IMG/VR virus record: IMGVR_UViG_3300008114_002282
Location: 1 to 57,799 of that record
From: a virus
Length of the DNA stretch: 57,799 nucleotides
Direction: 5' to 3' (one strand)
Shown here in pieces: positions 1 to 57,799 of the stretch; position 1 is the first letter of the stretch, and each line of letters opens with the position of its first letter. The translations under genes and the position numbers were made by a program. The notes beneath the pieces are model-generated. The model made no database searches and was not told the origin of the DNA. It saw nothing but the letters and a program-made list of their open reading frames with translations.

Positions 1-2235
1 TGGTACTGATGGAACATCAGGAGCTTCAAGAACATCAGGAACTAGCGGTACATCGGGTACATCAGGTTCAAGCGGAACTAGCGGAACTTCAGGTTCAGCA
101 GGTTCTTCAGCAACTTCAGGTACATCAGGAACTAGCGGAACAAGTGGTTCTTCAGGTTCAGCAGGTTCATCTGCAACTTCAGGAACATCTGGTACTTCAG
201 GAATAAGTGGTTCATCAGGTTCGGCAGGTTCATCGGCAACTTCAGGAACAAATGGTTCTTCAGGAACATCAGGAGTTGCGGGAACATCAGGAGCTTCAAG
301 AACATCAGGAACATCAGGAACAAATGGTTCATCAGGAACTAGTGGTACTTCTGGTACTGATGGAACATCAGGAGCTTCAAGAACATCAGGAACTAGCGGT
401 ACATCAGGTACATCAGGTTCAAGTGGAACTTCAGGAACATCAGGTTCAGCAGGTTCGGCGGGTTCTTCAGCAACTTCAGGTACATCAGGAACTAGCGGAA
501 CAAGTGGTTCTTCAGGTTCAGCAGGTTCATCAGCGACTTCAGGTTCTTCAGGAACATCAGGTGCGTCAGGAACATCAGGTTCAGCAGGTTCATCAGCGAC
601 TTCAGGTTCTTCAGGAACATCAGGAGCGTCAGGAACATCAGGTTCAGCAGGTTCTTCAGCAACTTCAGGAACATCTGGTACTTCAGGAATAAGTGGTTCG
701 TCAGGTTCGGCAGGTTCTTCAGCAACTTCAGGAACAAACGGTTCTTCAGGAACATCGGGAGTTGCGGGAACATCAGGAGCTTCAAGAACATCAGGAACAT
801 CAGGAACAAACGGTTCGTCTGGTACAAGTGGTACATCAGGTGTTGATGGAACATCAGGAGCTTCAAGAACATCAGGAACTAGCGGTACATCAGGTACAAG
901 TGGTTCTTCAGGTTCAGCAGGTTCATCAGCAACTTCAGGTACAAGTGGAACATCAGGAGTATCAGGAGCATCGGGAACATCAGGTTCAGCAGGTTCATCG
1001 GCAACTTCAGGTTCAACAGGAACAAGTGGTTCTTCAGGAGCATCAGGAAATGCTGGTACATCAGGAGCGTCAGCAACATCAGGTTCAAGTGGAACATCGG
1101 GAACTTCAGGTTCATCAGGAGCGTCAGGAGCATCGGCAACATCAGGAACAAGTGGAACTTCAGGTACATCAGGTTCCGCAGGAGCGTCAGGAGCATCGGC
1201 AACATCAGGAACATCAGGTACAAGTGGTACTTCAGGTTCAGCGGGTTCTTCAGCGACATCAGGAACAAATGGTTCTTCAGGAACATCAGGAGTCGCGGGA
1301 ACATCAGGAGCTTCAAGAACATCAGGAACATCAGGAACAAACGGCTCATCTGGTACAAGTGGTACATCAGGTGTTGATGGAACATCAGGAGCTTCAAGAA
1401 CATCAGGAACTAGTGGTACATCAGGTACAAGTGGTTCATCAGGAGCGTCAGGAGCATCGGCAACATCAGGAACAAGTGGAACTTCAGGTACATCAGGTTC
1501 CGCAGGAGCGTCAGGAGCATCGGCAACATCAGGAACAAGTGGAACTTCAGGTACATCAGGTTCCGCAGGAGCGTCAGGAGCATCTCAAACTTCAGGAACA
1601 AGTGGAACTTCAGGTACGTCAGGAGCATCAGGAAACGCTGGAACATCAGGAGCATCTGCAACTTCAGGAACTAGCGGTACATCAGGAACATCAGGTTCAA
1701 GTGGTACTTCAGGTATATCAGGAGCTGCGGGAGCGTCAGGACAATCGGCAACATCAGGTACCTCAGGTACATCAGGAACTGCTGGTTCATCAGGAGCGTC
1801 AGGAGCATCAGCAACATCAGGTACTTCAGGTACAAGTGGTACGTCAGGAGCATCAGGAAACGCTGGAACATCAGGAGCATCTGCAACTTCAGGTTCATCA
1901 GGAACTTCAGGAACTGCAGGTTCATCAGGAGCGTCAGGAGCATCAGCAACTTCAGGTTCAAGCGGTACATCAGGAACTGCAGGTTCATCAGGAGCATCAA
2001 GAACTGCAGGTTCATCGGCAACTTCAGGTTCATCAGGAACTTCAGGAACTGCAGGTTCATCAGGAGCTGCGGGAGCTTCAGGAGCGTCAGCAACTTCAGG
2101 TACAAGTGGAACATCAGGTTCAGCGGGTTCATCAGGAAATGCGGGTACATCAGGGGCATCAAGAACTTCAGGAAGTTCAGGAACTTCAGGAACTAGCGGT
2201 ACTTCAGGTACAACAGGTTCTTCAGGATTAAGTGG
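1..2235 (+). repeat. Degenerate Gly-X-Y coding repeat with longer segmental duplications
   Basis: A 9-nt-scale repeat (ggaacatca / ggtacttca variants) runs through the whole stretch in frame with the collagen-like protein. Larger copies sit on top of it: the block beginning aggaacaaa(t/c)gg recurs at 244, 730 and 1261, spaced 486 and 531 nt, both multiples of three. This indicates in-frame growth and shrinkage by recombination. Stops are avoided in several frames, which explains the spurious long ORFs on both strands. Confidence 0.9.
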
Positions 2236-2881
2236 TCCAAGTGGTACTTCAGGTATTAGCGGTGGTTCATTCACATGTAATAACGTATCTGATTTGTATA
2301 TCGTATACGCAGTGAATGGTTCACAAATACAATCATCTTGTTGTCTATTCATTAAAGGTTCGGATTCGTTTGTCCACAACTGCGCGGGTTACAGGTCAGG
2401 AGTTTCAGGTTCGGCAGGAGCACCATCATTCTCATGGACGGCAAATACAAACACAGGTATATTCAACAGTGGAACTTCATATCTTGGATACTCATTGAAC
2501 GGAACTGAAATGTTCAGAATGACAAACAATGGTGGATATGGTGATTTCCACGCAACTGCGAACATTATTGGATATTCAACAACACCATCAGATGAAAGAT
2601 TAAAAGATAATGTTAAAACTCTTGAAAACAGTTTAGGTATTATTGAAAAATTAAGACCTGTGTCATATACTTGGAAAGATGTTATGAGAAGAGGAAATGA
2701 CTTTGGATTAATTGCTCAAGAAGTTGAAAAAATAATACCTGAAATCGTTACAAATACAACATTACTTCAAACAGGTGATGAGGAGTTATATAAAACAGTG
2801 TCATACGAAAGATTGGTACCATTCCTAATCCAATCAATTCAAGAATTGAACAATAAAATTAAAGAATTAGAAAAGAAATAA
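2..2881 (+). CDS. Collagen-like GTS-repeat virion protein with C-terminal S74 chaperone domain (5' truncated)
   Basis: The reading frame is open from the window edge to the TAA at 2879-2881, so at least 959 residues are present and the true start lies upstream. Residues up to about base 2235 are Gly-X-Y triplets almost all of the form GTS, GSS, GAS or GSA, with the Gly periodically replaced by Arg (RTS) or Ala (ATS). After this comes a globular part with Cys residues, then an intramolecular chaperone of the peptidase S74 type: the SDERLKDN motif starts at base 2588 and is followed by a C-terminal helix. In known S74 proteins this domain trimerises fibres and cleaves itself at that Ser. A tail-fibre or whisker role is inferred. 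The tract is Ser/Thr-rich with almost no Pro, which makes it a candidate O-glycosylation acceptor. ATG-initiated ORFs in the other frames here are shadows. Confidence 0.88.
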
Positions 2882-2882
2882 A

Positions 2883-3194
2883 ATGGCTATAAAAGTAACA
2901 ACACAAATAGGAACCAGTGGTGGAATCACCACTGAAGCCTATGTAAGAATAGGTACTTATTTAATTGATAAATCCAACAATGCTGTTAGATTTGGGTTAG
3001 AAATTTATAACTCAGAAGTAGATAAAAACAATAAAGACAATATTGTGACAAATAAACAAATTGGTAATTATGTATATAAAAAGGTTAGTAGTTTTACTTC
3101 ATTTGAAACTACTGATATCTTTTCAGCGGGGTATTCTGAATTAAGAACTCATTTGCAAAGTATTTACGGACCATCATCAACAGTTGATTGTTAA
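2883..3194 (+). CDS. Small hypothetical virion-associated protein (103 aa)
   Basis: The ATG lies one base after the fibre gene stop, so the two are translationally linked. The protein is soluble, with no membrane segment or signal peptide. I do not recognise a family. Its position directly behind a fibre protein with an S74 domain suggests a fibre-associated or fibre-assembly role, but this rests on context only. Confidence 0.75.
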   Translation: MAIKVTTQIGTSGGITTEAYVRIGTYLIDKSNNAVRFGLEIYNSEVDKNNKDNIVTNKQIGNYVYKKVSSFTSFETTDIFSAGYSELRTHLQSIYGPSSTVDC

Positions 3195-3200
3195 TAGAAT

Positions 3201-3815
3201 ATGGCAACACCACCAGGACCAGCATCACCCGGTAATCCTATTAGTTATGATAATATTAGGGCTGAGGTTAACTTTACGCCTAATATTGATATTGGATTGT
3301 ATGATTTTGCAACATACATATATGATGATGGTTTTATTAATGACTATACATTTTATCCAGCATTTTATCCTTTACCATCAAGTCCTGCTGGAGGTGCAGT
3401 AACACAAAACGCATCTATATCAATGTTTTATGATATAGATTCTGAGAGTTATTATGACATTCAATTCCAATCAGGAACACCTAGTTGGGTATCAACTATT
3501 GATGTGACAATTAATGATGCAACTGTTTTGGCTAGCGGTTCAAATAGTGGACCAAACGCTGATACACAAACACAAATTAATGCAATGATTCGAGGGGGGA
3601 CCGCTGGTAACCAACCCCATTGGTATCAAATAGATTTACAGGTTAATTTAAATGCTGGTGCACCACCATTTACACCAGCGGTAAATGTTGATTATGACAC
3701 TGGTGCTGGTTTCACCGCTTTTCCTGGTTCACCAACTACATTTCCGGGTCTATTAACTACCGGAGCAATTATTAATGTTGCAAATGGTGGGACTGTTTAC
3801 ATTAGAGTTTCATAA
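3201..3815 (+). CDS. Hypothetical virion-type protein (204 aa)
   Basis: The protein begins with a Pro/Gly-rich stretch and continues with many alternating hydrophobic/polar segments and Gly, Asn and Thr residues, a composition typical of beta-rich phage fibre or decoration domains. No catalytic motif is visible. It follows the 103-aa gene by 6 nt and ends the virion-gene block before the oxygenase. The function is not recognised; a receptor-binding or decoration protein is inferred from composition and neighbours. Confidence 0.72.
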   Translation: MATPPGPASPGNPISYDNIRAEVNFTPNIDIGLYDFATYIYDDGFINDYTFYPAFYPLPSSPAGGAVTQNASISMFYDIDSESYYDIQFQSGTPSWVSTIDVTINDATVLASGSNSGPNADTQTQINAMIRGGTAGNQPHWYQIDLQVNLNAGAPPFTPAVNVDYDTGAGFTAFPGSPTTFPGLLTTGAIINVANGGTVYIRVS

Positions 3816-3864
3816 TTTTAATTTGCAAGTTTACTTAATAGATTTTATTTAATATACTTTATTT

Positions 3865-4464
3865 ATGTCAAGTAAAATACCGATATTTCCATACCCACCA
3901 ACAATTGATATAGGTAAGCACGCAAATGTTGATGACCAATTTTCACAACCTGAAATTGATGAATTAATTAATATAATTAATTCTTTAGAGTATGAAGAAG
4001 GAAGAATTGTAAATGAAAATTTTGTTGGTGAGGTTAACAAAGATGTTAGAAAAAGTAATGTTAAATGGATATACCCAACAAATGAAACTATGTGGTTATT
4101 TACCAAATTAATGAAAATCATCCAATCAGTTAATGGTCAACTTTGGAATTTTGAATTAATTATGGCGAGAGAACCTATTCAATACACTGAATATGAAGAC
4201 GATGGTGAATATGGTTGGCACATAGATACAGGACATGGTCCTAGTGCTCAAAGAAAAGTGTCTATGTCGGTACTGTTAACAAATCCTGACGAATATGAAG
4301 GTGGTGATTTGGAACTATGGCCTGGTGGTGAGATTAAAACAGTGGAAAGAAAACAATATAGTATGACAATATTCCCAAGTTGTATTATGCATAGGGTTAC
4401 ACCCGTAACAAAAGGTATTAGAAAAAGTTTGGTATTTTGGGTAGGTGGAACACCTTACAGATAA
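3865..4464 (+). CDS. 2-oxoglutarate/Fe(II) oxygenase, prolyl-4-hydroxylase-like (PKHD type)
   Basis: The 199-aa double-stranded beta-helix protein carries the iron triad HxD (His119, Asp121) and a distal His176, with Arg186 placed to bind 2-oxoglutarate. The EGGDLEL segment between them is typical of prolyl-hydroxylase and PKHD-type enzymes. Such enzymes hydroxylate protein prolines, or sometimes lysines, using oxygen and 2-oxoglutarate. It follows virion genes and converges with the glycosylation operon, overlapping it by 10 bp at the 3' ends. The upstream collagen-like repeat has almost no Pro, so the Thr-Pro tracts of the 921-aa protein at 35120 are better candidate substrates. Fold and catalytic residues are clear; the substrate is inferred. 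Confidence 0.85.
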   Translation: MSSKIPIFPYPPTIDIGKHANVDDQFSQPEIDELINIINSLEYEEGRIVNENFVGEVNKDVRKSNVKWIYPTNETMWLFTKLMKIIQSVNGQLWNFELIMAREPIQYTEYEDDGEYGWHIDTGHGPSAQRKVSMSVLLTNPDEYEGGDLELWPGGEIKTVERKQYSMTIFPSCIMHRVTPVTKGIRKSLVFWVGGTPYR

Positions 4465-4835
4465 TCACTGTAAGATTTTTCTTCAATAAATCCTGAAGAA
4501 AACTTCAAATTAATTTCTTTTTTAATTTTAGCACGAACATCATTAGTATAGTAAACTGAACGAGCAAGACTAACAAATTCTTCATCAAATTCTTTTTGTC
4601 TTTCTTTGTCCCTAATATCATCTTCAATAACCCAAAGGTCTTTATTAACTGACAATAATTCTAAATACTCAGGTGATAAAGTTGAAATACCCAAATCATT
4701 TTCAACCACAGATAAAAGATACTCATACTCTTTTATGATGTTATCTAATTTATTTGGGTCGGTAATATTTTCCTTTTTAATTTGAAGAATTGTTAATTTG
4801 TCAACAATTTCTCCATGTGATACTTCTATATTCAT
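4455..4835 (-). CDS. DUF6165-like small helical protein
   Basis: This 126-aa protein begins with a pattern (EVSHGEIVDKLTIL) that resembles the DUF6165 family, short helical proteins of unknown function often found beside polysaccharide genes. It is the last gene of the minus-strand operon; its start overlaps the stop of the upstream 701-aa transferase by 4 bp, so the two are coupled. Its 3' end overlaps the convergent oxygenase gene by 10 bp. The family assignment is from memory of the N-terminal signature, and no enzymatic motif is visible. Confidence 0.7.
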   Translation of the reverse strand: MNIEVSHGEIVDKLTILQIKKENITDPNKLDNIIKEYEYLLSVVENDLGISTLSPEYLELLSVNKDLWVIEDDIRDKERQKEFDEEFVSLARSVYYTNDVRAKIKKEINLKFSSGFIEEKSYSDYL

Positions 4836-6937
4836 AATAAATTTTGTATTTGTGATATAACCATATCTGCGGTTATAGATTTATGACATTCAAATTGTCT
4901 TTCAGTATCTTTATGTTCAGGACACCAATTCCAATCTCCTTTATTAAATAAGAACATGGGATTATTCCAACAACCATTACATACTGACATATTTATAATC
5001 CTTGTACAATTTGAAGTAAATTCATGGTCAGGTTCTGTAAAATTAGAAATCATCACAACGTGTTTACCTAAAGCCCAACTTAACCAAGATAATCCACTTG
5101 AAAGACCGACAACAAATTGACTGTGATAAATTACATTCATTGTATTATCAATTGAGTCATCTTCTAATGAATCGGCACCTTCGTATTTATCACCATTTTG
5201 TGAGATATTAATTACTTTATATCCTAATGATTTAAAATGTCTAATTAAATCAACCCATCCTGTTGGATTGTTCCAATATTTACAACCAGCGGTTGAGTTG
5301 GTTGCAATACAAATATACTTTTCAGGGTAAGGTTTTTCTTTTGGTATAAAATCAATATTTGTTTTAATTTCTTTAAATTCTAACCCAAGAATATTACTAG
5401 CGGTTTGTTGTAATGGTATTGTATTAGGTAATGTAGGTTCTAAATCACGATTATAAAACCAACCCAACTTATACATTGCGTATATGTTTTTAACTTCAAT
5501 ACCTGGCGTAACAAACTCAATTTCAGGGTATGATTTTTCAAATAAAAAATTCTTGAAAGTTGAACAAATCACATGACATTTATGTTTTTTTCTAAACTCA
5601 TCAACATATGGTACCCAAGCAATTGAATCACCTAACGAACTTGAATCAATTGCAATATAAACTCTCATACCTTCAAAAGGAAACTTACGGTTAAGTATTG
5701 TTCCTGATGAATTAGAAACTCTGATTCTCCAATCTTTATGAAATTTCTTATTTGATTTTGTCCACATATTACTTCTTATTTTTGAAGTATATGTTAGTGT
5801 GTTATCATCTTCAAAAAAATCTACGGTATATTCATCGTCAAGATTACTTTGAACATCAACAGTTGGACCATCAACAAAATGTACATTTATTGCCAATTTT
5901 TCATTTAACATTGGTTTTAAATCTTTTGTTTCGTTAAACGCTTTAATAAATAAATTTTTGGTAATATCAGAAGTATATTCTTTTTGTATTTTAAGAACAT
6001 CACCATACATGTTTAACAATCTTGTACAAACTGTTGACCAATCATAATATTTTCTATCAATTTCGGTATTAATCATATAATGAGCATAGTTCTCAATAAC
6101 TTCCAATATACCTTTTTTAACTGATTCAGTTGACCTTTCTACTTTATACAAACCTTCAATTTTGTGGTTACCATCATATGTCCCAACAACAGGTACTCTA
6201 CATGAAATTGATTCCAATAATGTTAAATTTGGGTGACCAGCTTCCAATTCTGATGGGTGAAGGAATATTGAATGCTCTTCAATTATTTTTAATAATTCTT
6301 CTTCACTTGGATTGTGAGAAATTATGTTTAATTTACCGTACTCCAATAAATCAGGATTTGCGTTGAAAAAATTCATATTGTTAGGAGGACCAACAATTGT
6401 AATATCCATGTTTAATTCTTTAGCGGCTTCAATAGCGTATCTAAATCCTTTTCTATCTATGGTTTGGTCATCAGCATAACCATTATTTGCTATACATAAT
6501 AATTTGTGTTTAAAATCTTCCTTATAAGGTAAATCAAAAAACTTGGTATCAACACCATGTGTTAAATAAAATAACTTATCAGTTTCCTCAAAGTAATCAA
6601 CTAAAAATTCTGCATGTGTAAAGGATACTATTGAACCTTTAATGGCTTCTAAATTTTGTTTATATGTATGAGAATCTTTACCATGTCTAACAACATGATG
6701 GTCATGTAATGAAAAGATGTATGGTATACCTCTTTTTTGAGCTTCAATACCTAAATTGGCAACGTGTAAATGAATGATATCTGTATTATTTACATCAACA
6801 TCATTTAAGTATTTAATATCACATACGTGACCCATTTCTTCAAATTGAAGTTTATAGTTCCATATTACTTTTTCAATTGCTCCCCAACCATTTGGAGGTA
6901 TTGATATAAGACCTGGTGTTACTTGTGTTATTTTCAT
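4832..6937 (-). CDS. Fused GT4 glycosyltransferase and TibC/BAHT-like iron-finger O-heptosyltransferase
   Basis: The 701-aa protein has two catalytic parts. Residues 1 to about 320 form a GT-B, GT4-like transferase with an N-terminal PNGWGAIEK segment and a C-terminal acceptor/donor region ending in LTLLESISCRVPVVGT. Residues 340-430 are a beta-rich module shared with other operon proteins. Residues 430-701 match bacterial autotransporter heptosyltransferases: SSGLSWLSWALG at about 613-624, then four cysteines (653, 656, 672, 684) in a CNGCW...CP...FEC arrangement. In TibC the equivalent cysteines hold iron in an assembly finger. TibC enzymes put heptose on Ser/Thr of adhesins in the cytoplasm. 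The fusion suggests successive addition of two sugars; acceptor and sugars are inferred. Confidence 0.85.
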   Translation of the reverse strand: MKITQVTPGLISIPPNGWGAIEKVIWNYKLQFEEMGHVCDIKYLNDVDVNNTDIIHLHVANLGIEAQKRGIPYIFSLHDHHVVRHGKDSHTYKQNLEAIKGSIVSFTHAEFLVDYFEETDKLFYLTHGVDTKFFDLPYKEDFKHKLLCIANNGYADDQTIDRKGFRYAIEAAKELNMDITIVGPPNNMNFFNANPDLLEYGKLNIISHNPSEEELLKIIEEHSIFLHPSELEAGHPNLTLLESISCRVPVVGTYDGNHKIEGLYKVERSTESVKKGILEVIENYAHYMINTEIDRKYYDWSTVCTRLLNMYGDVLKIQKEYTSDITKNLFIKAFNETKDLKPMLNEKLAINVHFVDGPTVDVQSNLDDEYTVDFFEDDNTLTYTSKIRSNMWTKSNKKFHKDWRIRVSNSSGTILNRKFPFEGMRVYIAIDSSSLGDSIAWVPYVDEFRKKHKCHVICSTFKNFLFEKSYPEIEFVTPGIEVKNIYAMYKLGWFYNRDLEPTLPNTIPLQQTASNILGLEFKEIKTNIDFIPKEKPYPEKYICIATNSTAGCKYWNNPTGWVDLIRHFKSLGYKVINISQNGDKYEGADSLEDDSIDNTMNVIYHSQFVVGLSSGLSWLSWALGKHVVMISNFTEPDHEFTSNCTRIINMSVCNGCWNNPMFLFNKGDWNWCPEHKDTERQFECHKSITADMVISQIQNLL

Positions 6938-7932
6938 ATTGTTTTAATAAATTCGCTAAATGATTTTAATATTTGGTTATATTCTTTTATGTGAAAATCA
7001 TTATCAAATAAAAAATTTGGGTCAACAAACCCAAAATTATCAGTATAATCTTTTTTCCAATTAAAATATAGAAAATTTTCATTAGAAAAAAACTCATCAA
7101 ATGAATCAACACAATATTTTCTTTCATTATTTGTTCCTTTAATTAATTGACGTTCTTTTTCTTCATCAATTAAACCATTTTTAATTGGTGGGTTTGGGGA
7201 CATAACAATCACTTTATTATTTGGATGTTTGGAAATAAAAGTCTGTAGAAATTCTTTATATTTAAATAATAACTTATTTGTTAAATGAGAAATTGAAGTA
7301 TTTTTTTCTTGAGATGATTTAGGTAGACCATATCTAGTATCTATTTCACCTAAATAAAAGGCTATAATATCGCCATCTTCTATGGGTAATAAATCAATAA
7401 ATGATTTATTATCTTTATTTAAAAATCTATGTAAACTTAGTGAGGGGTGACTATACCTTATGGGTAAATAATCATGTATTGGTTCAGGGGTGTACTCATC
7501 ATTACCAAAAGTTCCCCACACATTTGAATCACCAATAATCCATAATCGTTTATAATTCATTGGATATTGTTGTGATATGTTTCTTAATGGTAGATAGTTC
7601 TTATAAAAGAAAAACTTTTTTTCAAAAACTAAATAATCTTCTATATAACATCTTAAATGTACCCCACCTTTAAAACCCAATCTATTATGTTTCCCAAAAT
7701 GACTACCAATCGTAAAATTAACAAAATAATTTGGACCATCAATACAATTTACATTAATAATTTCGGGTGAGTATGGTATATCAAAATACGGGTCTGATAT
7801 CTTTACAGATATTGTTTGTTGTTGGTCATTTAACCCTAATGTTGTAAAATTAATTTTTAAAATTGCATTATTTATAGCAGTTTCAACATCAATATTATTA
7901 ATATTGATTAATATTTTTTCTTGTTTTAACAT
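6934..7932 (-). CDS. SGNH/GDSL-type hydrolase or acyltransferase with N-terminal beta module
   Basis: The 332-aa protein carries a GDSN block I (Gly134-Asp135-Ser136), a Gly in LGEID (about 195), an Asn in SPNPP (247) and a C-terminal DFH pair (Asp312, His314). This is the usual order of SGNH esterase/acyltransferase motifs, although block V is slightly atypical. Residues 1-115 contain a segment (NCIDGPNYFVNF) resembling the beta-rich module of the heptosyltransferases. It overlaps neighbours by 4 and 7 bp within the operon. Removal or addition of an acyl group on the phage glycan is inferred. Confidence 0.72.
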   Translation of the reverse strand: MLKQEKILININNIDVETAINNAILKINFTTLGLNDQQQTISVKISDPYFDIPYSPEIINVNCIDGPNYFVNFTIGSHFGKHNRLGFKGGVHLRCYIEDYLVFEKKFFFYKNYLPLRNISQQYPMNYKRLWIIGDSNVWGTFGNDEYTPEPIHDYLPIRYSHPSLSLHRFLNKDNKSFIDLLPIEDGDIIAFYLGEIDTRYGLPKSSQEKNTSISHLTNKLLFKYKEFLQTFISKHPNNKVIVMSPNPPIKNGLIDEEKERQLIKGTNNERKYCVDSFDEFFSNENFLYFNWKKDYTDNFGFVDPNFLFDNDFHIKEYNQILKSFSEFIKTI

Positions 7933-8498
7933 TTAATAAAACTCCCCCAAAGGACTTGTTTAAATTCATTATAAAGATATGGTCTTAATTTTAATTCGGG
8001 AAGATATCTTTCTAAATTTTTATAATGAGATTCGGAAATTGTTGGCCAATCTAATTCGGTTTTTATTTTTTCGTACTCTTCGGGTGTTTCTTCATAGTCA
8101 TGTAACATAACAACATCACCCGTTTTAAGATACCTTGAGAATAATTTAAATTCAGTTTCTTTATCACCACCATCACATAATAATAATGTTTTTTTTGGTT
8201 GACTAATTAATGATTTTATTTCACCAATCACGTCAACATCAAAACAATCGGCAACTCTTAAGGTGGTATCTTTAATATTATTAACTTGTAAATAATCAGG
8301 ATTATTATCGTATGATATTATTTTACATGAATCAGATTTATTTTCTGATAACCAATATGTAAAAGCACCTGTAAAAGTACCAATCTCAATAATTTGTTCA
8401 AAGTCTTTTAATATTATTGAAAAGGCTTTAGGTATGTGTTTTGTTTGAGCGGTTCTAAATTGTTGGTCACCAATTGTAACCCATAAAAAGTTTTCCAT
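7926..8498 (-). CDS. SAM-dependent class I methyltransferase (Methyltransf_24 / cephalosporin-hydroxylase-like)
   Basis: The 190-aa protein has a Rossmann SAM-binding motif I (IEIGTFTGAFT, about residues 37-47), an acidic end to strand 2 (YDNNP), and a later LLCDGGDKETEF plus DVVMLHDYEE, the pattern of the Methyltransf_24-type family found in sugar-modification clusters. It is coupled to its neighbours with a 1-nt gap on one side and a 7-bp overlap on the other. Methylation of a glycan hydroxyl is inferred from the operon. Confidence 0.78.
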   Translation of the reverse strand: MENFLWVTIGDQQFRTAQTKHIPKAFSIILKDFEQIIEIGTFTGAFTYWLSENKSDSCKIISYDNNPDYLQVNNIKDTTLRVADCFDVDVIGEIKSLISQPKKTLLLCDGGDKETEFKLFSRYLKTGDVVMLHDYEETPEEYEKIKTELDWPTISESHYKNLERYLPELKLRPYLYNEFKQVLWGSFIKC

Positions 8499-8499
8499 T

Positions 8500-9264
8500 T
8501 TATCTTTCTGAATTGTTTAAGTTGTATGATGAATTATGAATACCTATATGATAACAAATTCTTTCCAAATGTAAAAATGATTTGTATTTTTTTGCAAACC
8601 TTAATGCGAATTCTAATTCAAATGAATCCATATTTCCATTAAAATTATCAATAGTTTTTAATTTTTTAATATCATGTATTGCTGGTCTAAATCCAAAGTA
8701 TGGCCAATTGATTACTTTAACCCAATCACCTTCAGGTAAGTATTTCATTTCAACCTCATCTAAAAATAATGGTTCATTTAATTCGTGTTTTTCAGAATAA
8801 TACCATTCCCAAAAATCACCAATTATTCTTGGTGTAAATAATTCTGGTGGGAATATCTTTTTTTCCCATGAATAGCCAACTAATGCAATATCGTCATTAT
8901 TACTTAATAAATTAATACCATCTAATAATCTAAAATTTTGTTGAAATAACCAATCATCCTCTAAATGAAACACATAATCAAAATTAAATTTTTCATTGTT
9001 TGTTTTCCAAACTTTCATAATCTCCAAATGTCTTTTTCTGGTATTAAAATCTGAAGGTTGAAATGTTATTGATGTTAACATCACCTTTGGAAATAATTTC
9101 TTTAATAAAAGAAACATTTCTTTCCTTTCAAAATCTGAAGATGAATCATCATAATGAAAGATGTGTGATATCAAATCACGGTCAACACAATTATTATAGA
9201 AAGAATTTATTGTTCTTTCAAACAATGAAAATCTTTTACACGTTGTAATGGTTAATGATATCAT
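8500..9264 (-). CDS. GT2-like family glycosyltransferase
   Basis: This 254-aa GT-A fold protein starts with a typical MISLTITTCKR strand, has an Asp pair at 39-40 for nucleotide binding, and a DxD-type LEDDW motif at about 101-105. It is short, about the size of the catalytic domain alone. It overlaps the upstream 584-aa gene by 4 bp. The sugar transferred cannot be told from sequence. Confidence 0.82.
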   Translation of the reverse strand: MISLTITTCKRFSLFERTINSFYNNCVDRDLISHIFHYDDSSSDFERKEMFLLLKKLFPKVMLTSITFQPSDFNTRKRHLEIMKVWKTNNEKFNFDYVFHLEDDWLFQQNFRLLDGINLLSNNDDIALVGYSWEKKIFPPELFTPRIIGDFWEWYYSEKHELNEPLFLDEVEMKYLPEGDWVKVINWPYFGFRPAIHDIKKLKTIDNFNGNMDSFELEFALRFAKKYKSFLHLERICYHIGIHNSSYNLNNSER

Positions 9265-11015
9265 TTAATATACATGTTAGCATATACATTGTTATTTGTT
9301 TCAGAATATAGAAATCTACCATCTTCATACACATCAATTTTTTCTAAACCATCTTTTGGAATATAGTATGACCAACTATGTTTTCCACTAACAGATTGAT
9401 TAAATGTTTGTTCAGTTCCGTCATTAAAATATGATATAACAACTCTATTTTTTGGTGTATCTGTATAGTTGTAAGATACAACAGCCAAATAGTTTGTTAA
9501 TGTTTTTACACTATCAATATTTCTATATACTTTATATATTCTTGTTGAACAACCTTCATACTTGGGGGATATGTTACTAATTGAAGTCTCAGTATTCCAT
9601 AAGGTACCTTCAAAATCAATTGTTTGTTGGTCACCAGTTTTTCTTAAAATGTGTGAGTCAATATCATTATCAATAATATTCTGATACAAATATTCTTCGG
9701 CAATTTTAAAATCTAAATTACCAAACCTATCCATTAAATAATTTACATAATCTTGTTCACATGTAATTCGTTTAATGATTTGTAAAAAATACTCAATCTC
9801 ACAGTAAAAATAGTGAAACGAAACATCTTTTCTTGAGTCATTTTCATTAAAATAAAACAATCCTTTTTTACCATTGTCGTGACACAATGATGGTACGGTA
9901 TTTATGTAATCCCAAGATGACTCTGAAAGTTTATCATCAACTTCTAATCTTTGAAAGTGGGTATAACCTAATGACTTTGCAAATATTAAAGAATTGAATA
10001 GATTAACTAATACAGGTAGACCATGTCTTTGTAAACCTGGCATAACATCAAAAATATCAATATCATCTCTCAAATGATATAAAGTCACATTACTAACATT
10101 TGTATAATCATTTTCAAACAATTTATTATTTGAGTCGTATAAGTAATAGTTTGTTTTGGATAAAATTTCAGGTTTAATAATTGTGTTAGATACTAATAAA
10201 GTATCTTGATTATTTCCTTTTAAAATATCCAAAAATTGTGATAATTTAACTTCAACTTCTTTGTTATGAACAAAAGAATCTATGATTGTAATTGTTTTAT
10301 TTTTCATTTGATTGTGTCTGTTATATAGGTAATCTCTTACGTATTTATGTGTTTGTTTTTTTTCTTCAGGTGAAAGTGATGTTAAAACACCTTGACCATG
10401 TTCTCTGTATATACCACCAACCCATTCATCACCACGTATCTTACCTCTTAATGATAACTCATAATTGACAGGATAATCTAAATAAGGTAATGACATCATG
10501 TATGGTTTAATTAAATCTTTGTAATTTCTAAACATTCTTCCAAAAGATACGTAATTCTCTACAAATAAGTCTTCTGTTGTTATGTCTTTAATTGGACTAC
10601 ATAACCATGTATTAGTTTTGTTGGGGGTATAAATACCATTAGTGTATAACCAATAACCTGTACAATGCATTGAATAGTCAGGGTTTGCATCTAAAAAATC
10701 AACTTGTTTTTGTAATTTATACTCATTAAAAAAATAATCATCTCCATCTAAATAGGCGATATATTCACCTTGTGCTTGCGATAATAAAAATGGTATGTTT
10801 TTATGAAAACCTAAATTTTCAGTTGCACGAAAATGTTTTAAATTGGGATAAAAATTAGTTAATCGCTCAATAATTTGCTCTGAACCATCTTGAGAAAAAT
10901 CATCTCTAACTAATACCTCAAACTCAAAACTTGTTTTTTGCCATAAAGCGGACAATAACGCTTGTTCTAAATAATTCGCAAATTTATAAGCGGGTACTAT
11001 AACACTTACTTTCAT
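9261..11015 (-). CDS. Two-part GT2 glycosyltransferase with large C-terminal domain
   Basis: Residues 1 to about 240 are a canonical GT2 domain: MKVSVIVPAY start, Asp pair at 38-39, and LDGDD at 89-93 as the metal-binding motif. The remaining 340 residues begin with a second strand-rich start (TITIIDSFVHN) and contain a long mixed alpha/beta region whose family I do not recognise, ending in a beta-rich tail. The C-terminal part may be a second transferase or an acceptor-binding domain. It overlaps both neighbours by 4 bp (ATGA type), so it is co-translated with the PglD-like and GT2 genes. Confidence 0.82.
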   Translation of the reverse strand: MKVSVIVPAYKFANYLEQALLSALWQKTSFEFEVLVRDDFSQDGSEQIIERLTNFYPNLKHFRATENLGFHKNIPFLLSQAQGEYIAYLDGDDYFFNEYKLQKQVDFLDANPDYSMHCTGYWLYTNGIYTPNKTNTWLCSPIKDITTEDLFVENYVSFGRMFRNYKDLIKPYMMSLPYLDYPVNYELSLRGKIRGDEWVGGIYREHGQGVLTSLSPEEKKQTHKYVRDYLYNRHNQMKNKTITIIDSFVHNKEVEVKLSQFLDILKGNNQDTLLVSNTIIKPEILSKTNYYLYDSNNKLFENDYTNVSNVTLYHLRDDIDIFDVMPGLQRHGLPVLVNLFNSLIFAKSLGYTHFQRLEVDDKLSESSWDYINTVPSLCHDNGKKGLFYFNENDSRKDVSFHYFYCEIEYFLQIIKRITCEQDYVNYLMDRFGNLDFKIAEEYLYQNIIDNDIDSHILRKTGDQQTIDFEGTLWNTETSISNISPKYEGCSTRIYKVYRNIDSVKTLTNYLAVVSYNYTDTPKNRVVISYFNDGTEQTFNQSVSGKHSWSYYIPKDGLEKIDVYEDGRFLYSETNNNVYANMYIK

Positions 11016-11584
11016 AACATTCTTGTATTTGCTCCAACGTAAATTCCTTCTTTATTAATGTTTTTAACAATACCAGTGTTTAAACCTATTGTTACATTAT
11101 CAACAACTGATAATTTTTCTTTAATTGATGAATTAGTTCCTAAATAAACTTTATCACCTATTGTGACATTTCCTGAAACAATAGAACCTGGCATTGCACT
11201 AAAATAATCACCAATGATACAATCATGACCAATATGGTTACTACGATTTAATAATGTGTGTGAACCTAATTTAATATTAGTTGTTAATATTGAATAAGCA
11301 CCAATAAAACTACCATCACCAATTTCTACATCATCCATGATAATAGCTGTGGGATGTATGAATGTAAAATATTTTGTGTTTTTTGGTAATCTTTGTATTA
11401 TATCGTATCTATCTTTAGAGTTTGCAACTGCAACCATTACAACATGTTTATCAGGTTGTAATGAAGATAATGGTAATGTATCTGAGTTAACATATTCGTC
11501 ATCAACAAATCTTTTTAATTTAACACCCATTTGTGACATAACTTCACGAGCGTGACCACCATTACCAACTAAAACTTTAATCAT
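11012..11584 (-). CDS. PglD/NeuD-family sugar O/N-acyltransferase
   Basis: The 190-aa protein starts with a dinucleotide-like GNGGHAREV loop characteristic of the PglD/NeuD N-terminal domain. From about residue 80 it shows hexapeptide repeats of a left-handed beta helix (IGDGSFIGAY, IGHDCIIGDY, VTIGDKVYLG); the His in GHD is the usual catalytic base. These enzymes use acetyl-CoA to acetylate amino sugars or sialic acids. The adjacent downstream DegT aminotransferase gene would supply the amino sugar, so the pair could make an N-acetylated amino-deoxy sugar donor. Confidence 0.88.
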   Translation of the reverse strand: MIKVLVGNGGHAREVMSQMGVKLKRFVDDEYVNSDTLPLSSLQPDKHVVMVAVANSKDRYDIIQRLPKNTKYFTFIHPTAIIMDDVEIGDGSFIGAYSILTTNIKLGSHTLLNRSNHIGHDCIIGDYFSAMPGSIVSGNVTIGDKVYLGTNSSIKEKLSVVDNVTIGLNTGIVKNINKEGIYVGANTRML

Positions 11585-12225
11585 TGTTTATAAATTTCAA
11601 ATTTTGATAAATCAGGATATGGTAATTCTAAATCATTATTTTGTTTTTTAGTACCATCAATATTATAGAATTGATTCATTAGTAGTAAACCACGTGTTGC
11701 TAACTCAGGCATCATATAAAAGTTCCAACCTAACATATCCAAGTTATCATCATGATATGAACATTCACGTCTACCACTATATCTTGCTCGTTTAAACCAG
11801 TGATACGCATCTAAACTATCTGTTAGTATTGCACCACCTTTACTTAGTTTAAAGTGTTTATATGGTCCTGTAAATGAAATACACATGTGACTATTTGGTT
11901 TATACATGTCAGCAGTAAATGACAATGCTGAATCCCAAACATTTGAACCAATTAATTGATAAGAACCTTTAATTGTTTTTCCATCAACAGGTATAAAATC
12001 AACTTTTAATCCTGCGTGTATTATTTCACAAGGAACTGAAGGATATGTTCTATTTGGTATTGATATTTTTTCACTTTGAATTGATTTGGTTATATTTTTT
12101 TCATAATACAATGCTAAAAATAATGCGTTACTCATGTTATCTAATGTAACAACATAAGGTGCTCCAGTATATCTACCAAGTTCTTTTTCAAAGTCATCTG
12201 TTATTTTATAAACTCCGTTTGCCAT
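11581..12225 (-). CDS. Short DegT/DnrJ/EryC1-type sugar aminotransferase
   Basis: The protein shows DegT-family landmarks: an N-terminal GAPYVVTLDNMSNAL cofactor-binding segment, a PLP-lysine region SFTGPYKHFKLSKGGAI with Lys123 as the likely Schiff-base residue, and a YSGRRECSYH segment after it. At 214 aa it is much shorter than the usual 360-400 aa and lacks most of the C-terminal small domain. It overlaps the PglD-like gene by 4 bp, a pairing seen in pathways for 3- or 4-amino sugars. It could be a minimal active enzyme or a partner for a host subunit. Confidence 0.8.
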   Translation of the reverse strand: MANGVYKITDDFEKELGRYTGAPYVVTLDNMSNALFLALYYEKNITKSIQSEKISIPNRTYPSVPCEIIHAGLKVDFIPVDGKTIKGSYQLIGSNVWDSALSFTADMYKPNSHMCISFTGPYKHFKLSKGGAILTDSLDAYHWFKRARYSGRRECSYHDDNLDMLGWNFYMMPELATRGLLLMNQFYNIDGTKKQNNDLELPYPDLSKFEIYKQ

Positions 12226-12227
12226 AT

Positions 12228-13070
12228 TTAATTTTTAATTGCTAATGTTGAAATATCGTAATTAAATAGTTCATACCCTAAAGATAATAAAAAATTATTT
12301 ACCTCATCATTATCTTCATCAGTAATATTTGAGTTTTCAAAAATAATAAAATCAGATAACAGATGGGTATTATTTTTTAACGATAAAATTAATTTAGCGT
12401 CTAACCCCTCAACATCTAAGTGCATCCAAAAAGGTTTAGTATCAAAATTATTTATAATTAAATCTTTTAACGATATTGATGTTTTTCTTGTTTCAACAAT
12501 ATCTGTAATATTAAATTTTTCAAAATGATTAATATCTGTTGAATTAAAATAACCTGATTCACTTTCATAGAAAGAAACTTCATCCCCATTTGGTGTTATT
12601 AAAGACTGAATTAGTTTAACGTTGTTAATTGATTTATAATTGTTTATTAAACCATTAAATTGTTTATCAGACGCTTCAACAAGAATTGCGTTTGTGTGTC
12701 CTTCTTTAACAGATTGTACCCATTCACCATATTCACCATCATGTGTTCCTATAGCCAAACCAACATTATTAGGGTTTGATGAACAATATGTTAAGAATAT
12801 TTGGTGTAAAAAATCTTGTTTATTTGGTATGAACCTTTCCTCAAAAATAGTTTTACCTGATTTAGTGGTTACAGTAATATTCTTAAAATTAAAATCGTTG
12901 TAATCTACAAACCAATTGTCATTTGCGGTTGATTTCCAAACAATTTCGTCATTAATGTATTTTGAAAAATACACATTTAATGGAAATTCATCATCATTTA
13001 TTACTTTAGAAACACCGTGAGTTCTAAAAGTAACCTTATTGTTAACACTATTTAATGAAAAAATATTCAT
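12228..13070 (-). CDS. FkbM-like methyltransferase with N-terminal beta module
   Basis: The 280-aa protein has about 100 N-terminal residues that are strand-rich with the W...F...I.V spacing also seen in other operon proteins. The FkbM-like part follows: GLAIGTHDGEYGEW for the SAM site (about 122-135), ILVEAS, and MHLDVEGLDAKLILSL. FkbM enzymes O-methylate sugar or polyketide hydroxyls. The first G of the classical VGANxG motif is displaced, so activity should be confirmed. It shares a 1-bp junction with the upstream 653-aa gene. Confidence 0.75.
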   Translation of the reverse strand: MNIFSLNSVNNKVTFRTHGVSKVINDDEFPLNVYFSKYINDEIVWKSTANDNWFVDYNDFNFKNITVTTKSGKTIFEERFIPNKQDFLHQIFLTYCSSNPNNVGLAIGTHDGEYGEWVQSVKEGHTNAILVEASDKQFNGLINNYKSINNVKLIQSLITPNGDEVSFYESESGYFNSTDINHFEKFNITDIVETRKTSISLKDLIINNFDTKPFWMHLDVEGLDAKLILSLKNNTHLLSDFIIFENSNITDEDNDEVNNFLLSLGYELFNYDISTLAIKN

Positions 13071-15031
13071 TATTTTTTTCTTTTAGTGATTAAAACACCG
13101 TGAGGTTCATTAACACTAACCCTATCTTTACGAGTCATATGTAGTGTGAATAATTCACATTCAAATCCAAATTTAGTTAACTTATCCACCATTGGTATCA
13201 ATTCACCATTATTATTACCATGAAACTCAATAATAAACTTTTCAATCATATTCATTTGTTCATCAGTTAATGATTCAATTAACTCATATTCACCACCCTC
13301 AATATCACATTTAAATAATGAAATATTTGTTAAATTATTTTCGTTAACAATCTCATCAAATGTTATGGTTTCTAAGTCCATAGTTGAATCTAAATCACTG
13401 TACGATGGATTTGAGTTATCAAAAGTATGAGTACCAATTGTTGAATTTTTTGTTGAGTAATGAAACTTTATGTTTTGTTTCTTACCTGTTAAAGGTGCTA
13501 AATAGACCGGTGATTTTTCATAATCAGAACCTAAAACTGTTTTAATATTTTTATCCAATAAAGGATTCGCTTCAACTAAAATAACTTTTTTAGCGTCTTT
13601 AGCGTACATGTACTTAGCAAATAAACCAATATTAGCACCAACATCAATTACCGTATCCATATCATTTAGGTTAAAACTACCGTAAATGTCATCACTAAAG
13701 AATTCTATATAATTCCTGAATGAACAATCAAATGGTTCAAAATTTACTTTAGGTAATCTTGGAAAAATATCATTTACAACAATTTCGTGACTGTATTTTA
13801 AATTGTCATTTTGGTCATAAAAATCAAGTGAGAAACCTCTAAAAGTTGCCAATTGATGGAACTTTATGATATGTTGAGGTATTGGTATTACAAACCAACC
13901 CAAAGGTGAGTCGGCTTTAAAATTCATCCAATACATTGGTGCTCCCGATGTTAAACATTTGAACGATACTTTATAATCAATTGGGTCGTAACCACTGTAA
14001 AAAATATTGATTTTGTTTTCATCTTTTTCGTAGCTGATGTGCATTAAGTTTTGTAAATTATCCATGTTAAATTTTTTAAGTAGTAAGTTTGTATCCTGGT
14101 TTATATCTCCAGTAAGATATGTGATGTTATCATAAATGTCATATTTACCACAGTAAACATCTAAATTAAACATCATCATTGGCATTTTATATTCCAACGC
14201 TTCTTTAATTGCAATTGGATTTAATTCTTTATTATTTCGGTCACCTTTTGATGCGAAGAAGAATAAATCAGCCGCTTGTAAAAAGTTATAGACATCATGT
14301 CTTTCACCCCAAACAATACAGTTATCAGGTTTGTTATTCATTAAAGGTTCCCAATAATCTTTAAAATTACCAGCTTGATTACCTAAGAAGTGAAATCTAA
14401 ATTTATGACCTTGTAATTTACGAGCAATTTCAAACAAATAACCCTGATTTTTTCTTTGGGTAAATAAACCAACATTTACAATGTGTATACAATCTTTTTC
14501 AAGACCGAGTAATTCTTTATATTTTTCTTGGTCTCTTGATTTGAAATCAACAGGGTATTCAATAACTTCGTATGGTATATCATATACTGAATATCTGAAA
14601 GCGTTAAAAGGACTAACAAATAAAAATTTATCAGGAAACCATCTTTTATTTTGAACAGGAAATGATGAATCGTGCGTAGTTTCAAATACTTTATATTTTC
14701 TTTGTTTGTTATAAACAACCGCAGTTATTTCATCCTCTAAAAAATATTCAGGAAATTCTTCTAAACATACTAAATCAGGGTCAAACGATGTTAGTAATTC
14801 AGTGAAGTGTTCTTTTCTTCTACTATCATCTAATGTAATCAATTTGTCTTCACCAATAAGTTCCAATACTCTATTTCTTTGTACATTAAATAACCACGCA
14901 TGATTATGGTGTTCAACACATAAAATATCATATTCATCTTTTAATAAAGAAATTTTATTTACCAATACTTGAGGTAATCCACCTGTTGATAAGTGAGGTG
15001 TAAAAAATAATAGTTTTTCCTTGTTATTCAT
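13070..15031 (-). CDS. Fused GT4-like glycosyltransferase and FkbM methyltransferase
   Basis: Residues 1 to about 330 form a GT-B transferase (start FFTPHLSTGGLPQVL, nucleotide-binding half with NVGLFTQRKNQGYL at about 195-208, and a PIAIKEALEYKMP motif). Residues 335-440 are a strand-rich linker module. Residues 460-653 are an FkbM methyltransferase with VIDVGANIGLFAKYM, VILVEANP and FKCDIEGGEYELIESL. A single chain that adds a sugar and methylates the product or terminal residue is the natural reading, as in chain-terminating O-antigen enzymes. It overlaps the carbamoyltransferase gene by 1 bp. The acceptor is not known. Confidence 0.85.
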   Translation of the reverse strand: MNNKEKLLFFTPHLSTGGLPQVLVNKISLLKDEYDILCVEHHNHAWLFNVQRNRVLELIGEDKLITLDDSRRKEHFTELLTSFDPDLVCLEEFPEYFLEDEITAVVYNKQRKYKVFETTHDSSFPVQNKRWFPDKFLFVSPFNAFRYSVYDIPYEVIEYPVDFKSRDQEKYKELLGLEKDCIHIVNVGLFTQRKNQGYLFEIARKLQGHKFRFHFLGNQAGNFKDYWEPLMNNKPDNCIVWGERHDVYNFLQAADLFFFASKGDRNNKELNPIAIKEALEYKMPMMMFNLDVYCGKYDIYDNITYLTGDINQDTNLLLKKFNMDNLQNLMHISYEKDENKINIFYSGYDPIDYKVSFKCLTSGAPMYWMNFKADSPLGWFVIPIPQHIIKFHQLATFRGFSLDFYDQNDNLKYSHEIVVNDIFPRLPKVNFEPFDCSFRNYIEFFSDDIYGSFNLNDMDTVIDVGANIGLFAKYMYAKDAKKVILVEANPLLDKNIKTVLGSDYEKSPVYLAPLTGKKQNIKFHYSTKNSTIGTHTFDNSNPSYSDLDSTMDLETITFDEIVNENNLTNISLFKCDIEGGEYELIESLTDEQMNMIEKFIIEFHGNNNGELIPMVDKLTKFGFECELFTLHMTRKDRVSVNEPHGVLITKRKK

Positions 15032-16614
15032 TATAGCTTACTAAAAATAAAATGTTCTGTAGCAATATAATCAACACAACCTTCAAGTAAATGTTTTATA
15101 ACTTGACTTGGGTAGTTATTGATTGGTTCCCCGTGAGCATTAAATGATGTGTTTAATACAACAGGAATATCGGATAACTTATAGTATTCTGATATGATAC
15201 TATGAAAATTTGGGTTATTATTTTTATCAACAGCTTGAGGTCTTGCAGTTTTATCCTTTGGATGAATAACTGCTGGAATCTTATCAACCCATTCTTTTCT
15301 GGTGTCATAACACAATGTCATAAATTCTGCTGCGTATAGTGACCTATCTGCGTGAAAGATAGTATTAATATGTTCTTTTAACACACTTGGTGCAAATGGC
15401 ATAATTTCATTACGTCTTAATTTTTTATTTAACAATACGTGTGTTTTGGTGTCGGTAGGTCTAGTAACAATACTTCTATTACCTAACGCTCTTGGACCAT
15501 ACTCTGTTTTACCATAAAATAAACCAACAACTTTTCCTTCATCTATTAATTCGGCAACTCTACTATGTGAAGAAGGTTCAAAATAAATTTGACCTGGATA
15601 GTTATTTATTTCTGACATCCAATCGTCACCATTAAATTCTGAACCAAAAAATACATTATCTAATTTAAGTGGTAATAACAATTCACCAAGTTCATTTGCT
15701 TTACACAACGCAGCACCGGTAGACAAACCACCATCACCCATTGAAGGGTGTATGTAAATCTCCTCAAAGAAATTAAAACTATTGATGGATTGATTTAATT
15801 TTACGTTAGCAAATAAACCACCATTAAATGTTACTTTATTATAATCAGGATATCTGGATTTCAAATCTCTAAGATATTGCCACATTAATTCTTCGGTGTG
15901 TTTTTCTAAACAAAATGCTAAGTCATTTCTATTTTCTTCAGAATCAAAATAACCTGAATTTTTTAATTTATCAACAAAAATAAAATCAAACAATGTTTCA
16001 GAATTTGATGGTCCAAATGTTAAGTCACCATTATATTTTATAATGTGTTTAAGATAGTTGTACAACATTTCATTGTATTTACCATGAGATGCCATACCAA
16101 CGACTTTACCTTCATCTTTAAACATCTGCCAACCAAGTAATACGGTTACTCTTCCCCACAAACCAGCTAATGATGTGGTTGTTGGAACGTTTTGTGAACT
16201 AACAACTTCATAGTCACCATTGTCACATAAGTAAACTTTTCCTCTACTTCTATTACCTTGACCATCATGACTCACAGCCAATACTTTACCCTCAAATCCT
16301 GATGTAAAATATGCTCCTAAAGCATGACATTTATGGTGTGAATAACTAGTTGTTTTATCAATTAAACATATGTTATCATCTTCAATCTTATAGTGTTTTG
16401 GTAATGCAAAAGCAACATGGTCACAATTTTCCAATGTAACACCAAAGTTCTTTTCAATGAACTCTAAACCTTTAATTGGGTGTGCCCAATAACTATGTAT
16501 TGCTTTAATACCTGTTAATTTTTCTTCTTCAATAGCACAAACTAATTTACCATCAATTACTAATGCAACTGATGAATCGTGACCTCCGTGATGTATTCCT
16601 ATAATTGTACTCAT
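15031..16614 (-). CDS. NodU/CmcH/TobZ-family O-carbamoyltransferase
   Basis: The 527-aa protein has the two-domain NodU architecture. The N-terminal Kae1-like ATPase part starts IGIHHGGHDSSVAL and has the metal-binding SHHKCHALGAY segment and a SHDGQGNR loop. The C-terminal carbamoyl-transfer part carries YGKTEYGPRALGNRSI, a near-diagnostic motif of the family, and VVLNTSFNAHGEPI. Length is close to the usual 540-600 aa. These enzymes use carbamoyl phosphate and ATP to carbamoylate sugar hydroxyls. It overlaps the next upstream gene by 4 bp. Confidence 0.93.
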   Translation of the reverse strand: MSTIIGIHHGGHDSSVALVIDGKLVCAIEEEKLTGIKAIHSYWAHPIKGLEFIEKNFGVTLENCDHVAFALPKHYKIEDDNICLIDKTTSYSHHKCHALGAYFTSGFEGKVLAVSHDGQGNRSRGKVYLCDNGDYEVVSSQNVPTTTSLAGLWGRVTVLLGWQMFKDEGKVVGMASHGKYNEMLYNYLKHIIKYNGDLTFGPSNSETLFDFIFVDKLKNSGYFDSEENRNDLAFCLEKHTEELMWQYLRDLKSRYPDYNKVTFNGGLFANVKLNQSINSFNFFEEIYIHPSMGDGGLSTGAALCKANELGELLLPLKLDNVFFGSEFNGDDWMSEINNYPGQIYFEPSSHSRVAELIDEGKVVGLFYGKTEYGPRALGNRSIVTRPTDTKTHVLLNKKLRRNEIMPFAPSVLKEHINTIFHADRSLYAAEFMTLCYDTRKEWVDKIPAVIHPKDKTARPQAVDKNNNPNFHSIISEYYKLSDIPVVLNTSFNAHGEPINNYPSQVIKHLLEGCVDYIATEHFIFSKL

Positions 16615-17255
16615 AAATTCATTATATCGTTAAAAAGTTCTCTTGAGTTAAATGGTAACCAGTTATTTTTATGTTCTGATGATACGTTTGGTTTTGTATG
16701 GTTACTACAAAATAAAAAACCACTTCCCCATTCACCTAAAGATTCTCGTTTAATGTTAAACCTACCAATTTTAAATCTTGAATAGTATTTTGTATTTAAT
16801 CTACTAATGTCGGTTAAAGGTAAGAATGTTATTTTAGAATCAACATATTGTTGTGATAATCTGTCTGAAAATTTTGAATATATTGTAAGATTTGTTCTTA
16901 CTTTATCTCGATAATCAATTGATTGTTCTGCCCACGTACATGACTCTTTATATGAGTCAGTATCAAATGTTAAGGCTACTTCTTTATCTGATTCATTAAA
17001 TGTATGTTGAGTAACTAATACTGGATAGTTATTTTTCCAACCCCAAATTTTAACTCTCCACTGATTTCTAAATTTTTTACCTAAATGTACAAACCAATTT
17101 TCGGGGGACATTATGTTATGATTGACCAACGCCCAATCATTTCCGTAATTTTCATAAACCTCAACAAGATACCTGTGACTCCAAGTATCCCATATGTTAA
17201 TAAAAACACCGTCAACAAAGTTTATAGTACAATTTATATTATTAAAATCCGTCAT
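16611..17255 (-). CDS. Unrecognised protein built on the operon's shared beta-rich module
   Basis: This 214-aa protein has no catalytic motif that I recognise. Its first 100 residues (CTINFVDG start, later NW...KF...W.VKI) follow the same pattern as residues 340-430 of the 701-aa transferase and residues 1-95 of the 396-aa transferase. The C-terminal half is charged and aromatic. It is coupled by 4-bp overlaps to the carbamoyltransferase and to the TibC-like gene. A stand-alone acceptor-binding or scaffold subunit of the glycosylation machinery is a guess. Confidence 0.7.
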   Translation of the reverse strand: MTDFNNINCTINFVDGVFINIWDTWSHRYLVEVYENYGNDWALVNHNIMSPENWFVHLGKKFRNQWRVKIWGWKNNYPVLVTQHTFNESDKEVALTFDTDSYKESCTWAEQSIDYRDKVRTNLTIYSKFSDRLSQQYVDSKITFLPLTDISRLNTKYYSRFKIGRFNIKRESLGEWGSGFLFCSNHTKPNVSSEHKNNWLPFNSRELFNDIMNL

Positions 17256-18442
17256 ATTAAATTATTTTCTTTTATTTTATCAATTACCATTTTTGGTGAT
17301 ATTTTTCTTGAACACTCCCAGTTTTTATTTTCGGGACATAATGTTTTTTCAAACACAGTAAATTTATCGGCATGTTTTTCAGAGTTCCAACAACCATGAC
17401 AAACATCTTCATTGATTACTCTTATACAATCTTCAGTAAATTCATTGGTTGCTTTTGTCACACCAGAAATCATAACTACTTTTCTACCACATGCCCATGC
17501 TAACCAAGCAAGACCTGAACTCACACCAATAAAAAACTCACAATGATGTAGATACCACATACGGTCAGTTAATGGTAAATTACCATTTCTTTTTGTAACT
17601 TTTTTTAAGTCAGTTTTTTCTTTTGAAATTGAAACCACCTCATAACCTAATGAAGTTAATTCATTTACTAAAGTTTGCCAACCAACTTTATTATTCCATT
17701 GTTTAATTTCACCTGACGCAAATTCAGAAATACAGACATATTTTTTTTGAATTGGTCTTTCATTATTTTCACAAATTAAATGAGGTCTCATCTCTTTTAA
17801 TTCTAAACCAAGTACTGATGGTGCAAAATGTTGAAGAGGGATTAATGATGGATGATACGGTGATTCATTTTTTTTCCAATATGTTAAGTCATCAAAATGA
17901 AGATATTTTTTCTTAAATAATAACTTACGTAAATTGATATGTTCTTCATTTGGAATGCCGTATGATATTTTATAAGTTGCGTAAAATTTAGAATCATTAA
18001 ATTCGTAAGTATCACCACGAACAATTGTAAAATCACTATAAGATTTTTCAAATATTGAAGGAATAAAAGTTTGGAATGTAATATTACAATTATGAATTTT
18101 ACCAAATTCTTTAACATATTCAACCCAAGCCAAATTATCACCAATTGGTGTGTTTGTAATTGCGATTAATACATCTTTATCTTTTAAATCTAAAACTTCC
18201 TCATGAATAATTCCCAAACCATTTTTCATAACAACCACTTTCCATTCAACATAATAATTGATTGCGGTTTTTGTCCAATAATTTGGTTTTAAAGTGTCTG
18301 AATGTAAAAGTTTATTTGTTTTATTATCTAAGAATAAAACTTCATAAGTTTCATCTTCAGGATATTCCTTATCGGGAACACCAACAATCTCAACTTTGGC
18401 GCCAAGATGAAAATCTACTTTTATTTTAATTTCCTGTTCCAT
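17252..18442 (-). CDS. TibC/BAHT-like iron-finger O-heptosyltransferase
   Basis: At 396 aa this matches the usual size of bacterial autotransporter heptosyltransferases (about 400 aa). It has an N-terminal beta-rich module (1-95), a GT-B heptosyltransferase core with TNTPIGDNLAW and GVSSGLAWLAWACGRKVVM (about 307-324), and a C-terminal finger CHGCW...CP...WEC with Cys348, 351, 369 and 377. In TibC such cysteines bind iron and the enzyme assembles into a dodecamer that heptosylates Ser residues of adhesins. With the HldD-like epimerase and a GT9 gene in the same operon, protein heptosylation is the best-supported reading. It overlaps the GT9 gene by 17 bp. Confidence 0.88.
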   Translation of the reverse strand: MEQEIKIKVDFHLGAKVEIVGVPDKEYPEDETYEVLFLDNKTNKLLHSDTLKPNYWTKTAINYYVEWKVVVMKNGLGIIHEEVLDLKDKDVLIAITNTPIGDNLAWVEYVKEFGKIHNCNITFQTFIPSIFEKSYSDFTIVRGDTYEFNDSKFYATYKISYGIPNEEHINLRKLLFKKKYLHFDDLTYWKKNESPYHPSLIPLQHFAPSVLGLELKEMRPHLICENNERPIQKKYVCISEFASGEIKQWNNKVGWQTLVNELTSLGYEVVSISKEKTDLKKVTKRNGNLPLTDRMWYLHHCEFFIGVSSGLAWLAWACGRKVVMISGVTKATNEFTEDCIRVINEDVCHGCWNSEKHADKFTVFEKTLCPENKNWECSRKISPKMVIDKIKENNLI

Positions 18443-19439
18443 AAATTTCTATTACTTTTTTGAAAATTTGTTCATCACTCGGATGACATTCAAAAGTTTC
18501 TTTTTTCTCTAAACAATTAATCAAAGGTGCAACACCTTGAATTGAACCCCACTCCTCAATACCATATTTTAATTCTGAAGCACAAAATATATCACAACCA
18601 CCACCAACATAATGAAACTTATATTGTTGTGAGTTTTTTCTATATGGAATCCTCCAATATGGGTTAATTGAAGAACCAAGTTGAATAATGTGAGCGTCTG
18701 TTGTACCTGCCAAGTGTAACAATCCTGAATCCATTGTTATAAAACAAATTGAATTTTGAATTAAATGCCAAGCCTGAGAGATATTTGTTTGATTCATTAA
18801 GTTCAACCCTAATTTAATATCAATATCAAATCCTTTCTTTTCAATATGCCAAAAACCAACTTCATCTGTGTCTTTACCAATTGAAACAACAGCAATTCCC
18901 ATTTCATTTAATTTGGTTGTTACTGATTGCCATTTATCAAAATCCCAAGTACGAGATTGCCACGTGGTTGCTGGATGTATCAATACATATTTTTCAGGTA
19001 AACCTTCAATAGGTTCAAATGGGTCTGAATAATATTCACATTCCATTTCAGTGGGTAATAAGTTAAAACCTAAATTCATGGCATGGAATTGACGAATATC
19101 AATTCTAGCATGTTTTGACTGAACTCCTTTATCATTTTGTCTACCAACATTATAGAAAGAACTATGGATTAGGAAGTTTTCTCTTAGGTAGTCAAAGTTA
19201 ATTGAATCGGGACGATAAGTGTTTTTAATATATGGATTGTGTTTAAACAATTCAGGATGTTTCGTAATTAGATTTAACTTACAACCATATGCTTCTGAAA
19301 CTTTTTTAATAGTGGGGGTTGAACAAAGAGCATCGCCCATTGAATAACATTCTGACAAATCAAAGTATACCGCATCTCCAACTTCTTGAGCTGGTACGTT
19401 CCATAAAAATTCGTTTCTTGTATGCCAAATTTTTCTCAT
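18426..19439 (-). CDS. GT9-family heptosyltransferase-like protein
   Basis: The 337-aa protein resembles ADP-heptose:LPS heptosyltransferases: an N-terminal YSMGDALCSTPTIKKV loop, a nucleotide-binding half beginning KYVLIHPATTWQSRTWDFDKW, and ITMDSGLLHLAGTTDAHIIQLGSS. It also ends in a four-Cys region (CDIFC...NC...FEC), which may bind metal like the iron finger of its neighbour. It overlaps the next downstream gene by 17 bp and follows the FkbM-like gene with a 23-nt gap. Heptose transfer to a protein-linked sugar is inferred. Confidence 0.86.
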   Translation of the reverse strand: MRKIWHTRNEFLWNVPAQEVGDAVYFDLSECYSMGDALCSTPTIKKVSEAYGCKLNLITKHPELFKHNPYIKNTYRPDSINFDYLRENFLIHSSFYNVGRQNDKGVQSKHARIDIRQFHAMNLGFNLLPTEMECEYYSDPFEPIEGLPEKYVLIHPATTWQSRTWDFDKWQSVTTKLNEMGIAVVSIGKDTDEVGFWHIEKKGFDIDIKLGLNLMNQTNISQAWHLIQNSICFITMDSGLLHLAGTTDAHIIQLGSSINPYWRIPYRKNSQQYKFHYVGGGCDIFCASELKYGIEEWGSIQGVAPLINCLEKKETFECHPSDEQIFKKVIEIYGTGN

Positions 19440-19462
19440 AAATTAAATAATAATAAATCAAA

Positions 19463-20173
19463 TTAACATATCCAAACTAATGGAAAATCTTGAAGTTCTG
19501 GATTATTTGGCATATCCAATTCTGTTGGCCATTGACCTCTATCAAAATGAAATGCTTCAAACAATCTATCATTAATAAATGTTAACTCCATTGTATCAGG
19601 TACCGCAATCCACCATGAACCAATCATTGGTGCGGAATTGTTTCCGTGTAAATGTGTTAAAGTAAAATGGTTTGTAATTTTTTCTAAAATTTTGGTTGCT
19701 CTTGGACGATATTCATTAACATCACCAGTCCAATGTATTTCCAACACAATACCAATCACATTTTTTGATAGTTCTTCAATATTGGTATTTTCAAAGAATT
19801 CATACTCGGCACCCTCAACATCAATTTTTAAAAAAACATTTTTATCTTCATCACCATTTTCTTTAAGATGGTCAAAAAAATGTTTTTTATCGTTTTCTTT
19901 TATGTGACTTAATCCTTCTTTGTGAAAAATTAAGTTGTCGTTAGGGTGTGTAAAATCAACGGTGTGGTCATATAAATGAACAGGTTTAGATGTTCTATTG
20001 TGAAAATCTAGTTCAAAATCACAATTATATTCAACACCATATGTGTACAACACATCAGCCTTGTCCAATATTGTTTGATTTACAATATAACCACCATCAT
20101 TATTACTACCCAATCTAACTTTAGTATCTAAAACACCATATGGTCTTAGAAAGTTTACAAAATCGTCTCTCAT
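19463..20173 (-). CDS. FkbM-like SAM methyltransferase
   Basis: The 236-aa protein carries NDGGYIVN near the N terminus, LYTYGVEYNCDFELDF as the likely SAM site, and FLKIDVEGAEYEFFEN, the hallmark FkbM strand-4 motif. The C-terminal part is rich in Trp and His. It sits second in the operon, overlapping the HldD-like gene by 4 bp. O-methylation of a sugar in the phage glycan is inferred; the classical GANxG loop is replaced, so the exact donor contact is less certain. Confidence 0.78.
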   Translation of the reverse strand: MRDDFVNFLRPYGVLDTKVRLGSNNDGGYIVNQTILDKADVLYTYGVEYNCDFELDFHNRTSKPVHLYDHTVDFTHPNDNLIFHKEGLSHIKENDKKHFFDHLKENGDEDKNVFLKIDVEGAEYEFFENTNIEELSKNVIGIVLEIHWTGDVNEYRPRATKILEKITNHFTLTHLHGNNSAPMIGSWWIAVPDTMELTFINDRLFEAFHFDRGQWPTELDMPNNPELQDFPLVWIC

Positions 20174-20976
20174 TTTAAATAATTCATATATTCAGTTAAT
20201 CCTTTTTCAAGTGTGTATTTTGGTTCCCAACCCTTCATCCATTTTAATTTATTGGAACAAGTATAAAATTGATAACCTTTTGGAATTATATCTTTTGATG
20301 TGTATCCAAAATCAATTTTCATAATATTCAATATTTTTTCAAATGATTCTGCAACGCCTGAACCAACATCATAAAACTTACCCAATAACTTTTTATAGTT
20401 TTCAAATGCAAATATGTTTGCTGATATAATATCTTTAACATATATAAAATCTCTTTTTGGACTACCAGGAAATAATTTAATTTCATCACCTGATAAATTC
20501 TTTTTGTGCATTTGATATGCGACAGATGACATAATTCCTTTATGTTCTTCACCTGGTCCATACACATTAAAGTATCTAAGTGCAATTCCACCATTATTAA
20601 TAATGTAATCTTCGGCAATATATTTGCTCCACCCGTATAAGTTAGATGGGAATTCATTATTGGTTCCATAATTTGCTGCTGATGACGAATAAATCAAAGG
20701 AATTTTTTTTGATTTACAAATGTTTGATATGTGTTTACTAAACTCATAATTAACCAACATCATATAATTAACGTCTTGTTCTAATGTGTTTGAACAAGCG
20801 CCAACGTGAAATACAGATTTAATGTCTAACCAAAATAAATTTGAGACATCTGACTTCCATGTGTGAGAATTAAATACATCCTCATTAATTTCAATAACCT
20901 CAAATTGTTTTTCTAATTCTACTTTCAAATTAGACCCGATAAAACCTTTTGAACCTGTTAAGATTACTTTTTCCAT
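20170..20976 (-). CDS. hldD: ADP-L-glycero-D-manno-heptose-6-epimerase (HldD/RfaD-like)
   Basis: This extended short-chain dehydrogenase (268 aa, about 40 shorter than E. coli HldD) has the NAD(P) loop TGSKGFIG (Gly8, 11, 14) and catalytic YGWSK (Tyr114, Lys118). HldD-specific stretches are visible: FHVGACSNTLEQD, YMMLVNYEFSK, RYFNVYGPGEEHKG, GSPKRDFIYVKD and GLTEYMNYL. HldD converts ADP-D-glycero-D-manno-heptose to the L-glycero form. It is the first gene of the 16-gene operon, and its promoter region is the 61-nt divergent gap to the LamG gene; a TATTTTTA box on the minus strand ends 6 nt before ATG. It would supply the donor for the heptosyltransferases downstream. Confidence 0.88.
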   Translation of the reverse strand: MEKVILTGSKGFIGSNLKVELEKQFEVIEINEDVFNSHTWKSDVSNLFWLDIKSVFHVGACSNTLEQDVNYMMLVNYEFSKHISNICKSKKIPLIYSSSAANYGTNNEFPSNLYGWSKYIAEDYIINNGGIALRYFNVYGPGEEHKGIMSSVAYQMHKKNLSGDEIKLFPGSPKRDFIYVKDIISANIFAFENYKKLLGKFYDVGSGVAESFEKILNIMKIDFGYTSKDIIPKGYQFYTCSNKLKWMKGWEPKYTLEKGLTEYMNYLK

Positions 20977-20982
20977 TTGGAA

Positions 20983-20990
20983 TAAAAATA
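20983..20990 (-). promoter_or_regulatory. Candidate promoter box for the 16-gene glycosylation operon
   Basis: On the minus strand TATTTTTA ends 6 nt before the hldD-like ATG. It sits between the host-like TAnnTTT(G/C) and the TATTTATA classes, so its class is undecided. It is the only room for a promoter before a 16.5-kb operon whose genes mostly overlap. Confidence 0.4.
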
Positions 20991-21023
20991 CGAAAGAAAT
21001 GATTAAAGGAAAACATTTTGTGG

Positions 21024-21031
21024 TATTTATT
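21024..21031 (+). promoter_or_regulatory. TATTTATT late-type promoter box before LamG gene 1
   Basis: TATTTATT lies 6 nt before ATG 21038. The same box precedes the third LamG paralog and many virion and lysis genes. It supports 21038, rather than the upstream ATG at 20999, as the true start. Confidence 0.5.
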
Positions 21032-21037
21032 ATTACA

Positions 21038-23185
21038 ATGCCAAGACCAATTGCCTATAAAACGGGAACAATCCAACCTCCAAATACTGCAAAACAATCC
21101 AATATTCTTGTGGGTGTTGGTCCTTCAAATTGGGGAGCTGGTGCTGCAAATGCGACTTTTTATAATAGTGTTGATTCATCTTATCAATATGTTATTATAA
21201 AAAATTCTAATCCACCGGCAATGTGGGCTACTGGTGATTTTACTGATACAAGTTTATTAAGAATAATTAATGGTTTACCTGAAAGAATTAATCAGACCGT
21301 TTTTACAAACGTAAATACTGCGATAAATTGGTTATTTGAAACAGGAGTTTATTCCATGTTGAAAAGTGAACAACTTTATGGTGAACCTATTACTAACGGG
21401 TTAGTAATATCTGTAAATGGACCATCAACAGGTAAAAATATATTTAATGCGACAACTTATCCTGATTTTATAGGATGGTATGATTATGGTGGATACGCAA
21501 GTTATAATATAACTAATGACCCTCCTTATCCAGGAAGTACTACAAAAACAGCAATCAGAGGAGGATTCGGATGTTATTCAGGTATTGCTATGGAAGTTGG
21601 AAAACAATATGTGTTTTCCTTTTGGGTAAAAGCAATTGGGGATATTCCTAGTGATGCGCTTTTAACATGGAATAATCAATTTGGTAGCGGAGAAACTAAT
21701 TCTTGGGTTGGATATTTACCCTCTAGTTCAGGCATATTTCCTACAAGTTGGACAAAATTTTCTTTTACTTTTACTTTAAATGCTGTAAGAACTCAATTTT
21801 ATTTTTATGTTTATTCTCCTTCAACTCCTTCTTTTAGGAGTCCAACTAGTCCAGTATTATTTACTGAATTACAATTAGAAGAAGGTTCAACAGCAACAAA
21901 TTATGCAATCCCTTCTGTTTATAATTTATATAGTCTCTCAATGAAACCAACTAATGAAGGTTTATTAAATACATCTAGTTTATCTTTAGCTAATGGTACT
22001 TATTTCAATACAAATCAGGGTGGTGTGTTTAATTTTGATGGGATTGACGATTATGCTGTTTTAACTGATGCTTCATTAAAAAATTATACAACAATAACCG
22101 CAAATATTTGGATGTATATTAATAGTTTTACATCAACATTTGAAACATATTTCTCATATAATGCCGAGGAAGCAGGATTAACTCAAGGTTGGGGTTTAAG
22201 ACGAAGTGGTGATAACACTTTTCAATATTGGGGTGGAACGGGAAATTCGGGTATTAAACTTTATAAAAATGGTTCTCTTGTTGGAAGTAGTAATTCAACA
22301 TGGAGTTATGTTTACGATTTAAATACGACAGGTTCATGGGCAATGATTACATTAGTTGCTACTGGAGTTTCTTCTTGGAATTCACATAATAGACTTACTT
22401 TGGGAACTCGAAGTGACTCTTTAAATTCGGCGACTAATTATAAAGTTGGTTTATTTAATTTATATAATAGAGAATTGTCTGTAACTGAAATTGAAAATTT
22501 ATACACCGCTGGTTTACCAACATATCAAGCAAGTAATAGTATAATGATTAATCAAGGATTAACGCTTTATTTAGACGCTACAAATCCAAACTGTTATCCC
22601 GGTTCAGGGACGGCAATATATGATTTAAGTGGGTATGGAAATAATGGTACTTTATATAATGGTGTCGCGTTCAGTTCAACGTATGGTGGAGGATTAGTTT
22701 TTGATGGTGTTGATGATTATATCATAATTCCAGGTAATGGAAGTGTAAACGCCTCAAGACCGACAGTTGAATTAGTGATGACCACCTCAACAAACGGGGG
22801 AAATATACTTGCTCAAGGTCAATACGGTTCAAATTGGGGTTTTGGTGTTGGTGTTAAACCTACAAATATTATGGCTAGAAATAATAGTGGAGATGCTACT
22901 ATTAGTGTAAATAACAGTGGTTTAGTTCATGTGGTGGTTGTTTGGGATGGAAGTGGAAACCAGTATTATAAAAATGGTCAATATTTAGGTAGAACAACGG
23001 CTAACTATTCACCCAACCCTGGTGGTGATGTTACTATAGGTGGTGTTAGGGCTCAAGTACCATCTCAAAATTTACAAGAATTTGGTAATTCAACAGTTAA
23101 TATTGTTAGAATATATAATAGACCATTAACTAATACTGAAGTACAACAAAACTTTAACTCAATAAAAACACAATTTGGACTATAA
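21038..23185 (+). CDS. LamG/concanavalin-like fibre protein, paralog 1
   Basis: I start at 21038 (MPRPIAYKTG) because this matches the N termini of the two following paralogs; the in-frame ATG at 20999 adds 13 unmatched residues. The protein is about 715 aa. Residues 1-115 form a conserved anchor-like domain (PPNTAKQSNILVGVG, NATFYNSVDSSYQYV). The middle third is beta-rich with MEVGKQYVFSFWVKA, as in carbohydrate-binding modules. Two LamG-type units follow, each with FDG(I/V)DDY near its start and an N-R-x-L-(S/T)-x-T-E ending. Receptor or glycan binding at the tail is inferred. The stop overlaps the start of paralog 2 by 1 bp. Confidence 0.85.
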   Translation: MPRPIAYKTGTIQPPNTAKQSNILVGVGPSNWGAGAANATFYNSVDSSYQYVIIKNSNPPAMWATGDFTDTSLLRIINGLPERINQTVFTNVNTAINWLFETGVYSMLKSEQLYGEPITNGLVISVNGPSTGKNIFNATTYPDFIGWYDYGGYASYNITNDPPYPGSTTKTAIRGGFGCYSGIAMEVGKQYVFSFWVKAIGDIPSDALLTWNNQFGSGETNSWVGYLPSSSGIFPTSWTKFSFTFTLNAVRTQFYFYVYSPSTPSFRSPTSPVLFTELQLEEGSTATNYAIPSVYNLYSLSMKPTNEGLLNTSSLSLANGTYFNTNQGGVFNFDGIDDYAVLTDASLKNYTTITANIWMYINSFTSTFETYFSYNAEEAGLTQGWGLRRSGDNTFQYWGGTGNSGIKLYKNGSLVGSSNSTWSYVYDLNTTGSWAMITLVATGVSSWNSHNRLTLGTRSDSLNSATNYKVGLFNLYNRELSVTEIENLYTAGLPTYQASNSIMINQGLTLYLDATNPNCYPGSGTAIYDLSGYGNNGTLYNGVAFSSTYGGGLVFDGVDDYIIIPGNGSVNASRPTVELVMTTSTNGGNILAQGQYGSNWGFGVGVKPTNIMARNNSGDATISVNNSGLVHVVVVWDGSGNQYYKNGQYLGRTTANYSPNPGGDVTIGGVRAQVPSQNLQEFGNSTVNIVRIYNRPLTNTEVQQNFNSIKTQFGL

Positions 23186-25356
23186 TGCCGAAACCAATAG
23201 CATATAAAACGGGTTCAATCCAACCACCAAACACGGCAAAACAATCCAATATTCTTGTGGGTGTTGGTCCTGCAAACTGGGGTGCGGGTGCGGCAAACGC
23301 AACTTTCTATAATAGTGTTGATTCATCTTATCAATATGTGATTATAAGAAATACTAACCCACCAGCAATGTGGGCAACAGGTGATTTCACTGATGCAAGT
23401 TTATTAACAATAATAAATGGTTTACCTGATAGAGTAGGTTCAACACCATTTACAAGTGTTAGTACTGCAATAAATTGGTTGTTGGGTTCAGGAACTTATT
23501 CTATGTTAAAAAATGAACAACCTTACGGTGGTCCTGTTGTTAGTGGATTGGCTGCGGGATTTAATGCAACACAAAAGAATTTATTTGTTAATGGAGATTT
23601 TAACAACACAGAATCTGGATATCCTTTTTATTTTGGTTCTTATGGTGGTTCATCTACTGTAATTGATATTACAAATAATAAACCATATGTTGGTTCTAAA
23701 ACTACTAAAGCATTACAAATTACAAATGGTGGTAATGTAATGTATACAACTAATTTAATGGAAGTAGGTAAAACATACACATTTTCGTTTTGGGGTAGAA
23801 AAACAGATGGTACTAGCGGGGATATTGGATTTGATAAAGGACCTATTTGGAATAACCAAAATGGGTTGGGAGAATTAAACAATTTTTCATATCCTTGGAA
23901 CGGAACTGTTTTACCAAGTACTACAATAGATGGTACTTGGAGAAAGTATAATTATACTTTTTTATATAACGACGCTAGAACTCAATTTTATTTTTATAAT
24001 GTCGCTGGTGTGTCTATTTTTACTGAATTTCAAATTGAAGAAGGTTCAACATCAACAACTTTTTCATCATTTCCTAATTACACTCCACAAAACACAGGTT
24101 TAATAAACACTGGAAATTGGTCTTTAATTAATGGTGCTTATTTTGGTGGAAAATATGGTGGGTCATACAATTTTGACGGTGTGGATGATAGAATTACTTA
24201 TCCTATAGGATTCTCAACTTGGAATGATAAAACTTTCACTATTGAAAGTTGGTTTGAATGGGGAACAGGGGCGTCTAATAATAATTACGGATGGTTTGAA
24301 TTGGCTGGTGCTGGAGGTTCAAATTGGGGATTATCACATGTTCCTAGAACTGGTGCTTTTTATTTTTATTGGGTATCATCGGCTAATGGTGGTGGATATT
24401 ATGTGTTAAATAACGCTATCCAAGATAATGTTCCTTTACATATGGCTATTACCTTTAATGGGGTTGGTGGAAATAACGCTACAACACTCTATAATAATAC
24501 TAAAATTTATATCAATGGTGTTTTGCAAACTAATGTAGAAGGTGGTGGTGCCGGTGTAAGTTCTAATAGTGTAATTAGTGTTGGTGGTCAACAATATCCT
24601 TTTAAAGGTAACATTTATACTTTTAATTATTATAATAGGGTGTTATCAAATACGGAAATTCAAAATATATATAGTGCTGGAGTACCAATTTATCTCCCAT
24701 CCCAATCTATAGTTAATCAAGGATTAACAGTTTATTACGATTTTTCAAATCCAAATTGTTATGGTGGTGAAGGAACAACAATTTATGATTTGAGTGGATA
24801 TAACAATAACGGAACATTAATAAATGGGACTTCATATAGCACAACAAATGGAGGAGCATTAGTATTTGATGGTGTGGATGATTACGTTCAATTTACTTCA
24901 ACATATGCGGGTACCATTTGTTTTTGGGGTATAATGGATAACGATATTCCTGGATTGGCAGCTTTAGTGGGTGTTAATGCTACAGGTGATGGTGCTTTAA
25001 GATGGTATGGTACTAATTTTAAATCTTTTAGAGGTGCTGTACCACCACCTTATATTGCGGGAGCTGCAGATGCTAACGATTATCAAACTGGTTATCTTAA
25101 CCAATTTATGATAAATGGTGTATCTAATTTACCATTAGATGGTAATGGGTTTTATATTATTCCAAATAATAGAACATTAGACCAAAATTTCTATGTGGGT
25201 GCAATAGGTAATAGAAACGTAAGTACTCTTTCACATACCTTTATGGGTAGAACATATAAAGGAAAAATATTTAAAGTAATGATTTACAACAGACAATTAA
25301 CAAATGCCGAATTATTACAAAATTATAATGCTACAAAAGCACAATATGGACTTTAA
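23185..25356 (+). CDS. LamG/concanavalin-like fibre protein, paralog 2
   Basis: The 723-aa protein shares the N-terminal 115-residue domain with both other paralogs. A carbohydrate-binding-module-like segment follows (FVNGDFNNTESG ... LMEVGKTYTFSFWGR), then two LamG-type units with FDGVDDRITYP and FDGVDDYVQF and the ending NRQLTNAELLQNYNATKAQYGL-type helix. Its middle and C-terminal parts diverge strongly from paralog 1 while the N terminus is nearly identical, a pattern of domain exchange on a common anchor. It starts on the stop of paralog 1. Confidence 0.85.
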   Translation: MPKPIAYKTGSIQPPNTAKQSNILVGVGPANWGAGAANATFYNSVDSSYQYVIIRNTNPPAMWATGDFTDASLLTIINGLPDRVGSTPFTSVSTAINWLLGSGTYSMLKNEQPYGGPVVSGLAAGFNATQKNLFVNGDFNNTESGYPFYFGSYGGSSTVIDITNNKPYVGSKTTKALQITNGGNVMYTTNLMEVGKTYTFSFWGRKTDGTSGDIGFDKGPIWNNQNGLGELNNFSYPWNGTVLPSTTIDGTWRKYNYTFLYNDARTQFYFYNVAGVSIFTEFQIEEGSTSTTFSSFPNYTPQNTGLINTGNWSLINGAYFGGKYGGSYNFDGVDDRITYPIGFSTWNDKTFTIESWFEWGTGASNNNYGWFELAGAGGSNWGLSHVPRTGAFYFYWVSSANGGGYYVLNNAIQDNVPLHMAITFNGVGGNNATTLYNNTKIYINGVLQTNVEGGGAGVSSNSVISVGGQQYPFKGNIYTFNYYNRVLSNTEIQNIYSAGVPIYLPSQSIVNQGLTVYYDFSNPNCYGGEGTTIYDLSGYNNNGTLINGTSYSTTNGGALVFDGVDDYVQFTSTYAGTICFWGIMDNDIPGLAALVGVNATGDGALRWYGTNFKSFRGAVPPPYIAGAADANDYQTGYLNQFMINGVSNLPLDGNGFYIIPNNRTLDQNFYVGAIGNRNVSTLSHTFMGRTYKGKIFKVMIYNRQLTNAELLQNYNATKAQYGL

Positions 25357-25367
25357 TAAATAAAATT

Positions 25368-25625
25368 ATGATACAAATATACGATGAACGCAATTTTTTA
25401 ATTTTTAACGTAAGTGAAATTAACAAAATTAATTTTGATGAGGTTTTAGAAACATCAGCAACTACATTACGAAAGTCAGTTAATGAAACTAAGACATTAA
25501 TTAAATGGGACGGTGAAGCGCCAGATTTTGTTGCAACAATGACAACAAAAGAAGGTCCTTACACCTATGATGAAATATTAACAATTTTGGCAACACCAGA
25601 ATGGACAGACCCAAACCCAATTTAA
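25368..25625 (+). CDS. Small hypothetical protein between LamG paralogs (85 aa)
   Basis: The acidic, soluble 85-aa protein begins MIQIYDERNFLIFNV and has no recognisable motif. It starts 11 nt after paralog 2 and ends 33 nt before paralog 3, so it is likely co-transcribed with paralog 2. A fibre chaperone or adaptor would suit the position, but nothing in the sequence shows it. Confidence 0.7.
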   Translation: MIQIYDERNFLIFNVSEINKINFDEVLETSATTLRKSVNETKTLIKWDGEAPDFVATMTTKEGPYTYDEILTILATPEWTDPNPI

Positions 25626-25647
25626 GGTTTGTAAATCTTTAAATTGG

Positions 25648-25655
25648 TATTTATC
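25648..25655 (+). promoter_or_regulatory. TATTTATC late-type promoter box before LamG gene 3
   Basis: TATTTATC lies 3 nt before ATG 25659; a TTTG occurs 17 nt further upstream at 25627-25630. The short distance leaves no room for a Shine-Dalgarno site. Confidence 0.5.
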
Positions 25656-25658
25656 ATT

Positions 25659-27788
25659 ATGTCCAAACCAATAGCATATAAGACAGGTTCAGTACAACCA
25701 CCAAACACGGCAAAACAGTCCAACATCCTTGTAGGTGTTGGTCCCGCAAACTGGGGTGCAGGTGCGGCAAACGCTACTTTTTACAATAGTGTTGATTCGT
25801 CTTATCAATATGTTATTATAAAAAATTCTAACCCACCTTTAATGTGGGGAACGGGTGATTTTACCAATACAAGTTTATTAACAATAATTAACGGGTTACC
25901 AGATAGAGTAGGTTCAACACCATTTACAGGAACTACTACTGCAATAAATTGGTTGTTAGATTCAGGAATCTATTCCATGTTAAAAAATGAATTACCTTAC
26001 GGTGGGTCAATAACTAGTGGGTTAGTATTAGATTTTTGTCCTAAGGTAAACAATTATTTTGCTAATGGTGATTTTGCTTATGGAACCACAATTGGTTGGG
26101 TGGCATATGGTGGTACTATCAGTATTGCGGATATAACAAATGACCGTCCTTATGTTGGTTCTAAATCAACGAAGGCTTTACAAAATTTAGGAGGTGGGTT
26201 TACTTGGGGTAGATATACTAATCCAGTTTATGGTCCGGGCGGATTATTAGTTACAGGACAAACTTATACTTTTTCTTTTTGGGGTAAAGTCTTATCGGGA
26301 CCTAATTTTGATATTAATTGGAATAATCAAAACGGAAGTGGAGATGTAAGTAGTTGGAGCTATGGGAATTTTCCAGTTACAACTACTTGGCAAAAATATA
26401 CCCAAACTTTTACTTATAATATTTCTAAAAATTTTTTATATATTGCTGGAAGTTATGCTGCTAATACTCAATATGTACTCACAGAATTTCAACTAGAAGA
26501 TGGAACCACTGCAAACCCATTTTCATCGTTTCCTGTAACTGCGGCTGGTTTAACAATCCCAAATAATGGTTTATTAAACACGTCAAGTTTTAGTTTGATT
26601 AATGGTCCTTATTTAAATGCGATTAACAATGGTAATATTAATCTTGATGGTGTTGATGATTATATTCTTTTAACAGATTCAACATTAAAAAATTATACAA
26701 CAATAACTGCCAATATTTGGATGTATGTTAATAGTACCAATACTTGGGAAACATATTTTTCATATAATGCTGAAGAGGCTGGATTATTACAAGGATGGGG
26801 AGTAAGAAGACAAAGTAATCTTAATAATTACCAATACTGGGGAGGAACAGGAAATTCAGGAATTAAATTATATAAAAATGGAACTCTTATTTCATCTGGT
26901 AATACTTCTAGTGTAGTATCAGATGGAACAAATACAACAGGTTCTTGGAATATGATTACTTTAGTAGCTAATGGTGTTTCGTCTTGGAATACACATAATA
27001 GACTAACTATGGGAACTAGAAGTGATAGTGTCAATTCTGCTACCAATATGAACGTTGGCTCTTTTAATTTATATAATAGAGAATTATCCGCAACCGATAT
27101 TGTTAATTTATATAATTCACAACTTCCAATATATCAACCAACCGCATTTCCTGTAAATTCAGGGTTAGTTCTTTTTTTAGATGCTTCAGACCCAAATTCA
27201 TATACATCAGGTTCAAGTACTTGGAATGATATAAGTGGATATGGAAGTAATATGACTTTATTAAATTCACCAACATTTAATTCGGCTAATGGTGGTTTCA
27301 TTAGTTTTGATAATGTTGATGATTTTGGTTTTATAAATGTAACAAGTGGTAATTTATTGGGAAATGTAAATATATCTATGGAATTATGGATAAAAAATCC
27401 TGTTGGAAATTTTGTAATGAATGGGATTTATGGTAGTTATTTTTCTAGTGGGTTTTATTCGGGTGGTTTATTAAAAAATAGTGGAGGTTCGGCAGGACCT
27501 TCTTGGTCATCAACAGCATCATGGCAACAATGGGTTGCGGTATGGGACCAAACATTAAATCAAACTAGATTATACGTAAATGGTGTACTAACAGGTACTT
27601 CATCCAACACTTCTTGGAGTCCAAGCTCAGGAGGTAAATTAGTATTTGGTGGTGGTGCTCAGGGTAACGGAACTTATAGTAAAGAAGGTTCTATGGATAT
27701 TGCAATCTACAGATTTTATAATAAAATACTAACCCAATCTGAAATTATTCAAAATTACAACGCAAACAAAACACAATTTGGGTTATAG
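25659..27788 (+). CDS. LamG/concanavalin-like fibre protein, paralog 3
   Basis: The start at 25659 (MSKPIAYKTG) matches the paralogs; the upstream in-frame ATG at 25644 would add five residues and overlap the promoter box. The protein is about 709 aa. The N-terminal domain is shared with paralogs 1 and 2, the middle resembles a carbohydrate-binding module, and the first LamG unit is very close to that of paralog 1 (TDSTLKNYTTITANIWMYV-type stretch), while the last LamG unit is distinct. Mosaic similarity among the three suggests gene conversion or segment swapping. Confidence 0.85.
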   Translation: MSKPIAYKTGSVQPPNTAKQSNILVGVGPANWGAGAANATFYNSVDSSYQYVIIKNSNPPLMWGTGDFTNTSLLTIINGLPDRVGSTPFTGTTTAINWLLDSGIYSMLKNELPYGGSITSGLVLDFCPKVNNYFANGDFAYGTTIGWVAYGGTISIADITNDRPYVGSKSTKALQNLGGGFTWGRYTNPVYGPGGLLVTGQTYTFSFWGKVLSGPNFDINWNNQNGSGDVSSWSYGNFPVTTTWQKYTQTFTYNISKNFLYIAGSYAANTQYVLTEFQLEDGTTANPFSSFPVTAAGLTIPNNGLLNTSSFSLINGPYLNAINNGNINLDGVDDYILLTDSTLKNYTTITANIWMYVNSTNTWETYFSYNAEEAGLLQGWGVRRQSNLNNYQYWGGTGNSGIKLYKNGTLISSGNTSSVVSDGTNTTGSWNMITLVANGVSSWNTHNRLTMGTRSDSVNSATNMNVGSFNLYNRELSATDIVNLYNSQLPIYQPTAFPVNSGLVLFLDASDPNSYTSGSSTWNDISGYGSNMTLLNSPTFNSANGGFISFDNVDDFGFINVTSGNLLGNVNISMELWIKNPVGNFVMNGIYGSYFSSGFYSGGLLKNSGGSAGPSWSSTASWQQWVAVWDQTLNQTRLYVNGVLTGTSSNTSWSPSSGGKLVFGGGAQGNGTYSKEGSMDIAIYRFYNKILTQSEIIQNYNANKTQFGL

Positions 27789-27790
27789 TA

Positions 27791-27958
27791 TTAATTCTTT
27801 TTGTTAATCTGATGAAAGGTTTTCATCAATTTTAAACTGTCCTTGTAGTTCTTTTCAAGACGGTCCAATTCTTTTTCGTCAACAACAGACTCCAACGCTT
27901 TATTATAAGCGTCCTCAGATTCTCTTATTAATTTTTCTATTGTTTTAAGTAATTTCAT
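27791..27958 (-). CDS. Small helical protein (55 aa), own TATTTATA box
   Basis: An ATG on the minus strand at 27956-27958 opens a 55-codon frame ending at 27791 (start MKLLKTIEKLIRES, end INKKN). It is highly charged and predicted to be a single amphipathic helix or coiled coil. A perfect TATTTATA on the same strand ends 4 nt before the ATG, as at other genes of this phage, which supports it as real. A 7-bp inverted repeat (27811-27817 with 27821-27827) near its 3' end could also terminate the convergent LamG transcript. The function is unknown. Confidence 0.65.
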   Translation of the reverse strand: MKLLKTIEKLIRESEDAYNKALESVVDEKELDRLEKNYKDSLKLMKTFHQINKKN

Positions 27959-27962
27959 TTAC

Positions 27963-27970
27963 TATAAATA
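27963..27970 (-). promoter_or_regulatory. TATTTATA late-type promoter box for the 55-aa gene
   Basis: It reads TATAAATA on the plus strand and TATTTATA on the minus strand, with a 4-nt gap to the minus-strand ATG. The region 27971-28058 upstream of the divergent transferase gene is AT-rich, and I see no clear box of either class there. Confidence 0.55.
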
Positions 27971-28058
27971 TTTCCATATAAATATAAAGTACAAACAATT
28001 CTTTATATTCACTTCATTAGGTAAAAACTTATATTCTTTTATAAATGGAATTTTTATA

Positions 28059-29309
28059 ATGAAACCTAAGAAAAACTCAAAAATTTTTGTACAGATTGCG
28101 TCCTATCGTGACCCACAACTGATTCCAACAATTAAGAACATGTTGGAAAACGCTAAGAACCCCCAAAACATTACCATTGGTATTGCAAGACAATTTCATC
28201 CTGATGATAAATTTGATGATTTATCTGAATATGAAAATGACGATAGATTCAGAATCTTAAATATTCCTTATCAAGAAGCTGAAGGTGTTTGTTGGGCGAG
28301 ACACTTAGTTCAACAACTATATAAAGACGAAGCATATACACTTCAAATTGACTCACATATGAGGTTTGCACCTGATTGGGATGAAGAAATGATTAACATG
28401 GTTAAACAACTTCAAAAGAAAGGACATAAGAAACCATTACTTACAGGATATGTGTCATCATTTGACCCTGACAATGACCCAGCGGGTAGGGTACAAGAGC
28501 CTTGGAGAATGGCGTTTGATAGATTTATTCCTGAAGGTGCGGTATTCTTCTTACCTGAGACAATTCCAAATTGGAGAGAGATGACAGAACCAGTACCAGC
28601 AAGATTCTATTCCGCACACTACTGTTTTACCTTAGGACAATTCTCAAAAGAAGTTCAACACAATCCGCACTACTATTTTCACGGTGAAGAAATTTCAATT
28701 TCAGCAAGAGCTTACACTTGTGGATATGACTTATTCCACCCACATAAAGTATTGATTTGGCACGAATATACTCGTAAGGGTAGAACCAAACAATGGGATG
28801 ATGATAAAGAATGGGTTAGAAGAAATAATCAAGCGCACTTATTGAATAGAAAACTATTTGGTATGGACGGAGAAGTTCAAGAAGGACATGATGGTCCTTA
28901 TGGATTCGGAACTACAAGAACATTAAGAGATTACGAAAAATATGCGGGTCTTATTTTTCAAAAAAGAGCTGTACAACAATACACCTTAGATAAAAAGTAT
29001 CCACCAAATCCGCAAGAATTTGAAAGTGAAGAAAAATGGTTAGAAAGTTTTGCTAGCATATTTAAACATTGTATTGATGTTAATTATGGCTCGGTACCTG
29101 AAAAAGATTATGATTTTTGGGTTGTTGCGTTCCACAATGAACAGGATGAAACAATATATAGAAAAGACGCTGATAAATCTGAAATTAACCAAATGATGAA
29201 TGACCCTGATGGATATTGTAAAGTATGGAGAGAGTTCCAAACGGCACATAAACCAAAGTATTGGGTTGTTTGGCCTCACTCAGAATCCGTTCAGAAAAAA
29301 TTTAGGTAA
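28059..29309 (+). CDS. Skp1-type polypeptide GlcNAc-transferase-like protein (PF11397/GT60)
   Basis: The 416-aa protein shows the pattern of the Glycosyltransferase (GlcNAc) family: IFVQIASYRDPQLIPTIK at the start, a GVCWARH segment, LQIDSHMRF with a DxH metal motif at about 98-100, an F.LP region, and GEEISISARAYTCGYDLFHPHKVLIWHEYTR-like motifs at about 208-240. The best-known member is Dictyostelium Gnt1, which adds GlcNAc to a hydroxyproline made by a prolyl hydroxylase. This phage also carries a prolyl-hydroxylase-like gene (3865) and Thr-Pro-rich virion proteins. The donor and acceptor here are inferred. It heads a seven-gene transferase cluster. Confidence 0.87.
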   Translation: MKPKKNSKIFVQIASYRDPQLIPTIKNMLENAKNPQNITIGIARQFHPDDKFDDLSEYENDDRFRILNIPYQEAEGVCWARHLVQQLYKDEAYTLQIDSHMRFAPDWDEEMINMVKQLQKKGHKKPLLTGYVSSFDPDNDPAGRVQEPWRMAFDRFIPEGAVFFLPETIPNWREMTEPVPARFYSAHYCFTLGQFSKEVQHNPHYYFHGEEISISARAYTCGYDLFHPHKVLIWHEYTRKGRTKQWDDDKEWVRRNNQAHLLNRKLFGMDGEVQEGHDGPYGFGTTRTLRDYEKYAGLIFQKRAVQQYTLDKKYPPNPQEFESEEKWLESFASIFKHCIDVNYGSVPEKDYDFWVVAFHNEQDETIYRKDADKSEINQMMNDPDGYCKVWREFQTAHKPKYWVVWPHSESVQKKFR

Positions 29310-30072
29310 TAAATTATTTATTTACGGTGTAAGTAGAGTTGCGTCAGATATATTAGATTATGATTTAATTTTACCACCAAACCCATTAATAAGACGGGAG
29401 TTAACTAGTGTGGGTAATTATGTAAATGAAAAATTTCCCTTTGGAAGTTTGACGGGTAGAAAAAGAGTTGAGTCTCCAACAAAAACTATGGACGACATTG
29501 ACCTTTTTAATTTTAACGGATTGGAAGGTTTTATTAATCAATTTAATAATCATCATATTGAAGTGGTAGGATACTTTACAAAATATGATTATATCAAACC
29601 ATATAAAGAAAAAATTCGTTCTTATTATTCAAGTTTGGTTAGACCAAAACGTAATAATAATGATATGGTCATCATGCTAAGAAACAGTAGAGACGATGCT
29701 AGATTTGTATTACCGGATGACTATTATATTAATATTTTAGAAAATGAGTCATTTGATAAGTTATATGTTGGTTACGACCATTTATATAAACATCAAAGTC
29801 TAATCAGTAAAATTGAAAAATATAATCCGATTTATTTGGAGTCAGGAATCTTGGATATTTTCTCAGAGATAACATCGTTCAATAAAATTGTTGCTTGTCA
29901 AGGAACATTTTCATTTTGGGCAAGTTTTTTATCAAACGCAGATAAAATATATTGGCCAACAACTAACGATGGTCCCAATTCAAACAATGAAGTTTTTGCA
30001 CAATTTGTTAACTTAAAGGTTGATGACGAAGACCGATACACTTTTGTACCAATTAATAACATATATACATGA
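29200..30072 (+). CDS. Fucosyltransferase-like glycosyltransferase, uncertain start
   Basis: The globular protein appears to begin around base 29310 (KLFIYGVSRVASDILDYDLI), right after the stop of the GlcNAc-transferase gene, but no ATG is present there. The first in-frame ATG upstream is at 29200, inside the preceding gene in another frame, and the first downstream is at 29488. Either the start overlaps by 110 nt or a non-ATG codon is used. Motifs such as MVIMLRNSRDDARFVLP, KLYVGYDHLYKHQ and CQGTFSFWASFLSNADKIYWP resemble GT11-like fucosyltransferases, but I cannot name the family firmly. It overlaps the next gene by 4 bp. Confidence 0.7.
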   Translation: MTLMDIVKYGESSKRHINQSIGLFGLTQNPFRKNLGNKLFIYGVSRVASDILDYDLILPPNPLIRRELTSVGNYVNEKFPFGSLTGRKRVESPTKTMDDIDLFNFNGLEGFINQFNNHHIEVVGYFTKYDYIKPYKEKIRSYYSSLVRPKRNNNDMVIMLRNSRDDARFVLPDDYYINILENESFDKLYVGYDHLYKHQSLISKIEKYNPIYLESGILDIFSEITSFNKIVACQGTFSFWASFLSNADKIYWPTTNDGPNSNNEVFAQFVNLKVDDEDRYTFVPINNIYT

Positions 30073-31064
30073 AAAAAACTATAAAATTATCTAGAGCTAG
30101 TTTCCCTGGTGTTGGAAATTTTTCTTGGATGAATTACTTTGTAAACATCCTAAATAAAAAATATAATGTTGTGATTGACGCAATCAATCCGGACATTGTA
30201 ATCTATACTAATCAATTTTATCGTGAAAACGAATTAGATTATTACACAAATGAAACTGTAAGAGGTATTCATCAATATGATGATTCTATTAAAAAAGTTT
30301 TTATTAGTGGTGAAGCTAGACCCGATTTTAACGCACATTTAAATAAAGGTGATAACTATTATGTTTTAGGTTATGAACATATTGATAATGAGAGATATCT
30401 TAGGTTCCCAACTTTAGTATTAGATGCTTTTGTTTTACATAATGAAGGAGGAATGTTTGACACACCATTTGATTGGTTAACCAAAAAAAGGGACGGGTCG
30501 AAGATACTCGAAAGTAAAAAACATTTTTGTAGTATAGTCCAATCAAGCAACAATCCCGACAGAGAAAAATTGTTTGATTTGATTCAAGAGAAACATTTCA
30601 TTAAATCATCAGGACCTTGGCGTAGAACAGTTCCCGACGAAGAAACACTAAACCCTTATCAATACCACAATTATTCAAACAAAGAATACATGGGTAGAAT
30701 TGATGGACTAACATATAGGGATAAGATTAATTTTTTCTCTGACACAGTGTTTAACATTGCCTACCAATTTACAAATACTGATAATTTAACTCAAGAAAAA
30801 ATTATACACGCTTACGCAGCAAATACAATACCATTATTTTATGGTAATCAATATATTGAGGAAGAAGGATTTAATCCTAAATCTTTTATTAACTGTCACA
30901 AATTTGAAAGTTTTGAAAGTTTAGTTGAATTTTTAGATGAGTTATATAAAGATAATGATAGATTAAAATCATATTTTGAAGAACCAATTTTTGTTGATAA
31001 TAAATTACCAATTTATTTTAATGAGGATTACATTTTGAATTTTTTTAGTAAAATTATTGAGTAG
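30069..31064 (+). CDS. GT10-family alpha-1,3/4-fucosyltransferase-like protein
   Basis: The 331-aa protein has the GT10 layout: an N-terminal half ending in VFISGEARPDFNAHL and YVLGYEHIDNERYLRFP, then KHFCSIVQSSNNPDRE. The C-terminal half has VFNIAYQFTNTDNLTQEKI and HAYAANTIPLFYGNQYIEE, which corresponds to the alpha-1,3-FucT donor-binding motif (tEK...a..aGtiPvy.G). GT10 enzymes transfer fucose from GDP-fucose to GlcNAc, a logical step after a GlcNAc-transferase two genes upstream. Overlap with the preceding gene is 4 bp. Confidence 0.87.
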   Translation: MKKTIKLSRASFPGVGNFSWMNYFVNILNKKYNVVIDAINPDIVIYTNQFYRENELDYYTNETVRGIHQYDDSIKKVFISGEARPDFNAHLNKGDNYYVLGYEHIDNERYLRFPTLVLDAFVLHNEGGMFDTPFDWLTKKRDGSKILESKKHFCSIVQSSNNPDREKLFDLIQEKHFIKSSGPWRRTVPDEETLNPYQYHNYSNKEYMGRIDGLTYRDKINFFSDTVFNIAYQFTNTDNLTQEKIIHAYAANTIPLFYGNQYIEEEGFNPKSFINCHKFESFESLVEFLDELYKDNDRLKSYFEEPIFVDNKLPIYFNEDYILNFFSKIIE

Positions 31065-31065
31065 T

Positions 31066-31743
31066 ATGAAACATATATCATTTAGTCTTTTTGGTTATGA
31101 CCCAAAATATTATGTTGGGGCTGAAAAAAATATAATAATTAATAAGGAATTGTTACCTGATTGGACAACAGTCATTTATTATCACCCCGAAAATATATTA
31201 CAAGGTTATGTTGAAAAACTTACTGAAATGGGCGCAGTAATGATTGATGTTTCCAAAATTAAATTAGGTGAAAAAGAATCAATACATTTTCCATATTTTT
31301 GGAGATTTTTTTCTTTCTTACAAGATATTCCAACAATTGTGAGAGATTTAGATAGTAGAATATCTGAAAGAGAAGTTCAATATATTAGAATATGGGAACA
31401 AAGTAATGAAGATTATTTTATTATCAGAGACCACCCGTGGCACGCACCCGTGCCAAGTGGTTTGTTTGGAATCAAAAGAAAAATAAATAAGTTTGAAGAA
31501 CACTTTATACAATTCGTTAATACGTCTGACTTAAGGTGGGGAACAGACCAAGAAATTTTACATCAGTATATCAATAATATTGATAAATCCAATGTTTTAT
31601 ATTTTGGTTTTGATAAACAAGACACATACATACCAAGAGACAATCAAGATTTTTTTATTGGTATACAATTAGACGAAAACGATGAACCAACAAAACCGAG
31701 TGGTGTTAAGTGTTTGGAATTTTTAAAAGAATTAAATTTATAA
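31066..31743 (+). CDS. Glycosyltransferase-like protein with RDxDSRxSERE motif
   Basis: I start at the ATG at 31066, one base after the previous stop; the in-frame TTG at 31057 lies inside the preceding gene. The 225-aa protein contains FPYFWRFFSFL, then RDLDSRISERE (a DxD-type nucleotide-sugar site) and FIIRDHPWHAPVPSGLFGI, a combination seen in a family of uncharacterised phage and bacterial transferases. GT-A fold and metal dependence are inferred. The acceptor is unknown. Confidence 0.78.
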   Translation: MKHISFSLFGYDPKYYVGAEKNIIINKELLPDWTTVIYYHPENILQGYVEKLTEMGAVMIDVSKIKLGEKESIHFPYFWRFFSFLQDIPTIVRDLDSRISEREVQYIRIWEQSNEDYFIIRDHPWHAPVPSGLFGIKRKINKFEEHFIQFVNTSDLRWGTDQEILHQYINNIDKSNVLYFGFDKQDTYIPRDNQDFFIGIQLDENDEPTKPSGVKCLEFLKELNL

Positions 31744-31746
31744 ATA

Positions 31747-32484
31747 ATGAAATACTGTTTTACAACTTTAGCGGTAAATGAACCGTACGAATCAATTACA
31801 CCATCTTTCTATAAAGAACTAAGGGATAATACAACCGAATGTGAATTTTTTATTACAACCACAAATCATGAACTTCAAAATCAGGGTAATAGAATACACA
31901 CCAAAGTAATAAACCCACCATTATATGATTCTCGAGGTGGGTTCAATTTTAATTTAAATTTAAAAGTATTGTCTTTAAAACATATTTTGGAACACCAAAA
32001 AATAACAGGAGATAAACCTGAGTATATTATTTTTACTGATGGTGATTGGAGAATGCATAATGGATTTTCAGAAGAAAAAATATTGAACATGTTGTCTTAC
32101 ATGGAAAAAGATGGTTTAGATTTTTTATTCGAAAGACCCGCTCCAATCGGACCACATAAAAAAGAACCCGAACAAAGTTTTTTCAAAGATAAACTGTACG
32201 ATTATGATGTTTTTGAACACAACAAATGGGATGAAGCACACGTTGTTAATGAACAATTCTTGGTATTCAAAAATAATTGGAAGTTTAAATTTTTTGTTCA
32301 AAGATGGGAACAATTTTTATGGTATAGTATAGCTAATGATATCAGAAATTATCCAGATGGTTTTGAAATAGGAATTTCAGCTTTAGAAGCTGAAATGAAA
32401 TATGCATATCAAGGTTATTTTAATTTGATTCAAAATTGTTTTTCTTTTTATACTAAACTCGGCGATTTTCACACAAGATTTTAA
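31747..32484 (+). CDS. Putative GT-A glycosyltransferase
   Basis: The 245-aa protein has a nucleotide-binding-like core with YIIFTDGDWRMHNGF, where DGD is a plausible metal-binding DxD motif, and a later NEQFLVFKNNWKF followed by ALEAEMKYAYQGY. No closer family is recognised. It follows the previous gene by 3 nt, and its TAA stop shares a base with the ATG of the next (TAATG), so the cluster is tightly coupled. Confidence 0.72.
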   Translation: MKYCFTTLAVNEPYESITPSFYKELRDNTTECEFFITTTNHELQNQGNRIHTKVINPPLYDSRGGFNFNLNLKVLSLKHILEHQKITGDKPEYIIFTDGDWRMHNGFSEEKILNMLSYMEKDGLDFLFERPAPIGPHKKEPEQSFFKDKLYDYDVFEHNKWDEAHVVNEQFLVFKNNWKFKFFVQRWEQFLWYSIANDIRNYPDGFEIGISALEAEMKYAYQGYFNLIQNCFSFYTKLGDFHTRF

Positions 32485-33410
32485 TGAAGTCAAAAATAGT
32501 TACAGGGTATTGGATGGATGTTGAGGGGTATCCATTTCAAGGAACAAGAGCAAGTAGAAAACCAAGATATTGGGGTTCGTTAATTAGTCATTGTCGCGGT
32601 ATAAATTTACCAATAATTTGCTATACCCAAAAAAAAAATCAAGAAGAATTATTAAGTTTAAAAAACACACATAATTTAGACAATCTTGAAATTAAAATTC
32701 TTGAGCTTACTGATATGAAACTTCACAAAGAAATTAGCATTGTTAGAGATAAGAATTTTGAAAACAATGGTCTTGATGGTAGAGGTACTGAAATAATGTG
32801 GGGAAAGTTTCAAGTCTTGGAACAGGAACTTGATGGTTTTGACCGAGTATATTGGGTTGATATAGGCTTACAACATCCTGGTATCTTTCCTTGGCGTTAT
32901 TGTGTTCCATTTGGTGATAAATCATACCACAGTGGTAATGGACCTTTAGCTTGGCAACACAATGAAATGTTACAATACGATTTTACTAAATTATTTAACA
33001 CGAAAATATTTGAAAAATTGAATGATATTTGTGATAATAAAATTGTTACACTTGTTGGTTCTAACGCACAAACTAGCTATGAATTCAAACAACATGGGAT
33101 TATAGATTATGATATTGTAAGAGATTTTCCAATAGGTGGATTAATTGGTGGTGACACAATACAACTCAAAAAATATATTGAAGAATTTTGGAAATTATCT
33201 GTTGAAGTATTAAAACACAATTTTTTATGTACTGAAGAATCTATTATGAAAGTAGTTTATGATTTATTTGATAAAAATCACTTGTTAGATTTTTTATTTG
33301 ACGTTCATCAAACAAATCAACACGACGAATTTCATTTTGAAATGTGGAATAAAAGTTGGAATAAACCCAAACCTTTATACATGGTTTGGCATGATATATT
33401 ACAATATTAA
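32484..33410 (+). CDS. HtrL/YibB (WlaTC)-like glycosyltransferase
   Basis: The 308-aa protein starts SKIVTGYWMDVEGYPF and has DRVYWVDIGLQHPGIFP, then FPIGGLIGGDT and CTEESIMKV. This is the ordered pattern of the HtrL/YibB-like family, in which the V(D/W)xDIG segment acts as the metal site and the GGxxGG loop binds substrate. The next gene repeats the same domain, so the two are tandem relatives. It shares TAATG coupling with its upstream neighbour. Confidence 0.78.
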   Translation: MKSKIVTGYWMDVEGYPFQGTRASRKPRYWGSLISHCRGINLPIICYTQKKNQEELLSLKNTHNLDNLEIKILELTDMKLHKEISIVRDKNFENNGLDGRGTEIMWGKFQVLEQELDGFDRVYWVDIGLQHPGIFPWRYCVPFGDKSYHSGNGPLAWQHNEMLQYDFTKLFNTKIFEKLNDICDNKIVTLVGSNAQTSYEFKQHGIIDYDIVRDFPIGGLIGGDTIQLKKYIEEFWKLSVEVLKHNFLCTEESIMKVVYDLFDKNHLLDFLFDVHQTNQHDEFHFEMWNKSWNKPKPLYMVWHDILQY

Positions 33411-33411
33411 T

Positions 33412-35088
33412 ATGAGTAACGTAACAGTTGTAACAGGACTTTGGAATATTAAACGTGACGAACTTGGTGAAGGATGGTCAAGGACATTTCAACATTATTT
33501 GGATAAATTTGACCAATTATTACAAATTGAAAACAATATGATTATTTTTGGTGAACCCGAATTAGAATCATTTGTTTTTGAAAGAAGAGATAGGTCAAAT
33601 ACACAATTCATTACAAGAGATAAGGAATGGTTCAAACAAACTGTTCCTTATGATAAAATACAAGAGATTAGAAATAATCCTGATTGGTTTGGACAAGCTG
33701 GTTGGTTACAAGATTCAACACAAGCAAAACTTGAGTGGTATAATCCTTTGGTAATGTCCAAAATGTTCTTGATGAATGATGCAAGAATTATGGACCAATT
33801 TAACTCACAACATCTTTATTGGATTGATGCTGGTATTACAAACACAATTCATCCAGGATATTTTACGCACGATAAAATACAAAACAAATTACCTGAGGTT
33901 TTTGATAAGTTTGGTTTTGTTGCGTTTCCATATGATGCAAACAACGAAATTCATGGATTCTCATATCCTAAAATAAATTCATATGCTGGTGATGAAGTTA
34001 AGTTAGTATGTAGAGGTGGATTATTTGGCGGACCAAAACACGTATTTTCAGATATTAACGGAATATATTACAACATATTATCCGAGACACTAAGAAGTGG
34101 ATACATGGGTACCGAAGAATCAATCTTTAGTATTATGTTATATAAACATAGTGATATGATTGATTATGTTGAAATTGAAGGTAACGGGTTAATTTCAAAG
34201 TTCTGTGAAGATTTAAAAAATGATACATACGAAGTTAAAAATATATCAGGTAAAAAATCATTAAACAAAGATTTAAACATTAATAATTCAGCTCTTTATG
34301 TTATAACATTTAATAGTCCAAAACAATTTGAGACATTGATTGAGTCTATGATTCAATACGACAGAAACTTTTTGGATAGACCAAAAAAATATCTATTGGA
34401 TAATTCATCAGATTTAGAAACAACTGAAAGATATATTGAGTTATGTAATGAGTTTGGTTTTGAACACATTAAGAAAGATAATTTAGGTATCTGTGGTGGT
34501 AGACAATTTATTGCCGAACATGCCGATGAAAACAATTTTGATTTTTATTTCTTCTTTGAGGATGACATGTTCTTTTTTCCAAAGAAAGGTGAAGTTTGTA
34601 AAAACGGATTCAATAGAACTGTAAATAATTTGTATATTAATTCATTAGAGATTACTAAGAAAGAAGACCTTGATTTCTTAAAAATGAATTACACCGAGTT
34701 TTATGGTGACAACGGAACTCAATGGTCATGGTATAATGTACCACAACATATTAGAGAAGAATTTTGGCCAAACAAACCAAATTTACCTGTGATGGGTTTA
34801 GACCCAAATGCACCAAAAACCAACTTTAATAAAATATTAACATATAAAGGTATTCCATACGCTTTGGGTGATGTTTATTATTGTAATTGGCCACAAGTGG
34901 TTACAAAATATGGTAATCAAAAAATGTTTTTAGAAACAAAATGGGCCAGACCTTTTGAACAAACTTGGATGAGTTTCATATATCAGGAAACAAAAAAAGG
35001 TAATATAAACCCTGGATTGTTATTGTTAACACCAACCGAACATGACCGATTTGATTTTTATGACGGTTCTTTAAGAAAAGAATCATAA
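33412..35088 (+). CDS. HtrL/YibB-like domain fused to a GT2-like glycosyltransferase
   Basis: The start at 33412 (MSNVTVVTGLW) is one base after the previous stop; the longer frame from 33298 lies inside that gene. Residues 1 to about 290 repeat the HtrL/YibB pattern (HLYWIDAGITNTIHPGYF, CRGGLFGGPKHVF, GTEESIFSIMLY). Residues 300-559 form a GT-A domain beginning ALYVITFNSPKQFETLI, with FFFEDDMFFFP as the DxD-type motif. This is the last gene of the plus-strand transferase cluster. Two-step sugar addition by one chain is inferred. Confidence 0.82.
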   Translation: MSNVTVVTGLWNIKRDELGEGWSRTFQHYLDKFDQLLQIENNMIIFGEPELESFVFERRDRSNTQFITRDKEWFKQTVPYDKIQEIRNNPDWFGQAGWLQDSTQAKLEWYNPLVMSKMFLMNDARIMDQFNSQHLYWIDAGITNTIHPGYFTHDKIQNKLPEVFDKFGFVAFPYDANNEIHGFSYPKINSYAGDEVKLVCRGGLFGGPKHVFSDINGIYYNILSETLRSGYMGTEESIFSIMLYKHSDMIDYVEIEGNGLISKFCEDLKNDTYEVKNISGKKSLNKDLNINNSALYVITFNSPKQFETLIESMIQYDRNFLDRPKKYLLDNSSDLETTERYIELCNEFGFEHIKKDNLGICGGRQFIAEHADENNFDFYFFFEDDMFFFPKKGEVCKNGFNRTVNNLYINSLEITKKEDLDFLKMNYTEFYGDNGTQWSWYNVPQHIREEFWPNKPNLPVMGLDPNAPKTNFNKILTYKGIPYALGDVYYCNWPQVVTKYGNQKMFLETKWARPFEQTWMSFIYQETKKGNINPGLLLLTPTEHDRFDFYDGSLRKES

Positions 35089-35104
35089 AAAACAAACATT
35101 TGAT

Positions 35105-35112
35105 TATTTATA
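35105..35112 (+). promoter_or_regulatory. TATTTATA late-type promoter box before the 921-aa virion protein
   Basis: TATTTATA ends 7 nt before ATG 35120, in the only gap (31 nt) between the transferase cluster and the virion genes. Confidence 0.55.
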
Positions 35113-35119
35113 ATATAAT

Positions 35120-37885
35120 ATGGCACTAGTTAATAGGTATTTTTATCAATGTTGTAACCCTTTAGGGTCTGGTGCTCCAATTTATAGAACATTTGAAATT
35201 GACACTGCTGGTACGTGGACCGCAAATGTAAGCACCGTTATTTATACCGGTGACGGTAGTTGTTATTACTACACAATTACTAATTCTTTAGACCCACCAG
35301 AACAATCATTTGCAACTGAACAATATAGTACTTGTCCGGCATGTGACGCTGCAAATCCAAATGGATGTTATTATACTTTTTCAGCTTGTTGTGATGGTAG
35401 TACCTTTAGTATTAGAAGGGGTGATTTCGCTTTTGAAAATACATATGGACCATTAACCGTTGGTGAAATATGGAGATTTTCTATAACCACTGCCACAACG
35501 AGCCCTACAACATTTGCTTTTGTTGGGTGTGCATCTTATATTACAGGAGTCACAGGTTCAACAATTTATGTTCAGACAGGTGAAACAACAATAAATGTTA
35601 CAACACCTGGTACTTGGTCTGATTGTAATGATTGTTTAACAACATACCCTTGTTGTGTTTCAGGTACCGTTGATAATATACTTTGTTCGTATACTGATTG
35701 TTGTGGAACATTTGTGAGCGGTGGTAGTATTAATGATGTTGTATGTTTTAACCCTAATTTACCACACAGAGGTTTAGTAAGTTCGTATACCGATGCTTGT
35801 TCACAAGTTTGCCCAACACCTACACCTACGCCTACAAATACCGTAACACCAACTAATACGGTTACACCAACGGTAACTCCTACAAAAACAGTCACACCAA
35901 CAGTAACACCAACAGTAACACCAACCAATACGGTTACACCAACTAAAACCGTTACACCAACCAATACGGTTACACCAACCAATACGGTTACACCAACTTT
36001 AACACCTTCTAATACTCCCACTCCTTCAGTAACAGCTGGTCCTACGGATTATCAATTTAGGGCATGTTGTTCACCAAACGAAATTTTTGTTGTCGATGAT
36101 TATGTTGGAACCATAAATGTTGGTCAGGTGTATTATATAACAGGAACTGGTTTTACAGGCTGTGCTGAAGTAATACCAATGACTGGTTTTGGTGAAAGAT
36201 ATGTTATTAGTGGTCTGACAGGACCATACGATAATTGTTCGGTTTGTACTGACGATTATAGTTGTTGTGGACCGGGAAGTAACTGTATTGAATATCAAAT
36301 TAATAATACTCAGGAGTTCCCATCAACAGTAACATATGTAGATTGTAATGGTGATAATCAAAATTTGATTGTACCTGAACTATCTGAATTAAATATTTGT
36401 GCATGTGAATATAGTGTGATTGTACCTGAGGGTGTATTTGTTACAGTAATTGGGGACTGTAATCAAACAACACCAACACCAACTGTTACACCAACCCAAA
36501 CGCCGACACCATCTGTTACACCTGTTTACAGTCCTTGTAATACTGAATTTTGTTTATATACAAACTTTTCAGGTACATCAATGTATGATGGAAATTATAC
36601 ATCGGGTGGAACTTATAATGGAAGACCATATTGGACAGGTTCCACATCAGGTACTGTTTTTTATGATGGAACAAAATGGTGTTTATCCGATACTTTAGGT
36701 GGTGATTGTATATTGGCGGGTAAAACCCCATGTTTTTCAAATTGTCCTGATTTGGATGAATTGATATGGTCAGAAGGACCGTGTCCAACACCAACCCCCA
36801 CACCAACACCAAACGTCTGTATTACGGTTGATTTTCAAGCGTTGTTTGATTGTGACTATGTGCCCGAACCAACTGAGACTTGTCCGACACCAACACCGAC
36901 AATTAGTTTAACACCGAGTCCAAATCCTTGTCTTTTGGTAGATGCCGATGTTACAGTTGAAGATATAACTCCAACCCCCACACCAACTCCAACAGTCACT
37001 CCGACACCAAGTTTACAAAGAAATGTACCAGTATCAGGTTCAACAACTTATATCATAAATGATACTGAATTCGAGTGTGTGTTTGTACGTAGAATTCAAG
37101 ATTGTTCTGATGATGAAATTTATTATATCAATGAGTCTATGAGAACATCAGGTGGTACTATTGTAACAACAGGTCAAACCTTCAGTGCTGATGTATCAGG
37201 AACAACTAAGTGTTATACTTATTTGGATATTGTTTATGACCAAAGTCCAACTTTAACTATCAATACTATTATTGCATCATTCAGTGGATGTTCAAGTTGT
37301 GAGAACTCTTTAATACCAACACCTACTCCAACTAGTACTGTAACACCAACGGTAACTCCAACAACAACAGTAACACCAACTAATACAATTACACCAACAT
37401 CAACACCAACTAGTTCTGTTACTCCGACAATAACACCAACTGTAACTAAGACTTCAACACCAACATATACACCTAATGCGTCACCGTCAAAGACACCTAC
37501 ACAAACTAAGACACCTACATTAACTCCTACGCCAACTGTTACAGTAACTCCATCGGTTACTATGACTAAGACACCAACTAACACACCTACTAAGACACCA
37601 ACTAACACACCTACCTTAACTAAAACTCCAACTCCTACACCAACTAAGACACCTACTCAAACTCCTACAAAAACAACTTTACCTGATAAATTTATCGTAG
37701 AAAGTTGTTCTGAACCAGTTAGAAGTATTGCGGTTAACAACTTTGGTTTATTGAATGTAAGTGTCGGCGATTTTGTGAGATTGAATGGAACTGGATACTC
37801 AGGATGTTGGGAAGTTGTCGGAACTACACTGGGTGGAACTGCGACATCAATAGTTTCGGTACATAATGATTGTACATGTTCATAA
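35120..37885 (+). CDS. Large Cys-rich virion protein with Thr-Pro-rich mucin-like linkers
   Basis: The 921-aa protein alternates small Cys-rich units (CC, CxxC pairs; e.g. [20 protein letters not shown], each followed by GxVYY/GDFV and GTGxxGC) with long Thr-Pro tracts. The main tracts lie at bases 35809-36048 and 37315-37683, with shorter ones at 36466-36530, 36784-36820 and 36970-37015. The repeated unit GTGF/YTGC...V.. occurs near residues 320-360 and at the C terminus, suggesting duplicated beta-domains on flexible stalks. No enzyme motif is seen. The linkers are candidates for proline hydroxylation and O-glycosylation by this phage's own enzymes. A tail-fibre, adhesin or decoration role is inferred. 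Confidence 0.85.
35809..36048 (+). repeat. Thr-Pro-Thr coding repeat tract 1
   Basis: A degenerate repeat with unit (acn)(ccn) and the recurring phrase TNTVTP encodes about 80 residues of linker. It creates a long open frame on the opposite strand that is not a gene. Confidence 0.85.
37315..37683 (+). repeat. Thr-Pro-Thr coding repeat tract 2
   Basis: About 120 residues of TP, TKTP and TNTP phrases encoded by degenerate triplet pairs. Lys is frequent here and nearly absent from the first part of tract 1, so the two tracts have diverged or arose separately. Confidence 0.85.
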
Positions 37886-37897
37886 TACTTAATTAAA

Positions 37898-38113
37898 ATG
37901 GGAAGACAGATTACAATAAACTCAATTACAGCAACACAAGGATATAATGTTTATATCTGTGATACATCACTAATAACCTGTGTGTATTTGGCAACGATTA
38001 ATGATGCTGATTTACCATTTAGTGTCAGTATACCAGCACCTTATGATACAATGGTTGATTTTAGTGTTAAAATTGTCGATGCCAATAATTGTGAAATAAT
38101 TAAAAACTTCTGA
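37898..38113 (+). CDS. Small virion-associated protein (71 aa)
   Basis: The 71-aa beta-type protein begins MGRQITINSITATQGYNVYICD and looks like one immunoglobulin-like or fibronectin-like unit. It lies 12 nt after the 921-aa gene, and its stop overlaps the next start by 1 bp (TGATG). The function is not recognised; structural association with its neighbours is inferred. Confidence 0.75.
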   Translation: MGRQITINSITATQGYNVYICDTSLITCVYLATINDADLPFSVSIPAPYDTMVDFSVKIVDANNCEIIKNF

Positions 38114-39912
38114 TGTCAACTATACTATATAATGATTGCGGTGTTATAACAATTCTACCTATGGGTGTAGAATGTTACTCAATTAATTCTTCAACACCTG
38201 ACAGTAATGACGGTAGGATATATTTGACAATTACGGGAGGTTCAACACCATATTCAATTACATGGAGTAATGGGTTAAAAGACCAAAACATCAAAAATTT
38301 AATACCTGGTGAATACGTTGCAACTGTGGTAGATTTCTATGGTGATTATAGTGCAACCACAACATGTTTAGTTGAATCGGATACTTTCTACATGGATTAT
38401 TTTCAAAGTTGTAATAATTCTGATTATTTGTATTTAACAGGTTTAACATCATCAAACTTTGTTGAAGGTTTAATATATAAATTCACAACAGCTCAGGGAT
38501 GTTGGACATACTCAGGACAAACTTTATCTAGTGGTCAAACAATTACAGGTGACACTTTAAGTTCAGGTCCATTTGACACTTGTGAAGAATGTGACCCACC
38601 GCCACCACCACTACCATTTTATCCAACTGACCTTTGTTTATATACGGATAGCACACCATTCACAGCTTATCCATTTACATTCTATGATTTTGTGAATGAA
38701 AGACCGGCCTATACTGGCACATCGTCAGCAAGTTCTGCTTTTACTATATCATATGTTTCTGCAACAACATTTAGTTATTGGACCGTATTAGGAAAAACAG
38801 GAAGTGTTTTGAAAAATTCATCGAACACCTTTAATCCTTTGGGCGGATGGGTTGAAGAAGGAACATTGAATACATGGACTGCGGTATCAGGTTCTTGTCC
38901 ATCATCACCAGTTTTATCTTTTAACTTAACAACGACTAATGAATCTTGTGAAGGTTCTTGTAATGGTAGTGTAATAATAAAGGCTAAAGGAGGTACAGGT
39001 GGATATCAATATAAATTATTCAACGGTACCTACCAATCTTCACCACTTTTTAATAATCTGTGTCCACAAAGTGATACTCAATTTTTTGTAAAGGACAGTT
39101 CAAATACAGAAGTTCAAGGTTCATTTACTATACTACCGGGAACTAAGAAAGTTACATATACTTTGTCATTACAAACAAAGTCATCTACATCGAAAGAAGA
39201 TTACGGAAACCAAGTAATTAAAAATTTGGATTACGAATTAAAAGTAAGTCCTCCGTTACCTGATGGTATTACAATTGATGTTCCATTATTTATATCTGTT
39301 AATAATACCACGGCTGAACCAGGTAGTGCCACTACGGCATATACACCTGTATTATATTCAGGAACATCAACGGTATCACCAACATCAAACTCTTTGACTT
39401 CAACAAATATTATCGTTCCAAGTCCATACAGTTTTAGATATCCATATACAACAACACAAAAAACTTTTAGTGTTTTATACCCAACAGTTACACTGAAAAA
39501 AGGGTTAACGGTATCAGGTACTGTTATTTCTACTGTTACAAAAATTAGCAGTGGAAGCTCAACACCTTGTTCACCATTTGAAATTGAAAATATTGGAAAC
39601 ACTGTTCAGTTTTACACATGGGTCAATTGTACAGGAGGAACGGAAAATGGATATAACGTACAACCAGGTCAAAAAGTTAATATATGTGCTCGCGGAGTAT
39701 CAACTCTTCCGCCAGGTGGTTTGAGTACTTTAGTAATAACCACAGGAACATTACCTTGTTCATCAGCAATAGTCGATGCAAATCAAAATGTTACTGTTGG
39801 ATTCAATGGTCCGTCAATCACTAATAATTGTACATTATTAAAAGTTTTAACACCACAAACAAACCAATTAATAAACACATTGTATGAACAATACTACGGT
39901 CCAAGTCAATAA
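38113..39912 (+). CDS. SprB-repeat-containing virion protein
   Basis: The 599-aa protein has near its N terminus a segment of the SprB repeat type (GRIYLTITGGSTPYSITWSNG, then IKNLIPGEYVATVVD), followed by a Cys-containing linker and a second, weaker unit (CEGSCNGSVIIKAKGGTGGYQY). SprB repeats are known from the surface adhesins of gliding flavobacteria. A Cys-rich part and a beta-rich C-terminal half follow. In a phage this points to tail proteins that share modules with host surface adhesins. It is co-translated with the 71-aa gene. Confidence 0.8.
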   Translation: MSTILYNDCGVITILPMGVECYSINSSTPDSNDGRIYLTITGGSTPYSITWSNGLKDQNIKNLIPGEYVATVVDFYGDYSATTTCLVESDTFYMDYFQSCNNSDYLYLTGLTSSNFVEGLIYKFTTAQGCWTYSGQTLSSGQTITGDTLSSGPFDTCEECDPPPPPLPFYPTDLCLYTDSTPFTAYPFTFYDFVNERPAYTGTSSASSAFTISYVSATTFSYWTVLGKTGSVLKNSSNTFNPLGGWVEEGTLNTWTAVSGSCPSSPVLSFNLTTTNESCEGSCNGSVIIKAKGGTGGYQYKLFNGTYQSSPLFNNLCPQSDTQFFVKDSSNTEVQGSFTILPGTKKVTYTLSLQTKSSTSKEDYGNQVIKNLDYELKVSPPLPDGITIDVPLFISVNNTTAEPGSATTAYTPVLYSGTSTVSPTSNSLTSTNIIVPSPYSFRYPYTTTQKTFSVLYPTVTLKKGLTVSGTVISTVTKISSGSSTPCSPFEIENIGNTVQFYTWVNCTGGTENGYNVQPGQKVNICARGVSTLPPGGLSTLVITTGTLPCSSAIVDANQNVTVGFNGPSITNNCTLLKVLTPQTNQLINTLYEQYYGPSQ

Positions 39913-39924
39913 ATCAACTAACTA

Positions 39925-39932
39925 TATTTATA
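39925..39932 (+). promoter_or_regulatory. TATTTATA late-type promoter box before the 734-aa virion protein
   Basis: TATTTATA ends 4 nt before ATG 39937, in the 24-nt gap after the SprB-type gene. Confidence 0.55.
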
Positions 39933-39936
39933 TAAG

Positions 39937-42141
39937 ATGGCATTCATAATAAAAGATACAACAGCTCTAATAAACACCCAACTAACTGATGTTGGAAGAA
40001 GAAAAATTTCTCAAGGTAACTTTAATGTTGCTTATTTTCAGTTAGGAGATAGTGAGGTTTGTTATGATTGTATCAGCGGTGGTAATTTAACAACTTTACA
40101 AGTTTTAGTTCCTGAATTTAATTATCAGAATAACACAGGTGTACCACAAAGTAATAAAATGGGTATTAAATATCCAATTTATTTGTCTAGTTCAACCGGT
40201 GAAACTAATACATTTGGTATACCTTTTCAAGATTCACAAGTAGTTCCAATTTTTAACACAGCTCAGCCAAGAGGATTTTTTACAGGTTCAACAGGAGCGT
40301 TTAGTGCTTTTACAAGTTCAGCACTTACCGTGACTGCAAATTATAAATTTAATTTATCGGCATTAACAAGTGGGAATACATTTGATGTCACTGTCAACAA
40401 CTGTGATGCTACTGTGACAGGAACACCTGAAGTTGGTCAGTTTGTTGTTTTATATTTAAATAATGATAATAACTGCGGTAATGATTTAACTTATCCATAT
40501 CCTATTTTAACTTACAGAGTTGAAGATGTCGTTGGAAGTACAATAACTGTTGATAGAATATTACCTGACTTTAGTTCATTTACAGGAACAGGAAGAGCGT
40601 TTTTCTACCCATCAGGTATGACACCATATTATGATAGTTATACACCAACACCATACTATGATGGTGGTGTGTTTTCGTTTGAGTTGAATTGTGAAATTCA
40701 ACAACAAGATGTCTTAGTTTGGAATATGAATCAGCCATGGACCGAATCACCAGCAGGTTTATCATATACTTTTTACAAAGATTTCAGTGAATTTGGTTCA
40801 ACGGGTTATTCGTCGACAAAAGAATTCTTGGGATATCAAACCAAAGGTGGTCAAATTTTCGAAGACATAAATTATGTTTCAGGAACAACTGACACATTTT
40901 ATTACAATTCATTTGATGAAAAAATATATGTTGAACCAGAGGAACAAAAAGTTATTGGTTTGATACATTATACCAATCAGGGTATTGATAATTTTTATGG
41001 TGAGAAATTTGCAACAGAAGCATTTGACTTGGCAAATTCAGGTGCCACAGGACAAGGAAGAAACTTTAAACTTGACTTACCAACTTTGATGTGGCATAAA
41101 TCAAATACAGGTGTTATGGGTGAATCATTCTACGTTGACCCTGATGGTTTTGATGGTTTAAATTTATTTCAACCACATTATATGTTATCAGAAGAAAATG
41201 ATAATATGAATTATCCGGGTTTACGTTATTATCACTTATGGGATACTCACGCAAATGCTGATGGATATCCAAACAGAGTTGGTAAAGTATTTCCTGATTT
41301 GAAAATGATAGCAATTGATGATGAAGAATTATCAGCCGCCATGTCGTATAAATCAAATAGAAACTATACATTACCCGCACCAAGATTAGGATTGGTGGTT
41401 CCAAACACGTTTAACCAAAACATCGCGGCAACAAGTGGTATATTAACAGGTGATACTGAAACAATGTTTGTAACATACCGATTTGAAAACACTGGTTCTA
41501 CAAATGGTTTACATTGTAACTATTACTCAAAAATTGCAGGTTCAACCGTAAGTGGTCAAACAGATGATGTAATTGTGAGATTTGGTAATGAATTCCCATT
41601 CTTAATTGAGGACATGGGTTTACAACCTTCAGGATTTACATGTACTAATGTTAAGTTAATTTGTCAAATTGTACCAACGGGTGAAAGACCTGATTCGATG
41701 CAGTGGAGAGAAATTGATGTTACATCTGCAATTACAGCAAACACTGGCTCTATCAATATTGGACCACTCGAAATAAGCGGAACAACATTTCAAATAACAA
41801 AAGACGAATACGATAACGCGAGTTTTTATAGATTAGAAAATTACATTGAATTACCATTGATTAACTATAATACTGGTATGACGTTTGGTGATGAATATTT
41901 CTTTTATGGAACAGTTCATTCTGATGTACAAGCAACAATATATGAAATGAGATATTTGGTTAACCTTGCTGATTCACAATATATTCGTTCATCAAATCCA
42001 AAATGGTCGTTAGGTAAAGATGTGTATTTCACTGAAGTAGGATTATATAACTCTGACCAAGATTTATTAATGATGTCAAAATTACAGAATCCCGAAAAAA
42101 GACAAGGGGTACAACAGATTACCGTAAAATACGATTTTTAA
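39937..42141 (+). CDS. Large virion protein with conserved baseplate/tail-type N terminus
   Basis: The 734-aa protein opens with a pattern (IKDTTALINTQLTDVGRRKISQG, then FQLGDSEVCYD) that resembles the N termini of T4-like baseplate or fibre-attachment proteins, in which a short helix-turn segment precedes a beta-sheet domain. The rest is rich in aromatic residues and beta-type spacing, with no catalytic motif. It closes the virion block just before the RNA gene. A baseplate or tail-fibre connector role is likely but not proven by sequence. Confidence 0.78.
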   Translation: MAFIIKDTTALINTQLTDVGRRKISQGNFNVAYFQLGDSEVCYDCISGGNLTTLQVLVPEFNYQNNTGVPQSNKMGIKYPIYLSSSTGETNTFGIPFQDSQVVPIFNTAQPRGFFTGSTGAFSAFTSSALTVTANYKFNLSALTSGNTFDVTVNNCDATVTGTPEVGQFVVLYLNNDNNCGNDLTYPYPILTYRVEDVVGSTITVDRILPDFSSFTGTGRAFFYPSGMTPYYDSYTPTPYYDGGVFSFELNCEIQQQDVLVWNMNQPWTESPAGLSYTFYKDFSEFGSTGYSSTKEFLGYQTKGGQIFEDINYVSGTTDTFYYNSFDEKIYVEPEEQKVIGLIHYTNQGIDNFYGEKFATEAFDLANSGATGQGRNFKLDLPTLMWHKSNTGVMGESFYVDPDGFDGLNLFQPHYMLSEENDNMNYPGLRYYHLWDTHANADGYPNRVGKVFPDLKMIAIDDEELSAAMSYKSNRNYTLPAPRLGLVVPNTFNQNIAATSGILTGDTETMFVTYRFENTGSTNGLHCNYYSKIAGSTVSGQTDDVIVRFGNEFPFLIEDMGLQPSGFTCTNVKLICQIVPTGERPDSMQWREIDVTSAITANTGSINIGPLEISGTTFQITKDEYDNASFYRLENYIELPLINYNTGMTFGDEYFFYGTVHSDVQATIYEMRYLVNLADSQYIRSSNPKWSLGKDVYFTEVGLYNSDQDLLMMSKLQNPEKRQGVQQITVKYDF

Positions 42142-42149
42142 AAAAAAAG

Positions 42150-42180
42150 TTTGTATTTATCAAAATATTCACTATCTTTG
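42150..42180 (+). promoter_or_regulatory. Bacteroidetes-type promoter (TTTG-N19-TATCTTTG) for the small RNA
   Basis: TTTG at 42150-42153 and TATCTTTG at 42173-42180 match the -33/-7 consensus of Bacteroidetes housekeeping promoters with a 19-nt spacer. The predicted start is about 42186-42188. A TATTTATC box at 42154-42161 lies inside the spacer, so a second start of the late class is possible. Confidence 0.75.
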
Positions 42181-42186
42181 TATAGT

Positions 42187-42368
42187 GAAGTCTGAAGGTT
42201 CTGAAGACTTAAATCAAAAGAACCTGATTGGAAAGGTTGAAGGTAACCCTCCCAATGAACCCGAAACAAAACCTTCTGAGCAAGTCCACCGCTAACTAGA
42301 ACATTGTGGACAAGAGGTGGAGCCAAGTCTCACGACTTCTAAAAGAGGACCCAAAAGGTCCTCTTTTT
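42187..42368 (+). ncRNA. Stand-alone structured phage RNA with 5' H-type pseudoknot
   Basis: The stretch between the 734-aa and 174-aa genes has no coding signal but has a host-type promoter and a strong terminator. The 5' end can form an H-type pseudoknot: 42188-42193 pairs with 42205-42210 (6 bp), and 42197-42202 pairs with 42219-42224 (6 bp, possibly 7), with loops of 3, 2 and 8 nt; the last loop is A-rich. Further helices are 42284-42289 with 42306-42311 and 42325-42329 with 42334-42338 (loop TCAC). 42239-42244 with 42271-42276 is possible but competes with alternatives. It does not match tmRNA, RNase P, 6S or tRNA signatures I know. A regulatory or host-directed RNA is inferred. Confidence 0.75.
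42341..42368 (+). terminator. Intrinsic terminator of the small RNA
   Basis: The stem 42344-42351 (AGAGGACC) pairs perfectly with 42357-42364, with a CAAAA loop; A residues before the stem extend pairing into the T tract at 42364-42368. Confidence 0.9.
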
Positions 42369-42378
42369 AATTTATGAG

Positions 42379-42386
42379 TATTTATA
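42379..42386 (+). promoter_or_regulatory. TATTTATA late-type promoter box before the 174-aa gene
   Basis: TATTTATA ends 4 nt before ATG 42391 and begins 11 nt after the RNA terminator, so this gene is expressed independently of the RNA. Confidence 0.6.
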
Positions 42387-42390
42387 ACTA

Positions 42391-42915
42391 ATGAAACTAC
42401 TTGGGATTCTTAACATATTGGTTGAAGAACAAATTGATAATCCAATTGTTGATGTTACCTTAAATGATTATAAAATAAGGTTTATATTAAGTACTCATGC
42501 TCAAGAAAGAATGACAAGAAAAGAAAATGATTCAGATATAACAATTGATGAAATCAAGTCGGCAATTAAAGACGCAATCCCAAAGATTACAAACAAAGCG
42601 TTTATTGTACAAAAAAGGGCAATACAAGGTCCAGTAATCGACGGAACCTTATTAAAAAAAGATTTTAGCTCAGGTCAAACTAGAAAAGAAAATTCACAAG
42701 AATTTTTTATTGTAAAAACAGATTCAGGATTACAAATTAGCTGTAAGGTGTTAAACTTTAATAAAAACAGAGGTGAAATTGAAATTATAATTAAAACATT
42801 AATGAAGAGTAACACAAATAAGTTAAACATTGATAACCCCCGTAGAAACACTTTACACTTGAATATTATTGAAAATATGGATGAGTTTGACAACTACTTC
42901 ACAATCACAGTTTAA
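42391..42915 (+). CDS. Protein with possible capsid-targeting N terminus and HA-x-ER-type domain
   Basis: The 174-aa protein starts with a short hydrophobic helix followed by ILVE|EQ at residues 9-14, matching the (L/I)-x-E cleavage motif used by T4-type prohead proteases; similar N termini occur in three other genes here. Residues 30-75 (FILSTHAQERMTRKE, then ITIDEIKSAIKDAI) resemble DUF4258/BrnT-like RelE-fold proteins. If both readings hold, this could be a protein packaged in the head and delivered with DNA. The late-type box before it suits a virion component. Confidence 0.72.
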   Translation: MKLLGILNILVEEQIDNPIVDVTLNDYKIRFILSTHAQERMTRKENDSDITIDEIKSAIKDAIPKITNKAFIVQKRAIQGPVIDGTLLKKDFSSGQTRKENSQEFFIVKTDSGLQISCKVLNFNKNRGEIEIIIKTLMKSNTNKLNIDNPRRNTLHLNIIENMDEFDNYFTITV

Positions 42916-42961
42916 TATTTTCTTTACTTAAAGAAAAGTATCGGTAAATTACTGATAATAT

Positions 42962-43345
42962 ATGGCAAAAAAACAAGATTTAAAAAATTCATTAGGTTCA
43001 AATAACATTCACACAGTTGGAACATTAATGAGATATAATGCAATGATTACAAAAGCAATCTATGATGCATTAGGAATCGTGCCAAACTATATTTCAACTT
43101 ACAACTCAAGAAAATTTGCTTGGCAAAATTTGATGGGTAAAAATGATAAAAATCGTGAAGTCTTGTTTGGTGGTTATCCAAAAGACGTAGACAAAAAACA
43201 AGTGATTTGGGATATGGTGGCAAAAGAAGAACCACAGATTACTTGGTTATATACAAAGAACATGACTCTTAAAAAAGAGTGTTACGACCAAGCGGATGCA
43301 TATACCTGTGTCAGAGGGTATATGAAAATGAATAAGTTTTGGTAA
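42962..43345 (+). CDS. RuvC-like resolvase C-terminal-type protein (127 aa)
   Basis: The protein looks like the second half of a RuvC-type RNase H-fold resolvase: HTVGTLMRYNAMITKAIYDALGI, then IST...SRKFAWQNLMG, and at the end YDQADAYTCVRGYMKM, where the DxxDA pattern fits the last catalytic Asp region. The N-terminal strand with the first catalytic Asp is missing, and no upstream fragment is visible in the 46-nt gap. It may be a divergent short nuclease, an inactive remnant or an unrelated protein. The A-rich leader shows no clear promoter box. Confidence 0.6.
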   Translation: MAKKQDLKNSLGSNNIHTVGTLMRYNAMITKAIYDALGIVPNYISTYNSRKFAWQNLMGKNDKNREVLFGGYPKDVDKKQVIWDMVAKEEPQITWLYTKNMTLKKECYDQADAYTCVRGYMKMNKFW

Positions 43346-43376
43346 TTTGATTCTTACTAATTTTTTATTATCTTTC
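43346..43376 (+). promoter_or_regulatory. Host-like promoter (TTTG-N19-TATCTTTC) for the primase operon
   Basis: TTTG at 43346-43349 and TATCTTTC at 43369-43376 differ from consensus only in the last base. The box ends 4 nt before ATG 43381, implying a leaderless or nearly leaderless mRNA. Confidence 0.62.
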
Positions 43377-43380
43377 TAAT

Positions 43381-44304
43381 ATGGAAGATAATGCTCTATT
43401 AGTTGAGTTACTTGACGGTGTGTTTGGTAAACACAAACTACACTACCCGTCTAAAGGACAGATAAGTTATGACTGTCCTATTTGTTCCTATGATTTAAAA
43501 GCATTAGACAAAGGTGATGGAAAGGGAAACCTTGAAATCAACTACGCTCAACACGTATTCAAATGTTGGGTGTGTGGTGAAACTCATAATACCAAAGGAC
43601 ACTTAGGTTATTTGATTGACCGATTTGGTAAGAAAAAAGATAAGGAAATGTATGACCTTATTCGTCCTGATGAGTTTAAACCAATTGATAAGAGATACGA
43701 AAAACTTAGACTACCAAAAGAATATCAACTTTGTACAGAAGGTAACCAATATCACATTCCTTTTAGGGAAATGAGGAACTACATTAAACGAAGGGGTATA
43801 ACCGATGAGATGGTCTTAAAACACCGAATTGGGTATTGTACGGAAGGTGAATACGCTTACAGAATCATTGTACCATCATTTGACTTGGAAGGTGAGTTAA
43901 ATTATTTTGTTGGTCGTTCATGGAACCCAAACAGTAAGTCAAAATACAAGAATCCTGAAGCTGAAAAACAAATTATCATATTCAATGAAAATCTAATTGA
44001 TTGGGATAAAGACATATACCTTTGTGAAGGTCCGTTTGATGCATTGTTCTTAGATAACTCAATTCCTTTGTTAGGTAAGAAAATGTCAGATTTATTATTT
44101 GAAACCTTATATGAAAAGGCAAAAGGTAAAATTACTATTGTATTAGATGGTGACGCATGGGAAGACGCTAAAAGATTATATTTTAGATTGAGTGGTGGTA
44201 AGTTATATGGTAAAATAAAAGTGGTTAAACTCCCGATTGAAAGTGATATTGCTGACATGAGAGGTGTGATACCTGAAGATAGTTATATTGAATTAGAAAG
44301 ATAA
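43381..44304 (+). CDS. DNA primase (DnaG/gp61-like, zinc ribbon plus TOPRIM)
   Basis: The 307-aa protein has a zinc ribbon with CPIC (Cys32, 35) and CWVC (Cys62, 65) in the template-reading position. The TOPRIM core has CEGPFDALF (Glu216, Asp220), IVLDGDAWED (Asp256, Asp258) and a later ESDIADM. This is the minimal primase layout of T4-like phages, shorter than bacterial DnaG because it lacks a C-terminal helicase-binding domain. It would make RNA primers at the phage fork. It is followed by a nuclease gene with TAATG coupling. Confidence 0.88.
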   Translation: MEDNALLVELLDGVFGKHKLHYPSKGQISYDCPICSYDLKALDKGDGKGNLEINYAQHVFKCWVCGETHNTKGHLGYLIDRFGKKKDKEMYDLIRPDEFKPIDKRYEKLRLPKEYQLCTEGNQYHIPFREMRNYIKRRGITDEMVLKHRIGYCTEGEYAYRIIVPSFDLEGELNYFVGRSWNPNSKSKYKNPEAEKQIIIFNENLIDWDKDIYLCEGPFDALFLDNSIPLLGKKMSDLLFETLYEKAKGKITIVLDGDAWEDAKRLYFRLSGGKLYGKIKVVKLPIESDIADMRGVIPEDSYIELER

Positions 44305-45089
44305 TGGATACAATTTTAGAATTAGCAAAATTTAATGATGTAAAATATTTTGATGGTCCACACAAATATTATGTGGGTAATAAAGAATATGTTTCAGCAA
44401 CAACTTTTATCAAGAAGTTTAAAAAAGAATTTGAAACCCAAAGGTTAGCTGAAACCTATGCCGCAAAAAGAGGATTAACTGTTGAGAGTGTATTAGGTGA
44501 TTGGGATTTAAAGAGAGACATTTCAACAGTCAAAGGAACATTAGTTCACAACATGGCTGAAAACTGGTGGAACAACAAATCATTTCCGTATGACCCGTCA
44601 GATGCTGTTAAAACTTTTGGACATGATATTATTGAAGAAAGATATAAAAAATGTGAAACAATGTTTCACCAATTTTATCAAGACGCAAAGAAAAACTTGA
44701 TTCCTGTTAAAATGGAATTGGTAGTTTGTGACCACGATTATGAAATTGCAGGAATGGTAGACTGTTTATTTTACAATATGAAATCACAAATGCTCGAAAT
44801 ATGGGATTACAAGACCAACAAAGAAATTAAAATGAGTAATTCATATGGTAACAAATATCTAAAACCAATATCACATTTAGATGAATGTGAAATGAATACA
44901 TACTCACTTCAATTAGGGTTATATAAACATATTATTGAAAAGAATACCAATCTTAAGATAGGGGATAGCTATTTGATATGGATAAATGAAAACAGTGATA
45001 ATTATAAGGTATACAAATGTAAGGACTTACAGGCGGAACTTAAACTTATGATTGAACACTATGAAAATACAAAGAACAAGAAAGGGTAA
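44304..45089 (+). CDS. PD-(D/E)xK nuclease, RecB/Cas4-like exonuclease
   Basis: The 261-aa protein has the ordered nuclease motifs: His in GTLVHNMAENWW, Asp in AGMVDCLF, the catalytic EIWDYKTNK (D-x-K), and a QLGLYKHII helix (QxxxY motif typical of RecB-family exonucleases). No Cys cluster is seen, so it lacks the Fe-S site of AddB or Cas4. It lies between primase and SbcCD genes, which suggests a role in recombination-dependent replication or host DNA breakdown. Confidence 0.84.
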   Translation: MDTILELAKFNDVKYFDGPHKYYVGNKEYVSATTFIKKFKKEFETQRLAETYAAKRGLTVESVLGDWDLKRDISTVKGTLVHNMAENWWNNKSFPYDPSDAVKTFGHDIIEERYKKCETMFHQFYQDAKKNLIPVKMELVVCDHDYEIAGMVDCLFYNMKSQMLEIWDYKTNKEIKMSNSYGNKYLKPISHLDECEMNTYSLQLGLYKHIIEKNTNLKIGDSYLIWINENSDNYKVYKCKDLQAELKLMIEHYENTKNKKG

Positions 45090-45171
45090 GTACAGACAAG
45101 AAAGAAAGTTTTGGGAAAAACTTTCAAAAAAGTTTAGTAACAACCCTCACGTAAAAATACCAAATGATTAA
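45061..45171 (+). CDS. Tiny basic protein (36 aa) overlapping the nuclease gene
   Basis: ATG 45061 opens a 36-codon frame that overlaps the nuclease 3' end by 29 bp in another frame and ends at TAA 45169-45171. The product (start MKIQRTRKGKYRQERKFW) is strongly basic with aromatic residues, suited to binding nucleic acid. It fills most of the otherwise empty gap before the zinc-ribbon gene. No family is recognised and it could be chance. Confidence 0.45.
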   Translation: MKIQRTRKGKYRQERKFWEKLSKKFSNNPHVKIPND

Positions 45172-45172
45172 G

Positions 45173-45203
45173 TTGGTTTTTTAATTTTAATTTACTATAT
45201 TTT
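45173..45203 (+). promoter_or_regulatory. Host-like promoter candidate for the zinc-ribbon/gp47 genes
   Basis: TATATTTT at 45196-45203 differs from TAnnTTTG in the last base and ends 5 nt before ATG 45209; a TTG lies 20 nt upstream at 45173-45175 (only a partial -33 match). Confidence 0.45.
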
Positions 45204-45208
45204 CATTT

Positions 45209-45430
45209 ATGGATATGGATACACCAAAAATGAATATTGACCTCAGAGAACAACCATCGGTTGTTTGTGAGGCTTGTGGACATGATATGTTCCGAGAAGT
45301 TACTTATATCAAAAAAGTTTCAAAACTATTAACTGGTTCACACGAGGATACTATTGTACCATTTCCAACTTATTGTTGTGATAAGTGTTCACATGTGAAT
45401 CAAGACTTTAAATTATTTGATAATGATTAA
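45209..45430 (+). CDS. Zinc-ribbon protein (73 aa)
   Basis: Two CxxC pairs, CEAC near residue 19 and CCDKC near residue 58, are spaced for a zinc ribbon with a beta-hairpin between them. It overlaps the start of the gp47-like gene by 8 bp. Similar small ribbons act in phage replication or transcription, but the sequence gives no specific role. Confidence 0.78.
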   Translation: MDMDTPKMNIDLREQPSVVCEACGHDMFREVTYIKKVSKLLTGSHEDTIVPFPTYCCDKCSHVNQDFKLFDND

Positions 45431-46205
45431 AAAACTCGTACACTTTTCAGATTTACACGTAAGGATGTTTAAAGACCATGATTTGTATCGTGGTATTTTA
45501 AATACAATGTTTGAACAATGGAGAGAAATTGCACCTGACCGTATTGTATTTACGGGAGATTTAGTCCATTCAAAGAATCAAATGACACCAGAACTAATTG
45601 AGTTTGTTGCTTGGACACTGACCGAATGTTCTAAGATTGCCAAAACAGTATTAATTATTGGAAACCATGATTTCCTTGAAAACAACTCATCAAGGTTGGA
45701 TGCTCTATCACCAATTATTGATTCACTACAAAATGAACAAATAAATTATTATAAAAATAGAGGAGTTTATAAAGATGAAAATATTGATTGGGTGGTTTAC
45801 TCACTTATGGACCACAACATTACACCCGACATTGACCCGAATTCGCAAAATGTTAAGATTGGATTATTTCATGGACCGATTGTCGGTCTTACTACAGATG
45901 TTGGTTATAAATTTGAAGAAGGGTTCGATACACATCGTTTTATGGGTTGTAGCCTTGTGCTTTGTGGTGATATCCATAAGCGCCAAGTCTTTGATATTCC
46001 CGGCCAAAAGAAAGCTTATATGGTTGGGTCAACGATTCAACAAAATTTTGGTGAAACAGTAAAGTCACATGGATACGGTATTTATGATGTTGAAAATGAT
46101 AAATACGAATTTGTGGATTTAGAAAACCCAAAACCTTTCTTGGTATTCAAAATGGATGATTATTCTATTATTGAATCAGGGACTGAAAAACTTCACAACT
46201 ATTAA
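45423..46205 (+). CDS. SbcD/Mre11-like nuclease subunit (T4 gp47-like)
   Basis: I use ATG 45423 (MIKKLVHFSDLH); the longer frame from a TTG at 45417 is unlikely. The 260-aa metallophosphoesterase shows all five motifs: FSDLHVR, FTGDLVHSKN, IIGNHDF, LFHGP and LCGDIHKRQ. It lacks the long C-terminal capping region of bacterial SbcD, as phage gp47 does. With the gp46-like ATPase it should form a double-strand-break-processing nuclease used in recombination and replication. A coiled-coil gene, a membrane gene and a small gene separate the two. Confidence 0.92.
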   Translation: MIKKLVHFSDLHVRMFKDHDLYRGILNTMFEQWREIAPDRIVFTGDLVHSKNQMTPELIEFVAWTLTECSKIAKTVLIIGNHDFLENNSSRLDALSPIIDSLQNEQINYYKNRGVYKDENIDWVVYSLMDHNITPDIDPNSQNVKIGLFHGPIVGLTTDVGYKFEEGFDTHRFMGCSLVLCGDIHKRQVFDIPGQKKAYMVGSTIQQNFGETVKSHGYGIYDVENDKYEFVDLENPKPFLVFKMDDYSIIESGTEKLHNY

Positions 46206-46206
46206 T

Positions 46207-46863
46207 ATGGAACACAAAATAACTCTATCTTATTCTGAACAACAGGAGGTTGAGTTATTTTGCAAACTTAATAACATCACAATTGATGAGTTGATTAAGA
46301 AATCATTCAAGACCGGATATAACATTGAAAAGTACGGACTTGTGGGAAATATGGGTGGGATTCAAGAAAAATGGGTGGAAAAGGAGGTAATCCGTGAAAA
46401 ACGGGTGGAAATTCCTGTTGAAGTGATTAAAGAGGTTGAAAAAATTGTTGAAGTTATTAAAGAAGTACCTGTTGACCGAGTGGTTATCAAAGAGGTTCCT
46501 GTAGAGACCGTTGTAACAAAAATAGAATATATTAGTGACAAAACAAGTGAGAATGAACTGTTGTTAAAAATACAACAGTTAGAATCTGAAAAAAAAATAT
46601 TTTCCACTAAAATAGAAGAATTAGAGTCAGAACTAGTAGTATTTTCCACTAAGATGACAGAAATGGAAAATATTTTCCACGATAACAACAATTCACAACA
46701 ATTGCAAAATACAATTCAATCTTTAATGAAGAACCTTAGAGATAAGAATATTGAGATTGATGAGTTGAACAAAAAATTAACAGAACAACAAAAAAATAAT
46801 GAAATAAACGAGAGGGCAAAGTATTTACGTTCCTCAAATTTAGATGATACTTTATACAAATAA
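46207..46863 (+). CDS. Coiled-coil protein between gp47 and gp46 homologs
   Basis: The ATG at 46207 follows the gp47 stop by 1 nt; the upstream frame from 46156 is inside that gene. The 218-aa protein has an N-terminal 45-residue globular part (SEQQEVELFCKLNNITIDEL) similar to a ribbon-helix-type fold. A KEV(P/E) repeat region (VIKEVEKIVEVIKEVPVDR) and a long heptad coiled coil to the C terminus follow. No catalytic motif is seen. It may link or regulate the SbcCD pair; this is inferred from position. Confidence 0.76.
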   Translation: MEHKITLSYSEQQEVELFCKLNNITIDELIKKSFKTGYNIEKYGLVGNMGGIQEKWVEKEVIREKRVEIPVEVIKEVEKIVEVIKEVPVDRVVIKEVPVETVVTKIEYISDKTSENELLLKIQQLESEKKIFSTKIEELESELVVFSTKMTEMENIFHDNNNSQQLQNTIQSLMKNLRDKNIEIDELNKKLTEQQKNNEINERAKYLRSSNLDDTLYK

Positions 46864-46871
46864 TTTAAAAT

Positions 46872-47204
46872 ATGTGGTTAACAATTTGGATTTTAATGGC
46901 TTATGGAATGAGTCAAATTTTAGTTTACGGTTCAATATTTGAATCCTTAAGAGCTGGTCTTTATAAATGGGGAGCAGATGAATATGCACCATTTCAATCA
47001 TTAGGTGAATTTTTATCAGGATTACTGAAATGTATGATGTGTACATCAACATGGGTTGGATTTTTTATGAGTTTGGTGTTGTTTTCACCGACCAAGTATT
47101 GTTTTGATACAAACATAATTGCAAGTACATTTTTTGATGGTATGTTAGCATCTGGTTCAGTTTGGGCGGTCAACGCAATCATTGAATGGTTCGAAAAAAA
47201 ATAA
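46872..47204 (+). CDS. Small membrane protein with CxxC loop (DUF1360-like)
   Basis: The 110-aa protein has an N-terminal hydrophobic helix (MWLTIWILMAYGMSQIL), a KCMMCTSTWVGFFMSLVLF segment that combines a CxxC with a second membrane helix, and a third helix near the C terminus (ASGSVWAVNAI). The C..C...W pattern recalls DUF1360-type membrane proteins. The role is unknown; a membrane-directed early function such as superinfection exclusion is only a suggestion. Confidence 0.7.
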   Translation: MWLTIWILMAYGMSQILVYGSIFESLRAGLYKWGADEYAPFQSLGEFLSGLLKCMMCTSTWVGFFMSLVLFSPTKYCFDTNIIASTFFDGMLASGSVWAVNAIIEWFEKK

Positions 47205-47225
47205 CCTAATTTAAATCTAAAATAC

Positions 47226-47264
47226 GGTCCTTGTAAGCGAAAGTTTACAGGGACTTCTTTTTTT
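47226..47264 (+). terminator. Intrinsic terminator after the membrane-protein gene
   Basis: The stem 47227-47236 pairs with 47245-47254 (10 bp including one G-T), with an 8-nt loop containing GCGAAA, followed by a T-rich run at 47258-47264. Confidence 0.85.
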
Positions 47265-47299
47265 AATCATTTATTTTTCTTATACTTAAACAACATTAA

Positions 47300-47307
47300 T
47301 ATTTTTC
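47300..47307 (+). promoter_or_regulatory. Host-like -7 box (TATTTTTC) before the 68-aa gene
   Basis: The box fits TAnnTTT(G/C) and ends 4 nt before ATG 47312. It follows the terminator at 47226-47264, so a new promoter is needed here. No clear TTTG is seen at -33. Confidence 0.42.
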
Positions 47308-47311
47308 ACAG

Positions 47312-47518
47312 ATGCCAAAATCAAGAAATAGAAAAGACCACAAAAAGAAAGTGCAACAACGAAACACTCAGATTGACCAATTGGGTAAGATGTATCAAAA
47401 AATGTATAATCAGAAAATGGTTGAACATTTGAAAGCATTACATGAGGAACACATAAAAAATTCAGGAACCACAGAAAATGATGGACCTATTCAACCCACC
47501 GATAGTACCGAACTTTAA
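47312..47518 (+). CDS. Small basic helical protein (68 aa)
   Basis: The N-terminal half is very basic (PKSRNRKDHKKKVQQRN) and the middle is helical with Met/Gln; the tail is acidic. It looks like a nucleic-acid-binding peptide. It lies directly upstream of the gp46-like gene and may be co-transcribed with it. No family is recognised. Confidence 0.7.
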   Translation: MPKSRNRKDHKKKVQQRNTQIDQLGKMYQKMYNQKMVEHLKALHEEHIKNSGTTENDGPIQPTDSTEL

Positions 47519-47522
47519 ATTT

Positions 47523-49847
47523 ATGACACACAAATTAGATGTAAGTAAACTTGAAAATCCATATGTCCAAGTGGTGTGGGAGGATACTGCTGAAAATTTC
47601 ACACAAGAAAGAATCAAAAGTGTTAGAACATACTTCTCAAAGAAATATAACTCAACAAACATAAACGTATTAACCAAAGTTAAAACATCTAGTGATGTAA
47701 AACAAACTGTGGACGTTTCGTTCAATATAATGGACCGAAACTACCAGATTGAATTGATGAAAGAACTTCTTAAACAGAAGGGACAAGATAACATATTTGA
47801 TGATGTTATTAAGTTGGATACTGCGGTTGAAAATAAAATGACATCACAAGAGGTTACCGCATTTAAAAAGTGGTACATTAAGAAAATTGAGTTTTCAAAC
47901 TTCTTGTCTTATGGTGAAAATCAGGTGCTAGATTTTGACCAATGTAATGGTATCACAGTTGTTGAGTCAGACCCACCAAACTTTGGTGGAAAGACGGTCT
48001 TAACTGTCGACTTGTTACTTTTCTTATTCTTTAACACCACAACCAAGACAACCAAAGCCGAAGAAATTTTCAACAGATTTTCTGATAAGAACAAAGTATC
48101 AGTTAGGGGTGACATTATGATTGATGGTGAAGAATACATTATTGTTCGTCAAATTGAAAGAAAAAAAGCCAAATCAGGTGAATGGAATGTAAAAACTGAA
48201 TTGGACTTCTTTAAAAAACTTGCTGATGGACAATTACAAAATTTCACAGGTGAACAAAGAAGGGAGACCGAAAGTTTCATCAAGAATTCAATTGGGGATA
48301 TTGATGACTTCTTAATGACAATCTTGACCACAGCGTCAAATTTGGAAGACTTATTGGAAGCCAAACCAACCGCTCGTGGTCAGGTCTTATCAAGATTTTT
48401 GGGTCTTGAATTCTTGAAGAAAAAAGAAGAGACTGGTAAGGAACTCTACTCTGAATTTAACAAATCAATGATGTCGAATGTCTATAATACCGAGACATTA
48501 AAATCTGATATTATAGATTTAGAAGGTAAAATTGTAAGCTATGAAAATGAAAACAAAGATTTAGATGTCAAGATTTTAGATGCAGATACAAGGTTAACAA
48601 AAGGTAGGGATTACAAAGAAGGGTTGATTTCACAAAAATACAATGATATCGACCACGAATTGTTAGTTCTTAATTTGTCAACACTTGAATCCGAGATTAC
48701 AACTCTCAAAGGAAAGATTAATACAACCAAATTACAAATCAAAGAAGTTGATGTGGTTGAACCATCAAAGTACTTTAAAGAGGATGAGTATGATTTAATT
48801 AAAGAATCTTACAATGACAATTACAAACAAAAAACACTTGTTGATGTAAAGATTAACGAATTGGTCCAATTGTCCAAGACAGTGTCAGGTGGAATCAAAT
48901 GTGAACACTGTGGAATTGATTTAATGAACGCAGCTTTAACACAAGCTAAACTTTCAGAAATAGACTCCCTGAAGGAACAAAGTGAAAACCTAAATTGTGT
49001 TTTAATAGAACTTAATACAAAAGAAAAAGAATATGTACAAATTAAGAAAGAATTCGAACAATACGAGAAGAGCAAACTCATCAAAGAAAAGTATGAACTT
49101 ACTCTTGAGGCAGACGGTCTCAAGCTCGCCAATGCTGAGGGGAAACTTGAAAGATATCACCAAGTTCAAACAAAGATTGAAAAGAACAAGAGCATTGAAG
49201 AACAAATCATTAAAGCTAATCTTCGCATAGAAGAAATTGAACGTGAAAAAACATCTCACACATCTAAAATATCTTCCAACAAAACGATGATTCAGAATTG
49301 TGAACGTGATATCAAAAACAAACAAGGTATCATAACACAAATTGCATCCGAGTTCGAAAAAGAAAAGATTTATAAAACCTACTTGGAAATCTTTGGTAAG
49401 AACGGTATTTCAAAAATGATTATGAAAACCATGACACCATTGATTAACGATGAGTTACAAAGATTGTTACAAGATAGTGCGTTCTTTAAACTTGAAGTTA
49501 GAATTAATGACAAGAATGAAGTTGAATTTGTGATGGTTGACAATGGGACAGGTGTTGAAAAACTAATGGCAAGTGGTTCAGGTTTTGAAAGGACAATCGC
49601 CTCATTGGCACTAAGAGCGGTTTTAAGTAAAGTATGTTCACTACCTAAACCAAACATAGTTGTATTTGACGAGGTGTTTGGTAAGGTATCGAATGAAAAC
49701 CTTGACATGGTAGGGGAATTTTTTACTAAGATTAAGGATTACTTTGAAAAAGTGTTTGTAATTACCCACAACCCATTGGTATCAAATTGGTCGGACAACG
49801 TAGTTAAGATTAAAAAAGAAGATAATATTTCAAAGGTAATACAGTAA
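47523..49847 (+). CDS. SbcC/Rad50-like ATPase (T4 gp46-like)
   Basis: I prefer ATG 47523 (MTHKLDVSKLENP), just past the previous stop; ATG 47478 would overlap that gene by 41 bp. The protein is about 774 aa. After an N-terminal extension of about 115 residues comes the ATPase start IEFSNFLSYGENQVLDF and a Walker A of unusual form (PPNFGGKTVLTVD). Two long coiled-coil arms flank a zinc hook CEHC (IKCEHCGID). The C-terminal half has the signature MASGSGFERTIASLALR and Walker B NIVVFDEVFGKV. It pairs with the gp47-like nuclease. The N-terminal extension is not usual for the family and is unexplained. Confidence 0.9.
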   Translation: MTHKLDVSKLENPYVQVVWEDTAENFTQERIKSVRTYFSKKYNSTNINVLTKVKTSSDVKQTVDVSFNIMDRNYQIELMKELLKQKGQDNIFDDVIKLDTAVENKMTSQEVTAFKKWYIKKIEFSNFLSYGENQVLDFDQCNGITVVESDPPNFGGKTVLTVDLLLFLFFNTTTKTTKAEEIFNRFSDKNKVSVRGDIMIDGEEYIIVRQIERKKAKSGEWNVKTELDFFKKLADGQLQNFTGEQRRETESFIKNSIGDIDDFLMTILTTASNLEDLLEAKPTARGQVLSRFLGLEFLKKKEETGKELYSEFNKSMMSNVYNTETLKSDIIDLEGKIVSYENENKDLDVKILDADTRLTKGRDYKEGLISQKYNDIDHELLVLNLSTLESEITTLKGKINTTKLQIKEVDVVEPSKYFKEDEYDLIKESYNDNYKQKTLVDVKINELVQLSKTVSGGIKCEHCGIDLMNAALTQAKLSEIDSLKEQSENLNCVLIELNTKEKEYVQIKKEFEQYEKSKLIKEKYELTLEADGLKLANAEGKLERYHQVQTKIEKNKSIEEQIIKANLRIEEIEREKTSHTSKISSNKTMIQNCERDIKNKQGIITQIASEFEKEKIYKTYLEIFGKNGISKMIMKTMTPLINDELQRLLQDSAFFKLEVRINDKNEVEFVMVDNGTGVEKLMASGSGFERTIASLALRAVLSKVCSLPKPNIVVFDEVFGKVSNENLDMVGEFFTKIKDYFEKVFVITHNPLVSNWSDNVVKIKKEDNISKVIQ

Positions 49848-49851
49848 TTAG

Positions 49852-49883
49852 TTTGGTTAATTGCGTATTTAGTAGTATCTTTG
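49852..49883 (+). promoter_or_regulatory. Strong Bacteroidetes-type promoter (TTTG-N20-TATCTTTG)
   Basis: TTTG at 49852-49855 and a perfect TATCTTTG at 49876-49883, spaced 20 nt. The predicted start falls at about 49889-49891, on or next to the ATG of the 43-aa gene, so the mRNA would be leaderless. Confidence 0.75.
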
Positions 49884-49890
49884 TATTGTT

Positions 49891-50022
49891 ATGGAAAAGA
49901 AAGATTGGAAACAGGGTTTATCAGACGGACACATCGCACAAATTGTTCGTAGAAAAAATGTTGTGAGGGTTGTAAAATCCAAAAAAGTATATTCAAGAAA
50001 ACAAAAAACCTCCTATGATTAA
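49891..50022 (+). CDS. Tiny basic early protein (43 aa) with private promoter and terminator
   Basis: ATG 49891 opens a 43-codon frame to TAA 50020-50022 (start MEKKDWKQGLSDGHIAQIVRRK). The product is basic, with RRK and KSKK clusters, and small enough to be a host-takeover peptide that binds DNA, RNA or polymerase. A perfect host-type promoter lies just upstream, and the stop codon lies in the loop-proximal part of an intrinsic terminator, so the gene is its own transcription unit. No family is recognised. Confidence 0.72.
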   Translation: MEKKDWKQGLSDGHIAQIVRRKNVVRVVKSKKVYSRKQKTSYD

Positions 50023-50036
50023 TAGGAGGTCTTTTT
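50008..50036 (+). terminator. Intrinsic terminator of the 43-aa gene
   Basis: The perfect 9-bp stem 50008-50016 (ACCTCCTAT) with 50022-50030 has a GATTA loop and is followed by CTTTTT. The stop codon of the 43-aa gene lies at the start of the 3' arm. Confidence 0.92.
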
Positions 50037-50073
50037 ATTTCTTGGTAATCGGAGGATTTAGTCCTCAATAATT

Positions 50074-50358
50074 TTAATCAATTTTATTCATCATAAAATC
50101 AAATACTTGGTCTATATTTGTTTTCGCTTCGGAAATGTGGTCATCAGCCCAATCATGTCCGTCTTGTATAATAGAGTCAACCATTTGTGGGTCTAATTCT
50201 AATAACAATCCTAATTGTCTATGCATCTGTTCAATGTTACCAAAAAACATATAGTTAGAAACATTCATATCGTTTCCTTCCTTAATATTTTTTTTGGTTT
50301 TATTAAGTTTTTTAGCTATATTTGCTAATTGATTTTCAGTAATAATAATCTGTTTCAT
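50074..50358 (-). CDS. Small helical protein (94 aa), possible capsid-targeted protein
   Basis: I choose the ATG at 50356-50358 (MKQIIITENQLANIAKKL) because a TATTTATA box on the minus strand ends 4 nt before it; the longer frame from 50442 would run through that box and into the divergent gene. The N terminus contains two (L/I)-x-E sites (ITE at 6-8, IKE at 25-27), like other likely packaged proteins here. The rest is acidic and helical with many Met. The function is unknown. Confidence 0.7.
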   Translation of the reverse strand: MKQIIITENQLANIAKKLNKTKKNIKEGNDMNVSNYMFFGNIEQMHRQLGLLLELDPQMVDSIIQDGHDWADDHISEAKTNIDQVFDFMMNKID

Positions 50359-50362
50359 AAAA

Positions 50363-50370
50363 TATAAATA
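50363..50370 (-). promoter_or_regulatory. TATTTATA box in a 13-bp divergent promoter
   Basis: It reads TATTTATA towards the minus-strand 94-aa gene (4-nt gap to ATG) and TATAAATA, the T4 late-promoter word, towards the plus-strand gene at 50372 (1-nt gap). Only 13 nt separate the two start codons. Confidence 0.5.
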
Positions 50371-50371
50371 T

Positions 50372-50929
50372 ATGTCAAATAAAAAAAGAGAAGTTGTAGG
50401 TACAAAGTATTTCCTGTTGTTGTTCGGTGATTTTAAAAACAATAACTTTCTATTAGAACAAATTTTAGGACAATTTGAACCTGTTTTATGTTCAAATTTT
50501 ATGAAGTTTCATTTTACAGATGAATATGTGATTTCACATTTCGAAACAGAAGAGACACCAAAGGATATCAAAGAGTTCTGTAAAATTGTGTTAGAAGATA
50601 TAATTGACAATTATATTTTATTACCACACAATAAAAATATATTAGTATCGTTACCTAAAGACATTGAAGATGACTTAATGGATTTAGATAATGAAAACAC
50701 GCTAAAAACTGACAAATTGTCCGAAAATACTGACATAAAACACATATCTGAAGTCATGGAACATGTTTTGACCAACTTGTTTGGTTCCAAAAATGAACCT
50801 GATGATATATATGAACAGGCAAACGTGCCAACATTAGACGAACTATTAGACAAAATAAAAACAGTCGGAATCGACAAACTAACAAACCAAGAAAAAGAAC
50901 TACTTTATGACTACTCCAGAGCTATCTAA
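50372..50929 (+). CDS. Hypothetical acidic protein upstream of sigma (185 aa)
   Basis: The 185-aa protein begins SNKKREVVGTKYFLLLFGDF and has an acidic middle region. The C-terminal hairpin (PTLDELLDKIKTVGIDKLTNQEKELL) resembles the short helical motif found at the ends of many Bacteroidetes proteins. Its 3' end overlaps the sigma gene by 23 bp, so expression of the two is coupled. An adaptor or anti-sigma role is possible from position only. Confidence 0.75.
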   Translation: MSNKKREVVGTKYFLLLFGDFKNNNFLLEQILGQFEPVLCSNFMKFHFTDEYVISHFETEETPKDIKEFCKIVLEDIIDNYILLPHNKNILVSLPKDIEDDLMDLDNENTLKTDKLSENTDIKHISEVMEHVLTNLFGSKNEPDDIYEQANVPTLDELLDKIKTVGIDKLTNQEKELLYDYSRAI

Positions 50930-51734
50930 AAACCACCAAACAACTAAGAACACAGGTTCTATTAACCAAGAAGAAATTTCATCATACCTTAAGGACATTC
51001 GTAAACTAAAAGTAATGACACCTGACCGTGAACGTCAACTGTCAGATTTGATTTTAGATATAAATTGTACTGAGCGTCAAAAACAACAGATTCACAAAGA
51101 ATTACTCGAAGGTAATTTACGTTTTGTAATTACAGTTGCTAAACAATACCAAAATCAAGGATTAGACCTTTCAGATTTGATTGCTGAAGGGAACTTAGGA
51201 TTAATAAAAGCCATTCAAAACTTCGATTGGACTAAAAAATTACGTTTTATTTCATACGCTGTTTGGTGGGTTAAACAATCAATCTTACAATCCCTTAATG
51301 AAAACGCACGAACAATTCGTCTTCCTGTAAATGTGGTTCAAGAGCTACACAGGGCAAAGAAAGAAGTCGATAAAGGTATTTCGGAACTCGACAGTAGATT
51401 AGCCACACTCCCAACTACAATTAATTTGCAACAAACAATTAATGAAGATGGTGATACACTTTTGGATATGATTATTAACCAAAACGCTTCAATGCCTGAC
51501 GAAGGGTTGAATACTGAGGAAATGTTAAAAGAAAAACTACTTTCCATTTTGAGCATCTTGGATGAACGTGAAAGAATTATTGTTGAGGACTATTTTGGAC
51601 TAACTGGAACTCCAAGAACACTTGAAGACATCGGTAATGATTTTAAATTGACTAAGGAAAGAGTTCGTCAAATTAAAGAAAAAGCGTTACGTAAATTACG
51701 TAATGAGTGTTCAACATTATTTGACTATTTATAA
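50907..51734 (+). CDS. Sigma-70 family RNA polymerase sigma factor (RpoD-like, reduced region 3)
   Basis: The 275-aa protein has region 1.2 (SSYLKDIRKLKVMTPDRE, about 25-42), region 2 (LLEGNLRFVITVAKQYQNQG and DLIAEGNLGLIKAI; -10 contact helix RFISYAVWWVKQSI at 113-126), a short region 3, and region 4 with the -35 helix-turn-helix TLEDIGNDFKLTKERVRQIKEKALRKLR at 228-255. It is close to Bacteroidetes RpoD in both sequence and length. About 20-25 residues are missing where RpoD has the body of region 3.1, so contacts upstream of the -10 box should differ. It lies near gp46/gp47 homologs, as gene 55 does in T4, and may read the TATTTATA boxes. Confidence 0.93.
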   Translation: MTTPELSKNHQTTKNTGSINQEEISSYLKDIRKLKVMTPDRERQLSDLILDINCTERQKQQIHKELLEGNLRFVITVAKQYQNQGLDLSDLIAEGNLGLIKAIQNFDWTKKLRFISYAVWWVKQSILQSLNENARTIRLPVNVVQELHRAKKEVDKGISELDSRLATLPTTINLQQTINEDGDTLLDMIINQNASMPDEGLNTEEMLKEKLLSILSILDERERIIVEDYFGLTGTPRTLEDIGNDFKLTKERVRQIKEKALRKLRNECSTLFDYL

Positions 51735-51742
51735 AAATTTGG

Positions 51743-51750
51743 TATTTATT
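51743..51750 (+). promoter_or_regulatory. TATTTATT late-type promoter box before the lysis-type cassette
   Basis: TATTTATT ends 14 nt before ATG 51765, immediately after the sigma gene. The longer gap leaves an A-rich leader (about 10-12 nt), unlike the other boxes. Confidence 0.45.
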
Positions 51751-51764
51751 AATAAAAAAACATT

Positions 51765-52025
51765 ATGAAAAAGATTAAAGAAAATTTAGAGTGGATTCTT
51801 TTGGTCGTTTTAGTACTGGTATTATTCCGTACTTGTGGAACAGGTTCTGAAGTTTCAAGATTAAAAAAACAAGTTGATTCTATTAACTCAAAAATTGTTA
51901 CAGAACAAAAGATGAAAGAAATTATCAAGACAACACCTAATTGGAAAACTCTTGAAATTGAAGAACTTAGTGACAAGGAACACGTTCCGATTAATCACTA
52001 TAAAAACGAAGAAGATAAAAAATAA
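51765..52025 (+). CDS. Small single-TM protein with periplasmic coiled coil (86 aa)
   Basis: One N-terminal membrane helix (WILLVVLVLVLFRTCG, about 10-25) is followed by a heptad stretch and a charged tail. The topology resembles an inner-membrane spanin or holin regulator. It overlaps the next gene by 1 bp and lies two genes before the amidase, so a lysis role is plausible but not shown. Confidence 0.75.
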   Translation: MKKIKENLEWILLVVLVLVLFRTCGTGSEVSRLKKQVDSINSKIVTEQKMKEIIKTTPNWKTLEIEELSDKEHVPINHYKNEEDKK

Positions 52026-52837
52026 TGAAGAACTTGAAGAATTGGGTTAGAGAAAATCTAAAAGGAATTATTGCTACGTCATTTACAATTCCTATTTTAT
52101 TAGTTGCCTTTGTTTCCATTAGTCACGTAACAACTTTTTATGGTTTAACTAACCCTTTTTCTTGGGCAATTTATTTGTCCGTAGCAATTGAAATTGCCGC
52201 TCTTGGAGCACTTGCTGGTATTTCAGCGAACATGGGTAGATTTGTCTATGTTCCATTTTTGATTGTAACTTTTATTCAGTTTGTTGGTAACGTATTTTTT
52301 GCTTATTCATTTATTAATCAGACAAGTGATTTATTTAAACAATGGGTCGAATTATCGGGTCCGTTACTCGAAACATTTGGAGTTGACATTACAGACATGT
52401 TAGCACAAAAAAGATGGTTAGCTTTAATTTCAGGTGGAATGTTACCATTAATATCCTTAACATTTGCACACATGTTGGTTAAGTATTCTGAACAAACAAA
52501 AATTGAAACTATACCAATGGTCGAAGTTACCGATGAAATTATTGATGAGATATCTAAAGAAGCTGGTAAAAAAGAAAAAGAAATTGTTGAAAAATATCAA
52601 CCATACATACCAACTCAAGATGATTTGAATAAATTACAAGAGTTATTCGAAAAAAAATACAATCAAAAGACTGAAATTAATGAACCAGTAACTGATACTG
52701 TAAATGATACTGTAAATGATACTGTAAATGAAGTTATACCTCCTACACCTACACCATCAGAACAATTATACTTTGTAGATGACGAACCTGTTATTGAACC
52801 ACAAATAAACAGATTAGTTTATACGAAGAATGACTGA
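52025..52837 (+). CDS. Multi-pass membrane protein in the lysis-type cassette (270 aa)
   Basis: Four hydrophobic segments lie in the first 160 residues (IIATSFTIPILLVAFVSI; FSWAIYLSVAIEIAALGALAG; FVYVPFLIVTFIQFVGNVFFAY; LALISGGMLPLISLTFAHML). A charged cytoplasmic-type tail with a VNDT repeat and a PPTPTPS stretch follows. It overlaps the amidase gene by 8 bp. Position before an endolysin suggests a holin or membrane regulator, but 270 aa is long for a holin. Confidence 0.75.
   Translation: MKNLKNWVRENLKGIIATSFTIPILLVAFVSISHVTTFYGLTNPFSWAIYLSVAIEIAALGALAGISANMGRFVYVPFLIVTFIQFVGNVFFAYSFINQTSDLFKQWVELSGPLLETFGVDITDMLAQKRWLALISGGMLPLISLTFAHMLVKYSEQTKIETIPMVEVTDEIIDEISKEAGKKEKEIVEKYQPYIPTQDDLNKLQELFEKKYNQKTEINEPVTDTVNDTVNDTVNEVIPPTPTPSEQLYFVDDEPVIEPQINRLVYTKND
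52694..52729 (+). repeat. Three 12-bp tandem repeats
   Basis: The unit gatactgtaaat occurs three times without interruption, encoding DTVN repeats in the tail of the membrane protein. Copy-number change would keep the frame. Confidence 0.9.
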
Positions 52838-53390
52838 ATCAAAAAAGAAAAAATTAATAATTTTAAGCCACACATCAAGGGTGGGAAAAGATTATTTAAC
52901 GTCACTAGATTTTAGAAATAATGGGAAGTATGACCGACTTCCCAATTATGTTATATTAAAGGATGGTTCAGTTGTTGAGACATTATCACCTGAAAAATCC
53001 TCAGAGTTTTTAGAAGATAAAAAACTTGGTGATAAATCAATTGTTATTTGTTTAGAAAACTTAGGTTGGGTAAATAAAAATTTACTATCAACAACTTATT
53101 CAAATTGGTTGGGAAACAAAGTTACAGATGTTCATGAAAGAAAATGGAGAAACAAATATTTTTGGGACAAATACAGTGAAGAACAATTACAAAGTTTGGT
53201 TAAATTGTGTACTACATTATGTGAAGAATTCAAAATACCAAAAAAATTTATAGGTCATAATACCAAATTAAACGGGGTTGAAAAATTCAACGGAATAATT
53301 AATAGAAGTAATTTGTCAGAAGATTACACAGATTTGTCGCCAGCTTTCAACTTCGTATATTTATTAGAAAACTTTAATGATGAACAATAA
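52830..53390 (+). CDS. N-acetylmuramoyl-L-alanine amidase (Amidase_2-type endolysin)
   Basis: The 186-aa protein has an amidase-2/PGRP fold: a first zinc His in ILSHTSR, YVILKDGSVVETLSP as the substrate strand, SIVICLENLGW, a long helix YSEEQLQSLVKLCTTLCEEF, and a second zinc His in FIGHNTKLNG, ending with DLSPAF where the family has the last ligand region. The third ligand is not an obvious Cys or His, so the site may be divergent. There is no signal peptide, so holin-dependent release is expected. It cuts the stem peptide from muramic acid at lysis. Confidence 0.8.
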   Translation: MTESKKKKLIILSHTSRVGKDYLTSLDFRNNGKYDRLPNYVILKDGSVVETLSPEKSSEFLEDKKLGDKSIVICLENLGWVNKNLLSTTYSNWLGNKVTDVHERKWRNKYFWDKYSEEQLQSLVKLCTTLCEEFKIPKKFIGHNTKLNGVEKFNGIINRSNLSEDYTDLSPAFNFVYLLENFNDEQ

Positions 53391-53907
53391 TCAATACGAC
53401 GAAATTAAAGACCTTTTGAAAAGGTCAAGATTACTAACAGAACAACCAATAGGTGCACCAAATATCGGTGCTGATATTGAAGAAAAAATTGACCAAGATG
53501 AACAAAAAACACCAAAAGACCAATACAAAAAGTATAGAGTTTCAGGTGGTATCTTAGTTATTCATGGTACAAACGCTACTGAAACATCAATCACTACTGA
53601 TGATAAAACAACATTCCAAGAGACAATGGACGAATTTGTTTCTGAAGTATCTGATTTGACAGATTTTGGTCCTTTAAACTTGTATAAAAATTCTGTAGAA
53701 TGGAGTGGTAAAATTATTGACCACGATATTGAATTTTTTATGACAATTGGTGAACAAAATGGTGTATATATTAATGGTAACCAATTAAAACTCGACGAGA
53801 AGTTTATGGATACTATTAGTAAACTAACAGGATATTATGAGAAGTTCAAATCTAAATGGGCTAAGGTAATTGCCGGAAGAAAGAAAACATCAGTAAAGGA
53901 AAATTAA
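53380..53907 (+). CDS. Virion-type protein with possible capsid-targeting N terminus (175 aa)
   Basis: Two consecutive ATGs occur at 53377 and 53380; I take the second, though either would do. The N-terminal helix ends in LLTE|QP (residues 18-23), an (L/I)-x-E prohead-protease motif. A basic linker (KTPKDQYKKYRVSGG) and a beta-rich domain follow. It overlaps the amidase gene by 11-14 bp. Internal head protein or capsid decoration is inferred from the N terminus. Confidence 0.72.
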   Translation: MNNNQYDEIKDLLKRSRLLTEQPIGAPNIGADIEEKIDQDEQKTPKDQYKKYRVSGGILVIHGTNATETSITTDDKTTFQETMDEFVSEVSDLTDFGPLNLYKNSVEWSGKIIDHDIEFFMTIGEQNGVYINGNQLKLDEKFMDTISKLTGYYEKFKSKWAKVIAGRKKTSVKEN

Positions 53908-53908
53908 T

Positions 53909-54253
53909 ATGAAAAGAACAATTATTGAAATTGTTGTGGTATTGTTATTCATTGGTTATATCATTATGACCCAACCTAAACCTGTTAATTTATCTAAAGT
54001 CAATGATTTGGAAAAACAATGTGATTCATTAAATCTTCTGATTGGAAAAAATAAATTAATGGTTGATAGTATTGCAGAAGAGACTAAAAAACTTCACGAC
54101 AAAAATTTACAACTTAATAATAAACTTGGTGATTTAAACCAAAAAACAAAAAAATTAAAAGAACAACATGAAAAAGATATTGCTCATCTTAACAGTCTTT
54201 CTGACAATGATGTCGCCGATTTATTCGCAAAAGAGTTCGCCGAACTTAAGTAA
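53909..54253 (+). CDS. Inner-membrane spanin-like protein (114 aa)
   Basis: An N-terminal membrane helix (IIEIVVVLLFIGYIIM, about 4-19) is followed by an almost continuous periplasmic coiled coil to the C terminus. This is the shape of i-spanins (Rz type), which link the inner to the outer membrane at lysis. The last 86 bp overlap a second frame that encodes an exported protein, as Rz/Rz1 pairs do. It sits two genes after the amidase. Confidence 0.72.
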   Translation: MKRTIIEIVVVLLFIGYIIMTQPKPVNLSKVNDLEKQCDSLNLLIGKNKLMVDSIAEETKKLHDKNLQLNNKLGDLNQKTKKLKEQHEKDIAHLNSLSDNDVADLFAKEFAELK

Positions 54254-54578
54254 AGATAGTTGTATAGTTCCTGTATCAACATTGAGAAATGCTTTATTGG
54301 TACTACAACAAAGAAATAATTGTTATGAAGAAATAAAAATTGTTAGAGATTCAGTTTCAATTATGAGTCAACAATTAGTATTGAAAGATTCAATCATTAG
54401 TAACAACAACGAAACAATAAACCTTTATATTGACAGTGAAAAAAAATATATTGAAACTGTTAAATTAAAAGAATCAATTGCTGAAGAATACAAACGAGCG
54501 TACATTAAACAAAGAAACCTTAAGTGGGGTGGAATTGCTATTGGTACAATAGGTGTTATTTTTGCAGTCATTAAATAA
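54168..54578 (+). CDS. Exported coiled-coil protein overlapping the i-spanin gene (136 aa)
   Basis: The start lies inside the 114-aa gene in another frame. The first 21 residues form a clean signal peptide (MKKILLILTVFLTMMSPIYS, then Q). There is no lipobox Cys at the cleavage site, so it is not a standard o-spanin lipoprotein. The middle is a coiled coil, and the C terminus carries a second membrane helix (GGIAIGTIGVIFAVIK), a topology reminiscent of unimolecular spanins. A partner role in outer-membrane disruption is inferred from overlap, topology and neighbours. Confidence 0.72.
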   Translation: MKKILLILTVFLTMMSPIYSQKSSPNLSKDSCIVPVSTLRNALLVLQQRNNCYEEIKIVRDSVSIMSQQLVLKDSIISNNNETINLYIDSEKKYIETVKLKESIAEEYKRAYIKQRNLKWGGIAIGTIGVIFAVIK

Positions 54579-54585
54579 GTTTAAT

Positions 54586-55266
54586 ATGAATATTGTAACA
54601 AAACAATTTCAAGATAGTTTACAAAAGGTAGGTGCACAATTAACATCACCTGAAGCTAAAAAACAAGTTAGGGACTTGTATAGTAAAATTGAGACTAAAG
54701 AGACTACAAGTACTGGTGGTGGGGGTTATGAAGGACCATTATCGGGACCTAAAATGTCTATGTGGGCTGATGAGGCACCAAAGAAAATTCAAGCAAAAGG
54801 TGGACCTGTTGAAGAAGAAAAAGAATTAGACGAAAAATGGTCTGAAAAGTATAAAAAAAGTATTAATTGTAATAACCCAAAAGGATTCAGTCAAAAAGCT
54901 CATTGTCAAGGTAAAAAGAAACATATGAAAGAAGAAGACACCGAAATTGAAAAAGGTGAATTCAAAGAAGCAACTGGTTCGGCGTCATCAGGTTCATATG
55001 TTGGTGCTTCTTTTTTAGCTAAAAACAGTAAGAATTGGAGAGGTGGTGCAAAACCATTATACAAAGGTGGAAAATTTGTTAGGGTTAAAAAGAAATGTAA
55101 GAATTTCCCATATTGTAATCAGGGTGATATTAAAGCTTTGAAAATGTGGGAAGACAATAATTTAACGGAAGCAATTAAAAACGTTGCAAAAAATAAAAAT
55201 ATTCATGAAAATATTGTAAGAGCAATACTTTTACACGAGATTGAAGAAACTATTTTCAAGGATTAA
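54586..55266 (+). CDS. Virion-type protein with CNNPKGFSQKAHC motif (226 aa)
   Basis: The ATG at 54586 follows the previous stop by 7 nt; the longer frame from 54553 is inside that gene. A helical N terminus (residues 1-35) is followed by a Gly-rich linker, then INCNNPKGFSQKAHCQGKKKH, a Cys-His motif seen in many phage structural or packaged proteins, a second Cys pair (KKCKNFPYCNQG) and a helical C terminus. The Cys-His set may bind zinc. The role is inferred to be in the head or its contents. Confidence 0.75.
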   Translation: MNIVTKQFQDSLQKVGAQLTSPEAKKQVRDLYSKIETKETTSTGGGGYEGPLSGPKMSMWADEAPKKIQAKGGPVEEEKELDEKWSEKYKKSINCNNPKGFSQKAHCQGKKKHMKEEDTEIEKGEFKEATGSASSGSYVGASFLAKNSKNWRGGAKPLYKGGKFVRVKKKCKNFPYCNQGDIKALKMWEDNNLTEAIKNVAKNKNIHENIVRAILLHEIEETIFKD

Positions 55267-55268
55267 AC

Positions 55269-55276
55269 TATTTATA
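55269..55276 (+). promoter_or_regulatory. TATTTATA late-type promoter box before the 598-aa protein
   Basis: TATTTATA is followed by 15 nt of A-rich leader and ATG 55292, in the 25-nt gap after the previous gene. Confidence 0.5.
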
Positions 55277-55291
55277 TAGAAATAAATTAAC

Positions 55292-57088
55292 ATGGAAAAC
55301 AAAATTTTAAATTTACTTAAGAAGATTATCAAGGAAGATGAAGATACTTTCATTGATATTACTGATATGGATGACGATTCTGCTGCTGAAACAGTTATAT
55401 CTAAAAAAGATATATTTAAGAAATTAAGAGATAAGATGTCAGATAAAGATAGAACACCAGCTGGGTTTGAATACGGTGAGATTGTTTCAGGTGAAATGGG
55501 TGAAGAAAACATATTCAAGAAAATGTTTGGTAAAAAAGAAGACCCTGAAGTTGCTCGTGAAAAAGACAGAAAAGAAAACCCATATTTAGGAAATTTAGGA
55601 TATGACTATGACGATATTAGGGGTTGGCACTATGTTGGACCTGGTCAGGGTAGATTTGACAACAGAGACTCAGAAGATATGGAAATTGAAGAAGGTATGT
55701 ATGGTTCATTTGGTGACCCTAAAAGAAAAGATTTTAAAGGTGATGAATACCGTGACGAAAAAGACAGACCAGTTAGAAGTGGAGATATCTATGGTATAGG
55801 TGGTGATGATTTTGATACTGAAGAATTTGATACTTTTAAACAATTATATGACAAATATGGTGATAAACAATCTTGGTTTAATAAAAGAGATGGTGAAACA
55901 ATGTTTAACAAATATAGAGAAATGACAGGTAAACCATTTAAGGTAAAAACAAGAAAAAATGAAATTGGTGAAGCTATGTATGGTTCATTTGGTGACCCTA
56001 AAAGAAAAGATTTTAAAGGTGATGAATACCGTGACGAAAAAGACAGACCGGTTAGAAGTGGAGATATCTATGGTATAGGTGGTGATGATTTTGATACTGA
56101 AGAATTTGATACTTTTCAGCAATTATATGACAAATATGGCGATAAACAATCTTGGTTTAATAAAAGAAATGGTGAAACAATGTTTAACAAATATAGAGAA
56201 ATGACAGGTAAACCATTTAAGGTAAAAACAAGAAAAAATGAAATGGGTGAAAACGAAGTGGGGGAAGGTAACGCATTTTCAGGAGCTTTAGCAAATGCTA
56301 AAAAAGATGGTAAAAGTTCTTTTGAAGTTGACGGAAAAACATATCAAGTAAAAGAAAGTAAAAATAAAAATACTAAAGAAAAAGTTGTTTTTACAGAATC
56401 TGAATTAATTAACTTTATTGAAAGATTAGTTGAAGCTGAAAAAGTTGTAGACAAAGGGTTTAAAACCGCAATGAATACAACTAAGAAAGAAAATACAGAT
56501 GCTATGAAACAAGTAGCGGCTAAAATGAAGGATTACATGAAAAACATGGGTACTGAATATGAAGAAAACCCACAGTCATTTCCTAAAGGTAATAAAATTA
56601 TGTCAAGAGAAGATTTTGGTAAAGAAGTTTCTGATGACAAGAAAAATGCTTATGACGCATCGAACGCTGTAGATGAATATATAGATGCTTTCGCGTATCC
56701 TGGTCAAACAAATTTAGTATTTGATGAAATCAAACCTGATGATACTAAAATTGAAAAGTACTTAAAAGGTCACTCAACTACTGGTAACGCACAAGTTGAT
56801 GAAGACGGTAACGCTTTAGGTAATGTAGTACCAAGTGAAGTAGGTGAAAAATTCTACAAGAATTATAAAGAAAATTTATATGGTGCAGAACAAATGAACG
56901 CATCTTATAAGAGACAACCAGCACCTGTTGACATTGCTGGTAGTGAAAAATCAAACGGTAATTTGAAATCGTTGAAAGCAACACAACAAATTTTTAACAA
57001 GCTTGAAGAGTCAGTTGAAAACAAAAAAGTAATCAGTGATATGGAAAAAATGAAAAATCTTATTGATTACAACAGAAAAACTCAATAA
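55292..57088 (+). CDS. Large hydrophilic protein with 93-residue tandem repeat, likely head-packaged
   Basis: The 598-aa protein begins with a short helix ending IIKE|DE (residues 12-17), an (L/I)-x-E prohead-protease site. It then carries two nearly identical 93-residue units (start MYGSFGDPKRKDF, including DIYGIGGDDFDTEEFDTF and MFNKYREMTGKPFKVKTRK). The rest is charged and helical with several (L/I)-x-E sites, for example in KNLID-flanking helices, and no enzyme motif. The composition suits an internal head or scaffold protein. It has its own late-type box. Confidence 0.78.
   Translation: MENKILNLLKKIIKEDEDTFIDITDMDDDSAAETVISKKDIFKKLRDKMSDKDRTPAGFEYGEIVSGEMGEENIFKKMFGKKEDPEVAREKDRKENPYLGNLGYDYDDIRGWHYVGPGQGRFDNRDSEDMEIEEGMYGSFGDPKRKDFKGDEYRDEKDRPVRSGDIYGIGGDDFDTEEFDTFKQLYDKYGDKQSWFNKRDGETMFNKYREMTGKPFKVKTRKNEIGEAMYGSFGDPKRKDFKGDEYRDEKDRPVRSGDIYGIGGDDFDTEEFDTFQQLYDKYGDKQSWFNKRNGETMFNKYREMTGKPFKVKTRKNEMGENEVGEGNAFSGALANAKKDGKSSFEVDGKTYQVKESKNKNTKEKVVFTESELINFIERLVEAEKVVDKGFKTAMNTTKKENTDAMKQVAAKMKDYMKNMGTEYEENPQSFPKGNKIMSREDFGKEVSDDKKNAYDASNAVDEYIDAFAYPGQTNLVFDEIKPDDTKIEKYLKGHSTTGNAQVDEDGNALGNVVPSEVGEKFYKNYKENLYGAEQMNASYKRQPAPVDIAGSEKSNGNLKSLKATQQIFNKLEESVENKKVISDMEKMKNLIDYNRKTQ
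55697..56254 (+). repeat. Two 279-bp tandem repeats
   Basis: Copies 55697-55975 and 55976-56254 are nearly identical at the DNA level, including synonymous sites, with few differences (for example aaacaa versus cagcaa). The duplication is recent and in frame, within the 598-aa gene. Confidence 0.92.
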
Positions 57089-57121
57089 AAAATTTAATCT
57101 TTTCTTTATTTGGTCCATAGG

Positions 57122-57129
57122 TATATTTC
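57122..57129 (+). promoter_or_regulatory. Host-like -7 box (TATATTTC) before the 161-aa gene
   Basis: The box fits TAnnTTT(G/C) and ends 6 nt before ATG 57136. No TTTG at the proper distance is evident (one at 57109 is too close), so this is weaker than the other host-like promoters. Confidence 0.35.
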
Positions 57130-57135
57130 TTTATA

Positions 57136-57621
57136 ATGAAGAAGTATAATATGGACCAATTTTTTAATTGGCTAGCTAAACCGATGAACTACGAAGAAAT
57201 TGATGCTTGGTATAAAGCAAACAATATTATTCCTGAATTAAGTGATTTATTCAGAGATTTTTGTTTCTCATTACTTAACTTGGTTCAAGACACTTATTTA
57301 GGTGATACATCCAATGACAATAAAGAAACCAATATTGGATTAACTTTAGAAGATAAAGAATCACATTTCATTTGGTGTTGGAATAAAACAGTTGAAAACT
57401 TTTCAAAAGAAAACATATTCTTTGTTAAAACTGACGAGAGTTATGAATACTTCAAAAGTTTTTTTATGGATGTATTTTATAACCAAGACCAAGAAGTTGT
57501 CAAAAATTCTTTAAATGATTTTTTTACATCAATATTCTCGAGAAAAAATCAACATTCAAAATCTGATATTGAGATGTTTACTGAGTTGTACAAACTATTA
57601 GAAAAAAGTTTAGAAGTTTAA
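57136..57621 (+). CDS. Hypothetical protein (161 aa)
   Basis: The acidic, helical, aromatic-rich protein begins MKKYNMDQFFNWLAKPMNY. Its middle (KESHFIWCWNKTVENFSKENI) and C-terminal helices suggest a compact all-alpha fold. No motif or family is recognised. It stands between virion genes and the Hc1-like gene, with a probable own promoter. Confidence 0.78.
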   Translation: MKKYNMDQFFNWLAKPMNYEEIDAWYKANNIIPELSDLFRDFCFSLLNLVQDTYLGDTSNDNKETNIGLTLEDKESHFIWCWNKTVENFSKENIFFVKTDESYEYFKSFFMDVFYNQDQEVVKNSLNDFFTSIFSRKNQHSKSDIEMFTELYKLLEKSLEV

Positions 57622-57703
57622 TTTTTCTTTATTCTCTTTACTACCAGCATAATAAAATTAAAATTATCTAAAATAAAAAATAAATTAAAAAACAATTATA
57701 AAG

Positions 57704-57799
57704 ATGGAAACATTAGAAAAAATCAAAGTTCTTGTTGAAACATTGTCAGTTGATACTAACAAATTTTACGCAGGAAACAAATCAGCGGGAACAAGAGCA
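57704..57799 (+). CDS. Histone H1-like Hc1-family protein (3' truncated by window edge)
   Basis: The 32 visible residues (METLEKIKVLVETLSVDTNKFY, then GNKSAGTRA) follow the N-terminal signature of the small Hc1/histone-H1-like proteins of Bacteroidetes, which have a helix followed by (K)GNKAAGTRARK and a basic tail. They bind and compact DNA. The rest lies outside the window. The 82-nt gap upstream (57622-57703) is A/T-rich with an A-rich leader and no clear promoter box. Confidence 0.75.
   Translation, partial: METLEKIKVLVETLSVDTNKFYAGNKSAGTRA

Follow-up and report, generated by a model that had tools for sequence, protein, structure and literature searches.

A probable glycan-building gene cluster of a virus, with thumbless TibC-type glycosyltransferases that may sugar-coat a neighbouring virion fibre

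The window analyzed here, 57,799 nucleotides in length, comprises positions 1-57,799 of the IMG/VR record IMGVR_UViG_3300008114_002282 and is a fragment of a viral genome. A closely packed run of 16 genes occupies its minus strand from position 4455 to 20976 and begins, in the order of transcription, with the gene for an HldD-like epimerase (Table 1). The gene for a repeat fibre is convergent with that for a 701-aa fusion protein, from which it is separated by 1957 bases. The 332-aa protein contains a GDS motif, spotted by eye, that we take to be of the type found in SGNH hydrolases.

Table 1. Genes of the minus-strand run and the nearby fibre gene (positions refer to the window).
Feature	Position	Strand	Basis
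GTS-repeat fibre, C-terminal Peptidase_S74 chaperone, 5' end beyond window; proposed acceptor	2..2881	+	repeat; PF13884 1.9e-17
DUF6165 protein	4455..4835	-	PF19662 9.6e-10
701-aa fusion: GT4-type (1-318) and thumbless TibC-type O-glycosyltransferase (347-701), four-Cys iron-finger motif	4832..6937	-	profile, PDB, model
332-aa protein	6934..7932	-	Pfam: no match
Methyltransferase-like protein	7926..8498	-	PF01728 7.3e-6
254-aa protein	8500..9264	-	Pfam: no match
GT2 glycosyltransferase	9261..11015	-	PF00535 2.3e-25
Hexapeptide (LbH) acyltransferase-like protein	11012..11584	-	PF00132 2.9e-16
Short DegT-type aminotransferase-like protein	11581..12225	-	PF01041 3.3e-10, residues 7-91 only
FkbM-type methyltransferase	12228..13070	-	PF05050 3.4e-6
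GT4 and FkbM methyltransferase fusion	13070..15031	-	PF00534 9.9e-8, PF05050 8.5e-15
NodU/NolO-type carbamoyltransferase	15031..16614	-	PF16861 2.2e-51; phrog_1601 8.3e-87
214-aa truncated TibC relative: beta-barrel and half N-lobe; lacks catalytic Asp, C-lobe and iron finger	16611..17255	-	TIGR04414, alignment, model
396-aa stand-alone TibC-type O-glycosyltransferase, thumbless, Arg286 equivalent present	17252..18442	-	TIGR04414, PDB, residues
GT9 glycosyltransferase	18426..19439	-	PF01075 8.3e-16
FkbM-type methyltransferase	19463..20173	-	PF05050 2.1e-6
HldD-like NAD-dependent epimerase of 268 aa; transcribed first in the run	20170..20976	-	TIGR02197, PDB 1eq2

The assignment of the 701-aa and 396-aa proteins as TibC/Aah-type enzymes is supported by their sequences and, for the 701-aa protein, by a structure model. 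When searched with TIGR04414, the profile of the Aah/TibC O-heptosyltransferases (BAHT; curated cut-off 200 bits), as had been proposed along with the original prediction, they reached 304.6 bits (E 9.2e-91) and 246.4 bits (E 4.3e-73), respectively, with model positions 11-373 of 374 covered in the 396-aa protein. Since these E values accompany scores above the curated cut-off, the match to the TibC family is not due to chance. TibC is also the sole PDB match of either protein at E ≤ 0.01 (4.5e-58 for the 701-aa and 2.8e-36 for the 396-aa protein). In the model of the 701-aa protein (pLDDT 83.3), residues 347-701 adopt a barrel and a GT-B fold like those of TibC (Z 38.4, rmsd 2.1, 348 residues), and residues 1-318 match the GT4 enzyme BshA (Z 27.4). 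In the 701-aa ORF the motif SSGLSWLSWA lies at residue 613, and in the 396-aa ORF its counterpart SSGLAWLAWA lies at residue 308. Both are followed by four cysteines (653/656/672/684 and 348/351/369/377) that align exactly with Cys339/342/358/370 of TibC, the iron ligands of that enzyme according to PMC4358343. All sequence statements of the original prediction were thus confirmed, including the positions of the Cys residues and the description of an operon that starts with an HldD-like epimerase and holds a GT9 enzyme.

In an alignment with 67 viral rows, two of them the window proteins, the catalytic Asp110, the donor contacts Lys230 and Trp305 and the four cysteines of the iron finger, whose iron binding is predicted, are present throughout (67/67), and the donor contact Thr226 is kept as Thr or Ser. 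An earlier alignment of 33 rows had lacked Asp110 in two truncated rows and in one gap. The window also encodes a third member of the family, overlooked in the original prediction: the truncated 214-aa relative matches TIGR04414 with 23.5 bits over model positions 49-157, and its model (pLDDT 72.3) fits TibC with a Z of 13.9, the input alignment having contained full enzymes. A sister copy is found at L048:11089-11736.

Judged from these alignments, the phage enzymes are a new subclass of the TibC type, most of them devoid of the thumb, which TibC requires to form its dodecamer, and of Arg286. The tip of the thumb is gapped in 63 of the 67 viral rows, the two window proteins among them, and the segment that spans 33 residues in TibC (252-284) has 23 residues in the 701-aa protein and 24 in the 396-aa one. 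Arg286, which contacts the adenine, is retained in merely 5/67 viral rows and lost in 62 (Thr in 42, Val in 13), compared with 27 of 35 cellular rows that keep it, among them all 24 with a thumb; its position is Arg in the 396-aa protein. Thumb mutants of TibC (F265D/V266D) drop to dimers and lose activity (PMC4358343). With the thumb absent and Arg286 mostly lost, the same enzyme, dodecamer and donor as in TibC cannot be assumed. The heptosylation module originally predicted consequently stands with respect to the family and to the catalytic and iron-binding residues; the thumb and, for the most part, Arg286 do not follow TibC, and the heptose itself is something that we infer.

Arg286 is needed in TibC and is replaced by Thr in the 701-aa protein, so that its donor may not be ADP-heptose. 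The phage class lacking this residue might instead consist of protein O-glycosyltransferases that use another nucleotide sugar, a reading that we hold to be possible, although it is not the one we prefer. It would agree with the contrast between viral and cellular rows at Arg286 and with the absence of GmhA from 83 records. Two of the records (G046, G074) carry a kinase/adenylyltransferase pair beside a small gene whose sequence, on visual inspection, resembles that of a cupin; a cupin-type gene is no part of the ADP-heptose route. Against another donor speak the retained contacts Thr226 (as Thr or Ser), Lys230 and Trp305, and the close match of the epimerase to HldD: PDB entry 1eq2 is its best match (3.4e-38), and its TIGR02197 score of 186.4 bits lies under the equivalog cut-off of 274.6, yet this is its best family match. 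In the sister phage G008, genes resembling those for HldD, the HldE kinase and the adenylyltransferase lie within or next to the same cluster, each scoring below its curated cut-off, and G011 has an adenylyltransferase above that of TIGR02199 (198.6 bits).

Of the members of the ADP-heptose pathway (GmhA-HldE-GmhB-HldD) that were searched for, namely GmhA, HldE and HldD, the window fragment contains an HldD-like gene only; the HldE kinase, the HldE adenylyltransferase and GmhA gave no match in this record, which, as a fragment, does not imply their absence from the virus. An HldD-like gene occurs in 10 of 37 viral records, seven of which are near-copies of the window, and there is no general linkage. 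The original proposal that the phage makes its own ADP-L,D-heptose is not supported by these sequences; the donor is probably ADP-heptose of the host. AAH accepts both ADP-heptose epimers, as stated in PMC4358343.

The TibC family is common in phages, among them many that infect bacteria of lakes and other waters. The cut-off of TIGR04414 is exceeded in 34 of 37 viral records (seven being near-copies of the window) and in three named phage genomes. A pattern scan of IMG/VR found a relative encoded in at least 569 among the 598 pattern-matched stretches listed, and one of a collection of roughly 85,000 genomes of bacteria and archaea in 36 of 53 matched stretches; the ratio of phage to cellular hits is biased toward phages and is no measured abundance because the patterns came from an alignment made with phage sequences and were slightly different in the two scans. 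Our literature search found no description of phage TibC-like protein glycosyltransferases. Among 63 non-redundant viral loci, the enzyme ORF has at least 600 aa in 43: 13 of these (690-735 aa) align over their full length with the fusion of the window, and 29 have at least 850 aa, the end-to-end alignment having covered only the 690-735-aa set. In 15 further loci the GT4 and TibC-type halves are encoded by two ORFs that follow the order of the fusion and are either adjacent (11) or with one gene between them (4). The DUF6165 gene repeatedly accompanies the enzyme gene (25/63 loci).

Proximity to fibre genes was assessed in 19 contigs, the window included, with a Gly-X-Y ORF defined by a run of 10 triplets. 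Such an ORF lies within 6 kb of the enzyme gene in 13 of them, convergently in 12 of the 13 (combined p 7e-4), and a gene-rank test that took the remaining ORFs of each contig as background gave a p of 2.6e-6 (17 contigs with Gly-X-Y ORFs). Across 4229 triplets, X is Thr or Ser in 82% and Y is Ser or Thr in 79%, and Pro does not rank among the top eight residues in X or in Y. Six of the 19 contigs do not fit: the distance is 46 kb in G074, 48 kb in G073, 18 kb in G035 and 6.4 kb in G034, and no run of 10 triplets is present in G008 and G048. In named phages, the gap is 1.7 kb on the same strand, not convergent, in the Microcystis phage Mel-JY01, and 3.7 kb in divergent orientation in the 735-kb phage LR756501; no Gly-X-Y fibre ORF lies within 15 kb of the enzyme in the third, LR756504 (636 kb). 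In cellular genomes, a Gly-X-Y run is nearby in 4 of 11 thumbless rows versus 1 of 24 others (p 0.026).

A fibre gene is therefore nearby more often than expected, which makes virion fibres a sensible target, as had originally been proposed for the virus's own repeat fibre, whose role as acceptor we likewise infer. This frequent adjacency suggests, at the level of gene arrangement, that viruses sugar-coat their own fibres. The proximity might alternatively reflect nothing but a shared host-range island, with an acceptor that may differ from the fibre. Many different glycosyl-, methyl- and sulfotransferase genes at these loci would suit such an island, as would the six contigs without close pairing and the enrichment of the sample, 12/19 contigs having been flagged beforehand for a nearby repeat ORF compared with 34/63 loci. 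We nevertheless consider this doubtful in view of the gene-rank statistics, the repeated convergent arrangement, and the short distances between the two genes, seen in two of the three named phages as well as among cellular genomes with thumbless enzymes. Proximity is no proof of a substrate, and tail-fibre loci gather variable genes. TibC acts on beta-helical passengers, with mapped sites on Ser and not Thr (PMC4358343); the Gly-Thr-Ser repeat, unlike these passengers, is no beta-helix.

We favor, with moderate confidence, a model in which the operon builds a glycan on the phage's own fibre. The two TibC-type enzymes would attach the first sugar to Ser, and perhaps Thr, of a repeat fibre such as that encoded at 2-2881, and the fused GT4, the GT9, GT2, carbamoyl-, methyl- and acyltransferase-like proteins would extend and decorate it in the cytosol ahead of virion assembly. 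ADP-heptose would be drawn from the host and perhaps epimerized by the HldD-like protein, and the thumbless enzyme would act as back-to-back dimers without a dodecameric ring.

Carbamoyl-, methyl- and acyltransferase-like genes are usual in surface-glycan clusters, and the operon could conceivably modify adhesins or surface glycans of the host during infection, leading to receptor change or to the exclusion of other phages. TibC's known substrates are cell-surface autotransporters (PMC4358343), and LPS heptosyltransferases I-III were among the viral genes of a viral metagenome study (PMC8066274). We regard such a role as unlikely, given that what recurs beside the enzyme gene is a fibre gene of the virion type and that the 16 operon proteins contain no TM-like segment (simple hydropathy scan), which fits cytosolic protein glycosylation, and no recognized lipid-carrier transferase, flippase or polymerase (Pfam/profile matches). 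Modification of phage DNA bases, on which glycosyltransferases do act in phages (PMC12619734), is highly improbable: the family to which the key enzymes belong modifies proteins, with the TibC fold in the 701-aa protein and the Cys finger in both, and Pfam recognized no base-modifying partner in the operon.

TibC-type enzymes are virulence-linked modifiers of bacterial adhesins. If viral fibres are sugar-coated as in our preferred model, this would amount to a general protein O-glycosylation system of phages, with glycosyltransferases that have a new acceptor, and could explain the stability of long Gly-Thr-Ser fibres in which proline is almost absent. Only tentatively do we go further and envisage a large, undescribed viral class of thumbless, probably dimeric enzymes that O-glycosylate proline-poor, collagen-like Gly-X-Ser/Thr fibres along their length, the sugars taking over the stabilizing role of hydroxyproline in animal collagen and shielding or tuning the fibre; the dead half-enzyme (16611-17255) may be a partner subunit. 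Mel-JY01, with its named host, has both enzyme and fibre, which makes the proposed sugar-coating of fibres testable on virions.

Among known systems, the 268-aa protein has its best match, in the PDB as in NCBIfam, to HldD, the ADP-heptose 6-epimerase (1EQ2), from which it differs in being shorter, in scoring under the TIGR02197 cut-off and in residing in a record without an HldE or GmhA match. To our knowledge, no TibC-type enzyme takes part in the mycobacteriophage virion glycosylation of Freeman et al. 2023. In that system, too, phage glycosyltransferases act on virion proteins, but the targets are the C-termini of capsid and tail-tube proteins, unlike the fibres considered here (cited in PMC12619734). 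TibC and AAH (TIGR04414; PDB 4RAP, 4RB4) share with the phage enzymes the beta-barrel, the GT-B catalytic domain, the four-Cys finger and Asp110, Lys230 and Trp305; the position of TibC Pro300 is Ser in the phage enzymes, as in AAH (PMC4358343). The phage enzymes depart from both in being encoded by a phage, in lacking the beta-hairpin thumb, in the predominant loss of Arg286, which is present in the 396-aa protein, and in the GT4 domain fused N-terminally in the 701-aa protein. A Pfam scan that covered 27 window proteins, a subset of the window's ORFs, found no autotransporter domain among them; the gene seen beside the enzymes is that of a virion-type fibre with Gly-X-Y repeats.

The two TibC-type enzymes of the window, a 701-aa GT4 fusion protein and a stand-alone 396-aa protein (see the table), are real relatives of the bacterial autotransporter heptosyltransferases (BAHT) and recur in many phages. 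The window is a linear IMG/VR virus record of 57,799 bases. When both ORFs were re-read, the motifs and Cys positions of the original prediction proved exact, and the two proteins exceed the 200-bit cut-off of the BAHT profile TIGR04414 (304.6 bits for the 701-aa and 246.4 bits for the 396-aa protein). TibC is the sole match of each in a PDB sequence search at E ≤ 0.01. The four window Cys residues align with Cys339, Cys342, Cys358 and Cys370 of TibC, its iron ligands according to the TibC study (PMC4358343).

Structural modeling agrees with this assignment. The 701-aa protein, folded with 13 viral relatives in the alignment, matches TibC over its residues 347-701 (Z 38.4; rmsd 2.1 Å over 348 residues), and its residues 1-318 resemble GT4 enzymes such as BshA (Z about 27). 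How the two halves sit relative to each other is uncertain, given the pTM of 0.54 (mean pLDDT 83.3). A third protein, of 214 aa, was modeled as a TibC-like barrel plus half of the N-lobe (Z 13.9), an outcome favored by the presence of full enzymes in its alignment. As it has lost the catalytic-site Gly-Asp, and a 40% identical copy is kept in a sister phage, it is probably a dead but retained partner. The idea of a hetero-ring, with a β-barrel common to many operon enzymes, was dropped after a barrel-profile search of the operon. Apart from the two full window enzymes, which were themselves among the profile rows, the 214-aa protein alone was matched (E 4.5e-5); since an FkbM protein reached E 0.097 and the remaining operon proteins were noise, the wider claim of a shared barrel was given up.

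Scanning with the 701-aa protein alone retrieved 37 viral loci, seven of them near-copies of the window, and 34 of these 37 records surpass the TIGR04414 cut-off. An alignment scan (19 domains) of viral data raised this to at least 569 relatives in at least 598 matched stretches; with alignment-based patterns, 36 of 53 matched stretches in bacterial and archaeal genomes were relatives. The profile cut-off is also exceeded in three named phage records, those of Microcystis phage Mel-JY01 (317.4 bits), LR756501 (304.7 bits) and LR756504 (223.6 bits). A rapid phylogeny of 103 rows, built with FastTree only and containing some long branches, places the 701-aa protein in a single branch of 58 viral rows with a support of 100. 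The 396-aa protein lies outside it, paired with its own sister-phage copy, and TibC falls together with rows from Acetobacteraceae and Trinickia. Rows for the tree and residue comparisons were matches above 100 bits spanning 220-480 residues; of the 63 loci, a single one, the truncated L018, has no row for this reason. These 63 non-redundant loci derive from 104 at 90% identity, and near-copies of the window (L004-L010, L041-L047, L089-L094) were removed ahead of the neighbor counts. The original prediction knew of no described phage system of this kind, and in the accessible text of the open literature, outside which most subscription papers fall, we likewise found no description of a phage TibC-type enzyme. 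Viral genes for LPS heptosyltransferases are reported there (PMC10747093, PMC8066274), and the other accessible texts concern bacterial enzymes, phage glycosyltransferases generally, or mere citations (PMC4358343, PMC12619734, PMC9529941, PMC8498110, PMC12573098).

Features of the window discussed in the text
Feature	Position	Strand	Remarks
GTS fibre	2-2881	+	candidate acceptor
2OG-Fe(II) oxygenase	3865-4464	+	PF13640; between GTS fibre and operon
DUF6165 gene	4455-4835	-	small, highly conserved; 37 invariant columns in 18 sequences
701-aa protein	4832-6937	-	GT4 + TibC-type fusion
FkbM protein	12228-13070
214-aa protein	16611-17255	-	TibC-like barrel (model)
396-aa protein	17252-18442	-	stand-alone TibC-type
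HldD-like gene	20170-20976	-
Three tandem paralogues	20999-27788	+	714-728 aa; DNA stretches at 79-84% identity; first with Laminin_G_3 and carbohydrate-binding domains
Second glycosylation-type cluster	28059-35088	+	PF11397 GlcNAc-transferase, GT10, weak GT11, HtrL_YibB
Thr-Pro repeat protein	35120-37885	+	mucin-like; 921 aa; after second cluster
Tandem direct repeat	55672-56251	+	~300 b; 96% identity; within 598-aa ORF 55292-57088

The GT4 half is fused to, or adjoins, the TibC-type gene in many loci, and a GT9 cluster is present in 29 of the 63. DUF6165 accompanies the enzyme gene in 25 of the 63. The carbamoyl-, methyl-, acyl- and aminotransferase-like genes of the operon suggest an elaborated glycan as its product. 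No TM-like segment was found in the operon proteins (Kyte-Doolittle, 19-residue window, maximum 1.28), which speaks against a lipid-linked pathway. The oxygenase gene possibly encodes a hydroxylase of the fibre or its glycan; a cluster whose representative matches PF13640 occurs in 16 of 63 related loci.

The GTS fibre had been proposed as the acceptor, a role that is supported by gene position but unproven. Gly-Ser/Thr triplet-repeat ORFs were found in the examined flanks of 34 of the 63 loci. In a proximity set of 19 contigs, made up of the window, G008 and a further 17 (coverage reached base 120,000 of 121,804 in G055 and base 40,000 of 46,814 in G008), 13 have an ORF with at least ten Gly-X-Y triplets within 6 kb of the enzyme gene, and 12 of these close pairs are convergent. 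A random-position test over the 19 contigs gave a combined p of 7e-4, and a rank test against the remaining ORFs of 150 aa or more, restricted to 17 contigs by excluding two without a run, gave 2.6e-6; both values are too small, as the contigs are partly dependent and 12 of 19 were pre-flagged. Eleven of the 12 contigs added for the first proximity test had been flagged for a nearby repeat ORF, and four of the five added thereafter were unflagged; the flagged share of 12/19 compares with 34/63 for all loci, the fibre of the window was likewise known in advance, and the flagged G057 and G067 are among the contigs outside the set. Among 4229 triplets, position X holds Thr in 52% and Ser in 30%, and position Y holds Ser in 74%; after shuffling, 0 of 3190 ORFs had such a run. 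Among the named phages, the enzyme and repeat genes lie 1.7 kb apart on the same strand, not convergent, in Mel-JY01 and 3.7 kb apart and divergent in LR756501, and LR756504 has no Gly-X-Y repeat ORF within 15 kb of the enzyme gene. In Mel-JY01 (PP395634, L312:1-3049), a plus-strand frame of 1016 open codons with Gly-X-Ser/Thr repeats runs over two minus-strand CDS of the annotation, which have probably been assigned to the wrong strand. Cellular loci carry a Gly-X-Y run in 4/11 rows lacking the thumb (the TibC β-hairpin for the dodecamer) vs 1/24 thumbed rows (p 0.026), where some MAG contigs may be viral themselves; a large Ser/Thr/Asn/Gly-rich ORF is present in 12 of 36 cellular loci.

Beyond the operon, the second glycosylation-type cluster includes a member of PF11397, the family of mucin/Skp1 polypeptide GlcNAc-transferases. 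Homologues of this gene (71-78% identity) occur in six of the other contigs among the 19, and a TP-repeat ORF directly adjoins one in at least two (G061, G044); this TP-repeat/GT60-like count is a lower bound, as the pattern overlooked the TP-repeat proteins of the window and G008. The three tandem paralogues are likely adhesin-type virion proteins.

Heptose as the transferred sugar is plausible but unproven. The predicted epimerase is a close HldD match, but it falls under the HldD equivalog cut-off, and profile searches of the window record gave zero matches for HldE and GmhA; synthesis of ADP-L,D-heptose by the phage itself is thus unsupported for this record. Nor was a complete heptose pathway found in these phages among the pathway genes and records searched: HldD was sought in the window proteins and the first 37 records, GmhA had no profile match in 83 viral records, HldE kinase-like genes occurred in 1/37 and 3/45 records, and adenylyltransferase-like genes in 3/38 (one at only E 5e-4) and 8/45, with a single record, G011, over the cut-off (198.6 bits). 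G008 has HldD-, HldE-kinase- and adenylyltransferase-like genes, each under its curated cut-off. Two related phages carry a tandem of a small gene, cupin-like by eye, an adenylyltransferase and a PfkB-type kinase (L318:4485-5987, L319:6581-8092), perhaps a compact route to an ADP-sugar other than heptose. Both window enzymes have Ser at the position of TibC Pro300, as does the heptosyltransferase AAH, which accepts both ADP-heptose epimers (PMC4358343); HldD is therefore not strictly required. The simplest reading is a host-supplied ADP-heptose donor.

Like TibC, the phage enzymes retain Asp110, Lys230, Trp305 and the four Cys residues, invariant in 67/67 viral rows. Unlike TibC, only 5/67 keep Arg286, the adenine-contacting residue that TibC requires; the position holds Thr in the 701-aa protein and Arg in the 396-aa protein. 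This loss is the main warning against an ADP-heptose donor. In the 35 cellular rows, a few of them near-identical or from the same locus, Arg286 is present in 24/24 thumbed and absent from 8/11 thumbless rows. The thumb tip itself is gapped in 63/67 viral rows, both window proteins among them. Since mutation of the thumb leaves TibC dimeric and inactive (PMC4358343), the thumbless phage enzymes probably adopt, by analogy, an oligomeric form other than that of TibC.
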